A stretch of DNA of 64,000 nucleotides, taken from Membranipora membranacea (lineage: Eukaryota; Bryozoa; Gymnolaemata; Cheilostomatida; Membraniporidae). Positions 1 through 64,000 of the stretch are shown piece after piece. The translations under genes and the position numbers were made by a program. Numbering within the stretch: the first letter of the stretch is position 1; the number at the start of each line of letters is the position of its first letter. The DNA lies in assembly GCA_914767715.1 (NCBI GenBank), contig OU612065.1:29514001-29578000 (forward strand). Direction: 5' to 3'. Under the pieces are notes generated by a model. That model was not told the DNA's origin, searched no databases, and saw only the letters and a list, made by a program, of their open reading frames with translations.

Positions 1-1521
1 TGTGTTTATAGATTTGCCACTTCCTATAAACAGATGCCATACAAAGCATAAAATGTCATATCTGCTCACATGAAGGGAAATAGCGGAAAAGATTCATCAT
101 CATAAACTGAGCAATGAATCTGCACAGCACGTGCGATTTGAAATAATGAGAAGCAAATTTTGCTACTGACTTCTTTGCGGATATGACTCTGATGATGATG
201 CTGCTGAATTTTCTATGACGAACAGGTTGTTGTCATTTTAATGATATGAGTTTTTATAACGATTGTAAGTCATTAACAATGTATGTATAAGTGTTACTAT
301 TCAAAATAAATGTGATTGCACTAGATTTCTAACTGGTGGCAACAAGTTACTGGTGGGCAAGTGGTCATCATGTCATCACTGGTGCCAATAAAATTCCTCT
401 CACACGCTGTGACAATCATGTCACTCGGTCAAATGAAGTTCATATTAAAAATGAATAAATAAAAATAAAAACAATGTGATTATAATGCCAGTTCTATCAA
501 GTTTTACAATTTTCTTGTTTGTGTATGGTATGTATGTATGTATTGAACTAAACTTAATTCATTGGTTTTATCACCGGTTGTTAGGCAGAAATGGTTGATT
601 GATTAAAAGGTTCGGTTTGGTCAAAAGAAGTCATGTCCTCTTTGTTTGGTAGGAAACAACTTCACCTCATAAATTTGCAACAGAAAAAAACACACTTTAC
701 ATACCACCAGGAGACAACAACTCTCACCATGAATAGTTAACAGAGTAACACCATGGTAACTCCCTGATGGTAACACATGGTAACTCCCTCGACAGAATGA
801 CCGTGTCTGATGAGGAACAAATGTCAAGGGAAAAGTAGCACCAGAGTTTTGGTGATGGGTTCTGGTGTTACCTTTTCATAAAATCGCCACCTTTATATAA
901 AAAAATATTGTTATTTTGAGAGGCTCATTGTCTAAATTATAAAAAGTTAGTGCTGGTTTAGCCTGTCTTGACAAGCTTTCCTATTTCATGAAGCAGGAAA
1001 CAAAGCCTTTAAAATCCATTTATATGATCTCAGTCAAATGTTTATTGATATGACAGCAGTATATGTTATAAATACAAAGTCAAGTACAAGTCACACGTCA
1101 CACGTCAGAGCATCCACATTATTTGAGCAATTTTATTAAATTTCAGATCAATGTGTACACAACTTCAATTTACTAGGCTGTCGTCAATGCCCAAATAGTA
1201 CTGGGAATCATTAGGCTTCAAAGAGCTTGAGCAGAACTTGACACCGAGATGCAGCCCAAGTTGCACACCTCAAACATTGCATCTTAATGTCAATAAAACA
1301 TCACATATTCATATTATATTTCCATATCATATTTTACCATATTTTTAACCAATTTTCTGGTACATATAAACTGTGCATAGACTTCAACCAGATTATGTCA
1401 GATTGTATCTTAGACTATGGAGAATGGATAAGCTGGGAAGAAATCTTACAGCGTGTGAACTTAATGGAATAAATTCAGGGGGGAGCAACTCAAATGTTTG
1501 TAAATTGGATCAAATTTAATC

Positions 1522-1557
1522 CAGGGAGGGTGGGACACACCCTCCCCACCCTTCCTG
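1522..1557. mobile_element. 36-bp hairpin insertion, CAGGGAG family
   Basis: The element begins CAGGGAGGGTGGG and ends CCACCCTTCCTG, so it folds on itself. It is flanked by the perfect 7-bp direct repeat TTTAATC at 1515-1521 and 1558-1564. The repeat is read as a target-site duplication. Together with related copies near 3657, 6515 and 62452 it defines a family of ultra-short non-autonomous elements. The mobilising transposase is unknown. Confidence 0.75.
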
Positions 1558-2083
1558 TTTAATCTAATGTCTTAGTATCATTGTACCGTTAACAAGGCCA
1601 GTAGTTTTACTCATTTATGGATGCTCTCAATAGATGTTGTAATCTCTGACTTGTAAATTCATCTACTCAACATGATGACAATATTCATCAAATATAATAG
1701 AGCGGTCTAAACTACTCATATTAGCAGTTTTTTCTGTAGGCTACAATTGAAAAATGTGGCAAAATCAAATGATTAGCAGGATCATAATTTAGCCAATTAT
1801 TTTTAGCGATATGATATAAAGAAATTTTAAGTCCGATGACAAGTTCCTATCTTTTGGTTATGTACTTATATCTATATAACCCAACTTGATACTTATATTG
1901 TGCTGGGACAATGAGTCGGAAGTTAGTCTTTGGGTAGCATCAGAAACAGCAAATCCTGTTGCTTCAGGCATTAACCTAAAAATGGAGGATAAAAAATCTT
2001 GTCTAATCCTCCTACGGCAAGAGGGTGCGTATGGGACAGTGAGAACAGCATTGATATTGTTGACACTATGGTCCTACTGTCAT

Positions 2084-2118
2084 CAGGGAGGTCAGGAGAG
2101 TATATCCCACCCTTCCTG
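2084..2118. mobile_element. Hairpin, CAGGGAG family, decayed flanks
   Basis: It starts CAGGGAGG and ends CCCACCCTTCCTG, like the copy at 1522. The flanking heptamers CTGTCAT and CTGTTAC match at five of seven positions, so the target duplication has decayed or is not real here. Family membership rests on the terminal sequence. Confidence 0.5.
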
Positions 2119-2211
2119 CTGTTACTGTACATGAGTGTGAAACCTATCATATATACGTAGACTGATAACTCCTAACATCAATAATACCTACCAGTAACAG
2201 TGAGACCAGAG

Positions 2212-2243
2212 CAGGGAGGGTGGGATATTCCCAACCCTCTCTG
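2212..2243. mobile_element. Hairpin, CAGGGAG family, no clear target repeat
   Basis: The sequence runs from CAGGGAGGGTGGGATA to CCCTCTCTG and is self-complementary. I see no matching heptamer on the two sides. It lies about 90 bp from the copy at 2084. Confidence 0.5.
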
Positions 2244-3216
2244 GGAAGACAGATACTAATAAGATTATCTCAAGTTAATCTAACATACACAAACAGAAAT
2301 CACGGCAGTTGTAATGTCCATACATTACCCTTACTAAGCATCACCATCCAATATTAATGCACAAATGGCGGCTGCTCTGAAGATTGGAAGTTAGGCTTCC
2401 CTTTTTAATTATCATGATATAATGTGTGCTGATGGATTCCATCTGCGATTTGTTATCTCATTTGTCAAAGGAAGGAAAAGGATTTCCGTCTAGGGAAAAC
2501 AGAGAAGCAGTAAAAAAATTCTCATAATTGTTATATCATCATTATATTTCACTCAATAATTGAAGATATGCAATAAATAATGAATAAAGTACAAAAATCT
2601 ATAAATTACTTCCTATAAAAATTACATCATATACGTAGAGATTTATATTACTCTTAGTGGAATCTGTTTCTCAGCTCATCAAAAACACAATCTATATGCT
2701 AAAGATTTGATTGAACCTGATACAGTAGTTTAAAACACAGTACAGCAAAATATAGCCACGTTCTACCGACAAGTTCACTCGCACTATTATATGGAAAGAC
2801 TTCTGCAGTTATAACCACAGATATAGTATCACTCTCCGGTGGTTCTTCAGGCTCTGTTTGGACCTGATTGGTCGTAGTTGGTCTCTTCCATCTGTATTGA
2901 TAGTCTGGATAAATCTGCTCAAAATAAAGTTACGATTTCATTAATAATTCAATTCCACTAATCTTGAAGCAATGATTGGCTCTTGTTTCACTGCCTAAAC
3001 ATTGTGATTTGCAGGGCAGACTGGTACCGGTATCCAAAACCCTAGAAGGAGTAAAGTGTTATGAACATGCTTGAAAAACTAAATATAAGGCTAGCTAAGA
3101 TTAATATGCCCTCCTGATTTCCATGTTAGCTAGTGAAAATTTGTAATAGCTAACATAAAACCAACCCCAAACTAGCTGCCTAACTCGCCAATATCAACTC
3201 ATCTGGGTTTAATAAT

Positions 3217-3240
3217 TATATATATATATATATATATATA
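3217..3240. repeat. TA dinucleotide microsatellite
   Basis: An uninterrupted run of TA repeats in intergenic DNA. No other feature is associated with it. Confidence 0.9.
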
Positions 3241-3656
3241 AATATATTTATACATTTTGATTTATTTGGTAGACAATAATGATAAATATGGTAGATATGC
3301 TTATGATAAATAATGATATTAATAGTAATAATAAGTAATGATACTGATAGATGTGGTGGAATTACAACACAACATGATGCCACCCACTTTGAGAAGACCT
3401 AATATTAGCACAACACTTATATGTAAAAGTTTGGCAGGCAGACTAGACTATCATGTGACTAATTGACATTTTATGGCTGATATCGTGTCCAGTATTTGGT
3501 TTATATTTTAATAAACAGCCATCAGTGTCAAGTTTCTTTCAGATATTTTCTGATCTTCCAACTCCTCAGATAATGTTAGGGGTCACTGGATTGTAAGACT
3601 TGTCTTTCAAGAGCCTAACAAATTTCAAAAGCAATGATCTGAATTGTCCCTTGTAT

Positions 3657-3689
3657 CAGGAAGGGTGGTTATATATCCCACCCTCCCTG
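3657..3689. mobile_element. 33-bp hairpin insertion, CAGGGAG family
   Basis: It begins CAGGAAGGGTGG and ends CCACCCTCCCTG. The flanking heptamers CTTGTAT (3650-3656) and CTTGAAT (3690-3696) match at six of seven positions, consistent with a slightly decayed 7-bp target duplication. Confidence 0.65.
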
Positions 3690-6514
3690 CTTGAATTGTT
3701 TCAAAAAGAATTTGTCAATAAATGTTAAAGTTGTGTTCTCTTTAGTTATGTGCACACAACTCTTAATATATATGTCCAATTATTCTATCCTCACTGATAT
3801 CAGGAGGGTGATATAAGGCATTATATCTACAGAGGCATCATTATTGTATAACAGCTAGAGTTGAATCATTAGAATGCAAACAAATAGAACAATTAAATGT
3901 GGACAAAGGTATTGGCTCCACACAAGACATATAAACAAGCATTATAAATAAACTCTTGAAGAGTATTTAAATGCCTATGGTACCAACTGATGTGTCACTA
4001 TGTACTAACTGTAGCTAACACTTGTCTCGAGTCTTCTGTGCAGTTTTGCATATCTATGGAAGGTTCTAAGGCTCTCAAGTATAACTGTGACAGATATCTG
4101 TGATGACCTTTCTGCTCAAAGAGGCGGGCACAGAAAGCTTGTGATATCTTATTGGCACAGCTAAATCCTTTGTTGACTTCACTTCAAAATGAAAACAAAC
4201 AATAATTACATGGATGACAGTTTGAAAGCTGCCAAGTTGGCAGACCAGATAACTATTTTGAACAGTATTTTTCAGTACAAGCAGGTAGAATTTGCTAGCT
4301 ATCACTTATGCTTGGCCATCCATTTACATTCTTTAGACAGTGATCAGAAAAGGAGACTGGGAACAACTCTGACAAATTCGCAAAGTTTTTGCTCATACAG
4401 TACTACAGCTCTACACCCCTCCTCCCTCCAGGAAATGTGACTGTCTATCTGTCTAATCCCATCGAGGTATCTGACTTTTCTGACTCATGCATTTTTTCTC
4501 TAAGCCCAATACTCTCCATTCATGAAAACAACACCTTCAAACTAGCTACATCCTTTAATTTGACAGCACAATTTCACATCAAGATTAATTAGAACCCTTC
4601 AAAATCCAATCACCTGTCATAAAGCTGTCTTCACACAGAAGGGTTTCATATTTTTTGGCTGTTTAATAGTTTAAATTGAAAATCATATTGACAATTTGTC
4701 ACAGGCCCGTCAAGATAAATGTTGACATATACAGTGATTATGAAATTGCAGACCCAAGTTGATATCACGTTTTTTCAAACCTTGATGTTAGGGCGTTCTC
4801 TGTAAGTATCAAATTAAATTATCATGCATAAATTTTATATCAACTCAAAGCTGAAGGCTTTGATTAAAACGATATCATCAGTCAAAATTAAAAGCAGTAA
4901 TGGGTGTCTGTACTCATGTTTGAATAAATTTAACCCTCAGATGAAGGAAGTAAGAACAACCGCCACTTTGACACTTTGACCATGACATATGCATATCCTT
5001 ATGTGTGTCAGTACGCCAGAGACTATAGATATCTAAATTCTCTGATTCCACTGTCTGGTGTGACTCAGTGAAAAGTGGACACTCTCAGATGTTGATCGTT
5101 AGATGAAGTTATCAGTGGAGAGGAAGCAACTCTGAATGTAGGCAAATTTTACCAAACTGTTGATCTTGTCAACCTATCAATGGCAACATTGACCAGTGCT
5201 TTTTTTTGTTTTCCTTAGCAATATTTTGGAAGAATGGCTTATCAATCTTGCTCAACCCTTGTCAGCCTTTGCAGCTTGTCAGGTTCACCAATTAATTTTG
5301 TTTGTGCATGGTCCCATCTGTACAAGTGACTTGATTGGCAAATAAAATTAATATAATTTTAATTATATATATTTCCCTATCCAATTTATATTAGTATTAC
5401 CTTCCATGAACCACACCCGCCAAGACTAAACCATAAAGCGACCAAACCCAATATGATAAAAAAATTAATGACTCCCAGATTTTCCCATTTACCGAAATAA
5501 ACTCAAATAAATGTCACAGTGACATCGAGATTAAACTATTATCATCTGTATCTCCGATGCTAGACTCAATTTAATGTGAGTACCTAACATGTTCCCGCCC
5601 TTAATTAATGAAAATGAAGTCGTGTTGTGACACCAAATTCCGTCTGACAGTACTCATACTAAGTGAATTAATTCACTCTCTATCTATCAGAGATATACAC
5701 GCAATAGTATATGACGTCATCAGTGTGGGTAAATGTATCAACCAACCTGCATGTTCTGACTCTGTCAAGAATGTTGAAACATTGGCGTAGATTTGCAGTG
5801 ATTCTGTTATAACACTCTCGATTATCGTTTATTTCTACAACATAACAAGAGGACAATTAAGCGGACATGCCACAACCAACGTGCTGCCAGCGACAGTAGA
5901 AACACCGGTAATGATGCTACCATAACTCATGAGGGAGTTAGAAAGTGAAAAATGTTCATCTTGACAATTGGTTTGTACTTGAATTTTTTTTGATTTTTCC
6001 CAAGAGAATAACGAAAACTGACCGGACCTGTAGATGCTTCAATATTTAAACAGTGCAACAGATATTTTGTTATTCTGATTTTGAGGGAGGGTAAGTTGAA
6101 GTGCTAAAGCTCTGCCTGGGTTGTTTGTAATGGCATTCCATGATCATAGTTTTAATGGAAAGCCAGTGCAAACAAGATTTTGATCTACATGTTATGCTCT
6201 AATACCAGATAAATTACTAACATATAAGAGGAAGTTAACCTGAAAATAATACACAAGATCTAAAAGAGATTACTCACACCCACCCTGCTAACACTCTTAC
6301 CTCAATGTCTGGGCTTGTTAATCATTTTTAAAATGTGATTATATTATTAACATATTTATGATTTTGTTTTCATTGGCACCTATGGCGCAATACAGATTAA
6401 CACCATATTAATATCAGATACATACTAATATCAGGGAAAGTAACCTCGCAGATATTATACAGAGTTGATAGGTGACTGATAATAAGACAGAGAACCTTGA
6501 AGGTTTGGGCTGAG

Positions 6515-6544
6515 CAGGGAGGGGGTATATCCGCACCCTCCCTG
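6515..6544. mobile_element. 30-bp hairpin insertion, CAGGGAG family
   Basis: It begins CAGGGAGGG and ends CACCCTCCCTG around a TATA centre. It is flanked by the perfect heptamer GGCTGAG at 6508-6514 and 6545-6551. This is the smallest copy in the window and one of the clearest duplications. Confidence 0.75.
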
Positions 6545-8383
6545 GGCTGAGATAGAATGGCACAAATAACTTGTCAGTAGGGAAATAGCTTCTTGTAAAA
6601 TTGTAACTATACTTTTACTGCCAAGTCATTCCCTCATACAATTTCAATGTTACTTGTCATAAATATTGTTGGAATTTTTCATGACTAGACGATGCCTAAC
6701 AAGCAAAAATGTTCATGAAATTAAGACGAGTGGAATGATTTACTTCTTTCAAGGTTTCCAATAATCTGTCAACATATGACTTTGCATTTCCTGCAGGTCA
6801 CACCATCAATCGGAGGTCACAATGTCAATGTACCTCAGTACCACACATTATGCCCTAAATGTGAGAATCAAGCTTTCTCAAAGTTGCACTACTCAATTAC
6901 ATCTTTGTTGTTTTCTTTTTAAAACACGCTGTTTTACTGGGACTACAGTGGAATTTCTTAAGACATATCCTCCCAATTTGTATTCCTTATATTCTAAGAC
7001 TAATGCCAATTCCTCTTTCTTATAAACAAAAGAGGGCTGTGAGTTCCAAGTATCCAATATGCTCAAAGTCAATGTTTTTATAGATAATTAGGTGCCGTTT
7101 CCCACATCAGAACAAAACAATATTGTTCTCAATCGATTTGGATAAATATTTGATAATATTGACTGCCATACAGAAGGAATAAGCCATATCTATTTTTGTA
7201 TTCAGAGATGTGAAGATTTCTCACAAAAGGTGAGAAGCGCATCTTTGAAATATTTATTGGTACAAACTGACCAAAGTTGTCTGTCCTTTTGCCATGTGGG
7301 GATAATAACACTACTGTTGACGCCCAGACAATTTACTATAATTTGTCATTGTTTTTTATCCAGGTTATAATTGTAATGTGAGTCATAAACTGACACTTTA
7401 GAGATGATGTTTTGGTGAAGCATTTGAAGACAATCAAAGGCCAGCGGCAATGTAGGGTTTGAGGTAAAGAAAACACCTTCCAACCAAATTCATGATTGAG
7501 ATTAGTTCATTCAACCAACAGCCTGAGGCAAAACAATATCAGTTCTGTGTCAGTTATGTACTCTGTAAACAAACCGAAATAATCATTGTATTATCTTTTA
7601 TAGCGGTTAAAAACAATGATCACATTTTTAACCCTGACCAGCATACTATTACAAAATTTGATCTGCTTTTCTCATGAATTTGAAACCAATCAGTTATTAT
7701 CCTGCTATAGTTGTGTAAGCCAAGTTACGATTCTATTGTTTTTCTATTCTTATCAAAACCATTGTTATTCTTAATCGAAGGACCATCCAAGTATGAAACA
7801 TGCAGAGTGCGTGAGCTAGAATGGGACTGCACAATACATTGGAAATAGTTTTTTGGCAGACAGACCACGGTGGAGTGAGCTGGCAATGTAACCATTGATG
7901 AATCATTTCCTAACAATAATCATTGCACCAGAATGGCTACAAGGACATCACTAGCATACATACACATATCATAGTCTAAGTTACCAAATCAATTCAGGAA
8001 AAAGGAGCTATTCGTTATTCGTTACTAGACTATTTTGCCATTTCAGTCGCTGAATCAATGTAAGCATATGCTAGAGAACTTCCCTTCCGGAACCAACTAG
8101 TTCAAGCTATCACTTTCCGTAGCCTTAACCTTGGCTTAAAAAAGCACCTGCCAAAAATAGCCTACCATGTCTGGAATCACATAAACTGCACTCCAGACAG
8201 GAACAATCCTCAGATTACAGTAAGTCTATGGGAGATTATCAGATGAACATGGATCCAGGTCGATGTTTACCAGGAATTAATGAGGCACAGACAACACGTT
8301 TTTTTCGTAATCTGGACATTAATATACCATTAGCTCCTATCAGAACGATGGCACCATCGAAGATTAAGTTTCCCTCTTACTAA

Positions 8384-8643
8384 CAGGACTGTAGTCTAGA
8401 AAAAATGGTAGGGGAGGCAGAAGTCTGAGGCGAGTCTGAGGCATCACCAGTAACCTCCTCCCGAGCAAATTGAGGCATATAATAAACAAATGGAAGTTCA
8501 ATTATAGTGTTTTTAGGCCACTGTATTTAGCTGTCTAAAATTATGGTAAGCTGTATCTATCAGGGCCGTATTCCTAGGGGAGGCAGAGAGGCACTGCCTC
8601 CCCTAGGAATACGGCCCTGATAGATACTGCTTACCATAATTTT
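8384..8643. mobile_element. CAGGG-CGTAG inverted-repeat element with long palindrome
   Basis: The left part, from CAGGACTGTAGTCTAG, resembles the element at 53515 and shares the stretch AAAATGGTAGGGGAGGC just inside the end. The right part is a near-perfect palindrome at 8537-8643 with arms of about 50 bp and a loop of about 7 bp. Each arm contains CAGGGCCGTATTCCTAG, which is the element's own terminal sequence. This looks like a copy rearranged into a foldback by terminal duplication. No clean target duplication is visible, because the flanks are part of the palindrome. Confidence 0.65.
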
Positions 8644-9262
8644 CATTATCTTCAGGTAATTTTTGGCAAATCCCAAGGCACTGTCTGAGCACTTCTTATT
8701 AGAAACTAATTATGCTAAAGACTTATTTTGCAAATTATATTTCAAACGCATGAATCAAGCTTGTGGAAGCACTGCCCTAGGTAAGAAGCTAATTAATGTT
8801 GAATTATTCTAATTTTTGGCATGCATTCAGCGTGACATGCAGGCAGATTGCCTTTTCTCTTCCTGAAACTTTTTTTTTAAACCTCAGAATTTCAATTTTG
8901 TTTACTTATTTACTGGGTGTAATTAATAGCCTAAGTGGCGCATAAATGGTAATTTATATAGTTTGCGATGCAGTAGACAAAAAATGGCCATATTGTGTGT
9001 CTCAGCCTGTCTCGACAAAATCTCAATCAAATGGGATGGAGGGAGGGAGGGAGTTAGAATTATCACAGCAGATTACATCTAGGATGTGCGTCCTTATTTG
9101 TAATTGCAATAATAATTGGCCAGATCTAGTTAGTCTTAGGCATAATATGCTGGACAACCAAATCGGGTTCGTACTCATTTTGTCAGGGGGGTCTGGAGTT
9201 TGCGAGCCAATGATAAACACGAACTGCCAGGGGCATTCATACTCGTGCACGAGAGGAGAAAT

Positions 9263-11745
9263 TCAAGAACCGCTGCTGTTCAAGTTGTTATCTTTACACA
9301 GTCTTTCTGCAAAACTGTCAAGAAGTCCTCTATGATAGAGTAGGAAGGATCGGCAAGGAAGGGCGAACCACAAAATATGAACTCCATTATTTTCTCTTTG
9401 TAACATCTCAGTGGGCCAGCTGTCTAATCGTTGTCTCATCAGGATGAGAACACTCATGGAAAACTTGAGAAAAACTCAAAAAACCTGGGAGAAAACTGAT
9501 AGGAAACTCACCATTGATCACATTTTGGTAGTTGCAGAGCGAAGCTAGCGACGCCAGGTATGGAAACTTAGGACCATGTATAAAGTCATGAAACTCTGCA
9601 TAGCTACATCCATCAAACATTATATCCAAGCAGTGCTGGGTCCTGTTGAATAACCTGTTGAACGAAAAGAGAGAATATGGAGTAGCCTGTGAACTCAAGC
9701 AACAATGGCAGTCTATACAAGGTCCTATGTCAGCTTGGTATATCTTGGTCTGAGTGTTAAAACTGAGTCTTGGATAAATGCGGGCTTCATTCAGTGTTGT
9801 GAGTGTCCGATTTACTATAAATAGTCCAGGCTTTGCTTAAAGACTACTGCTTGGCAACTAAATCAAAATTTCTGGAACCGCTCTATGTGGATTGTAAACA
9901 TTCCTTGGCATCAGATATTTATTTGGTCGCATTCAGTTTTTGATTGATGTCTGTACGGGTGAAGAATTTAGAGAGTTTAGCACCCACAACTCCTTGATAT
10001 GAGGGTGATACATAGTTTCTCTCTTTGTATCTTACACTGTTTTAATCGGTTTATACCTGGATGCGTATCAATAACAAAGTTATCAAGAATCCAAGGAATT
10101 TCCAACTTTTATCACGCAATCACTTGACTGTCTGATGCGGAGTCTTCATTGCGGAGAGGGATGTCCCTTCTAGAGTACTGGTACTGGAACCCATGGTACT
10201 CAAGGCGCCTTTACCCTTGCCCGCCAGGATTCCGGCTACTCTTTTTATTGAAGAGGCATTTCTTAACATTTCATGTTATGTTTGAGACCAGAGGTTTTAC
10301 AGCCCGAGAAGGATAGGGGAAATCATCGGTGAAGTCTGCCAAGATTTATCCCAATTCAAACAATCCAAAATAAAGCGTCAAAACTCTTAAAGTGAAGTTA
10401 ATAATCAAGATCAAGCCACACATTTTCTTTTTCGAAAAAAAATATTTGTGTGCTGTGAACTGTAGCTTAATTTGTACAATACGGGGGGGGGGGGGGATTT
10501 CGTCGGGCGGGAGTCAAAAGTCTAGGGGGCTCAGACTAGTATAATACCAAAATTGACTGAATTTACCCATATGTCACCAAATCCATACCGTCACACAAGA
10601 TGATAAATGTTCATCATATTATCTGAATTTCGATAGTCTGGGAATTAAATGTATATTATAATATCCGAAATTCAATGGTCTGGGCATTAAACTATGGCCT
10701 GGGTGATTGATTGGATAATGTTATTGGAGATATGATTTCATAACAGTCCAACAATGGTCAGAAACTGAATTAAACTGAATAAAAACCCACTCAATCAAAA
10801 TACATGATCTCAATTTCTCATCGGTCAGTCACTTTTACTGGTATTCTGATGTGTGGACAATGACCAACACAGATTTGTCAGGTTTTATGTCATGTTTGTT
10901 GTGATGAAGGTGATATATATCACTGGGTTGTATGGTAACAGTTACTGGCAGAGTGCCAATATGCGTAGGTGGTCTACCCTTCACCCCAATGATCAAGATG
11001 TAGACCACCGTATCCACCTTAATTATGAATCATATTTTAATCAGAAATGCTTCATCACCTATGATCCTATTAATTATGTCCGTAGTCCACTTGCGTTACA
11101 GGCCGAATATCATATTGTCTTCTCATGAAGTAGTGCATGTTCAGTTTCTTGGACGGAGATGTTGAATTCAATTAGAGCATCCATGAACTATTGTTAGCAA
11201 AAGAAGTTGGTTTTGATAGAACGCTACTGGGAACCTCATGAAAATTGCATTGTGGGAGCTTCTTTTAACAACAACTAATCGATAGCTAACAAATAGAACA
11301 TCGCCTGCCCTGCTAGAAATGATCGAATATAGACTGAAACTGGATTACCCTACCGGACCCTCCTCCGACCAGAACCCTCGTCCCGCTGGACCCTCCTACC
11401 GGAACCCTCCCGATGAACCCTACAACAGTTCTTTGATCGGCTTGGAGACCTAAGTCAAACAGAGACATGGAGAAATTAGGATAAGGTTAAGTCATTGATA
11501 GTATCTTACCTGCATAAGTAGCATGTCTGCTCCGTCACTGTGGGGTCACAGAGGAGCGTGGCATTAAGGGTGCCGTGGATTGATGCTGCTGCCGAATGTA
11601 AGGTTGTCAACTCTTCATTTATACAAATAAGTGTCTGATTTCGACTCTCGCTGCAGGTCGGAGGTCGTATCGTTGAGGCAGCCATTGTAAGTCCATCAAT
11701 GATTGTGAGCATTAGAAATGTTAAGGGCAATCCTATGGCTTGCAT
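9263..11745 (-). CDS. Small secreted cysteine-rich protein, three exons
   Basis: I do not recognise the family. Coding exons on the minus strand are 11745-11510, 9654-9512 and 9306-9263. They total 423 nt, giving 140 residues plus a stop. Each junction has a GT donor (GTAAGA, GTGAGT) and a pyrimidine-rich AG acceptor, and frame is kept at both. The first ~23 residues (MQAIGLPLTFLMLTIIDGLT) are a convincing signal peptide with likely cleavage near TMA/AST. The mature part has nine cysteines spread over all exons and three N-glycosylation sequons (NQT, NAT, NRT), so it is probably exported through the ER and disulfide-bonded. The last exon encodes only about 14 residues and is the least certain part. 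It could be a host-defence, adhesion or signalling peptide, but nothing in the sequence decides this. Confidence 0.55.
10483..10496. repeat. Poly-G run
   Basis: Fourteen consecutive G in intron 1 of the small secreted-protein gene. It could form a G-rich structure and is a likely length-variable site. Confidence 0.9.
11346..11424. repeat. Degenerate CCGGAACCCTCC minisatellite
   Basis: Several imperfect copies of an ACCGGACCCTCC-like unit follow one another. The stretch is unusually GC-rich for this AT-rich region. It sits just downstream of exon 1 of the secreted-protein gene (minus strand), inside its first intron. Confidence 0.6.
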
Positions 11746-14229
11746 GATGAGTAATGGAATGCGTGTGCCTTCCTGATGCAGGGAGAGCTTTGAGCAAAAA
11801 ACCAGAGAGTGTTGGCCTTGAGAGCAGGTAACTACTTTCTCTGTTGATCACATCTGCTGTTCAGTTGTTTTATTTACGTCAGCATCATGTTCCTAGCCTC
11901 TCACGGTCGCCTGAAGCTAGGGAGTAGGTTCACTCTGTTGAGGGTGGAATGCAGCTAAAATATTTCAAGCACTGAAGCATGCGTAATAATAGATGACTAT
12001 AGATCCAGTTATAATGTATAAGATCCTGAGCTTTAGACTGAAGTAAGCGATTGTAGATTAGTTTGCTGATGTTCATTCAGTAAGCTTTCTACCTTCCTCT
12101 AATCTGTAGGAAATTAAAACAACTTCTGATATCAAGGCAGGCGGAGAATCAGATGTTTCACAAGCGTTGTTTGATGTAGTATCACACTAACGTATAATAT
12201 TATAAGGATAGATGTTTTCACGTTGCCTTGCCCTGAGGAAGTGATTAAAAAAGGCTACGCTTACTGGTTAAGTAGAGAAAATGATTGATGGCCTGAGCAC
12301 TGCGGTATGAATATTATCAATCCTTAGAAGTCTATCTGGTATTTTCTCCAAGAACTGTTTGGAATTCAGGCCGGATAAATCTGAAAGTTAGGAGCGGTGA
12401 TTTGTCAAAGTGATTTTTAATCTGACAAAGATCTTTACAACTTTACTTTTTGGCAACTGATGACGCTAGATGATGTTCGTGATGTTTATGACTAAAAATA
12501 ATGAATTGACCATTAAACAACATTATGTATACCACCACACATGTCTGGTAAAATCATTACAGCAACCAAAAGGATGTTCAAAAAGCAAATGATATCAAAA
12601 CCACTACATCATCGCAATATCTATATGGACCTTCCACAATATTGAAGATTTTATGGCAACAAATTAAATGTTGAAATCTCTTACACAAGTCAAGCTGTCG
12701 TCAGTGTTTTATTTATTACATAGATGTTGGAAGGGAAAGTCTATTTTCAATTTTCTTTGGGTGTCAACGCGGAAAATTGTTGAAATAGTGTGCTTGCATT
12801 TAGCATCCCTGGCAAATTTAATCGCTTCAAGATATTTGCTTTGAAGTAGCAGGGGTTCTCAATTGAATACATAAATGCAGGTGTAGCATTTTTTGTCAGG
12901 TTAGCTTCACTAAATGATCTTTTACTGAAATATTTTCATTTTTCGATGATTGCAAAATTTATTGAGCTTGATAAACCGGACACAGGTATTGAAAAGGCTG
13001 GAAATGTTGATTTCTGCGCCATTCTCGCTGTAGTTGCGTGATTCCTAATTGCCGGGGTGCAATCAAAGTTTCACTCTGTCACAGATGTCATTAATTTCAA
13101 TGACGCCATATTCAGGTTCCAGGTACAGCTTAATGGCCAGGTTGTGGAAGATGGTAATGAAAGATTAGGCAGAAATGATTTGATTTGAAAAGTATTGGGT
13201 ACGCCCAATACCTAGATTCTAATATTTTCTTCCTAAGTCAACCATTAGTATCTCACAAATGGTTGAGGAAGCTCAGCGAGATCATAAATGAGGGACGGAA
13301 AAGAGCCGAGGTATTATGGGTTGAGCCATTGGTGGTCCCTCTGGCTTCGAATGACAAAGAAAGCGCTTTGGACCACTTAAAGAACAGCAATTGGAGAATG
13401 TTAATTCAGACTGCTGTTCATTTATTACTCATTATCATGTCCGATATTCTGATTGCAATACCTCGTAGTCCAATACAGTCATATCTAGTTGAACACATGA
13501 GTTGCCCAAATACATAAATAAGAGCGATTATTATAGATAAGTTGCATAAACATACGTACCCAACATGAAGATTCACTTAGGCATCTCCGGTTATCCGAAT
13601 GTAAACTGGCATAATGATGTTAGATATACCTTGTTTTATAATAAGTGCAAATCAGGGCTTCTCAAATGCCAGTTGATGATCAAAATTAGCTCCTACAAAA
13701 AAGCCAAAGGTAGCATAATCCACTGCTATAATAATAGTATTTTAGACCAATCAATATTGAGGTTAGTTACACGTCATGGCACAACTCCTAATTCATGTAT
13801 TCAAATGATTACTATTAGCTTGGGGAGAGTGGCAACAGGGAGGGTGGCAACTGGTATGGCTTATGTAGGCAGTGACTTGCAAGTTGCAGATTCATAAATT
13901 AAAAACCCGCAATCAATGCTCTCTTGCTCATAAATCATCAGCAATATGAGAAATCCTTCAAATGATCTTGGCTTTAAATACAATACGATGAGATGTGCCA
14001 CTTTCAGTACTCTTAAAGTGCCCTCTACCTTGCGTATGACTGCCATCAAAATGGTGCCATTGTTCAGAAAAATGCAAAACATTGTGGGAGGCATTGTTGA
14101 CTGTTCGAACGCAATGACAATTTCTACAACCTCACGCCACTCACAACGCTGGCTGAAGATTCAGCAGGATCATCATGATTTCGAGTTCTGTGAAATAATC
14201 TCCACCAAAAATAAAAGAAAACTGTTTTT
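11746..14229. other. Intergenic region between divergent genes
   Basis: This separates the minus-strand secreted-protein gene from the plus-strand gene starting at 14230, so it must contain both promoters. Two open frames of 110 codons (13185-13517 and 13565-13897, plus strand) have no recognisable motif and no convincing splice sites, so I do not call them genes. A short hairpin, TATTGGGTACGCCCAATAC, lies near 13192-13210. Confidence 0.5.
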
Positions 14230-17005
14230 ATGGAGAAGAATAATAAGCCATGGGACATTGCAAGCGCTAGAAGAAAGCTAGAGGCAACGTTGTTATCTAG
14301 ATTCAGCAGGCAAAGATCGACAGGAGAGAATTTGATGGCAAGCGGAGATGGCAGTCCAGTGAATGTGATACATCAGAATACCGAATGTAGACATCATATT
14401 AAAACCGGTGAGACTAGCTCTATTCTCAAAATTTCTGAAAATAAAAACAAGGACGGAATGCAACCAAAAGAGGCCCCAAATCCACCAATGATGAGAAATT
14501 TGAGACCAGGAGTCATGATAGATTTGACGACAGAAGAAGAGGAAAAGCCACAAGATATTTTTACAAGTATCTCTGCGCCGGTGGTACCGCAAGAAATGCA
14601 CATACTGTCACCTGAATCACCCAACATTCCTGCTCAACCATCGCACCAAAAGTCAGAGGTGGAGAGAGACTCGCAGACCATCATATGGAGTAGTAATGGT
14701 GGGAATTTAGAACGAATGCAGCCTCATTTCCACATTCATCAACAGCGATTGGAAAACCCACAAAGAAGACAACCCAAGATGAAGAAGAATGGGATCAACT
14801 ATGCTAGGTCAGAGGGTTTGCCTGTCTCACTGAATATTGGAGGCCGTATACAGCACTTCCCGAGGTCACATATTGCTATTCATTCCTCTCACACAAGGGT
14901 ACGCACCAAGCACACCGGACCAGCACAGCTCCCCATACCAACACAGATTCCCTGCCAGCCTGACCAGCAACCAAAAAATAATGAGGCTCACATTATGCCA
15001 AATCTTCACCAAAATTTCATTGAGCGCTTGCCAGAGCAAACAGTGTTGGGCGCGATTTTTCTCAACAACTTAATTCAACAGTCCATGTTAGACTACCAGA
15101 ATCTACGCAACAAGATATACCCCCAGCTTATGCCTCAAAGAATGATGCAGCATCATCTCACTGCCAATGCCCACACCTCAAAATCAAATCATTGCAGAGA
15201 GTTTTGCCCGAGTAGGAGAGGATACAGCATGTCTCATGGTAGAAGCGCTAACCAAAGTCAAGTTAATGTGACTTCAGGAAACCAGGCATCAACGACACCA
15301 GTCACTGCGACATTCACTTTGCCAAGCACAAGCTCATCGAGCTCAGCAACAATACAGCATCATAACATCAGGTATTTGAGCATTATTGTCACAACGAGTC
15401 TAGCACAACGTCCTCACATTCAAGCTAAGTGCAGCGTGCTGTCTTGATTCGAAATTGCTGATTTTTATTTTTGTGACTACTAGATTTGCTAAGCATGCTC
15501 AAATGGAAGAAAAAATTGATGGATCAATATGCCCAAGACGGCAGCAAAAAAATTGATAAGAGATTAGCTACAGGCAAAGGGTAGGTTTCCTATTTTTCAA
15601 CTTAATGAAGTGTCAATTCACAAACAGTGTGAGGAATATGACATCATTATGACTGACTTATTGTGTATATGGTTTTTCTGAGTTGTGCTCCCTCAATTTC
15701 AGATGTACAGCGATGCCAAACAACTCAACAGCCAAGCAAGGATACCAGACAGTTCAACTGCAGAGCAATACTGGAGCTTATTATCCAAAGATTATTCCTA
15801 ATCCTAACACCTCAATCGTTACCATGTCAGTGTCGATGGCAAATCCTAATGCTGCCAGTTTAAGTCAAACCAAGCCTACAACAGCCCAAAGCAGCCCGAC
15901 TGGAGCCAATCGATCACCAGAAAAATCAACAAAGCAGCTGCAAACACATGTGAGCCAAGAGGGTGTACTCGAGACAAAGAAGACTTCTGTTACCATTGCA
16001 GAGGATGTGCCACCAACTAAGAAAACCAAGAAAACTGAAGGCTTCGCCATTAGTAGGAGACAGGAGGAGCAAACTCCTAAAAGTGTGGTGCAAGGTCCAA
16101 GTGAAAGAGCGACATCTTCTCAGGTTACCGCAGTAAAAATCAGTAATCGGAATATCACAGCTACAAACACCGCCAGGAGCATTGCAACCCTACCTATACC
16201 GACAATCCCATTCAGGCCTGCTTCATCAGCAACATTCCAACCAATAAGTAGGCCAATTGCGGCAGCAACAGGATCTACAGGTTCCGCCGGGATCCGACTG
16301 GATGCTGTTGGCAGCAACATTCGGGTTGACCTTCAACGCCCTTCAGCACCTGTACATCATCTTAAAAAGAGGAAAAGAAGTGTCACATTTGCTGAAACTG
16401 TGATAAATCAAAGTGTATCGCCTCCTATTGGATCAAGCAGTCACAGGTCTAGTACTGCCGTATCCCACGAACAGCTTATACCCACTAGCAAACATGAGAA
16501 GCGAAGGTTGAAGAATGCTTTGCGATGCGCTCGAGAGGCTGTGCTGAAAATGGAGCAAGCTTTAAAAGAAGCAAGAGTAACAAAGTCCGATGGTTCACCA
16601 ACCAATCAGATCTCGTCAACAGTTGAGTTCTCTGCTGCAGCCAATCAGCCGTTAGCTACTACTACTTCCACATTGACGACATCGAGCACAATCACTTCTG
16701 CTGTAGCCCAGCAGATCAGCCAGCAATCTAACCAAGCCAGAACACCACCAGTGGCTACGGTAAGACTCCACAATGCCTGCAGATTCTACAGATGTCAGAG
16801 CGTAACACATCCAAACGCAGTCCTTGGGATGATTAGAAGTTGCAGGCTATGTCGGGGAAACTACACGGTGGCATGTGGCAACATAGTCAATGGGCGATGT
16901 AACCTAAACTTAGCAGATGTGGAGTGCCCTAGGTGTTGGAATGCTAATGCTTGCTATTGTGGAGAACCTTTCTCCGATCGGTACATCGGTGGAAGAGAAA
17001 TTTGA
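14230..17005 (+). CDS. Large disordered nuclear protein with PP1-docking-like motif and cysteine-rich C-terminus
   Basis: Not recognised as a named family. Two coding exons, 14230-15371 and 15703-17005, join in frame (donor CAG/GTATTT, acceptor TTTCAG/A) to give 814 residues. Most of the protein is low-complexity (Ser, Thr, Gln, Pro). Residues 95-105 (VMIDLTTEEEE) match a SUMO-interacting motif: a hydrophobic core followed by acids. Residues 602-610 (KKRKRSVTF) combine a basic nuclear-localisation-like patch with an RVxF-type protein phosphatase 1 docking motif. Residues about 641-675 are a charged helix. Residues 740-800 hold ten cysteines including two CxxC pairs and a CYC, probably zinc-binding and faintly reminiscent of the CDCA7-type 4CXXC_R1 finger. 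The intron holds a possible 97-nt exon (15484-15580) that would introduce a stop in the reading frame. The start is the first ATG of the open frame; an upstream exon cannot be excluded. Confidence 0.6.
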
Positions 17006-17111
17006 TCAATTCATGAACACTGAAAATTTGTCAACATCAACAGGTTGAAAAAGCTAAAGATGATAAAGATATTGGTTGATACTTTTTCTTTGAAATTATA
17101 GGTTACTGAAA

Positions 17112-17117
17112 AATAAA
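17112..17117 (+). terminator. Poly(A) signal AATAAA for the 14230-17005 gene
   Basis: A canonical AATAAA lies about 107 nt after the TGA stop. This supports 17005 as the real end of the last coding exon. Confidence 0.6.
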
Positions 17118-19138
17118 ATAAGATGTGCATGCAGGCAAATCTTTAAAAGGAAACCAATTCACATTTCCTATGACATTCTTTTCATGACATCATCGCACAG
17201 GTCACAAACTGTTGAGCTGTGATGAGAGCAATGACAAACATTACAGAGGTCTCAACAATCAGAATTAAACAAAGGAAAGACAACTTTAGTTTATGTGTAG
17301 AGTAATGGTATTAACGGTGCATTACGATTGGCTCACCTTCAATTGAAGACAGCCGCCTGATCACCCTGCATTAGCATAAGGTCATCTGCTCCAAGCTTCA
17401 TCGGCAAGACTCTTGGAACGGTAAGCATCTTATACATATCATGGTTTTCACCTGTTGTAAGGAAAAATTGATAAGTGTTACTAAAGGTAAAACCAAAAAC
17501 AGGTTTGTACGGGCTGCTTGCCCGATGCATGAAGGTGTTATGCCGATAAACATTATTCTGTGACAACACAGTGATCACCAGTTAGTTCAATTAGTCCATC
17601 TATAATGTATAATATACCAGATGTACATCGTAACTATTTTAGAATGGGAGGGAACACTTTTGGTGGAAGCCACTAATGCCAACCCCCTTTACCCCATGAT
17701 AACAGAGTAGACTGATTCCTTTATTCTCGAAGCACTTATACATTCTTCTTGGCATTGTGTACTTCATTTATAGAGCTTTGGAACGAAAACAGGATCAGAT
17801 ACTTCAATTCAATGTGGACACCAACAGTCTACCGTTATCCTGAGCCAGACAGAAGATTGTGACACGGACAAATTTATAAATAACTTATTATGTCAACTTC
17901 ATCATAATTTGCTGATCAGTGTCACATAAACAGATGGGACCATGTGGTTAATATGCAACAGTTATAATTAAGCTCATGTAAAACAAGCCGATGTCAAGAA
18001 AAGCAAGTGACAGTAAACAAAATAATCATTCATATTCAGATTCAAAAGAGCCATAATCTGGAAAGATGTTTTAGGACGGTGGCTAATTTGTCACAAATCA
18101 ATCTGGGAAGAAGCAATAAATGCTGACCACAATTTTCAAAAGTACTGAATAGGCAATGAGGCTATGACAGATAGACATGAATCATCATTATTGTTTTAAA
18201 ATGCAAGTCAATGTTCGCTATAGCTGAATAGTGGTGGGAGGTCTAAGGTACTAGTCGCTTTGGAGGCGTGGGTTTGAATCACACCACTTTCAAAGGCTGT
18301 TAGCCAAGCTAATCCATATCCCAATGTACTGTACTGCAGACACCTATATCTTTCCTCCGCAGATGAAAGAGATAACAGAGATCAAGCCACTGAAGACCTT
18401 GAAATTTCTAGACTGTCACTGTCCTTTGGAATTTCTGGCTATCCTTGCAATCCTTCCAAAGTGCAGATGTTAGTTACTGGTATTTATCTTCCTAATTTTA
18501 AGGGCAGATAAATCCTAAATATCAAATATGGCGTGAGACGATCAGTTTGAACAGGGAGCTCAGGACTAACTTCCTGGTTTGAAAAAATCCCAGCTGGATT
18601 CAGAAATGTTGCTTACTGAAACTTTGAAAAAGGTATTCCACTATTCGAGCTTGGCTTTTCTCAAATCATTGAAATTACTGAATGGCATGAAGACTAACCT
18701 TTGCGTAAACATGTTTTTGTGACTGTCATACACATTTGAGAACAAAGTTTGATTTATCGCTAGATGGAAATAAGTAATGCAAAAATAATAAAGGTAGGTT
18801 GTTGTCACAGCAGAGACCATAACCAATCAATATTGGGCTTTGGTTTTAGTGCTAAGTTGTGCCTGGTGTGCTGGTAGTCACATTCCATAACAAATAATAC
18901 TGACAATTGAATGCCGGAGTTACCAGCGACTCAGACCAAATTTAAGCACTTTCACTAGGTAGACAGTAAATAAAAAAAAGCATTGAAAGACTGCACACAA
19001 AAAGTACCCATGAAAATAACATAAATATCAAAATATCAACAAAAAAGATACTGGCCCAAGTAATCAACAGAGTTTTTGTGTTTCAAAAATGTGCGAAGAA
19101 AATTGAGATATCTCCCGAGTCTTTTGATAAATAATGTC
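17118..19138. other. Intergenic region between convergent genes
   Basis: This lies between the 3' ends of the plus-strand nuclear-protein gene and the minus-strand nucleoside hydrolase gene. One candidate terminal exon on the minus strand (17451-17339) has an acceptor-like sequence and a stop, but no partner exon could be found, so it is not called. No repeat stands out. Confidence 0.5.
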
Positions 19139-19144
19139 TTTATT
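19139..19144 (-). terminator. Poly(A) signal for nucleoside hydrolase copy A
   Basis: AATAAA on the minus strand, about 85 nt beyond the stop codon at 19232-19230. The spacing is typical for a 3' UTR. Confidence 0.55.
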
Positions 19145-19229
19145 TCAGGATGAGTTTGAGATAACAGATCATTTTCACATATACTTCCCATTATTCTCAG
19201 TCCAACATGGTGGGGCGGTGATTTTGTAT

Positions 19230-22200
19230 TCATTTGAGCATCAGTTTGTCCATGTGAATAGCATGGCTCTCCATATTTATACCGAGTATAAGCTCATGCT
19301 TTTTTGTGTCGCGGGGAGACAACCCCTCTCTCCATTCTGGTATCATCATACCTACGGAAATATAAATAAATAAACAGTCAACGAGGACTGCAATCATGGA
19401 ACATCAGATTAGATAGTCAACCTCAACATTTATTCATATTTATACTTGGTAATTGGTATAATATGGCACATCAATAAATCCTCCAAACGCATAACGTTAT
19501 CTTTTTTTTTTTATAGCTCAAACAGGAAGACAACCGTCCATGATGATATTGTCTGCCAAATAAAATAGTGTATAAATGACCTGTGTAGATGGAGGCCAGC
19601 CAGTTTGTTCTCTTGAACACATGCCCTCCCCTTCATAAGTTAGGGGTAAGTGTAAGTGTAAACCTTACCTGAACAATGAGGGCTAGCAGTCTCAACTGTA
19701 ACTTTCTGCCACGAGGACTCTGTCACAATGTCCGGATGTAGAGCTATGCTCATAGCTAGAGGATCACAAATGACAAACCCAATTTTTGGCCAACGCTTTC
19801 TTCTGATTAGTGAAAATGGCTTCACTATTTTACTCATAAATTCTCCCCTCGCTGTTGCGAAGCTTGATGTCCACTTGTCAAACCACTCCTAAAATTAAAA
19901 AATAAAACTTGCAACGAAACAGCACATATTGTTGAGTGTGGACATATTCAAAAGCCACCACGCGCCCGGGTAGGGGCTGGTGCAGGGGCTGGTGCAGCAA
20001 TGAACTATTTCATTGGGTGCAGGATGGAGGGCATAAGTTCTTGGGGCTCAACCCAAACTTATTTTGGTTTCAACTGGTCGGAATCCACAACCGTGGCAGA
20101 GCTTCAGCACATAAACTAAGTTTGGTCATGTGGCCGATTGTCACCGTAATAGTATCAAAGTTTACTTTTCAGCAGGCTTTGGTGTGAATGGCAGCTTATT
20201 TCAGTGAAAAAATCAACAGATTAAATCACTGGATTTTTTATTCAAATCAAAGGTTTTTTTTATTCAAAAGTACAGTCATCAAGGGGATTTTTAAAGGGCA
20301 GTGACTAAGAATGAGATTGGAGATCTGGTGTTTTGTTCACAATTATCTATGACGCGAATTCACCATGTCAATACATCCACATTCTCAGACGGTTACCCTC
20401 CCATCGAACCCAATCACTTACCCACGGAAATGTATAATTGAGACCGCAAAGTTCCCAGCTGCATATCTGACAATGGCAGGTGGTTTCATCTAGCACAATT
20501 TGAGCTGCTACTGGGTCGCAGGCAAAATTGAATTCAGCTCCGAGACGAGCGTTTCCTTTACCTGCAGATAAATGTGACATACTGAGATTCATAGTGTTTT
20601 TCATTAAACTTGTTGTTTATTCAAACTGTGAAAATTTCAGTTTGAGAAAAAAAATTATATAAATATCTGGCTCTGAGAAAATCTAGAGAGTCAATATAAT
20701 AATGTCAACCTCAACCACAAATATTTAAATTAACTATTTTTTCATTTCTTTATTTTTTGGTATAAATATAAGACCATTAATAAGACTTTGGGCAGGAGTG
20801 GTTAGTCCTCACAACAGTTATGAGAGTGGTGCTTCATGGTATATCCAGTATATCTAGTATATCTTAGTTTTATTGACCAAGTTTCCGTTTTTGGGTTATA
20901 ACTTTTTTTCTAGAGCTTTAAAATAATGAGGTTGCTATTTTTTGAAAATTTGTTTTTTCTATAACATATTCATCAAACAAGGGAGGCTGTTAGGAACTTT
21001 GCATAAGTCAAGGGTGTCTCGCAGTATAACCAATAATAAGATGACAGCCGTCAATCATGTCAGGAACACAAACTTAATCATACCTTCTGTGTTGCCTCCC
21101 ATTATGACGAGCTTCTTCAGTTTGGATGAGAAAGTATCATCTAATCTATAAGCCACCGCTAAGTTAGTAAGAGGTCCCAAAGCAACAAGAGTAATCTCCC
21201 CTACAACAACAATATATTAATCGTTATACTATATTTACAGCGAAAATTATCAGCCATTTTAATGAGTTGTGTTCTTACCATTTAGTGTAGGATAAGGAGG
21301 GCAGGTATGCGATGCGATATGTCTTCTTTAATCTTCAAGCTTTACATAAAGGTATCGTGAAAAAGAAAAGCAGTTATCAGTGGAGGTTCTGTTATTAACA
21401 AATAGAATCGAGCACATCAAAATAAATATAGAGTTGTTATATGACTATGTTATATGCAGTGAGGCGTTGCTACTACTATTACTATAAAGTGCTACACAGA
21501 TGGATCGTGAACATGGAAATTCATGAAGTTTGTAAAATAGAATGACAGTAATTTCCTAAGTTATCTTTATCGCTACCATGAAAGCTTTTATCATAACAGC
21601 CGATACTTTCATGGCTATTTCTCAGGAAGTGATGCGCATCCTTCCTCAAAACTTTACAATCTGTAATTTGAGACATTGATGGATATAATGTGAATGTAAG
21701 AATGTGATTGACCAATTAGCCCAGAAGTTATGATTGAAACACCATGCAGAGAAGCATGTGTGAATGACAGTAGGCAAAAGGCAGCAAAAGATATAACATT
21801 TTTACACAAACGGAGGAGTTTGGGACATATGGAGATTGCATTTGAGCTGTGCAAATCCCAAATCCCTCCAGCATAATTGAAAACAAATCTGAAGCCCTTA
21901 TTGCCATAATAAAGTTTCCCATCAAAAAAGGAATATCAGGGAAAGTAGTCGATCATCAAATGTTGCTACCAGAAACACCGGTCCATTTTGAGCACTTCAA
22001 CTGAGACCATCAGTCATGCGGGTGGTCATCAGTCATGTGACCATCCGCATGACCATCCATAAATGAACCCATCAGTCCGCATGGGTTCATATTATGAACC
22101 CATGCGGACACAAAATGCTGGTACTAATATTTAATAGACTGTACCTGGATATTGGTTGACTAAATCCACTAAAGCTTGAGATGCGTGGCCTGGCTTGAGA

Positions 22201-22950
22201 CTTTCCTCACAAGGTTCATACTCATGGGAGAAGCCACTCAATCCATCATGTCCATGTATTACATCGGGCTTCAAGCCGTTAGCAGATAGACTTTTACTGC
22301 AACCTGAGAAAACGGGAACCTGAAGAAAAAAAACATAAGCGATAGTATATTGTCTGAATAAAAATTTATTACAAAAATGTATATTATAATATTATATATC
22401 AACAATAAAATTACTTCTTACTCCTCATAAAAATGGGAGAACATTATAAGAAAAAAATAGAGAATTTGCTGAAACAATAAAATGGAACGCAGATCATCGA
22501 CATGACACATCGACACATGACACATGACACATGACACATCGACATGACACATCGGCTGTTTGGAATTCAACGAAAATTGTGATTGGGTGCTCTTACCAAT
22601 GAACTAAACCTCCGGTTTAGTTCATTGCTCTTACCATACATTTATTATATATAACATATATAATTATTATCTTTAGATTTTACTGACCGAACATTATTGA
22701 AAAAATAGTTTTCAAAGGCAGGCACCATTTTTAAGAATTATTAATGAGAAAATTCACTCACAGCCTTTTGAGAAAGTTTGAGTGTTTTCAGGGTGTTATC
22801 GACAGCCTGGTCTAGGACACAGTTACCATGTACAACTGTAATCGCTAGCAGATCAATATCTGGAGTGTCTAGAGCCATGCAGATAGCGACAGCATCGTCA
22901 ACTCCTGTGTCACAGTCAATGATATACTTCCTTCTGTTTAACTGTACCAT
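19230..22950 (-). CDS. Inosine-uridine preferring nucleoside hydrolase, copy A
   Basis: It hydrolyses the N-glycosidic bond of ribonucleosides to ribose and base (nucleoside salvage, cytosolic), by family knowledge. Coding exons on the minus strand are 22950-22762, 22319-22145, 21200-21084, 20561-20422, 19888-19669 and 19351-19230. They sum to 963 nt and 320 residues, with all junctions in frame. The family signature DCDTGVDD at residues 12-19 supplies the calcium-binding aspartates. HGHDGLSG begins at residue 85. The substrate-binding GNARLGAEFNFACDP covers about residues 163-177, and CDPLAM (C248, D249) carries the late calcium ligand. In many homologues a histidine occupies the C248 position. 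An acceptor (TTTTGCAG) lies just before the ATG, implying an upstream 5' UTR exon. It is a tandem duplicate of the gene at 27003-31636. Confidence 0.93.
22075..22109. repeat. 35-bp perfect palindrome in intron 2 of copy A
   Basis: The arms GTCCGCATGGGTTCAT and ATGAACCCATGCGGAC are exactly complementary around a three-base centre. The preceding 60 bp (from about 22015) carries further inverted and direct copies of GTCATGCGG-like and CCATCCGCATGACC-like words. This is probably a collapsed foldback insertion. No flanking direct repeat was found. Confidence 0.7.
22494..22555. repeat. ACATGACAC/ACATCGACAC tandem repeat
   Basis: Short imperfect tandem units of 7-10 bp built from GACACAT with ATG or ATCG spacers. 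They lie in intron 1 of nucleoside hydrolase copy A. The same units recur at 49523-49550. Confidence 0.8.
22597..22627. mobile_element. 31-bp hairpin insertion, CAATGAAC family
   Basis: Perfect 14-bp arms, CAATGAACTAAACC and GGTTTAGTTCATTG, enclose a three-base loop. The perfect heptamer CTCTTAC flanks both sides (22590-22596, 22628-22634). It is intronic in nucleoside hydrolase copy A. The copy at 46593 has the same arms, a different loop and a different heptamer. Confidence 0.8.
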
Positions 22951-25055
22951 GGTGCTTTCTGCAAAATATATATTTATTATATTTTTCTCGGCTTCCCTCA
23001 TTAACAGGATTATTTATTTTTCATCGAAGGACCTGTCATGTCCATCATCCGCTGATATATTACTATCTCTCAGGTACAGGTGGAAATACTTAATTTTGGT
23101 TCAATTAAAATCCAGCAGAACATCTAATTTTCTGACTCAATATAAATCATTTCCAATCCTTATTTTATCGGAAATATCAGTCCAGGGTGATATTTATTGT
23201 CTGCCATATAAAATAGTTTGTAATAATAATCTCAATGATGACAAAGAAACCTTGATTTTCTCACGAGTAAGAATTCCAACATGCAAAAATATTTCAGTCA
23301 GAAGCTACTCATGTGGATTATATTAAGACACACAAGAAATAAACTGATTATCATAATTATAAAACACAATTAATAAAATTGACTTTACCTTTGCTAACAC
23401 AGCCTGCCTGATTCACTGCTCAAGCTGGGTGAATCTAGTGACCTTGTATTCATCTTGGCCTCTTATATGTAGCTCTCAGTTGGTAGAAAAATCTAGCATC
23501 ATACGTGAGGTGTGGTCTGTCATCAACATATATCAAAGAAAGTGATGGTAGGTATGAATGTCAGATTGTTATAGACAGATGACGGTCACGTTTATGAAGA
23601 TGTCGGTCAGGCTGCTACCTTAAGGTCATCATAACTTTTTTCATCAAATTTGATCTCGTTGCTTGCCATCTCCAGCCACATAGAGAGTGCTGGTATTGCT
23701 ATTTGAGAGAAACAGGATACTAACAGCAATGCACGTCCGTCCGGTGGCTGTAGATTGATTTATTTGTTGTTTTTACCTAGCTGATATGATGGCTGTCACT
23801 TGGTTTTTATCTACCAGCTGAAATCCCATTGAACGCAAACCAGATATTTCGGATCCACAAAACCATACCTAGATCACCAAGCAGCTATCCCACGACAAAA
23901 GTGACAGTGCGCTTTTAAAGTGATTGTGAAAGAATATCTGGTTTTGGTATTCTTCTAGAGTTCTTAGTCTAATTGAGAATACTGCTTTAGGTTCATCAAC
24001 GGCCTTGGACTGGTTTCAGGCAATTTTAGCCAAAAGTTGAGATGGGAAGGTACTTAAAAGTCACTATTGTCATGATAGTATATGAAAAATATGTTCGACC
24101 AAAATATAGTACCTTTGTATCTCAAATTCGAGTGAAATTTGATTAAAACATGGCCACCAGATGTTTATCAACCTAGAGCAGTATTATACCAGGGAGTTTG
24201 GGAGCTGTCCCAATAAATTAAATATAGACTAAATTCTATCACAATCACTATAACTAAGAAAACCAAACAAGTTGAAGGCTCAGCAATATAATGAAGGAGA
24301 AAACCTAAGTTAGGTACAAGGTATAAATGACGGTGGACCACCTAAAGAAATCAGAGTCGTTCATCCCTGCTCACAGCATAAGTAGTAGAGTAGGTGAGGA
24401 ATTTTCTTGAGATTGCATGAAACGGACTGTCGATGGAACAAATATAAAAACCAGCAATACATAAAAGTGAAATGTTATGCAAACATATGGACAAAAAATA
24501 TACCTGTCAACAGTCACGTACAAGCTGTCGGCAACGACAAAGCTGCACCTACCTAAATACCAGCACATTGAACTATGCAACCTCAAATGCTCAAACATTC
24601 AGTCAAAAAGTCACTAGCAGAGAAACCTAAATGGCTAGACGACATGGCGACCGTACAACACCCAGCACGGTCTATAGTTAATAGGTCTTCGGCGTTAGCC
24701 TAACCACCACACTTATTCTAGTATCGTATCAATATATGATATCAATCTCAGCCCGACATAAAACCTTAGGCTAAGATCCTACATTAAGGATCATCATGTA
24801 CTCATTCCAAGTTCCACATGCACACTGCTACTTTCATACTTCTACATTCATACCTCTTCATATAGGAGGAATAATGGCCTGCTATAACATTATGTCAACA
24901 CTTTACAATTTCTCATATTTTCAGAGCCAACATGTGGTTTTCATTTGGCTCATGACAGGAATCCATCTAAATAATAATATCCTTTTAGCTATATGCAATA
25001 CCACAGACAATATAATGTATTTCAACACTGTATGAACACCCTCTCTTATTGGTAT
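22951..25055. other. Intergenic region upstream of nucleoside hydrolase copy A
   Basis: This must include the promoter and 5' UTR exon of copy A, which cannot be placed from sequence alone. A decayed fragment of the 14230-17005 gene lies at 24250-24330. Other open frames are short and unsupported. Confidence 0.5.
24250..24330 (+). pseudogene. Decayed fragment related to the 14230-17005 gene
   Basis: The words AACTAAGAAAACCAA, GAAGGCT and GTACAAGGT occur in the same order and nearly the same spacing as in exon 2 of the nuclear-protein gene (about 16014-16095). They encode the KTKKTEG region there. Here the frame is broken by a TAA and indels. This suggests a small duplicated and degenerate piece rather than a gene. 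Confidence 0.4.
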
Positions 25056-25759
25056 CACAGAGTAAGGATAAACAGAGGGGACACTTCAATGATCGTTATA
25101 GTGCCTGCGGTTTTGATCCACTGGGGGAAAATCATCAATCTGGCCACCTGCAAATTTCAATAGTTATATAAGTTACAATGTGAGGTTTTAGGCAGACATA
25201 CCTACCTTTGATAGGTCATAATTCATTCTGTATTTATCCCAAAGACTGATTTCCAACTTTTTTGAAATTTCCAACCTTCAAGCTATACACCATATTGTTG
25301 TCATTTTTTGCTAGGATGCATAGGCTATGAGTTATATGGGTTTTTAAAATGAGTTTTTCCATATAGATTTACATGTGACAATTGATGGATGGCTGGTCAT
25401 CAAAATTAGGAAATGTCCGTGTACTGACCCAAGCCGCTTGTTAATCTATATGATATAACTCATTTTAAAAACCCGTATAAATCATAGCCTATGTATCCTA
25501 GCAAAAATTGACAACAATATGGTGTATAGCTTGAAGGTTGGACGTTTCAAAAAAGTTGGAAATCAGTCTTTGGGATGAACACAGAAAGACTGATGGCCCA
25601 ACAAAGGTAGGCATGTATGTATGAGAAAATCCCTTATTAGCTTATATATTTATTGAAAATTGGCAGGTGGCCAGATGATGATTTTCCCCCCAGTAGCTCA
25701 AAAACTGCAGGCGCTGTAATGATCATTGAAGTGTCCCCTCTGTTTATCCTTACTCTGTG
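25056..25759. mobile_element. 704-bp foldback element with ~315-bp arms and 7-bp target duplication
   Basis: The ends are CACAGAGTAAGGATAAACAG and its complement. Imperfect inverted arms cover about 25056-25370 and 25443-25759, with a central spacer of about 70 bp. The heptamer TTGGTAT flanks both ends (25049-25055, 25760-25766). No coding capacity is visible, so it is non-autonomous. The CA...TG termini and 7-bp duplication match those of the ultra-short hairpins in this window. Confidence 0.85.
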
Positions 25760-25929
25760 TTGGTATCTTTCAACAGTAGAAATCGTTTACTAACAGAAAT
25801 AAAGCAGGCAACTCCGGCCAATGACAAAATTTTAACATAAATGATAATAATTTGAACGGAGCTTATGTAAACCTCAGTAAAGTCAATTCAATTTACCACA
25901 TTGGATTTAGAGTTAAATAGCACTCTGCG

Positions 25930-26306
25930 TACCGTAATCCCTCACCTATAAGTCACCGGACTTATAAGTGAATCACCCCCCTCAGAAAAAATAAAAATGC
26001 TCCAGCTATAAGACACCCCACAGCTATAAGACACCCCACCGCTCTAAGACACTCACTACACTACACTCACTACAAATGAACTAAGTAGTTTTGGGAAAAA
26101 AAATGCCCTCAGTGGGTTTCGAACTCACAACTCCATGTTTACAAGTCGACCGCTCTACCACTGAGCTATTCATCTTCGGTGATTGTAAGAGATTTTGGTC
26201 CAAATTAAATATAATTATGCTTCAAATGATAGTCGCGTCTATATACTACTCTCTTATAGCCGCCTTCACTTATGAGTCGCGCGATCTATAGGTGAGGGAT
26301 TACGGT
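25930..26306. mobile_element. TA-flanked miniature element enclosing a tRNA-like unit, copy 1
   Basis: Terminal inverted repeats CCGTAATCCCTCACCTATA are flanked by TA on both sides, the target duplication typical of Tc1/mariner/pogo elements. Near the left end the unit AGCTATAAGACACCCC is repeated. The interior holds a tRNA-derived sequence on the minus strand that ends in T8. The copy at 38798-39114 has the same architecture. No transposase frame is present. Confidence 0.8.
26096..26177 (-). ncRNA. tRNA-derived Pol III unit inside the miniature element, copy 1
   Basis: Read on the minus strand, it has an A-box-like TAGCTCAGTGGTAGAGCG, an anticodon-loop-like CTTGTAA (TGT, threonine-like) and a B-box-like GAGTTCGAAACCC. 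It then has eight T at 26103-26096, a Pol III terminator. The acceptor and anticodon stems do not pair, so this is not a functional tRNA. It may still be transcribed. Confidence 0.6.
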
Positions 26307-27002
26307 AAGTGCAAACTGTTGAGGCATACATTTGTCTCTGCAGCATATGGCCTGAATTAATTCACCTAAACTGAGTACCTAATTTGGAGAAACATTGGAA
26401 ACCTACTATTTGGAAATATTTTTGCCTAAATGAAACACTGGCTTTGGTATCTCATAAACTATAACTTTGGAGTTGCCTTCCACTATGTCACAAGGCTATC
26501 CTGCAGGCAGAGTAATTAATTAGAGTAATCTTCTAAGTAATGCTTGGAATCTTGAGTTGGACTACTGCTAGCCTTCCTAGTATATAATTATAAAGTTTGT
26601 GTATGTAATATGTTTGTAATGTAATAGAATGTGTAATTTTCTAGTTGTTGTTGTTAGAAAAGGAATGGTGGAAATAGAATAGTCAATCAATTTATCAATA
26701 AAGTTTCGAGATATAATTAACACAAAACATAAGCTGTATTCAAATATCACATTAAAAAAACACTATAGGAGTAGTATGTGATTATAAATATGCTATCTCG
26801 ATTTCAGATATGTGTAAATTCGTAATAGCATTGTCAAGAACCTGAAAGAATGTGTTGTTTCAAATTCAGAATAACTCTCTTACTCTAAATTCATGTTGTT
26901 GTTCTTTTTTAGATTATGAAAAATATGAGATTCTAAATTAAACACAAGCTCAGTCTGTGTCAAGAAATCGTGTAGCTGCAACTAACCTGTACAGACCTGT
27001 GT
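26307..27002. other. Intergenic region between the two nucleoside hydrolase genes
   Basis: Downstream of copy B on the minus strand, this should contain its 3' UTR. I see no recognised gene or strong repeat. Confidence 0.5.
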
Positions 27003-30000
27003 TTATCTGAGCATCAGTCTCTCCATATTGCTAGTGTGCCTCTCTACATCAATGCTGAGTATAAGCTCATGCTTCTTAGTGTCACGAGGGAACAATCCCT
27101 CTCTCCATTCTGGTACCATCATACCTACGGAGAAAGAAATAAATTGATCAATATGATGATAACCAGTAGCATCAGGCGCTAAAATCATATAGACCTTGCA
27201 ATACGCATCTGATGTAATTCATGGTTTTTGTTGCAAATTAGGAATAAATAAAATAAATGCTATCAGACACATTTTATCCACAACAATTCCAATTTAGAAA
27301 CTGACCCAAGTTCTTCTATCTAGGTTGAGTTTTTGTATGATTGTGCGCGTCAAGCTATTTAGTGACAGGAAATCCTGCCTCAATACAACTAAACCAAAAC
27401 CAACAGGAGGCAAGTGAGTTTGTGTTCTCAAACAAGTGTCCTTCCCCCTCGCAAGTTAGAGGATAGTGTAAGAGTAAACCTTACCTGAACAATGAGGGCT
27501 AGCAGTCTCAACTGTAACTCTCTGCCATGAGGACTCTGTCACGATGTCCGGCTGCAGAGCCACACTCATAGCTAGAGGATCACAGATAGAGAATCCAATA
27601 TCCGGCCAGCGGCTTCTTCTGGTTATTGAGAAAGGTTTGACAATTTTACTCATGAATTCTCCCCTGGCTGTTGTAAAGCTTGATGTCCACTTGCCAAACC
27701 ATTCCTGGAAACCAAAAATATTTGTTTGTGTTGCATTTAAAAATATGGAACACTCATTTACTCTTCAAAGCAAACCGGACCAAATAATCATGTATATAGC
27801 TAAAAATTGACACAGCGATATTTGATGTAGCACATTCTATTATCAAGAATTGGTGGGGCTGAGGTTTATAATGGAAAGCCACTACCAGCAACTTGGGCCA
27901 AGTTTGAGCACTTGAACTACACTTACCCATGACAAAGCGTATTTGAGTCCACAAAGTTCCCAACCGCATATCTGACAATGGCATGTGGTATCTTCTAGCA
28001 CAATTTGAGCTGCTACTGGGTCACAGGCAAAATTAAATTCAGCACCAAGACGAGCGTTTCCTTTGCCTGCAAATATAAGTTACATGTTGAGACAGGAGTT
28101 ACATTTCTCCTGACAAAAACGGTTGGTTGTTTCATCAAGGATATATTACTAGGGTTACAATAATAAATCAAACTACCAATCAGCTTCGATAAAAAAAGTG
28201 ATCAAATTATTACTATTTCGTGGAAAGTTTCTCAAGCTTCAGCTCAGTATTATTCAGGTCTTTCTTGATTGAATGTTGGATGCATGAATATATCTTGACT
28301 ACACATTTTAACAGCCTTCCAAGCTAGCCTGGGCAGGCTTCGTGGGTGGGCTGGGGGACAGCCAGGGTAAATCCATTTGACAAGAGTGGACAACTCACGA
28401 ATAAATTACAATAGATGTGAGTTCGGATAAAAAAAAAGAGTTGTCCGGTTTGATTCTATGGTCTATTGGTCATCTGATCACAATGCAGAATCTACTAAAC
28501 TTAGACTAAATCTTCTTCACTCAAGCCAGTCTCTACTAGCTAAGCTTAAGTAAGTACAGTTTTAAAAACAGTATGGCATGCTAAATGAACAGGGAATCAC
28601 ATCAAATCAGAAGGAGAATCAAAGAATTAAACCATGGACTACTCCTTGGTCAAACTAACAAAGATGTTTGTGTTAGTTGTGATAGATGGCACTCTATATC
28701 GTATATCCGAATTTATGAAAATGATAGATAGGTATGTGTCGTGACCTTGAAGAGGTCACAACGGATTTACCCAAGCTGTACCCCCACTCACCCCTGACAG
28801 CCTGCCCAGCCTACTTCTATATCATCAAAGACTCCGGAAGGACCACAGCAATATATAGTCTGGCAGCTAGTACAGCAGTAATTATGCAATATTTTCACAT
28901 TTGGAAAATTCAAAGCACTATTGGGTAAAAATTATGTATAGTGTTAGAAATGGTCCTCCCTTCTCATCTATGAGCTATGAGGTCCAAAGTGCCTGGTGCC
29001 TAGGGGCCTTGTGCTGTGCCAACCTAATAAGCCATCACGTCAAAAGACTTTTGATTACCATTATTTTCCACATGAGGTCAAAATAAATATAGTTCCATTG
29101 TCAGGAGACTTTTTACAATAGTAGATAACTTCATTTATTAATTTATACAGTTCTCTCAAGTAGATGGAAGTGATAGTTTATTGGGCTGTTACAGCACTAG
29201 GCCCCACGGGTACCTCCTAGCTGAGATGAGGACGGAGGACAATTTCTGACACTATAAATAATTTCTACCCAGATGTGCTCTGAATTTTCTAATTGTGAAA
29301 ATATTGCGTTTCTACTGCAGAACTAGCTGCCAGACTTTATCGTGCTGTTGTCCTTTCGGAGTCTTTAAGTTAATAAATTTCAGGTTCAACCGGTATTGCG
29401 GGGAAGATGACGAGACACCCCATCTGTTCTTGTATCCCTGCATACTATACTTGTAGAGAAAAAATTACCTAAATCCTACCTTCCGTGTTGCCTCCCATTA
29501 TGACGAGCTTCTTCAGTTTGGATGAGAAAGTACCATCTAATCTATAAGCCACCGCTAAGTTAGTAAGAGGTCCCAAAGCAACAAGAGTAATCTCCCCTAC
29601 AAAAGAACAGTTGTTTTATGGAGAGTTTGTTTAGTTCTAAAATCAGCCATATTTTGGAGTTATGCTCCCCAATTTAGGCATAGCTTGTCATGAGAACGCC
29701 AATTGAATTTATTTTATATATAACTGAAAATTATTTTTATCGTTCTGGGAAACTACATCAGCTTTCAAACTATGTACATGTTTATTCTTAAATCTTGGAA
29801 AATATTGTAACCTTTTAAGCTTTGTGTCATAGATTATAAACGGTAGGTTTCACCATCCACATCGAAGAATAAAAATAAATAAAAATACGGGACATCCGTT
29901 ACAGCAAATAATACTGGGTATATCCGTGGTTTTTTCCTCTTGAATTTAGATTCTTATGTTACTACAAAGGCCAAAGTGAGAAAAAAACAATTGCTTTTTT

Positions 30001-31636
30001 CGTTTGTAAGTACCTGGGTATTTGTTGACTAGATCCACTAAGGTGTGCGATGCGTGCCCTGGCTTGAGACTTTCCTCACAAGCTTCATACTCATGAGCAA
30101 AGCCTCCCAGCCCATCATGACCGTGTATAACATCAGACTTCAAACCATTAGTAGATAGACCTTTACTGCAACCTGCAAATACAGGAACCTGCAAGAGAAG
30201 AACATTGAGATAGGAGCATACATAAGCTGATATATTAATTTAAAAACTGGTTGGTTGGTGGTGTGGTAGAGATTTTTTTTTTCCAATCCACAACAAAGCC
30301 GGATCATATACAAACATAACATTATTGATAGAATGTGTTTATTTGGCTATACTAATAATTTGGGTGAGAATACCGTATTATTACTACATATATTTACTTA
30401 CTAGCGATTTTAATAACAAAATACCCCAGAGGCGTGAAGTATTCGCAGATGGACAAGTTCTCCATTACGCACATGCTTGAAATAGAGTAGCTAAAATTTA
30501 TTCACAATGTAGACTCCCAATTCATTTCCACATCCTTAGATCCCAACTTAGCTGGCCAAAATTAAGTGCTAGCTAACCTTTAGCGCTAACCTTGAGTGCT
30601 AGCAACATTTTTTTCAGTTCATTGGCATAGTCTTATTTTTTGTTGAATCTTTGTTAGTATAATTTTTCTTTGTTGCCATTTATGTCGCATCATGAAAAGC
30701 ATTAGTAATAATGAATCGTTGCTGACAATAAAAGTATTATATATATATAGTCACTCCCGACCTAGCTAAGCTAAACTCTAGCTAATAGCTACTCCTCTAG
30801 AGTCTAGATTATGGAAATACCATGTAATAAATGTTTAGACACGTAATACTTACCATACAATATACAACATGACAGCAACCAAATTATTTATATTCAAGCC
30901 AAGGATACAGATTTTGTCTCACAATTTTAGATAACAAAGGTAAAATAGCCAGTGACAATAGCCAGCAAATATGCACTTATAAATAAGCGTAAAGTAGCAG
31001 ACAACCCAGGCACAATAATATTGTTTTTGTAGATGATCTTGTAACTGAGATGACTGTTTATGTATTAGATTGACACTAACAAAAGATAATTGCTTCGTCT
31101 CTCGAAACAAATTCTGTTATGCATCATTTTTTTCCAATAATATATTTATTTTGAAAGTATGGGTATTCCAGTTACTGAAACAAAATGGTGGAGGAGAATA
31201 CTTAATTGCAATGATATTAAAAATTTGAATTTGATATTTATTTACAACGTCCAAATTGTGAAGTAGTACATCATTACGCATCAAATATCAAAATATAAAT
31301 TTTGTGGTTCGGCCAATCCTATCAAATTCTTCTTTTCATATGGCACAAAAGTGAGCACATCCTTCATCTTACTGAATGAAATTTGATGCCAGAACTAAAA
31401 TTCTACTTTTATTGTAAAGAGATGATAAATCGGGTAAAATTACTCACAGTCTTCTGAGCAAGTTTGAGTGTTTTCAGAGTATTAGCAACACCCTTCTCCA
31501 GAGCACAGTTACCATCAACAACCGTTATCGCAAGCAGATCAATATCTGGTGAATCTAAAGCCATGCAGAGGGCAACAGCATCGTCAACACCTGTGTCACA
31601 GTCAATGATGAACTTCTTCTTGTTTATTTGAGCCAT
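27003..31636 (-). CDS. Inosine-uridine preferring nucleoside hydrolase, copy B
   Basis: Tandem paralogue of copy A, with the same role expected from the family. Coding exons on the minus strand are 31636-31448, 30188-30014, 29596-29480, 28066-27927, 27704-27485 and 27124-27003. Their lengths (189, 175, 117, 140, 220, 122) are identical to copy A, giving 320 residues. The DCDTGVDD calcium site (residues 12-19), HGHDGLGG and GNARLGAEFNFACDP are all present, as is CDPLAM with cysteine before the aspartate. An AG acceptor (TTATTACAG) eight bases before the ATG implies a separate 5' UTR exon, as in copy A. Exon 3 differs from copy A at only two of 117 bases, whereas exons 2 and 4 differ at roughly one base in six or seven. 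Introns are unrelated in length. Both genes look intact. Confidence 0.93.
28828..29366. repeat. Long inverted repeat (~200-bp arms) in intron 3 of copy B
   Basis: The left arm (about 28828-29041) is complementary to the right arm (about 29167-29366). Clear blocks include AGTCTGGCAGCTAGT, AATATTTTCACA and the CTCATCT/AGATGAG region. The arms are imperfect, so the element is old. The intron transcript could form a long hairpin RNA. No target duplication could be defined. Confidence 0.75.
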
Positions 31637-33838
31637 ACTACCTTCTGTAATAAACACGTAACTTTGGTCTGACCTGACGGAGACCAAACTCCTCTCTAGA
31701 TATAATGATTTTAACTTGGGGTTAACTGGTGGATAATGCTTATGGAGAGGTGATAATATCCATGGTCAGTCATGTGAATTGGATGTTAATCTGAAGTAAA
31801 AATAATGATGAGGGATAATGACCATGCATATTATAAAAGCCTAAGCTCTTGTCTAGGGAGAGTGCATTGAAATCATTACTCCTGCATGATAGTTATTGGA
31901 GATGAACCGACCATTTCTGCCCCCTGCATGAATAGTTATGACCTCCACTCCAGGTCTTGTCAAGTTGTGACTTACATACAGGTTCAACATTTGTAACATT
32001 ATTTTAGCTTTTTATTGGGCTCAATTACTTTTTCAAGAAGCTATTGTTTTTATACTAATAGATAGATGGGATGGAGAGCTGAGCCCAGCTATGACTATGA
32101 GACTCAAGTGGAGGGTAAGAGACTTATTTATATTAAATTTATCATTGCAGTGAGACTAGTTAGATATCTCTGAATGCATAACCTGCAAAGGAGAGAGTCT
32201 GCAAATGATATGTATTATTACCTAATATTATTATTATAATAATAATATTAATAGTTTTAATTAAATCAGTAATTTAATGGATTAACAAACAAACATGCCA
32301 CTTGTTGCTCACTATATTTGACCATTTGCAGAGAAGAAATACTTCCTATACATTTGGACAGCAGCCTAAACCCTCTGCACAGTATCATTGGTAGCTGAAA
32401 TCAAGTTGTAGACAAATGCAGACAAAAACACAAAATTAATTGGAATTTTCATGATTGTGATTTTACATGTTTTGTGGGGTGCTGAACTACTGCCCTCAAA
32501 CAAAACTCTGTAGAGCCTGGTCTAAATATATTCTAGCGACTCCAATCAAAACATTCTCCTTACTTTGTTACAACAAGTTTGGTTGGGTAAATTTAGTTTC
32601 TTTGCCCAATCAAATTTGATGAGAGAATTGATTACTATCAATAAATGAAAACATGTTTAGTCACTGAAACACATGTCTAAAAAGTTGATATTATATTTTT
32701 TCAAGTTTGCAGGCAAGAGACCCAAAATATTTGTAGGCATTGAAGATAACCTTGTTAGTGACATGTCCCAACCTGCACCAGATATTAATCAAAATAAGAC
32801 TCTTAAGAGTGAGGCTGAGCCAGTTCTCTCAGTGCCCAGAACAATACTCCCTGTCACTTCCACTGTAAAAAATACAAACATTCCTCCTCCATGGGCCCAA
32901 GAGTTAGAGGGCCTATCCATATATTCTAACTATCATCAACTATATGTTACTGTACAATGCATATTAGTTGCATGTGTTTTTGTATCACTGAAATCTACTG
33001 CAATTCTGTGATAAGTATTAATAAGCATTACAGTTTGCCTAGATATTCTCCCTGGTTAGAGAGAGTCATATATGAAGCAGAGAGAGATATAAATAAATAA
33101 ATATAAATACTGTTGTAGTGACATGTCTGTAAGTAGAACCTAAGCAGGGTGGGTGGGTTTTATAAGGTTTTATTGAGGTGGAACTGGAAGGATTATGGAA
33201 AACAATCCATGGCTAATCTAATCGGTTAGGCTTGGTTAATAAATTGTTGCCCAGCCAAGGTTAAAGGGCCCTGACTCTGATCAGAGGCAACTAATATATT
33301 TGCCCAGCCCCCAGCTAGTTAATTGCTCTGATAAAACCCTTGTTGTAAGAAATTGATAAATCATAGGTAGGTATTTATTTGACTGCACTGGCCCAAAATA
33401 TATATTAGTGCTCCTCCTCATAAATACTTATCTGGCCTCTCTGTATAGTCTTGTAAATTTATTATGCATAGCAGATTAATTTAATTTTGCTTGCTAAGGT
33501 TACAATCGTCCAGCTGTACCCATTATGAAACTGGTACTGAACTGGTAGTCATAGGTTATAGAATACATGGCGGGGTTCAGTTTGGTTCTAGATAGCTTAC
33601 ATAATAATAATATTAAAGAGTTCATTTATATACTGCTTAATGTAAGCCACAATGGGTACTTCTAAGCGGTGAACACTACATAATTACCGCCCGGTCACTG
33701 GGTCCAAGCACTACATAGCCAACTCTGACTAATGACATATTATCGCGCTACCAACAATACTGCAAAGTCCTGAGCTTGATAGCATTGTCAGAAATGTAAT
33801 TGTTAAAATTTCCTATTACAGGAGATTGATTCACTAAT
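31637..33838. other. Divergent intergenic region between nucleoside hydrolase B and METTL15
   Basis: This must hold the promoters of both genes, which diverge from here. An open frame ending at 33011 with an acceptor-like TTTGCAG at 32712 could be an exon, but nothing supports joining it to a neighbour. A palindromic ATTATTATTATAATAATAATATT lies near 32224. Confidence 0.5.
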
Positions 33839-36536
33839 ATGATCAGGAAACGATCACTGAACTTAGTATGGAGAGAGTTGTTCAGAAGCTCAAAGTGTTC
33901 CTGCGGCACATCTCCTACAGCACATCCAACAAATGGGCAGAAATCAGACAGTCCAACGGAAAACGTCCCCCATATTTCAGTATTGACTTCTGAAGTGATA
34001 AAGGCTTTAAAACCTGAGCCAGGAAAGGTGTGTTTCATACATCATGGGGGCATATTAGGAGAGATATATATTTTGCATTTTTCACATTGATTTTACCCTT
34101 TGAGTGAGCAGTTGCCATGGCACTGGGTTGACTTGTCTTAAAGGTCCTGGTGTCCTGGATGCTGAAATTAGTTGGTAACACATCCAAATTTTAGGCTTGA
34201 ATTATTTCAGGACCTCCTTGCCCTTGAGACCTGAATTTCTTGTATTGGGTTGACTATTGTGACTCCTAGATTGAGAGTAGATGTTATGTGATTTGAGATG
34301 AGATGAGATGAATGTATTCAGATAAACTACGCCATTTTTGTCAAATTGAACTCAAATTCAATATCAAAAAACACTTCAAAGATGTGTCAAAATAGAGACC
34401 GAACTAAAAATGCTTGCATTTTTCTCTTCCGATGTGTCTCACAGCTTGTATACTAATTGTTTATACATTAATAGTAACACCACTATCTTTTTGATCTGAA
34501 GGTTTATATAGATATGACATTTGGTGCCGGTGGACATTCTAAGGCTTTACTGAATGCATGTCCAGAAATCGAGATCATCGCATTAGACAGAGATAGGTCC
34601 ACACGACAGCATGTACGCTCATTACAAGATCAGTTTGGACAGTAAGTTTGAGTAAACAATGATGCCACTTAAAACAATATTTTGAGGATTAATTATTGAC
34701 CACTTCACGTCTTATTTTATTCAGGGATTCAAAAATACTTACCATAGAGAAATTTGAATTGCAATGATCATTCCCATATTGTGGGTGCATTGCTACAGGT
34801 GACTAGGAAAGCAAGAAAATATGAATGCAGTGACATTGAGCTCCCTGTGCTTTTGTTAGTGATATTGACTACCTGTATTTGCAGAGACAGAATACAATTG
34901 AACCATGGAAAGTTTACAGACTTGCCTAGGATTTTATCTGTGGATGGCCAGGAGAGACACCACTTTGCTGATGGTGTTCTGTTTGATGTTGGCGCATCAT
35001 CAATGCAATATGAGGATCGGAAAAGAGGATTCTCTCTGAAATACAATGGTGCACTGGATATGAGGATGACAAAGTGAGTGTGGGCCCTAAGAGCTTCCTT
35101 ATTATAAAAGGTCATATTATAGGACATTTGCAATCAAACTTAAACTGAAAACACCTCAGCCTCATTGCTTAAATTTTCCATTTTATTGTTTATTCTGCTA
35201 TTGCATAAGTTTAAAATGAAATTCTAAATATGCCTCGATGACTATTGTAGGCTTGCATATACCCTAGGGGAATAAATATAAGCTAGAATTTAGTTTAGCT
35301 TGCTTGTGGTGATTTGATGATAGCAAGCTAACACCAGAGCTTAGATAAGTTCAAGTTGGTGAGGAAAGGTTAGCCAGCCATAAATTTGGATATTTTAAGT
35401 AATTGCAAATTGGCACACTTTTCCTCCCGCATGTACTTTACTCCTCTAGGATAACTACAAAATTGTATTAATGATAAATGTCGCCCATTTAATATCAAAG
35501 AGAAGACAAACACAAATTAGTCTTTAATTAATTTTAGGAAAGAAGACATTCCTACTGCTGCTGATATACTCAATAACCTTGATGAGAAGGACATAGCTCG
35601 AATCCTAAAGAGATATGGTGAGGAGAAGAAGTCTGGACAGATAGCCCGTAGAATAGTAGATGAGCGTCAGACGCTCGGGCCTATCAAAACTACCAGAGAT
35701 CTACAAGATATTGTCAGAGAAGTCTATGAGTAAGTTGAGTTAAACTAAGTCTTGGTGCTCAGACTTTTATAGAATTTTCGAGACATGTTATTGCTCATGT
35801 CTGCATGGAAATAGAGGGGAGCATGGGCCATTCTGTTTTTACACAATATCAATTATGCTGCCAAAGACCCATTGCTTTGCATATATTTAGATATAATTTA
35901 AATTCTCATCTACCAAAAACCACCATTTTAAGCAGCAAGTGGCCTTAGTGGCCAAGTTGCCTTAAAATGTGAGCAAAGATGTATTATAACACACTCGCGT
36001 GCCAACATAACTTTCCCGAGTTGGCTACCCTACAATTTACACTGTACATGCATGGAGCGGAACGCTTCTGCTGTTTTCCTATTTACCGCACAGTTATGTT
36101 TTCTCCTTTATCACGCATATCATTACATGGCTTGTTTTGCAGAGAGGAAGGAGCAGATTTACCTAAAGACAAGCTAAGACGTCAGAGACATCCCGCTACA
36201 CTGACATTTCAAGCCCTACGTATATTTGTCAACGATGAACTCAACGAGCTCTACAATGGACTAAAAATAGCGCACAGAGCTCTAAAACCTAAGGGTGTTT
36301 GTGCTGTTGTAACTTTTCACTCCTTAGAACACAGAATTGTGAATCAAGTTTTTAATAATGAAGCCATGAGAAACAAAGAGACAGAAGTTACACCTGACCT
36401 GAGGGAGTCTGCCATGTTATACAGGTGGAGCTCAGACAGTAATGTCATAAAACCATCTAACACTGAGTTGGAATATAATCCTAGAGTAAGGTCGGCACAG
36501 CTGAGGACGGCCCTCAAACTTGCTAGCTTTAGGTAG
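33839..36536 (+). CDS. METTL15: METTL15-type mitochondrial rRNA N4-cytosine methyltransferase
   Basis: By family knowledge it methylates a cytosine (m4C) of the small mitochondrial rRNA, supporting mitoribosome assembly; it is the homologue of bacterial RsmH/MraW. Five coding exons, 33839-34027, 34502-34641, 34885-35073, 35538-35729 and 36143-36536, sum to 1104 nt and 367 residues, in frame throughout. Residues 1-20 are basic and amphipathic (MIRKRSLNLVWRELFRSSKC), as expected for mitochondrial import. SAM-binding motif I is YIDMTFGAGGH at 65-75, DVGASSMQ follows at 144-151, RGFSL at 157-161, and the family signature FHSLEHR at 295-301. The 3' end faces that of the ERGIC2-like gene, about 550 bp away. 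The start was chosen as the first ATG of the exon carrying the targeting-like sequence. Confidence 0.93.
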
Positions 36537-36935
36537 TTGAGGGGTGTCAAGACCAATATAAGTCACCTGATAAGCATTATACCCTGATAAATGATGTTTC
36601 AGTCTTGTGAATACAGACTCCCTAGACCTCTAATCTCATTGTTCAGACTGCAAAGAGGATGAAGGAAGTTACTCTACGAGTCTGTTAACCTAGACCACTG
36701 ATACCCCAAATAAGTTTGTGTTTGTGGTCGAGTATGACAGAGATTTAGATCATTTTACAGTGACTTACACAATACTGTAATTGTATTTTGAAAGCCAATA
36801 TACTGTATTTGTAATGAGTATGTTGTATGTATTTATAGTGACTTACACAATCCTGTAATTGTTTTTTTCCAAGTCGATATATTTGCAAAAAAATGCTTTG
36901 TTCTCAGATCCAAAAATATAGAAAAGGATAAAATG

Positions 36936-36941
36936 TTTATT
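36936..36941 (-). terminator. Poly(A) signal for the ERGIC2-like gene
   Basis: AATAAA on the minus strand, about 150 nt beyond the stop at 37091-37089. METTL15, which converges from the other side, has no equally clear signal before this point. Confidence 0.5.
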
Positions 36942-37088
36942 TCCTATTAGACTTTTCATCAATCCATAAAACCTCAATTAAAATGAAGGCAGTCAATTGT
37001 GAGACAGTCTTGCAAATTGAAAAAGGCGAGGCCATCTCACAAACTGTAGACACTTCTCCAATCTATCATTAAGTATTTAACCTAAACA

Positions 37089-40000
37089 TTAGCTAGTTGG
37101 AATATCCATTGCTACTCCGTTAGTTGCTCCGGTAACTGGAAAAGGAATGTTTTGAGCATTTTGTGCAGAATTATCTGTCGTTGCTAGTGTTGGCACAGGT
37201 ATGTTAGGTATATTATTTTCTGGGATGGCATTGTTGGTGAGACTATTTGTTTGCATAGGACCATCTGCAGCATCCTTAGGTTTGTATTTCCCAAGCTTTA
37301 GTCTGCAGCATACAACATCCAACACAAAGTCTATCAGGCTGTTGAGAATACCTGCAAATAGCAAATTGAGATGGTTAAGTTTCAGCTAGTGAAGAAAGAG
37401 CAGAAATGAAAGGGACAGCAAATACTATATTGTGAGTGAAATTCTTAAAAGCAAAAACTATGCAGTTCTATCTATCAAATCCTTTTTTAGCAGGCGAGAA
37501 ATGATTCTGGCTGGTGATAAGGCTCTTTAGTCTTTGAGTGATGCTCACTTCAAACAAACGGATAGCTAAACTAATCATGACTCAAATGTTGTATTGCCAT
37601 GATTTTCATTCGCAAAAGTCACTCTTAGCATAGTACTATAGCAGACCTAGCTTTGGAAAGATAGATTCAAGGTAATTATAATTATAAATATTAAATAATC
37701 ATCATAGTGGAGGTTGGGCTAAGGTTTGACTAATCCACCTCTTTCAACAGCACACAGCATTTAGAATAATTTGAAATCTTGTGCACAAATTTTCATTTGC
37801 TGTGTCCCTGACTAACCATTGCATGTAATAATTACAGTCTACCAGACTTATTATCCTGACTTATAATCCCAGCTATAGGCAAACTTTTTATAAATGTGTC
37901 TCTTGTCATGGCAACCTATCATACTGACATTTTTAGAGGTCAAATTATATAAGGTTTCAATCAAACTGCTCCAATAAAAGGTCTCTAAAGAAACACCATA
38001 CCACCTTACCTTTATCACCATGCCTAGTCACACAAAGTTTACATAAGTATCACAAATTGGAGATGAAAAGTAACTCCAACAAATAATCGCTATAATGAAT
38101 CAATTTGCAGTTTCAAAGATCCCCCCCCCCCCCCCCCCGATTCAACTCAGAAACTCAGAATGCTAACTTACAGGACAAAAATATTACTTGTAGAAAATTT
38201 GCTGAATGTCAATTTTATTATTTATTTAGCAATGATACCTATTACCAAATTTAATCTAAGATAAAGCCCATGAACTGAATGATGCACAATACTTCAACAC
38301 AATAAACAGTTCCACTTATAAAACTTACCGGTGCAAGCAAATATACCACCAACTATTCCACACATTCGCACCAGAAACTTCCAGAATGGTTTGTATTTCT
38401 GCTCCACATAGACTTTGATTGGTGAGAAGTCATATTTGAAGAATATACCTGGTGTACCATGACTGCCAGCGCTGTGATCGAGTTTTCTATCCTGTAATAT
38501 ATATTGTTGGATTATGCTTATGGTGCAGCATTTCAAATTGATCCCATTCTCCTGGTTAGCGGTGGCAATTTGGGGAAGCAACTCCAAATACAGACAAACA
38601 GGATCCACAAGTTTTGTCCCAAACTCCCTGCTGGGTCGACTTGAACAAGGGTGTAATAAGGAGTATCCCATAATGCAATTTGCATTGTGCTTGGGGTATC
38701 ATGTAGCAATGAAAAAATTGTTCTCCAAGTGTGTCACATAATCTATCCCTTTGGATTCCAGGCTACAGATACACATGGGTGTGTCTCCACAGGCACATAC
38801 CGTAATACCTCACCTATAAGGCGTGTGCCTTATAAGTGAAGGCGCCTATTAGAGAGGCGCATATAGGCGCGGCTATCATTTGAAACATTTTTATATTATA
38901 GTTGGAACAAACACCACAGGGTGTAAGCGAGGCTTGATAGCTCAGTGTGTAGAGCGTCTGCCTTGTATTTATGGAAAAACTAGAAAGTGTGGGTTCGATT
39001 CTCTTCACAGTCAGTTTTTTTTCAAAGGAGTGCCTTATAGCTGTTGGGTGCCTTATAACTAGAGAATTTTTATTTTTTCTGAGGGAGGTGCCTTATAAGT
39101 GAGGTATTACGGTATATCTTTTCACATAAGTTCTGCATGTTATTATGGGAAGGACAAAAGTATGATTAGTGTGTCAAATAACTTTTGAAAATTGAAATAA
39201 GATTATGGAATTCTAAATATTGATCGAGGTTGTATCGATAGCTGACCACTAACTTACCCTTTCAGTAACAGCAAACTGGTAAGTATCTGCTCTTGCGTAT
39301 CTAGTATTGACTTTTGTTGGCACGACTTTCAAATAATATTGATAAATGTGGTGATCTACAATAGCCAAATAGGAAATAATTAATTGTTTACTGAGATTGT
39401 AATACCTATACTTGTTTTCTCCTAGCATTTGAGCCTCAGAGCAGCAACAAGTTGTTGCTTTGTATGGGATGTCTATGCAATGCAATACAAGGCTAGTCCA
39501 ATGAAGGAAGTTGTCAAAATATCATGTCTAAAATTGTAGTAGTAGTAGTAGGTTGCCGAGAGCTATAAAAATATTTATCTCCTAGTGAGTGATCAATAAA
39601 ATGATCTATTAGCCACTCAATAAGCTTGAGCACCAAAACCTTGTTTTGACAAGAGGGAACCTACTTTGGTTCACAGTGATTACCCCCCTGCTAAAAACAT
39701 CTTGAGATCTAAGGCTTCCACTCAGCACGCTATCACTTACTGAATTCAGTGATCTTATTGTCACCATCAAGAGGATTGACTCGACCTCCAGCATCATCAC
39801 CGAATGATAAGTGGTGAACTCTGTGTGAGAAGTTTGTGTCTACAACAGAAATAACCAGGTTGTTATACAGTGGATCTACGCTTACAATTTTATCTTACTA
39901 CTTTGCATGCACAAAAGGTTGGCCATTTTGTAATTAGTCAGTGAGGCCAGGGAATATTCAAAATCCGTAGAGTGGCCAAATAAAGTCGCAAGTATAAAGT

Positions 40001-42897
40001 TCCCGTTCAATGCGCTGAACATCACATTGACCTACAAATTAGCCTGTTGCTTGGAACACTCTCAGGCTCGCTCGTAAGGTAATTCTAGCGAATAGCTGGT
40101 TAAATGTCACTCTTAGCAACAGATCACACTGTTGTGGTCAAATCTCCTCTAGAAACAAATGTTGTTGTATATGACTCACTTGTACTACCGAATACAGACA
40201 GATGGGCGTGTCCTCCTCCGAACATCTGTACAGGTCTACAAGAATAATATATGATCTCTATCAGTAATATGGATGAGTTAGATGACAACAGAGAGAATTT
40301 CCTTTGAAAATTTTCTAAGTGCAATGGAGAACAGTATATCGTCTTAAAATACTACTTTCTTTGACCCGCCCTCTTACTAATACCAATCATAATGGTCAGT
40401 GACATGTGATTTAAAACATTCATTATAAGGATGTCTCTTAGCTAGTGCTAGTCTGGTGTTTGACAATGTTATAGTGGGCGTGGAAAGTGAATAGGCTTCC
40501 CCTTGTCTGGCAATGCCTCCATGCTATCCCATCATTACAGGCTTAACTCTCCCACCTCTGGAAAATGATAAGGATGGCATCTTACTTTCCGAGTGTTATG
40601 TGAAAGTTCCCAGAGAGCTTTTTTGACAACAAGTATCCTTTAAATCTGCATGCATCTTTTGGTGTTTTATCTGTTTGAGACCTAAAACACACAAAAATTA
40701 TATATATCAAAGTAGCTGCAATACAACAGCCCAAACATAGAACAAGTTGTCAAGTCATTCTGAAAACCATGAGCCAAAAATCAACTTTATCATAAAACTA
40801 CAACTTTTCAGCTTGGTTTATCACAAGAAACTACATCCCTAAGTTACACACATATATCATATATACATTAACTTTTCAGTGCTGCGATGCATACTCATAT
40901 CATTGCTGTGATTTTTCACAAACAAGATTTTGATTCCAAAGTCAATTTTATAGCGAGTGCACTTCCTTCATCTCCAATTTTCTGTCATTCAAATAGAGCC
41001 TAATATCACATGAAGTAACATAAACAAACAAGGCAATCTTAGCCTTTGTAGCAATGAACCTATGCTTGAGATTACTCATATTTCAATGGTCTCACAGAGT
41101 AAAATAAGAATGGACTAAGTTATAAGCGGATGTAAAAGCAACAATTTTTCCTGCACTAGCTATATTACAACACCAGGACTACAGCACATGTAACAATGAC
41201 ATCCAATGAAAATTACTGAACGAATGAAAGATAGACCAAAGCTGCACAAGGCTAGCATGCATCTAAGATCTCACCTTTCAGGGTATTTTGAGAAGTCTGA
41301 TGAGTAACCTCTATCCCATATACTCTCATGCATAGAATGATATTTCTCTCGGAGATATACTTTGTGTCTATTGAGCTCATGGAATGTCTTTTGAGCAGCA
41401 TCCATTTCAAACACAGTATTGGTCTCTTTGAGGTTATTTTCATGGTAAATATTAAGCTTGCCTGTTGTATCGAGCAAGTCAGCACCAATAGCTAAAAACA
41501 GATTATACAGTGATTTGCTAACTGCTTATACAGGGATCGAATCGTAAACTGGTGGTACAGTATATAAAAATGGATCGGTTTTGATTGACATCCAAATCTC
41601 GTAGCCAGTATTTTAAGTTGTTTCTGTTGAATTTCAATTGGTTATAGTACCAATCAATTTATGTCAGATAATAGCAAATTGGCACTATAGAGTCGATCAT
41701 TTACTCATAGGTAAAAAGAAAAGAAACATACTAAACAACAGGCTATCTCAAACAACAGGAAATCTCAATATCATGTTTGCTTACTTTTTTTCATCATAAA
41801 AAGAACTTATAGTGAAGGATATCTCAAATTTATAACATGCCTGTTGATTGATTGATTATGTTTTGCTTTTTGTCTCCAGAGCAATAGCTTATAATTATAT
41901 GAGGTAAATCACTAGAGTTAGGGCACTTGAGTCATTAGAATTTGAAATTCTTTTCAAATGTCTTCACTCACCTGCACAGGGCATAGCAATAGTCATATCT
42001 ACATTGATCTTCAATTCCCTGCAAGAAAATAAGGCATGATATCACAGAACTGATTTTGTGTCTTGATATGTAACTCTCAGCTACATAAGCACTGGGAAAA
42101 GAACAGAGCATCAGCAGCTCAATTTTACCAAAACAAATCAAAAGGGAAATGATTCCTGTTGATCAAAAGTAGTTGATCTTTTGTCTACAAATAATATCGG
42201 TTTGCAAAACAAGTACTGGTATTCAAAATATTATGGCAATCACTTTTTCATCTCTATGGAGTAAGTAGTACACAGGTGTCAACTCAATCATCATTTCGAC
42301 TAGTCTTACCCTGCAGTTTCCTGATCCACATTGTACTCGTAGACTACCTCATAGCTTGTGTAAGAATATATCTCTGAGAATATAAGGACCCCAATAATTG
42401 CAAACATCACCAAAGAAACTGAAAAAAAATGAAGTTGAAATATGAAATAGGTGAAAGTATATAAAGTAACAGTAAATAAATCATTGATAGTTGAATATGA
42501 TGTAAAAAGGAATTTGACAACAAATTCATCCATGACTTGTCCATGGCAAACTCCTGGTAGACCTATACTTGAACTAGCCAATCATGAAAACTTTGTAATA
42601 TGACAGAAACCTAAGTTTTCAGGTACTTGAGAGCTTTTATTAATGCTTAGCGATCAAATATTAGCAGGAGAAAAGAATTAGTCATTTTGCACAGTCTCAA
42701 GAAAGCAAAGGTAGTGGCCAGCTAACCCTTGCTTCATTTCATTACATTAGATTTGATTTAGGGTATTACTTACCACCACCAGATCGGGCAGTTGTCTCCA
42801 CATAACAGTCATCTATTTTAGGAAATGCATCCAGCTCCTTGACGATCTTAAGCGGGTCTTTACTTTCCCGAACAGCATTGAGTCGTCTCATCGCCAT
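37089..42897 (-). CDS. ERGIC2: ERGIC2-like ER-Golgi cargo-receptor membrane protein
   Basis: By family knowledge it cycles between ER and Golgi in complex with ERGIC3. Ten coding exons on the minus strand are 42897-42774, 42418-42310, 42018-41972, 41491-41275, 40681-40586, 40235-40180, 39839-39741, 39355-39258, 38491-38329 and 37351-37089. They sum to 1272 nt and 423 residues, in frame throughout. A cytosolic start with KELDAFPKIDDCYVETTARS is followed by membrane segment 1 (VSLVMFAIIGVLIFSEIY, about 42-59). The lumenal domain contains CRFKGYLLSKKLSGNFHITLGK, GHAHL, NFSHRVHHLSFG and YYLKVVPTKVNTR. HSAGSHGTPGIFFKYDFSP leads to membrane segment 2 (MCGIVGGIFACTG onward). It is somewhat longer than vertebrate ERGIC2 because of an extended Asn/Pro-rich tail. 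Intron 8 holds a tRNA-bearing miniature element. Confidence 0.92.
38121..38138. repeat. Poly-C run
   Basis: Eighteen consecutive C in the last intron of the ERGIC2-like gene (poly-G in its transcript). It is a likely length-variable site. Confidence 0.9.
38800..39112. mobile_element. TA-flanked miniature element enclosing a tRNA-like unit, copy 2
   Basis: Terminal inverted repeats CCGTAATACCTCACCTATAAG and CTTATAAGTGAGGTATTACGG are flanked by TA. The CTCAGAAAAAATAAAAAT block and the CTATAAGGCAC subrepeats match copy 1 at 25930, in the opposite orientation. It sits in the intron between exons 8 and 9 of the ERGIC2-like gene. It has no coding capacity. Confidence 0.82.
38930..39022 (+). ncRNA. 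tRNA-derived Pol III unit inside the miniature element, copy 2
   Basis: An A-box-like TAGCTCAGTGTGTAGAGCG is followed by a CTTGTAT loop (TGT, as in copy 1), a B-box-like GGGTTCGATTC and eight T at 39015-39022. The stems are degenerate and there is an extra A-rich stretch between loop and B box, so it is not a functional tRNA. It is transcribed, if at all, against the host gene. Confidence 0.6.
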
Positions 42898-43159
42898 TGT
42901 GAGTTACAATCCTTTAAACTCCGGGTCTACAAATATTATGAGTTTAAGATCAGTAAACAAGTGACTGATGTTAGTTTCATTACTGATAAAGTTGAATATG
43001 CTACCTAGCCTCCAAAACATATCATTCATTGCTACCACTACTAGAGAAGACAGTCCAGTCCGTTATGAGCGCAAAATAAAACAGGACCTCGATGTCCACT
43101 GACTTGCATTATATATTAGGCTACATGATTAATTAGTCTTACTTCCAGTAGGACATATT
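42898..43159 (-). promoter_or_regulatory. Probable promoter/5' UTR region of the ERGIC2-like gene
   Basis: Only about 260 bp separate the ERGIC2 start codon from the transposon beginning at 43160. If there is no upstream exon, the core promoter must lie here or inside the transposon. I see no TATA box I would trust. Confidence 0.3.
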
Positions 43160-43274
43160 GGAATGCCATTCGTTTCGACCCCACTATTGTTTCGTCCCCA
43201 TTTTTGTTTCGTCCCTGCACATGTTCGTCTTTTCTCAGTTCGTCCCTATATTTGGTTGAACTCAGTTATAGGAG

Positions 43275-44710
43275 TTGTGCTCCCTTATTTTTCATACATC
43301 GATTTTCAAAATCAAGAGAGACAATCTGCGTAAAAGAAGTAAACGAAGTGGCAAAGTCAACACCGAGCAAAGATACAAGGAATACAAGAAGGAAGTCCAA
43401 CATCTGATGCGGAAAGAACACCGACAATATGTCCACAACCTACTAGAAGAACAAGACAAAGAAACAAAGAGTACCAATAAACGATTATGGACATATATAA
43501 AGCACAGACGTGGTGATAGCAACACCATCTCAGCTATCAAGGCCCAACACCGCCTCAGCACTGACAAAAAAGGTATCGCCAATGCCCTAAACCGCCAATT
43601 TCAGTCTGTCCTCTCCACAGCTGACTCAACCAAAACACAAGCTGGACAACAATCAAACCTCCCTCCCATGAAACATCTAACCATCGCTAGGGAAGGGGTC
43701 CTGAAATTACTGACAAACCTGAAACCTAATAAAGCTTCCGGGCCCGACGGGATAAGTGCCAGAGTATTGAAAGAAGCAGCATCTGAGCTCGCTGGACCAC
43801 TGTGCAACATCTTCAACGTGTCACTTCAGTACTGCTCTGTCCCCAATGACTGGAGACATGCGAATGTCACACCCATCTTCAAGAAGGGAGACAGGAGCAG
43901 ACCAGAAAACTATCGATCTATCAGCTTGACATGCATTGCAAGCAAATTGATGGAACATATCGTCACCAGCCATATAATGAAGTACATAGAAGGCAACAAA
44001 ATGCTTCACCCTCAACAACATGGATTCAGAGCTAAACTGAGCTGTGAAACCCAGCTGGTTGAATTGATATCGGACATCTCGAAAGATCTTGATGCAGGAA
44101 AGGAAGTTGATGCATGCCTGCCTCCAGAAGATGAAATCAGCTGGTATAAGCGACCAAATCACTAACTGGACTGCATCCTTCCTCAGAAACCGAACCCAAG
44201 CTGTCACATTGCAAGGAGTCTCATCTGATCTATGTGCTGTGACCTCTGGTGTACCACAGGGCTCTGTCATTGGCCCATCCCTCTTCCTGCTTCACATAAA
44301 TGATCTTCCTAGCTCAGTTACGTCCCACGTGAGACTCTTCGCAGATGACACAATCATATATGCCACGGCTGATAAGTCACACCAGCTCAAGGAAGATCTG
44401 CGCAAGCTGGAGCAATGGGAACTCAACTGGAACATGGAGTTCCACCCCTCCAAATGTGAGTTTGTCCGTTTCAGTAGAAAACGCACAAAGACAGAGCCCC
44501 CCCTCCTACCAACTACACCAGGAAGTCATCCCCAAGGTTGACACCATCAAATACCTAGGAGTAAAAGTACAAGAAGATCTGAAATGGAACTCTCATATTG
44601 AGCACATTACCAGCAAAGCCTCTACAACACTAGGCTTCATAAAGAGAACCATACCGCCACAGTCCACCAACCTGTTTACCTGCATGTTTACCTGCAAGTT
44701 GGCAGGTTTC
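43275..44710 (+). pseudogene. Broken non-LTR (LINE) reverse transcriptase fragment
   Basis: Recognisable reverse transcriptase blocks of the Jockey/CR1-like group occur in order. They are NKASGPDGI, TPIFKKGDRSRPENYR, HPQQHGFRAKLSCETQL, SGVPQGSVIGP, LFADDT (catalytic motif C) and KYLGVKV. They lie in three frames: frame 1 to about 44110, frame 2 to about 44510, then frame 3. The segment that should carry catalytic motif A is missing at about 44110, where the first frameshift also falls. The N-terminal endonuclease domain and the 3' tail are absent. It cannot encode an active enzyme. Base composition is visibly more GC-rich than the flanks. Confidence 0.85.
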
Positions 44711-44756
44711 CAGGGCCAGCCTCTACAGCTGTGACTTTAGAAACCGTTGTGCCACA

Positions 44757-44870
44757 ATCGGTTTATCGTTCCAGGTCAGCAACAAATTTTCAAATAACAG
44801 GCTAATATTAGACACATTAGCCTGTTATTTGAAAATGTGTTGCAAATTTGGAACGGAACGATAAACCGAT
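44757..44870. repeat. Palindromic insertion inside the 2-kb element
   Basis: The arms run from ATCGGTTTATCGTTCC through AAATAACAGGCTAAT and back, with a loop of about six bases. They are about 50 bp and nearly perfect. It interrupts the 2-kb transposon just after the reverse transcriptase remnant, so it is a later, nested event. Confidence 0.75.
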
Positions 44871-46592
44871 GTGAAAGCCTACAAACAACTTGGGCCCATG
44901 GGACTTACTTGTCTTTACTTTGCCAATGTCCAGCATATGGGTGGTTGATACTGTCTGCCTGTCTTAACAAGCTTTTAAGACAGGCTACAGAGGCCCATGC
45001 TTGGGCCATAGAAATAGGGAGTTTGTATCGATGTCTCTGGCTTGGGCTCACTCAAAATGTAACTTGACACTGCATGAGACAGGGACGAACTGAAACTAGA
45101 ACGAACTGAATAAGGGACGAACCAACAAGGGACGAAACAAAAACAGGGACGAAATGGAAACAGGGACGAACTGAAGTGTTTCCGACATATTGCTAGAGAT
45201 ATCACATCAATATAGGCTCTCTATTGAGTGTCGACTTCCTAGAAGATGTGGTGGGCAATGCGCGCCTTGTTCCTGATGGTTGTTTAGCTCATGTCAATGA
45301 TTTGCTTGTATCGCTTAACCAAACAAAGCGATCAAAATCATTTCACTAGTCAGACTAGTGGTCTGTCAGTCACACAGTCCTACTCCTTGGTTGGCTTGGA
45401 GTGGACTGCAATGTTGTTGGAAGTCAGGTGAGGCTAGGGTTTACAAGCACTTTGTGTGGCATCATAAATATCTGTGCTTGCTTATTAAGTGAGTATTGAT
45501 AAATCAGGTAAGTGAGTAATCAATAAACCAATCAAGATTATCTAGTTGATTAACTAGTTGAGTTAAGTTGGACAAAATAGTTAAAAAGATTTTACCTGTC
45601 CTGTTGTTTGAACAAAATGATTGATTGTTTGTTGTGGCTTTCTTCCAACAACTCTAAAGATAACTTCCCCTATGACATCAGCTTGGAACTTGTAGGCTTT
45701 TTTAGGTTGAAATTATCTTTCTAACTGAGGAATGTCATCATGGTCAGAGATGAACAGAACAGGAAGGAAGAGGAGGAAAAATTTTCTCCATCGACTGAAA
45801 AAAATCTTCAACAATTTATTACAATGATAACAATTATTACTCAAGTCAATGGAGATTTGACTGTCAGAGAAACATTTGAAGACCTCATTGTTAACTGTTG
45901 GCATATAAAACAAATGCCACAGGTCATAGTATCATAATTGTGGTTCATTGAAAGCTTTCATTCTGCGCATGCTCAGCTCTGGGCATGAGATGATCTCTGC
46001 AAAATTGAGCCTCGGAATTCCGAAGCCATCTGATTGGCTACCTGCTCTGGTGACATACTTCCCAAAGCGTGCGGATTTGTTATTACTAGTTATCCTCTCT
46101 TGTCATTATTAGCTGATTTTGATTGACAGTTTATGCAGGGGATATCCCATTTCCCCTTTCCAAAGTTGCAATCAGAACCCAAATTAAACTCATTGTTCTT
46201 GCACATGCGCGAATTCAAGTCACGCATGATGCATACTTAGCCTTACGACACCTGCTTTGTGGTAATGATAACCTAGTTTATCAGTGATCTACATGCCCAG
46301 TCAGATCACGAGAGTCAGTATGGAAAGCTTTATTGTGTGACGTGTACTTTCTCAGACTGTATTTATCTAGAGTTGTCTGATCATCAATAGGGAAAAGGCA
46401 ACTCTATAATGGTACTCATTTTAGGGTAAAAATATCAGACAACTTAACTGAAAGCTCTTGTTTTCCCAAGATCTAGATCAAACTTGATTCAATTTCCATG
46501 CAATTGGATCACTCCAAGATGTAAGTAGTTGGCTAGAGAACGACTACAGTTACAGCGAGGCTAGAACAAGTCTGAACAGCCGCCAGTCCCAC

Positions 46593-46633
46593 CAATGAAC
46601 TAAACCTCATTTCATTTTAGGTTTAGTTCATTG
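46593..46633. mobile_element. 41-bp hairpin insertion, CAATGAAC family
   Basis: The 14-bp arms, CAATGAACTAAACC and GGTTTAGTTCATTG, are identical to those of the copy at 22597 but enclose a different 13-base loop. The perfect heptamer GTCCCAC flanks it (46586-46592, 46634-46640). Two independent insertions with the same arms and different duplications establish a mobile family. Confidence 0.82.
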
Positions 46634-49056
46634 GTCCCACCTCTCTGTCAAGTGGAGATCTCGCCAAACAGTCATGTACCCAAACTTTTGTGGTTGGACT
46701 TATTGCCCGTAAGTTGCCCTTCAGCACTGACTCGCTAGTACACTATTCACTGATTGCTCACAGCAAACTCCTTATTCCAAACGATGATTTGCTTCCTCTT
46801 GCATGTCTTGGGGTGCACTGTATTGTAGGAGTACAACCATGTCATTGCTTTTTGGTAGGCAAACACCAATGATAGTATTTAGTGTCAACCAGCAACATTT
46901 GCCATTGACGTTCTTCCCAGCCAACATTAAGCTATGAGGACAACGTCATATAAGCTGTATTGAATCAAGGGACCTGGTAATAAAATGACACAATGGATAT
47001 AATTTATCTAAGTTCATGCTCGGACAACTATATTACTACAATACCTCAGGGTTGATGCGCTGTTTTAGTCAGAAATTATGATGAGGAATAATATCATGGT
47101 TAGAAATAAACCTGTGTCCAACAGAGAGAAAGCAGGTCTGGTCATTTGTATAAATATGTCAACCACTAAGACCGAAGGCCAAAAACAATGCAAATCAATA
47201 AGGGCAAACATGAATGATGATAAGTGCATAGATAGTAATGGTGTTATGTTGTTCCATCGATCAAAATAGAGTGATTTCATGTGTAAGAGATTCACTTTTA
47301 GGGGGCGGAACCCTTGAGATTATGCATTCTCTTTAGTTAGTGATGTCAGCTCCCTCAAGAAATCGTTGTTTTCAACAAAGAAAACAGCGTTCTTTCCCGT
47401 CCATACGAGTTTGTTGAACTTGTGAATCGTACTTTACTCCCACTGAAATCATAATGTACAATGTACCATCTTTATATATTGACAAATCATGTGACCGAAT
47501 ATTACCACTTTTACTCTATTATTGGGAGTGTAATTGTCTTATTGGAAAGCATATTTTGGCGCTAGTCTTGGCTAATTTCATAGATTTTTCTCACTTTATC
47601 TATTTACTTTTGGCAGCATTTATGCTAAACCGTCATTGATTAATTAGGGCAAAGTTGCTACAGCAAACACTTGGGGCATGCTCCAAATGCGTTGGTGGCG
47701 CACGTGTAAATTTGTTTTGAGAAATTTGAGTGACTTACAACTACGTGACACGGACAAATGCTTTGGTTTGGCACATTGATTTATATATATTTATACGGCA
47801 TTATAAATCAATGGTTTGGCTTGGTCATTAAAAGACCAACTTATAACAGTGATTTATACCTGTCATGGAAATAATTAAGATCTTATCTAGAAAGGTATAT
47901 CAGGATTTCACAGAATTCATGATTATACAGAATTCTTTTAATTCTTTATTTTTGCAAATAATTTTTTTGAGCAATAAATAATTTTAATTGATAGGGAATT
48001 CATAGAGTAGACATTTTAGTTTGATAATGTAGCTTTTTATCTGTCTAGACAGTCAAAAAGGGTAAAATGATAACAGGAGAAATATTCTGTGAACATAAAT
48101 TCATATTGGTTTTACCCTCCCTGATTTAACGAGAAAAAGAGGCTTCTGAAATAAAATTCATGATTTATATGCTATAGATAATATTAAGCGCTTAACGTAG
48201 AGAAGAAGGTGGTTATAATATCTTGTTTGATGGTGTGTTCATATGTACATTTAGTGTAGTCCTAGTTTGAGTTGGTTTGGCCGGTTGTTCAAACCAAAAA
48301 CACAACGCAGGAAGAGAAGTCAGGCTATGGTCACATTCAAAGCCGCTGAGAACGATCATTGGGCCAATATCTTCACGGTCTGTTCCTATTTTTGGCCATT
48401 GACCAAGAATCAAAGAATATGACAAGGTCTCTCTTTCTATCATGGAATCATATTGACGACATATCTTACTGTTATCTGAATGGAACAACAAAATTAGAAT
48501 TGACAGCTTATTACATTGAGCGTCTTCAGGTCAGCTACCCATATGCGTGTGACATGTTGATACAGTATGAAACCAAGAGGTTGCCAATTTTTTCAAGTTC
48601 AATGTTTGAGATTGGAATGGAATTTATTTTCATGCATCGATGTCACTCTGACAGTCTTTGCAAAGAAAATTGGTTTGATCTCACACAGTGAGTCCCATGT
48701 TCAAGGTTTAATAGTCATCAAGAGGAGAAGATATCGGTTGAGTTGAGTGACTTTTATTCAATAGGCTTTAGGTTTCGTGAATACAGAAAGGTCAGGCTTG
48801 ACCATAAACATTAAAATACTTATATTTATTTGTCTATGGGCTTGACTCAAGAATGAAAAAAATCAACAATTATTCAACTAACAATACTGCAATACTGCAA
48901 TACTGCGATGTTACACAGTATCCCATGCAATGCAATATAACAAGATTCCAGGGGAGATAAAGCCAATGAGTATGACTCCTTGATCAGGTTGATGATGCCC
49001 AACTTTGAGTTCATCTGCTTTCGAAGTAAATGGTGCATTGTGGGAAGGCTCATTAG

Positions 49057-49089
49057 CAGGGAGGGAGGGATGTTGTCTAATTCTCCCTG
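49057..49089. mobile_element. Hairpin, CAGGGAG family, no clear target repeat
   Basis: It starts CAGGGAGGGAGGG and ends CTCCCTG. Only the outer seven bases pair cleanly and the flanking heptamers differ. It is probably an old copy. Confidence 0.4.
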
Positions 49090-49522
49090 ATGTGAGTAGG
49101 ACCAATCATTGAGACATGAGCGATTCTTTTTGAGCAAACCACTATACTGCTTGATATTACTAGAGAACGGTGCACATGCCTTGCTTGCACATATGTCGTA
49201 CAGTGTTATTCAAAGTTGATCAATTTTGATATCCGTTTTTTAATATCTTTCCCCTACTAAACCGCATATAACAAATCATTTTCGAAGGCATAGATACATA
49301 ATTCTTGCAATACTGAAGTATTTGATTAACAGGAATCAGGATGCCAAAAATGAAACTATATATATAAATATATTCATTAAGATATATATGAACATAAATA
49401 TATCCTTATAATGTGATTTAGCCAGATATAGCACAATAATCCTGTCACATGTTGTGCTTAGACAATTGGAACTTCAAACATACACTAGAGAAAGATTACT
49501 TTTTGATGACTCAAAATTTGCT

Positions 49523-49550
49523 CATGACACATGACACATGACACATCGAT
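49523..49550. repeat. ATGACAC tandem repeat
   Basis: Three units of ATGACAC followed by ATCG, the same unit as the larger array at 22494-22555. Confidence 0.7.
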
Positions 49551-49735
49551 CTACTAGTGTTAGCAAAAGGGAGATGAAATCAGAAATGAATCAGCATCGA
49601 CAAGATTAGCTTTGCCTTGTCACTCTCTCATTCATTACTCCGGGCACTAGGGGTGAGTGACGGGTGACACCGATCAATAAAATTTGACAAAAACCATAAA
49701 ATAAAACTTCAAGAGTCTGCATAGAGCAAAGCAAT

Positions 49736-50109
49736 CCCTATACATACTGCAGATTCAAAGACTTCTATCCACAGAGAGTCTCACATGATAACCTCAAAGC
49801 CGGTGACTCACATTCTACGCTGTTTTCATTAACCCTTTTTTGGATTCTAGAATTTATTTACATATTTATTTTTCATTATTTTGGCGGACAAAGTCTCGTT
49901 GCGTACACTATTCGAAATATTGCAGTACCAAAATATATCTATGAGAGCTTTCCAAGCCTGGGCAGGCTGCCTGGGGTGGGTGGGTCCCCCACCCCCTCTC
50001 CCACCCAAGGGTTACTGGAAACAGCATATAATGTGAGTCACCAGCTTTGAGGCAATCTAGTGAGACTCTCTGTAGATAGAAGTCTTTGAATCTGCAGTAT
50101 GTATAAGGG
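49736..50109. mobile_element. ~375-bp inverted-repeat element with ~90-bp arms
   Basis: The left arm (CCCTATACATACTGCAGATTCAAAG onward, to about 49827) is complementary to the right arm (about 50019-50109). The centre contains a GC-rich block with AAGCCTGGGCAGGCT, which also occurs near 28325. No coding frame or clear target duplication was found. Confidence 0.7.
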
Positions 50110-53100
50110 TACATATTTTTAGCGATCCATTATGATGATTGAAATGATCTGAGGCTATTTGATTGGACCTTGAAATCATGGCTATAAGTATATGTTTTAA
50201 TGAGGAAAGATAATTAAAGTATTGCACCATTCAAGCCAGGTAAAAAGTGGCTATCATCACTTCATTAAATATTGAAAATGAAAGTCCATTCACGCAGTAG
50301 ATGATGAAATTAATAGTTACATATTCTTTCGAGTTTTTACAGCCACCTTTTAGAATATCTGATGATTTCAGTGCTCCCAATTTGACCAAGCAAATAACAA
50401 AACAGCATCATGAGGTGAAAAAATATGATTTCAGTCTAAATATCAGTTTGAACGCTATCGACCTCACTGCTATTGCTTACAGCTACAACTACCGTGCGTA
50501 ATAACATGGTAGCTGGCCATTTCCGTATGGATGACTTGGGGTTGAGTATACTATATAGCTTAAAGGGAGGGGGTGTGTATTGAAGAAAGAGAAAATGGAT
50601 CACAGTGACCAGGGATAATGCAGTGACATTCATTGATTGCTACACTGAGACAGACTAGCTACGAAGACTACAAGCACATGGCGATTTGGTCACAAACAAT
50701 AATACTTGGTTGAAATTCCTAAGCAATTTTGTGAAAGTTGGAATCTGATAGGCTAATAGCCTTTGTTAGACTTCTGTCATTGGTTGGCTGCTTGTTTAAT
50801 CTGTACACAATGAATCATTATTATTCTCTACTGTGTAGCTTATTGACAAAGTTTGCCTGTTCAAGCCTGGCACCCGCACAAGATCAATGCACCATTCTCT
50901 TATTGATTCTCACAAAGCTAAGGTCTATTTATCAGTTGTGTTGAGAAAATTGATCTGCCTGCAGCCTTCGGAATTTATACTTGGCGGCTGAGTTATTAAT
51001 CTGTGCGCAGCAGCGACCCGAAGAATAGATTCATTGGTGAGTATTTTTCATCACAATTTAATAATTTTATATATTTAACCCGATTTTACTAGGACATAGA
51101 TGGGACTGGGTAGGGTTTAGCTTAGGAATGGGGTCATTAGTATCACTGTCAATCATCTACAACTCTATTCTTATCCTCATCCTTATCCTGTCGCTTCACG
51201 ATGAAACTGCCATCAAGTTTCTGACAAAATGCCTCATCCTTTAGAAGTCTTTGTTTAGCCTTAGACTTGTAACGCTGTGCAACTGTACGCCAGGTTGGGC
51301 AGGGAATCGGATTTGAAGCTCAAAACATTGACTTCTTAATTCTCAACATTTTGACATTGTTCGCAGTTTCACGACCAACCCTCTCCCTGCAACAGATTCC
51401 TACACATGTCCCTCTGAGCATACTTTATAGTCGATGGTACCCTGTACAAGATTTGACATTTTGCCCTCAAACATTTCATACACATGGGTTGCGCAGGTAT
51501 AAGAGTCAGTCGTGGGCGTTTCGAAGTGTCTTTGTTGTGCTGAACTCGGCAGCATATTCCCAGTGGGTCGATCTCATGTGTGTATTATTCTAGAGGTATC
51601 TCGATAGACATTGTCTATGGGTATCTCAGGGGTTAAACTTGAAGGGTAGCTAATTGGGCAGGCTTGCAAAATATTGTGATAGCCGAGATTATTTGTGTTA
51701 ATTAGAGATTACATCGAGAGTGTTGTCATAATCCCGTCAGGTTAATTAGCGTACGCTTCACATGTGGGTATGCTGCAGCTGAATAACAGCAGGAAACAGC
51801 GTGTACTTTGTCTGCTGACGAACATAACTTTGAAATGAAAATAGACAATTGCGTGTTCTTCAAAAGAATGCACCAGTTCACATTGACCTCTTTTGGTTCT
51901 GCCCATAGATTTAGAGTACTATTATTAGGTCTATGGTTCTGCCCAGCATTTGGACGAGGTTTTTGGCTTCGATTCAAGGTTGAATGAACAACAAATGCAT
52001 GCTGGATCAACTGATTATTATCTCATCACCATTGCTAGTTCCTCCTTCCAGAAACACTAAAAGTAAAGAACCGGTTTATGATCCAGTTCCTGCAATAGTT
52101 GTGTCGGTCCAGAATGGAAAATGACATCTAACAGGGCCTAAGCCAACCGGTGGCTTAATCCTCTTGCCACTCTTTAATTTAACCGGACAAAGCAGTTAGA
52201 ACATCATCACCAAAACTTTTCACGATCGCTGATTATATATTGCTCTTTTTTTGCACTATAATTTCAAAGAGGTTGCGGAGGTCCCTGTTATGGTTTCTTG
52301 TAAGAGAGCTATAATTATATTACACCATTAAAGGGTGGGATGGGATCGTCTATGCTCTGACAATGGAATCATCATTGTTTGGGATGGGAACTTCATCATC
52401 ATCATCACTCAAGGTTGAATCGAAACAAATTGTAAGTCAGTTGCAATGAAGTTCTGTACTTTGGTCTTTCCGGCATGCAAATTCAACAGGACATTCCTGC
52501 GAGGTCTTTGACCGGGCCCGCCTACTGATGTGTCTTGCGGTAGAACTTGTTGGCAACTGTTCATGCTTACTATATCATGATAAAAGTTATGGTCTAGTGC
52601 TTTTTGTTGTTTTTTGAAAGTTTTCAAACATCGGTATCCCGCCTCAGGTATCCAGCCTCAGACATCTGCATCGTTGCGAGAAACCTTCAAAGCTACGAGA
52701 ATGCATTGCACAGATAATTTCACATGTTAGCAAAATATTTGGATTGCTGAGAAAAAAGGCAGACTGCGAAGGCTCAGAATGTTTTGACAAGATGGGTAGA
52801 GGAATGTAATAATAAAGCCTGATCTGACATATTTCAAAGCCTACAACAGTTCCTGAGGTGGCTTGTTGTGCAAAATGAGGGCCAGTTATGTTGCAGTCGG
52901 ACATGAGTGGCTTTGACCGAGTTCTGCTGTATTCTAAGCCGGTCGCTCCTTGTCTGTTCAAATTAGGCTCATGGCTATGTTCCATTATCAAATTCCTGAT
53001 CTCATTGCAAAATGGTTGTTTACCCTTTAATGGCAGGGCTCGGCAGTTCCAGCCAAGAAGTGTCTGTCATCATTGGCGGAAAGTGGCTTCAGTAGACATC

Positions 53101-53514
53101 ATTAATGGTGAACGACTGGCAAACACTTCAGATAATAACCTCGCTTCTTGGCTTCTTGGCGGGAGTTAACCTCATTCCAAGCCTTTGACTTTGTCACACA
53201 AAACATTCTCTCTTCCTGACATAGCATAACTGTCACGTCAATCTTTATATGACGAAGACAGTTACCTGTATTTTGTTACGCTCGAGGAGTTTGATAGCAT
53301 TTAAAGCATAACCGGTGAAAACTGCTTTCTTTCAGAACCAACCCCTTGTCAAAACTCGGGTATCGTTTAGATTGGATCTTTGGGTCGCTGTTGCAGTTGT
53401 GGCAGCGGCAGCGAAACCACAGATCTATAATTGAATAATTAGCTAGCAGCTAGTGATCTAATCATGTGTCTAAACAAGATCTGGGAGCCAACTGGCTGAC
53501 TGCTGCTCATGAGA

Positions 53515-53773
53515 CAGGGTCGTAGTTTAAGAAAAATGGTAGGGGAGGCGAAAATCCTTGGGGGTGTGAAGTAACACCAGGTTTGGTATTGTAAGCTCCT
53601 CCCGAGTCTCCAGTTCTCAGCGTCCAAAGCGTTTTAATGATTTAAATAGCAAATGGAAGTATTAAATGAGCTGACCCTGACATGGAATATTGTATTATGG
53701 CATTTTTAGGCCACTCTATTCAGCATTCTAGGAGACACAGAGCGTCCCGACCTCCCCTAGAACTACGGGCCTG
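53515..53773. mobile_element. 259-bp CAGGG-CGTAG terminal-inverted-repeat element
   Basis: It begins CAGGGTCGTAGTTTAAG and ends with the near complement CTAGAACTACGGGCCTG. The shared internal block AAAATGGTAGGGGAGGC links it to the element at 8384. TGAGA occurs directly on both sides (53510-53514, 53774-53778), a possible 5-bp target duplication. It has no coding capacity. Confidence 0.65.
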
Positions 53774-55382
53774 TGAGATTACACGCTGCCTCTTTCCAAG
53801 TACTACCCGATTAGGAAGTAAGTTGCATGAATTGACATTGTTATTGTGTCAGCAGCGACTCGTCTTGACTCAGAGAAAGTAGCTCCGTTTAGGCACTTGG
53901 CTTTTCCGTTCATCATTTTGAGATGAGTGAAAGCAAAGAAGGCTGATAAGTTTTCTCAAAACAATGTCACTAATTAGCATCAATCAGGAAATGGAATTCA
54001 TCCCCTGAGAAGAAAAACAAAAAATAGTTACTATAATTACTATGACAACATACAACGAATATAATTAAAAATGTGCGGAATTTCGCAAGAGTAAAACAAC
54101 ACTGACCTAATTGTTTGTAACCTTGTACTCTATAACGTGCCTTACAAACTCACTACACTGGGTTTATCTGGATAAGAATTTTTAAACCTACTAATGGTGC
54201 CAAGCAAGAAATAAATGACCATCACTCTTGGTGTGTGAGCTATCCCCATATTTAATCTCAGATTAACTCACATTTATTCAATCTCTAAATTTCTATGAGC
54301 CACCAAAACCAGTTCTCCAGTGATATTGTCGTACAGGTGTTGTCCAATCAATTCAATCAATGTAATCATGGAATCATAGCAGTTGTGGGATTCTTTAATA
54401 AACACAGGGCCTTGAGGGGGATAATCTTATCAAAATAATATATGTCTGCATAAATAAAACCAAAGATTACAAATTGACAAAACAGATGTAGTGTGAGATT
54501 TAGACAAGTTGACAAGTTGAAGTCCAGGTGATTACTTGCTCCCAAGCTAACAGTGGAGTTTTGTGGAGGAGAAATCTGGGTCGATATAGATTTTGAGAAG
54601 GACATCGCGTATTACATTATGATATTCCAGCTGCTGACATCATATTATGTATTCTCTAGTTGCTGAAAATTAAGAATTCGTGTTTGCAAAAATAGCATCG
54701 GTGAAGAAAAAACATTAGGGTTTGTATTGAGCAACGCTGTCAGCAAACATGTATACAAATATTGTATATCGACGAATATTAATAACAGCGTGTTTTAATA
54801 TTGATTGAGTAGACTACTGAGGATGTATGCAGCTGGGATGAGGTAACTTGGATCATCCAGCTTTAAAGAATGCCAATTATATTGTTCCCAAAAAGATATT
54901 GGTGTCAATGAAATATAATCCAGCATATCAACGGCTAATTTGCAACATGGTGATAATAGAGTAATTAATTGAAGTTGACAGTAGTAGTAAGAGGGGAAGG
55001 TGTGGCACTCAGTTATTTTAGATGGTAATTTACTTAGATAACTAGATGTTTGCTAATCGTTGGTTGATTGATATTCTTATGGTAAGCTGTAGAAAGTGGC
55101 TGATAGTACCAATTTAATTTTAACCTGAGATACGCATTCATACCATTTCAGTGAAAGCTAGCTAGTAATCATTCTCAGCTTTCTTCGTGTCACTCTTCCA
55201 GGTCAAGCGCTGAAACTACAGTCTCACACTCAATAAGGCTGCTGATTCAAGCTGTTTATTGAACTTGGAATTAATTTATTATATTCCAATTTCATCTCAA
55301 GTCATGATTCCCCGAAACGCTTGGACAAAAAGCTCAGGATATGGGCTGTCCCAAGGGATTCGATTGAATGGTGCGCAGTGAC

Positions 55383-56066
55383 CGGTAACTGTAAATTGCT
55401 GAACAGGCTGAACAGACTGAACAGCTGAACAGAATTTCTCCGACTAAAATTATTATTTGTAGTCATTTCTCTGGGTGACTATCACTTCTCAAACACATTC
55501 CTCTTAACCAAATGATTTGATGAGTCACTAAGTTCCTGTTGGCACCTGATATAACCAATTTAGGACAAGCAAATGAAGCAATCAATGTGCCATTTCTGAC
55601 AAAATCTGATGGTGTTCTGGAAATTGGACACCAGAAACATTATCCAGCTTAGTCTAAGTGCTCAGACTCCAAGGCGCAGGGAGTTACTTGCGCAAGCTAT
55701 CAAACTCCTTTTGATAGCTTGCGCAAGTAACTCCCTGCGCCTTGGAGTCTGAGCACTTTAGGATATATCCAGCTCAACCTTCCATCTAGCCAGTCTTAAC
55801 AAGCTTTGTTTATAATGGAGGGGGGGGGGCTACTTTCCATCCATTCACTAGTAGTGTAACAACGAAAAATTTACTGTGAATAAAATTGAAAGAAACCAAG
55901 GTGAATGCAAACTTAAAATAAATAATTTAATGAGAAGAATATAAAGAATTGTCCATGCTTAAGCAAAATTAGCCAATCATGTAAAGAATCAAACAATAAT
56001 AGTAGTCTGAGAAATTCTGTTCAGCTGTTCAGTCTGTTCAGCCTGTTCAGCAATTTACAGTTACCC
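55383..56066. mobile_element. 684-bp terminal-inverted-repeat element with 9-bp duplication
   Basis: Inverted ends GGTAACTGTAAATTGCTGAA extend about 60-70 bp and include four tandem CTGAACAG-type units. The nonamer CGCAGTGAC flanks both ends (55374-55382, 56067-56075), a duplication length common in Mutator-like elements. The interior contains a second element (55650-55765) but no transposase. Confidence 0.75.
55650..55765. mobile_element. 116-bp palindromic element nested in the 684-bp element
   Basis: Perfect 48-bp arms (AAGTGCTCAGACTCCAAGG outward to inward) enclose a seven-base loop at 55656-55758. The nonamer TATCCAGCT flanks the element (55641-55649, 55766-55774). It is younger than its host element. 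Confidence 0.75.
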
Positions 56067-58325
56067 CGCAGTGACGGGATCCAATTATCTTTGAGCCATA
56101 TTTGCCACTAATGTGAAGCAGCGTCTCAATTTCATTGCTGCCTCAGTTCTACTATACCTTCTACCGCATGATTCTTCTGTTTTCCTTTCTAAGTCCATGA
56201 GTTTATTGATTAAATAATATACAGCATAGCCAGTTGGGGTGTTTGCTGTTGAAGCATAGTGGCATAATCGAGTTAGCATTGTCGTTTTCCATCCACAGGG
56301 ATATTATTTAGCTATGCAACTATACTGCTAGAGTAAATGTTACTACCCTTCAGGCGGTCTGTAGTCGTACACAGCATGACTTGACCTACTCTCCTTCTTG
56401 GTCCTGTGATTCTCATCCGTTATAGTTATCCTAGATTTCAAACTCACGCACAAGTCAATCATCAGCTAGCCGGCTACTTATTAGACCCACTGTGTAATTT
56501 TGGGAACTAAATTGGACAATAATGGCTCAATAATGGGTCAAAATTCTTGTCAAGCTTCTGTTAAACCACAAATATGCGGGTAGGTTGTGTATTACTGAAC
56601 CTTGCCCAAAATTAATTTGAAGTGTTACAAGGAAGATCCCTCATGATTTGAAGTAATTTTGTTACCCTATTTCAAATTTGAAGTAGGTTAAGTACAAGTG
56701 TCTACTTGTCAATTGTGGGTTGTTCAATAATCTAACATCTAGGGACCTTATCTTTGCAAACACTGGCTAACAGAATAGTACATCTAGCAATGACTGCATC
56801 AAAATTGTTATCAGTTATCACCATTGCACATCTCATTAATTGTGACTATCAAAGGAATGACAAAAATCAGTCAGCAATTTGTGTTAGGAGTTCCTGGATG
56901 AATCTAATTGTTATAGTGCTGAGAGTTTTATTGTATGATGGAAATGTGTTTTGGGTTCGATATTTATAGATAGAAAAATAAGTTGCCTCTTGTCAAATCT
57001 GGCCATGACAGCATCTACCAATAGCTCGAAATGACTGTCAAATTTACCAAATGTACCATTGGTGTAAGGAAAAGTACACCTTTTATACGAGTTTGCTTTG
57101 TCATTCTTGAAAGGATTCACATACCTTGGCCGCGTGCCCAAAGCTGGCCGGACCGGTCTGTCTGCATGAAAATCCAATTACTGTGAACGTCAATCCAAAT
57201 TGAAATTATTACATTATATTATGCTTTTTAGAAAGCAAATTAATTGGCCCTGACCTAGACAGCTACATGCACAGTCCTTAGTTGATCTTATCTACTAACG
57301 AAACCTTGCATTCATATCATACTCAAAGATACTTTCACTAAAAACATGCAACAGAAGGGATTCCAAAATCCTATGCTGAATATATATACCAGTCACCAGC
57401 TGTCATAGGCCTGTCAGATTCATCATAAACAGCAGTCAGCAGATCTGATGCTATCATAGTGATCACATGATATAACCCCCAAACCTGTCTTGAGTCTGTT
57501 GGAGTAAGCTATTATTCAGGCCACCATGGAGAAGCACTCACAAATAACCAGTCATAACCACACAGATAATTACGACATGTTTTCTCGGCTGAAACTAGGG
57601 CGTCTAATCACTAGTAAATGAAAATACTGCAAGGTTGTTCAGGCACATAACCATAACCCACTAGACTATCGTGTTTACCAGAGTCTGTTGTGACAATAAA
57701 CATGTGCGATAATGTACTACTAACGTTGGGAATGGAAGAAAGTAATGGCTCTTCTTCTGCACGTTTACGATAGCTTCTATTCTGTGGCTATTGAAAAGCC
57801 GATATACACCACACCACAGACAAAGATTATAAATACTCATTGCCATAGTCATTGCCACAGATATGCTGTACTCTACCCTAGCTGAGAGTATTCTAATATA
57901 ACCGAAATGGCCATTTGTGGCTAAAATACCTGTTGTGTTCAGAAGTACATGCACATATTATTTGTGGCACCATGTGCGTTGGCTACAGAGTAGGTTGGTG
58001 TATTTGCCTTGATTGCTAAACACGACTCAGAGCAGACAATCAAGACGCGTGTATCTTAATGTCAGATGCCTTGAGGGTGTCTTGTTCATGTTCTATATTT
58101 ACTCGTGTTTATGAGTAAGTTAAGCTCGGTACTTCCAATGAAAAGTTAGAATTAGCTGCTTTTTATGTGTAATTGACTGTCATCGCCAATATCGAGAGTA
58201 TGTCAGCGAGAGTGAGCACAGCAAAAAGTGGCCTCAACCGATCACTTTGTATAATCATGCAAAAAAAGGTGAAGTTTCAAACCTTGTGTGTAGGGGCAAC
58301 TCCAGACACAGAAAAAATCCACATT

Positions 58326-58350
58326 CAGGGAGTTTAGGACAATCTCCCTG
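58326..58350. mobile_element. Hairpin, CAGGGAG family, short and decayed
   Basis: CAGGGAG and CTCCCTG flank an 11-base centre. No target duplication is evident. Confidence 0.4.
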
Positions 58351-58420
58351 ATCATATTTACTTGTATGATAGTGATAACCAGCTCAGTATAAAATACTTT
58401 TCAAAGCATCAAAGGCCTAT

Positions 58421-58467
58421 ACTTACTTACAGCTCTACTTACTTACTTACAGCTACACTTACTTACA
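58421..58467. repeat. ACTTACTTACAGCT tandem repeat
   Basis: About three imperfect copies of a 16-20 bp unit rich in ACTT. It lies in gene-free DNA. Confidence 0.75.
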
Positions 58468-59601
58468 ACGTACTATATATACTCCTCTCTAATAACATGT
58501 ACCTGGAATGTCAATACAATCTTAAGACATTGAAGAATGCTAAGAAGTTTAAATCATCAATCAAAGCACATGTGATATTGTATGCTTTTTAGCCGTAGAC
58601 TTGTCAGATTGTCCCAGATACGCCTAGGGCTGAACTTATGATTAATAATTCAATGGGGATAAAAGCTAGGTATATCAACTAACTAGAAACTCACAATTTA
58701 TCAATCCATATCTTTTGTGTTGGTAGGTGTTTTCAGGAATGTATTGAGGGTTGGAGCTCTAAAATGCACTATCCCTGGTCTTTGCTCAAAACCTCATTCA
58801 TGCAACTTTCTCATGCCATGGTCTTAGAACTTATATTAATATGCTAGTTTCGGCTACAAACTCACTCTGAATGCCCCTGATCCTCAGCATTCCCACAATG
58901 CAATATTCTTGTTACTCAGATGCAATAAATTTGAGCTAACGGATGCATTGTGGGACAACACCACATTGGCTTTCCCATCAAACACCATGACCACATTTGT
59001 GTCATTATACTTAACTAAGATCTATCAGACTGTCAGTTTCTCTGTAAATTGAAAAATGGATGTAAGGCAAAATTTACAGGTTTTACCATTTGTGGTTTGA
59101 AGCGAGTTAAATTAATCTTGGCTAATGGTGAAAGATGGAATATTTTTATCGGCCATTGCCCCTTCTAATGGCAATTTGAAAACCATAAATACTTTAATGT
59201 TCTTTGCTACAATCATTTCCTTCAACCATCTTTGCATGCCAACAAGAATCCATAATTCACTTCACAATCTTTATTACCTACATAACTTAGCCAAAATGCT
59301 TACCATCATAATCCCTGCTCGCCAAGTCTGTTTCTGTCTAGGATTTATGTTCCACTTGAAATAATGTTTGGTCACAGCCTGAGAAAGGTTTTGGCAGTGT
59401 TTCATATCCCAGGGTGACCCTTAAATGACCGTCCGACCTTTATTGCTGTTTATTTCGTAACTCGTAAATTGCAACTTTGCTGCCCCATCTAGGCCCACAC
59501 GCTGGAATTTAATCACAACTTGAGGGAGTCCACTGTGTTGTCACCATGGCTTGTCACTGTGTCCCCCGTAGAAGTAGATCGCCATCTCCAGATAATTAGA
59601 C

Positions 59602-59727
59602 CTCATTCATGTTCTCATCAACTGGGAATTCCAGAAAGTTGCATTGTGGGATACTTATATACAATTGCATATAAGTATCCCACAATGCAATTTTCTGGAA
59701 TTCCCAGTTTATGTGACCATAAATGAG
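59602..59727. repeat. ~126-bp palindrome built on GCATTGTGGGA
   Basis: The arms run CTCATTCATG, AACTGGGAATTCCAG, GCATTGTGGGATACTTATAT and back, nearly perfect in the inner 45 bp. The arm word GCATTGTGGGA recurs alone at about 11248, 49035, 58893, 58945 and 61453, which suggests a dispersed family with this terminal or internal motif. Confidence 0.7.
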
Positions 59728-60108
59728 ATTGACATAATCATGATAAGAATTCCAGATATAAATTGCCTTGTGGGAAACTTAGATACTTCCTTCTGTGCAT
59801 GTCATTAATTCGTATGGGTAGTTGGGATGGGATAGGAGTAGATCAAGCATGATCCAGTTTGCCTGCATTTAGGATTTGAGCCGCCGGCTCACCAGCGGAA
59901 TAGGAATGACTGGACTGCAAGCAAATTGGATCAACCTTGTTCTAGGATAGGACCAGAGCACCTAAATTATCTTTACAGCTTCTCAGAATTTATGAATCCC
60001 TGACACATTTATGATTTATTTCTAATTTTAGGTCACTGATCCTGTGCATTCATTAGGCAGGTGTACCTGAGACTGAGAGAGAAGTATTATTACCCTCCGT
60101 GTGCTGAA

Positions 60109-60216
60109 ATGGGTGGAAAATCTAGCAAGAAGCTGAACAAGGAGGATTTGGACTTTTTACTTAACAACACTAGCTTTACCAAACCACAGATAAAACAATG
60201 GTACAAAGGTTTCATG
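60109..60216 (+). CDS. Neuronal calcium sensor family protein, first coding exon (partial)
   Basis: The exon encodes 36 residues beginning [18 protein letters not shown] and ending [10 protein letters not shown], then a GTGAGT donor. Glycine at position 2 followed by a Lys/Ser-rich stretch is the N-myristoylation signal of the NCS-1/hippocalcin/recoverin family. [13 protein letters not shown] is the conserved start of its first EF-hand-like helix pair. Such proteins are membrane-tethered calcium sensors. An acceptor (TTCTAATTTTAG) at 60032 marks the 5' edge of this exon, so upstream 5' UTR exons exist. The next exon, expected to start with a DCPSG-like motif, was not found up to 64000, so the first coding intron exceeds 3.7 kb. 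NCS-1 versus hippocalcin-like cannot be decided from this exon. Confidence 0.85.
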
Positions 60217-63200
60217 GTGAGTAGCACTTTCAGAATAGCGCTATCTTAGACTTATCACGCAGCTACTTTTTTATCCAAAACATCAAAAGAAGCCGTGGGA
60301 TAAGGCTAGCACTATCTACTAAACTAGGTTACTTGTTATATTACATCGTTGTGATAAAATTGACTGTCACCCCACTTCAAGCTCTTGACAGACAAGGATA
60401 TATAGTACCCTCTGTTACTGAAATGAAAACCATGTAAACAAACTCGTGACCACAAACTCAAATTCCTGGTAACAAATCCATCATAGCTTTTTCACGCACC
60501 AACAACGTAACGTAACATTACACAACTTAAAAACTAGCCAGTTTGGGCGTTTGGATTGTGGCATTTCAGACTCAGCAACAAACTTTGCTGGTACCTATTC
60601 CCGCTCCCTACCTATGCTCGCCGGCTGCTGCCCTTTATGCAGCCTGTACCCTGTAGTTTATAAAGCCATACAGGTACCAGTAGCACTGCTCTAGTAATTC
60701 ATAAGTTGAAAATTTTGAAACATGCGTGCTGGAAATGACTAGGAGAATTTGAAGTGTGACTACCACTGTTTACTACAATTTCGGAGTGCGACATGAAGAT
60801 CTGAATTAATCGATGGTGTTAGTTTCCTGTTGTGTTCTGGGGGTGAAATACGCATATTGCTATTGACAACAACGACGAGGTTATTGTTTCTTACACCGAT
60901 TAACACCAGCTAGATCCTGCTCTTTAGCCTAGCTGACTTTGGCAGAAGATAGGGATGTCGTCGCCCCATGATATTGTTGTAAGATTGAAGGAGGGTAGTT
61001 AGGGACTGTAATGTTGCCACAACCGATGTGCTGGTATTCAATGTATATGGTTCTACAGACCGAACATTGTGGTTACCCTTCACAAATATGATTTATAAGA
61101 ACTTTGTTACCGAGTCAACATACATCTTATCACTGAGGAAATTATCTGTAGTATTTGTTTACATAACAGTATGAAAGCTGTGAGGGTGACAGTGTTATGT
61201 GCAGTCTGTCTGTGCCAGGCCTTACGTTGGACTGATGAAATAAAAACATCTTCAGACTGTTGCAACTGTCACCGCTGGTAGTGTGACATTGTAAAGTTGA
61301 GACCACTCTGCTGCAGTAATGCACAAGCCTAGCCTACACCTATGGTGCTCCAGCGAGAACGTGAACGCCCAGAAATGTTTGTAATTGACCTAGTTGAAGG
61401 GCTTTAACTGTGCTGGGATAGCCGGCAGAAGCATTTCCTCATAACCACTTTTCCCACAATGCAATGCTCATCTGTTGCAAATGCCTCTGCTTTAAGTGTG
61501 TCATTGTAAAATGGAGGGCACTTGTCATAGTCACATGCTAGCCTAGCACAATGAGTCCACTAGCGAGGCGTGGACAGACAGAAATCATCCTATATGACTC
61601 ATAAATTGTGTATATGGCCAAACTTCACTTTCTTTCAGCGTATATCGCACATAACATAGTAGGCCTGGGCTTGGCTAGAAATGCAACTAATAACTGACCC
61701 GAATTTATGACGACAAGCAGGGAAAGCGACAAGCAGGAGAAGTGGAGCGTTTTTCTTTTTTTTGGGTATCATAATAACTCTTATCCTGCTGTGGTGCAAC
61801 TATTGACAGACTGCTACCATTGTCTGTACTGTCTGACCAGGTCATGATACAAAAATATGCCCATCTGCTCTTGTTATTGCCGTAAATCAGTAGTATGAAA
61901 TGTCAACGGTAGCAAAGATTATAGTAGTACGTCAGATGAAATTTGGAATTTGGGAGCGTAAGGGACTTCTCTATAAACTTACATAACTTATTTCTAAGTC
62001 TTCAAAAATCCATCTGTCAAATATAGGCTATACTCTATTTGCTATTTGAAAACTCTACAATCTCTTGGGTCAACATTACATGAATTTTCATATTTCTTTG
62101 CAAGGAATAATAGTCATGGAAAACATGTTCTGGTTGCCCATGCTTTATGAATAGATTGAAGTGTTATTTTTAAACTAAGCAATAACGAAAGAGTAATCCT
62201 GTAATCCAGTCTGAATAGAGAATAAAGAATTGCTAGATAAATGAATGTACATTGATTGTCAATGCAATGAATTTGAAATGTCTACTAAGACCAGTCGCCA
62301 ATAAGTGCAAACTTATATCTAAAAAACAGAGGAGCAGTTTGAGAAATCTAGAAAGAAGATAGTCTGAACCCATAGCATACTCATCAGGGAGAATATGGGG
62401 AGGAGATCAGGGAGCGCCAGCAGACCCCATTTATAACAGACTCTGTGGAATCAGGGAGTGTGGAACATGTCCCACACTCCCTGGTGGAATGTAGATTCAA
62501 GCAGGTTCACTGGGGCGTCACTCTTCCACTTGACGCCTTGTGGCAACCAAAGTGACATCTCCAAGCTCATCATTCCCGCAAAGAATGGACCTAATTTTTG
62601 ACCTCCTTCATTACGTTTTTCCCCTGCATTGGCAACACAATGCTCCTCACCAAGCGGCAAAAGACTCTTCCTATCTCATGATGCGCTATTAGAACTTTCA
62701 TAAATCCCAATTCAAACTATCAAACTGATATGACACCTCAGTATGAACAATGTTGATGCTCAATACTAAATATGAATAATTTAAAAACATATTTATCATT
62801 ATTATTTTTATCATTTGATTCATACAATGCATGTTGGTGTGTTTGTTCCTCCAGCCCCTCTACGTAATGACTGTGTTGGCTCTGTCTGAATGGTGGGGTG
62901 AAGAAGAGCCAAAACCAGGTCATAGGTCTATGGTACTTTCAGGAAGGTACATTTGATTTTGGCATCGCCTTACTTATAATGAATGTGGGATAATGCATGA
63001 GATGAAAATTTGATTACCAGATGTGTTTGCAAACCGGTTTCCCCCTTTCAATCAGAAATAATTTTCTATTATGAGAGGAGACAACTCTCTACTTATAGGC
63101 CTATAAATATAATTTACCTGACTCACTTGCTCAGAAGGTCGGTCGGTGTTAAGTATGTCACACTTATAATAGTTAAACATACAGATATTGCATTCCTGCA

Positions 63201-64000
63201 ATAAAACCTTATAAGGCCTGAGAAATGTGTCAATGAAAGCCCTCAACAGTCAGTAGGGTGGTGGGAACTTCTTTGCTGGCATAATTAAGCAAAGTTCTGT
63301 CATAGAAAATTTGATTATCAACATTGGCAGTATTGTAGGGATACGATATCAATAAGTTGGAGGTTTATATCAAGAACTGAAATACACTGAGAAAGCGAGA
63401 TAAATAATTTACAGCCATGGAATATCGAACGAGAGAGCTGCTATAAACATAAAATATAAGTTTGTTTGGCCATGTTTTCCAATTTTATTACCCGATAAAG
63501 GGGAGTCAAAGCTGTTAACTGTTTTTTTGCAGTTAACAAGCAACCTGATAGCTCTCCAGACCTAAGTACTCTCCTGTTGTACTGCTTTAAGTGGGCAGTC
63601 TGTTTTCATAAATCAATACGCCAATATCCTGAGACTTGATTCAGATCCAACATTCCGAGACCTAAAACCTACGTGGCGATCGTGCCAGTATGCAAGTGCT
63701 AGCGCTGCTGCTTCTGCCCAGGATAAAACAATTTCTGATAATCACATTTCATACTTGAGAGAAATCTCGGCGGTGAGATTGAGAGTGGATTTGCTGATAG
63801 GACGACTAAAAGTACACCAATAGTGTGATTCTCACAGTAATCAAAATATGAATACATGGATTGTGTGAGCGAAACAAATCATATTTTGCCTTGAGCCACC
63901 TAAGAAATTCGATAACAATCTATCGCTGCCACTAGTTAGGTAGTACATGTATTTGGTTGAACCATAGAGCAACACAACAGTGATGCCATTATGGTCTGCT
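60217..64000. other. Intron of the calcium-sensor gene, running off the window
   Basis: No further calcium-sensor exon was recognised. The stretch contains a GCATTGTGGGA-type word at about 61453 and the CAGGGAG hairpin at 62452. Open frames here are short and unsupported. Confidence 0.55.
62452..62483. mobile_element. 32-bp hairpin insertion, CAGGGAG family
   Basis: CAGGGAGTGTGG and CCACACTCCCTG form perfect arms around an eight-base centre. The perfect heptamer GTGGAAT flanks it (62445-62451, 62484-62490). It lies in the probable intron of the calcium-sensor gene. A lone CAGGGAG occurs upstream at about 62384 and again near 62408. Confidence 0.78.

Follow-up and report, generated by a model that had tools for sequence, protein, structure and literature searches.

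Tiny hairpins in the genome of the bryozoan Membranipora membranacea are probably excision scars of P-superfamily transposons

The excision junctions of P elements in Drosophila melanogaster, as tabulated in PMC2895639 (Table 1), consist of the target duplication, up to 17 nt of one end, 0-15 nt in between, up to 17 nt of the other end and the duplication again. They arose in the laboratory, in repair-deficient flies, at a single engineered P insertion whose target duplication is 8 bp, and one joint accounted for 14 of the 66 isolates (PMC2895639). Galileo, a member of the P superfamily in Drosophila, makes 7-bp duplications, with 8 bp in three copies, and the duplication consensus is GTATTAC, or GTAGTAC in another species (PMC4168063, PMC2775673). 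The P-MITEs of Anopheles gambiae are non-autonomous P relatives with inverted ends and target duplications of 8 bp, which have an interior in common and retain under 100 bp of either end of P (PMC1562414).

The window analysed here, a 64-kb stretch of the M. membranacea genome, holds tiny hairpins that resemble the tabulated fly scars in their duplications on both sides, their retention of at most 17 nt per end, their microhomologies or short copied filler and their lengths (PMC2895639). The median length is 30 in the 44 of 66 fly isolates that keep both duplications (PMC2895639) and 32 in 12 exactly flanked window units (KS p 0.60), a small comparison that cannot prove identity. Unlike the fly scars, those found here lie in a genome assembly, have several end types and carry mostly 7-bp duplications. 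The duplications of 7 bp, sometimes 8 bp, with T at position 2 and A at position 6 are like those of Galileo, whose copies are long fold-back elements with long inverted repeats, whereas a whole CAGGGAG-ended element was not found here. Unlike P-MITEs, the hairpins have little common interior and hold no more than about 18-19 nt of each end. In our judgement they are most probably excision scars of P-superfamily transposons, which record past movement and do not themselves move.

All eight CAGGGAG-type hairpins reported in the initial annotation, at starts 1522, 2084, 2212, 3657, 6515, 49057, 58326 and 62452, were located, and a ninth, absent from that list, lies at 18552-18576. No strand is assigned to the features below unless given. 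Perfect 7-bp duplications flank the scars at 1522-1557 (36 bp, TTTAATC; 1515..1564), 6515-6544 (30 bp, GGCTGAG; 6508..6551), 18552-18576 (25 bp, GTTTGAA; 18545..18583) and 62452-62483 (32 bp, GTGGAAT; 62445..62490), the last being two abutting, near-perfect 16-nt arms. The flanks match at 6/7 for 3657-3689 (33 bp, CTTGTAT / CTTGAAT; 3650..3696) and at 5/7 for 2084-2118 (35 bp, CTGTCAT / CTGTTAC; 2077..2125), and a duplication is lacking at 2212..2243 (32 bp, 3/7), 49057..49089 (33 bp, 3/7) and 58326..58350 (25 bp, 1/7). The earlier count of three perfect heptamers and one 6/7 match among eight was thus reproduced, and with the ninth site the tally is four perfect, one 6/7, one 5/7 and three without duplication. 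When the flanks of the nine hairpins were cross-paired (72 pairs), the best match was 5/7, seen once. Exact CAGGGAG-N(5-30)-CTCCCTG occurs four times in the window and never in 100 shuffles.

The initial annotation treated these hairpins as a single CAGGGAG family, which was too narrow, as several end types, namely CAGGGAG, CAATGAAC, CATAGA (with an 8-bp duplication) and CAAGGAG, have a common layout. In the window, the CAATGAAC-type scar at 19998-20015 (18 bp; 19991..20022) is flanked by GGTGCAG, a duplication that is less secure because a short tandem repeat (19972-19997) adjoins it. The CAATGAACTAAACC-type scar at 22597-22627 (31 bp; 22590..22634) has the duplication CTCTTAC, the CAATGAACTAAACCT-type scar at 46593-46633 (41 bp with a filler of 11 nt; 46586..46640) GTCCCAC, and the CAAAGA/CAATGA-type scar at 57821-57854 (34 bp; 57814..57861) CCACAGA. 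Duplications of 8 bp flank the CATAGA-type scars at 45007-45039 (33 bp, GCTTGGGC; 44999..45047) and 51904-51935 (32 bp, GTTCTGCC; 51896..51943), and the CATAGAC-type scars at 48803-48838 (36 bp, GGCTTGAC; 48795..48846) and 51603-51619 (17 bp with G for C as its first base, GGTATCTC; 51595..51627). A possible damaged CAGGGAGTTTGGGA scar, with a right arm lacking its outer part and with no duplication, lies on the + strand at 24190..24213. A reading of one end type as CCATAGA with a 6-bp duplication was dropped, since whole elements show CATAGA with an 8-bp duplication.

A further scan of the window took in CA..TG units 14-60 bp long whose ends are inverted, with 50 shuffles of the window as control. 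Exact 7-bp duplications were found at eight units against a shuffle mean of 0.08 (maximum 1), and 8-bp duplications at three against 0.04, while the values for 4, 5, 6 and 9 bp were 5 vs 2.48, 1 vs 0.50, 0 vs 0.22 and 0 vs 0.02. When the end letters were left free, an excess over shuffles also appeared, of 34 vs 17.6 at 5 bp and of 17 vs 5.5 at 6 bp, and therefore the sharp peak at 7 and 8 bp is seen only under the CA..TG restriction. The size of 30-36 bp given initially needs a slight correction, as 18552 and 58326 are 25 bp long. As to local hopping, five of six GGG-type CAGGGAG sites lie within 5 kb (p 8e-4), and a stretch of 6.9 kb takes in all four CATAGA sites (p 0.005); both groups were picked after they had been seen, and the pattern is a hint only. 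Taken together, the 17 window sites show no clustering (p 0.31) and no surplus of like neighbours (p 0.14).

The density is high, as noted initially. The 339-Mb genome has 2,197 exact CAGGGAG-N(5-30)-CTCCCTG places compared with 11 for the reversed control. Flanks were examined at the first 50 listed places on contig 1, which are not a random draw. The duplication was perfect over 7 bp at 29 of these places and matched at 6/7 in 10 more, compared with 0.08% and 0.7% for cross-paired flanks (2,450 pairs). The initial annotation was right to see in the heptamers the target-site duplications of cut-and-paste insertion, and in the units transposon ends. A 7- or 8-bp duplication directly abuts the inverted ends, except at nine of the 50 genome places and three of the nine window hairpins, where the ends are intact and the flanks agree at 4/7 or fewer.

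The target preference of the 7-bp types is palindromic. The window gave the first hint of T2/A6, which holds there for 13 of 18 symmetrised positions (p 0.002), ahead of the genome list, and in the 29 perfect sites T stands at position 2 in 26 (binomial p 8e-11) and A at position 6 in 23 (binomial p 1e-7). In the 8-bp CATAGA-type duplications, G1 and C8 are present at all four window sites and at a scar in L007, whereas L025 has G1 only and L026 C8 only. Concerning empty sites, the paralogue pair L067/L068 shows, for a related type, a 25-bp relative and one heptamer gained at a single-heptamer site; by window self-comparison, none of 18 window sites falls within a paralogous stretch of the window. 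L067 and L068 also diverge at a point without inverted ends.

The initial annotation took the hairpins, of about 32 bp, to be mobile themselves. On this reading they would be ultra-short mobile elements (tiny MITEs), units of 20-40 bp excised and inserted by a transposase acting in trans, which agrees with the target duplications at most of the 50 listed places, the filled and empty paralogues, the 2,197 exact places and the two inverted ends of most units. The interiors, however, are little shared: 28 are distinct (strand-collapsed) among 31 perfectly flanked copies and 48 among all 54, and one of the three interior repeats in the former set is a segmental duplication. Units with exact duplications range from 16 to 42 bp, filler is copied three times at L030 8500-8640, and some units keep both heptamers and one arm (for example L014 5578 and L030 8609), so that duplication-flanked copies do not always have both inverted ends as MITEs should. 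The lack of a common interior, the varied lengths and the one-armed units mean that a mobile 32-bp unit fits poorly. An interior shared by descent from a master copy is likewise not seen, with the exception of a 26-bp unit at five different targets of the 50 (two with 7/7 and three with 6/7 flanks); a 23-bp unit occurs at two different targets. The recurring 26-bp unit counts against the scar reading, as it is expected of a mobile unit, though also of a favoured joint. To move, the Drosophila P element needs terminal stretches of no less than 138 and 216 bp (PMC1562414). Units of 16-25 bp would be an implausible seat for two transposase subunits. We therefore consider tiny MITEs unlikely.

The P superfamily itself is present in this genome. 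The P-transposase domain PF21788 has 102 matches, a count for which the 14 control genomes are little informative, not being chosen animals. Two whole elements of about 5.97 kb hold a PF21788-type domain, with ends CATAGAGTTATCCCCC, beginning CATAGAG, of which the first 25 bp are identical in one copy. Their 8-bp duplications are AGGAAAAC and GGCAAAGC, with G1 and C8 in one copy and C8 only in the other. One scar of this family was found at L007 794, 25 bp made of 10 nt of one end and 15 nt of the other, with the duplication GGTGGCAC. This one CATAGAG family is represented by that scar and by the two whole elements that contain the domain, which ties the scar to a P-type transposase.

For the excision-scar explanation, the proposed course of events is as follows. 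A P-like element would insert, duplicating its target over 7 bp (CAGGGAG, CAATGAAC and CAAGGAG types) or 8 bp (CATAGA). The transposase would later excise it with a long stagger (17 nt in Drosophila), so that the flanks keep a tail of at most about 17 nt from each inverted end, and end joining would seal the two tails, often through short microhomologies or a few copied filler bases. The product, duplication, arm, optional filler, reverse arm and duplication, would mimic a tiny hairpin element. The units keep up to about 17 nt per end, with short filler and diverse junctions. Joints made by microhomology and copying, and a cut some 16-18 nt deep in this species, are likely; the depth is approximate, because some GGGTGGGATATA copies have arms that can be followed for about 18-19 nt. 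Since no whole CAGGGAG-ended element was found, the superfamily of this type is read from target preference, layout and company, from which we infer that the CAGGGAG, CAATGAAC and CAAGGAG types also derive from P-superfamily elements. Against the scar reading stands the CAATG end, which does not fit the P end motif, CANRG.

The scars might instead come from another superfamily, such as hAT or an undescribed one with 7-bp duplications. Elements of the hAT superfamily have 8-bp duplications and ends YARNG, a motif that CAGGG, CAATG and CAAAG ends fit too, and no whole CAGGGAG-ended element was found that would tell the two origins apart. Excision of hAT elements, however, makes small changes at the duplication only and is not known to leave 10-18 nt of each end. 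Moreover, the 7-bp duplications with T2/A6 match Galileo, and the CATAGAG family, laid out alike, belongs to the P superfamily by its transposase domain, all of which makes this origin quite improbable.

As a further alternative, the units would be internally deleted copies from gap repair interrupted after excision, and not products of direct tail joining. Defective P-type copies have been attributed to abortive gap repair, among other origins (PMC4168063); such repair likewise leaves both ends and the duplications, and one longer CATAGAC pair, of 241 bp with an 8-bp duplication, exists (L029 5544). Such repair predicts a highly variable length of retained end, but 12 of 17 window units measure 30-36 bp, and in 264 kb no pair of CAGGGAG, CAATGAA or CAAGGAG ends lay directly on a 7-bp duplication 61-10,000 bp apart. 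This explanation is very unlikely. Chance or low-complexity hairpins, which the G-rich arms and the asymmetric short CAGGGAG matches at 13836 and 760-766, resembling plain tandem duplications, might suggest, are refuted for practical purposes by the eight exact duplications where 0.08 were expected, the genome-wide excess over the reversed control and the perfect flanks at 29 of 50 places.

In the 264-kb sample, 200 kb of which was chosen around CAGGGAG-like pairs, no whole element with CAGGGAG, CAATGAAC or CAAGGAG ends was found; 24 exact short CAGGGAG-like pairs stand against no whole one, a strange ratio for an ordinary transposon. A CAATGAAC unit of about 80 bp is present in L030. It is possible, though doubtful, that a P-like class with 7-bp duplications is known in this genome almost only by its scars, with thousands of excisions and hardly any surviving copies. 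Such near-complete removal could reflect either a very high rate of jumping followed by end joining or excision of the copies by a P transposase that the host has tamed. In that case the outcomes of end joining in the germline would be archived naturally in the scars.

Under the excision-scar reading, what looked like a new class of mobile DNA of 30 bp becomes a known reaction recorded at genome scale. An animal genome of 339 Mb would then contain thousands of break-repair products that arose independently at sites whose sequence is known, and the use of microhomology and the copying of filler could be followed directly in a germline not studied before. Programs that detect repeats may report scars of this kind as miniature transposons. 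Among the titles and abstract openings listed in a literature search there was no genome-wide account of natural P-type scars, which does not prove that such an account is lacking.

A whole non-autonomous CACAGAG element of 704 bp lies in the window at 25056-25759, with the 7-bp duplication TTGGTAT (25049..25766) and inverted ends that agree fully in their first 39 bp (CACAGAGTAAGG...). It shows the presence here of a whole element whose ends are somewhat similar and whose duplication is 7 bp long; it may be of the P-MITE sort. A second whole copy is found at 6105 in L017, and no scars of the CACAGAG element were evident despite these two copies. No termini were obtained for the elements L069/L070, which contain a 762-aa frame. 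The hairpin arms gave nothing useful in viral contigs and prokaryote genome contigs, and six viral-contig matches to a 16-mer were taken as chance, by judgement and not by computation. A Pfam scan of the window's 78 stop-to-stop frames of at least 80 aa revealed a reverse transcriptase but no transposase; the reverse-transcriptase stretch had no match to phages by Blast.

All eight CAGGGAG...CTCCCTG hairpins described in the initial annotation were found at their start positions, and its three perfect heptamers are those of the hairpins at 1522, 6515 and 62452 (7/7 each), with the six-of-seven match at 3657. The flanks at 2084 match at 5/7 in the seven-base comparison, and an additional ninth hairpin at 18552 is flanked at 7/7. 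When the flanks of the nine hairpins were cross-paired, the best match was 5/7, seen once in 72 pairs. CAGGGAG occurs 27 times in the window against 4.7 expected, and its paired form was seen 4 times, compared with 0 in 100 shuffles; of the window's 1,168 CAGGGAG-type end pairs with a spacing of up to 12 kb, only four, all short, carry an exact 7-bp duplication. Across the genome (339,339,785 bp, 18 contigs; the window is contig C1, 29514001-29578000), the exact paired motif was found at 2,197 places and its reversed control at 11. Flanks were fetched for all 50 distinct places listed out of the 2,197, which come first on contig 1; two of them, L022 and L028, stem from the duplication of a single segment. 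Perfect 7-bp matches were present at 29 of the 50, compared with 0.08% of 2,450 cross pairs, while 6/7 was reached at 10 (0.7% of cross pairs), 5/7 at 2 and at most 4/7 at 9. These last nine places and window hairpins 2212, 49057 and 58326 (3/7, 3/7 and 1/7) have intact outer ends and no target duplication, as would be expected had the ends of two separate insertions been joined.

The window was also scanned, with a shuffled baseline, for CA..TG ends inverted across 8 bp with at most 2 mismatches and 14-60 bp spacing. Such units were found 8 times with an exact 7-bp duplication (0.08 per shuffle) and 3 times with an 8-bp duplication (0.04 per shuffle), the counts at 4, 5, 6 and 9 bp being 5, 1, 0 and 0; without the CA..TG restriction, a modest surplus also appeared at 5 bp (34 vs 17.6) and 6 bp (17 vs 5.5). 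More than one family is represented, namely four CAGGGAG units, three of the CAATGAAC type, one CAAAGA/CAATGA unit (57821) and three CATAGA units (45007, 48803, 51904), with an additional unit starting GATAGA at 51603. The unit at 19998 adjoins a tandem repeat. A whole 704-bp element at 25056-25759 has 39 identical terminal bases (CACAGAGTAAGG...) and a 7-bp duplication. The 200 kb surrounding 20 of the listed places brought to light the CAAGGAG type and held 14 further CA..TG units with exact 7-bp duplications, two of which are the L022/L028 segmental duplication; raw counts at 4, 5, 6, 8 and 9 bp were 8, 2, 3, 3 and 1. The nine exact 7-bp targets in the window, the 704-bp element included, favour T2 and its mirror A6 (13 of 18 symmetrised, p 0.002), and in the 29 genome targets, which are independent of how the preference was picked, T2 occurs in 26 and A6 in 23. 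T2/A6 are shared with Galileo, a P-superfamily transposon of Drosophila, for which 7-bp duplications with consensus GTATTAC, and 8-bp ones in three copies (PMC4168063), or with consensus GTAGTAC (PMC2775673), are described.

An empty site was found at one paralogue pair. L067, a P-transposase relative, holds GTTTGAG-CAAGGAGTTTGAAAGTAACTCCCTG-GTTTGAG, while L068, 93.5% identical, has a single GTTTGAG with unchanged close flanks. A unit and a heptamer were thus gained here, which leaves room for the passage of a larger element in between.

The heptamers stand as target duplications, as the initial annotation held, but its view that the ~32-bp units are themselves mobile most likely names the wrong object. 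We read the units best as end-joining scars of P-superfamily excisions. Among 31 exactly flanked exact-motif copies from all fetched loci and the window, 28 interiors differ irrespective of strand, and among 54 flanked and unflanked copies together 48 differ; the 31 range from 20 to 38 in length, and 5 are perfect palindromes. Further evidence against mobility comes from four units with both heptamers and a single arm: GTCGAAC-CAGGGAGAATG-GTCGAAC (L014 5578), CTTTTAC-CAGGGAGAATG-CTTTTAC (L030 8609), a 26-bp unit (L018 4984-5009) and an 11-bp CAAGGAG unit (L023 3446-3456). Asymmetric hits numbered 10 of 176 occurrences for CAGGGAG, 4/95 for CAATGAA and 3/69 for CAAGGAG (reversed-motif controls 1/16, 0/49 and 0/19), but several overlap symmetric units, are near-symmetric or are tandem duplications, so that only the four named units are relied on; window 13836 and 760-766, for instance, have the look of plain tandem duplications. 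Five distinct unpartnered arms, compared by eye, share no common sequence past the arm. The exception is the 26-bp unit CAGGGAGTTTGGGACCAAACTCCCTG, which occupies five different targets, with flanks matching 7/7 at two of them and 6/7 at three, the appearance expected of a tiny mobile unit; we take it, by analogy, for a favoured joint, because a single fly joint accounts for 14 of 66 isolates (PMC2895639). One 7-bp target is present at least three times around two units at L018 4946-5016 (GTTATAC), L030 8516-8626 (CTTTTAC) and L036 116-184 (GTGCCTG), suggestive of a repeat hit on a target copy. An ~80-bp CAATGAAC unit with repeated filler lies at L030 8500-8640.

P-excision joints from recombination-deficient flies have a comparable layout: in Table 1 of PMC2895639, an 8-bp target copy bounds each side, end tails reach up to 17 nt, and microhomology or 0-15 nt of filler lies between them. 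One joint (three isolates) has a single arm and merely the last bases of the second, resembling the CAGGGAGAATG units (PMC2895639). Lengths computed from that table for the 44 of 66 isolates with both target copies, omitting 22 that lack one wholly or partly, are 7-44 with a median of 30. Among the window units, the median is 32 both for the 12 with exact flanks (KS p 0.60 against the fly joints) and for all 17 (p 0.26); the median of the 50 listed places, where the pattern permits 19-44 bp, is 27. A 17-nt stagger is among the traits described as separating P from other characterised cut-and-paste elements (PMC7776569).

Judged by protein-domain matches, the maker of P-type scars appears to be present in this genome: at least 102 matches to PF21788 (GTP-binding insert of P transposases) were obtained with 150 of 173 candidates scored, and no match in 14 control genomes, which were not chosen as animals. 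One family with a PF21788 match, the CATAGAG family, is represented by two copies (contigs C2 and C10) that are ~5.97 kb long and share 99% identity. Their ends read CATAGAGTTATCCCCCTAGAGCTAT, the two ends of one copy agreeing over 25 bp, and they are flanked by the 8-bp duplications AGGAAAAC and GGCAAAGC, which favours reading CATAGA-type units with 8-bp rather than 6-bp duplications. A scar of this family at L007 794, GGTGGCAC-CATAGAGTTA|GGGGATAACTCTATG-GGTGGCAC, is made up of 10 nt from one end fused to 15 nt from the opposite one, and in this one case the chain from element to scar is complete; the likeness of the window CATAGA units to this family is limited to roughly the outermost six or seven bases. 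A second P-transposase family (L059-L066) has eight copies, ~90-99.9% alike, each with at least one TGA within the matched stretch.

For CAGGGAG and its 7-bp relatives, we infer P scars from the preferred targets, the layout, the variety of junctions and the lack of longer copies. In 264 kb, 200 kb of it picked around CAGGGAG places, short pairs abutting a duplication numbered 24 for CAGGGAG, 9 for CAATGAA and 23 for CAAGGAG (the CAGGGAG and CAAGGAG counts overlap because one mismatch was permitted), with none 61-10,000 bp apart; CAGGGAG-ended whole transposons, or those of a 7-bp relative, were not encountered there. CATAGAC pairs comprised 6 short ones and one of 241 bp. This excess of scars far beyond whole elements is the point of greatest interest.

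Other features also occupy the window. An element of ~684 bp at 55383-56066, whose inverted ends are long (GGGTAACTGTAAATTGCTGAACAGG...) and whose target duplication measures 9 bp (CGCAGTGAC), is Mutator-like by layout. Near-perfect long palindromes of 103-126 bp at 55656-55758 (with CAGGGAGTTACTTGCGCAAG within the arm), 8537-8643 and 59602-59727 are possibly fold-back elements. The stretches 19225-22964 and 26998-31650 are tandem duplicates with blocks 80-97% alike, probably of an inosine-uridine nucleoside hydrolase gene, and degenerate reading frames of a non-LTR reverse transcriptase lie at 43272-44731.
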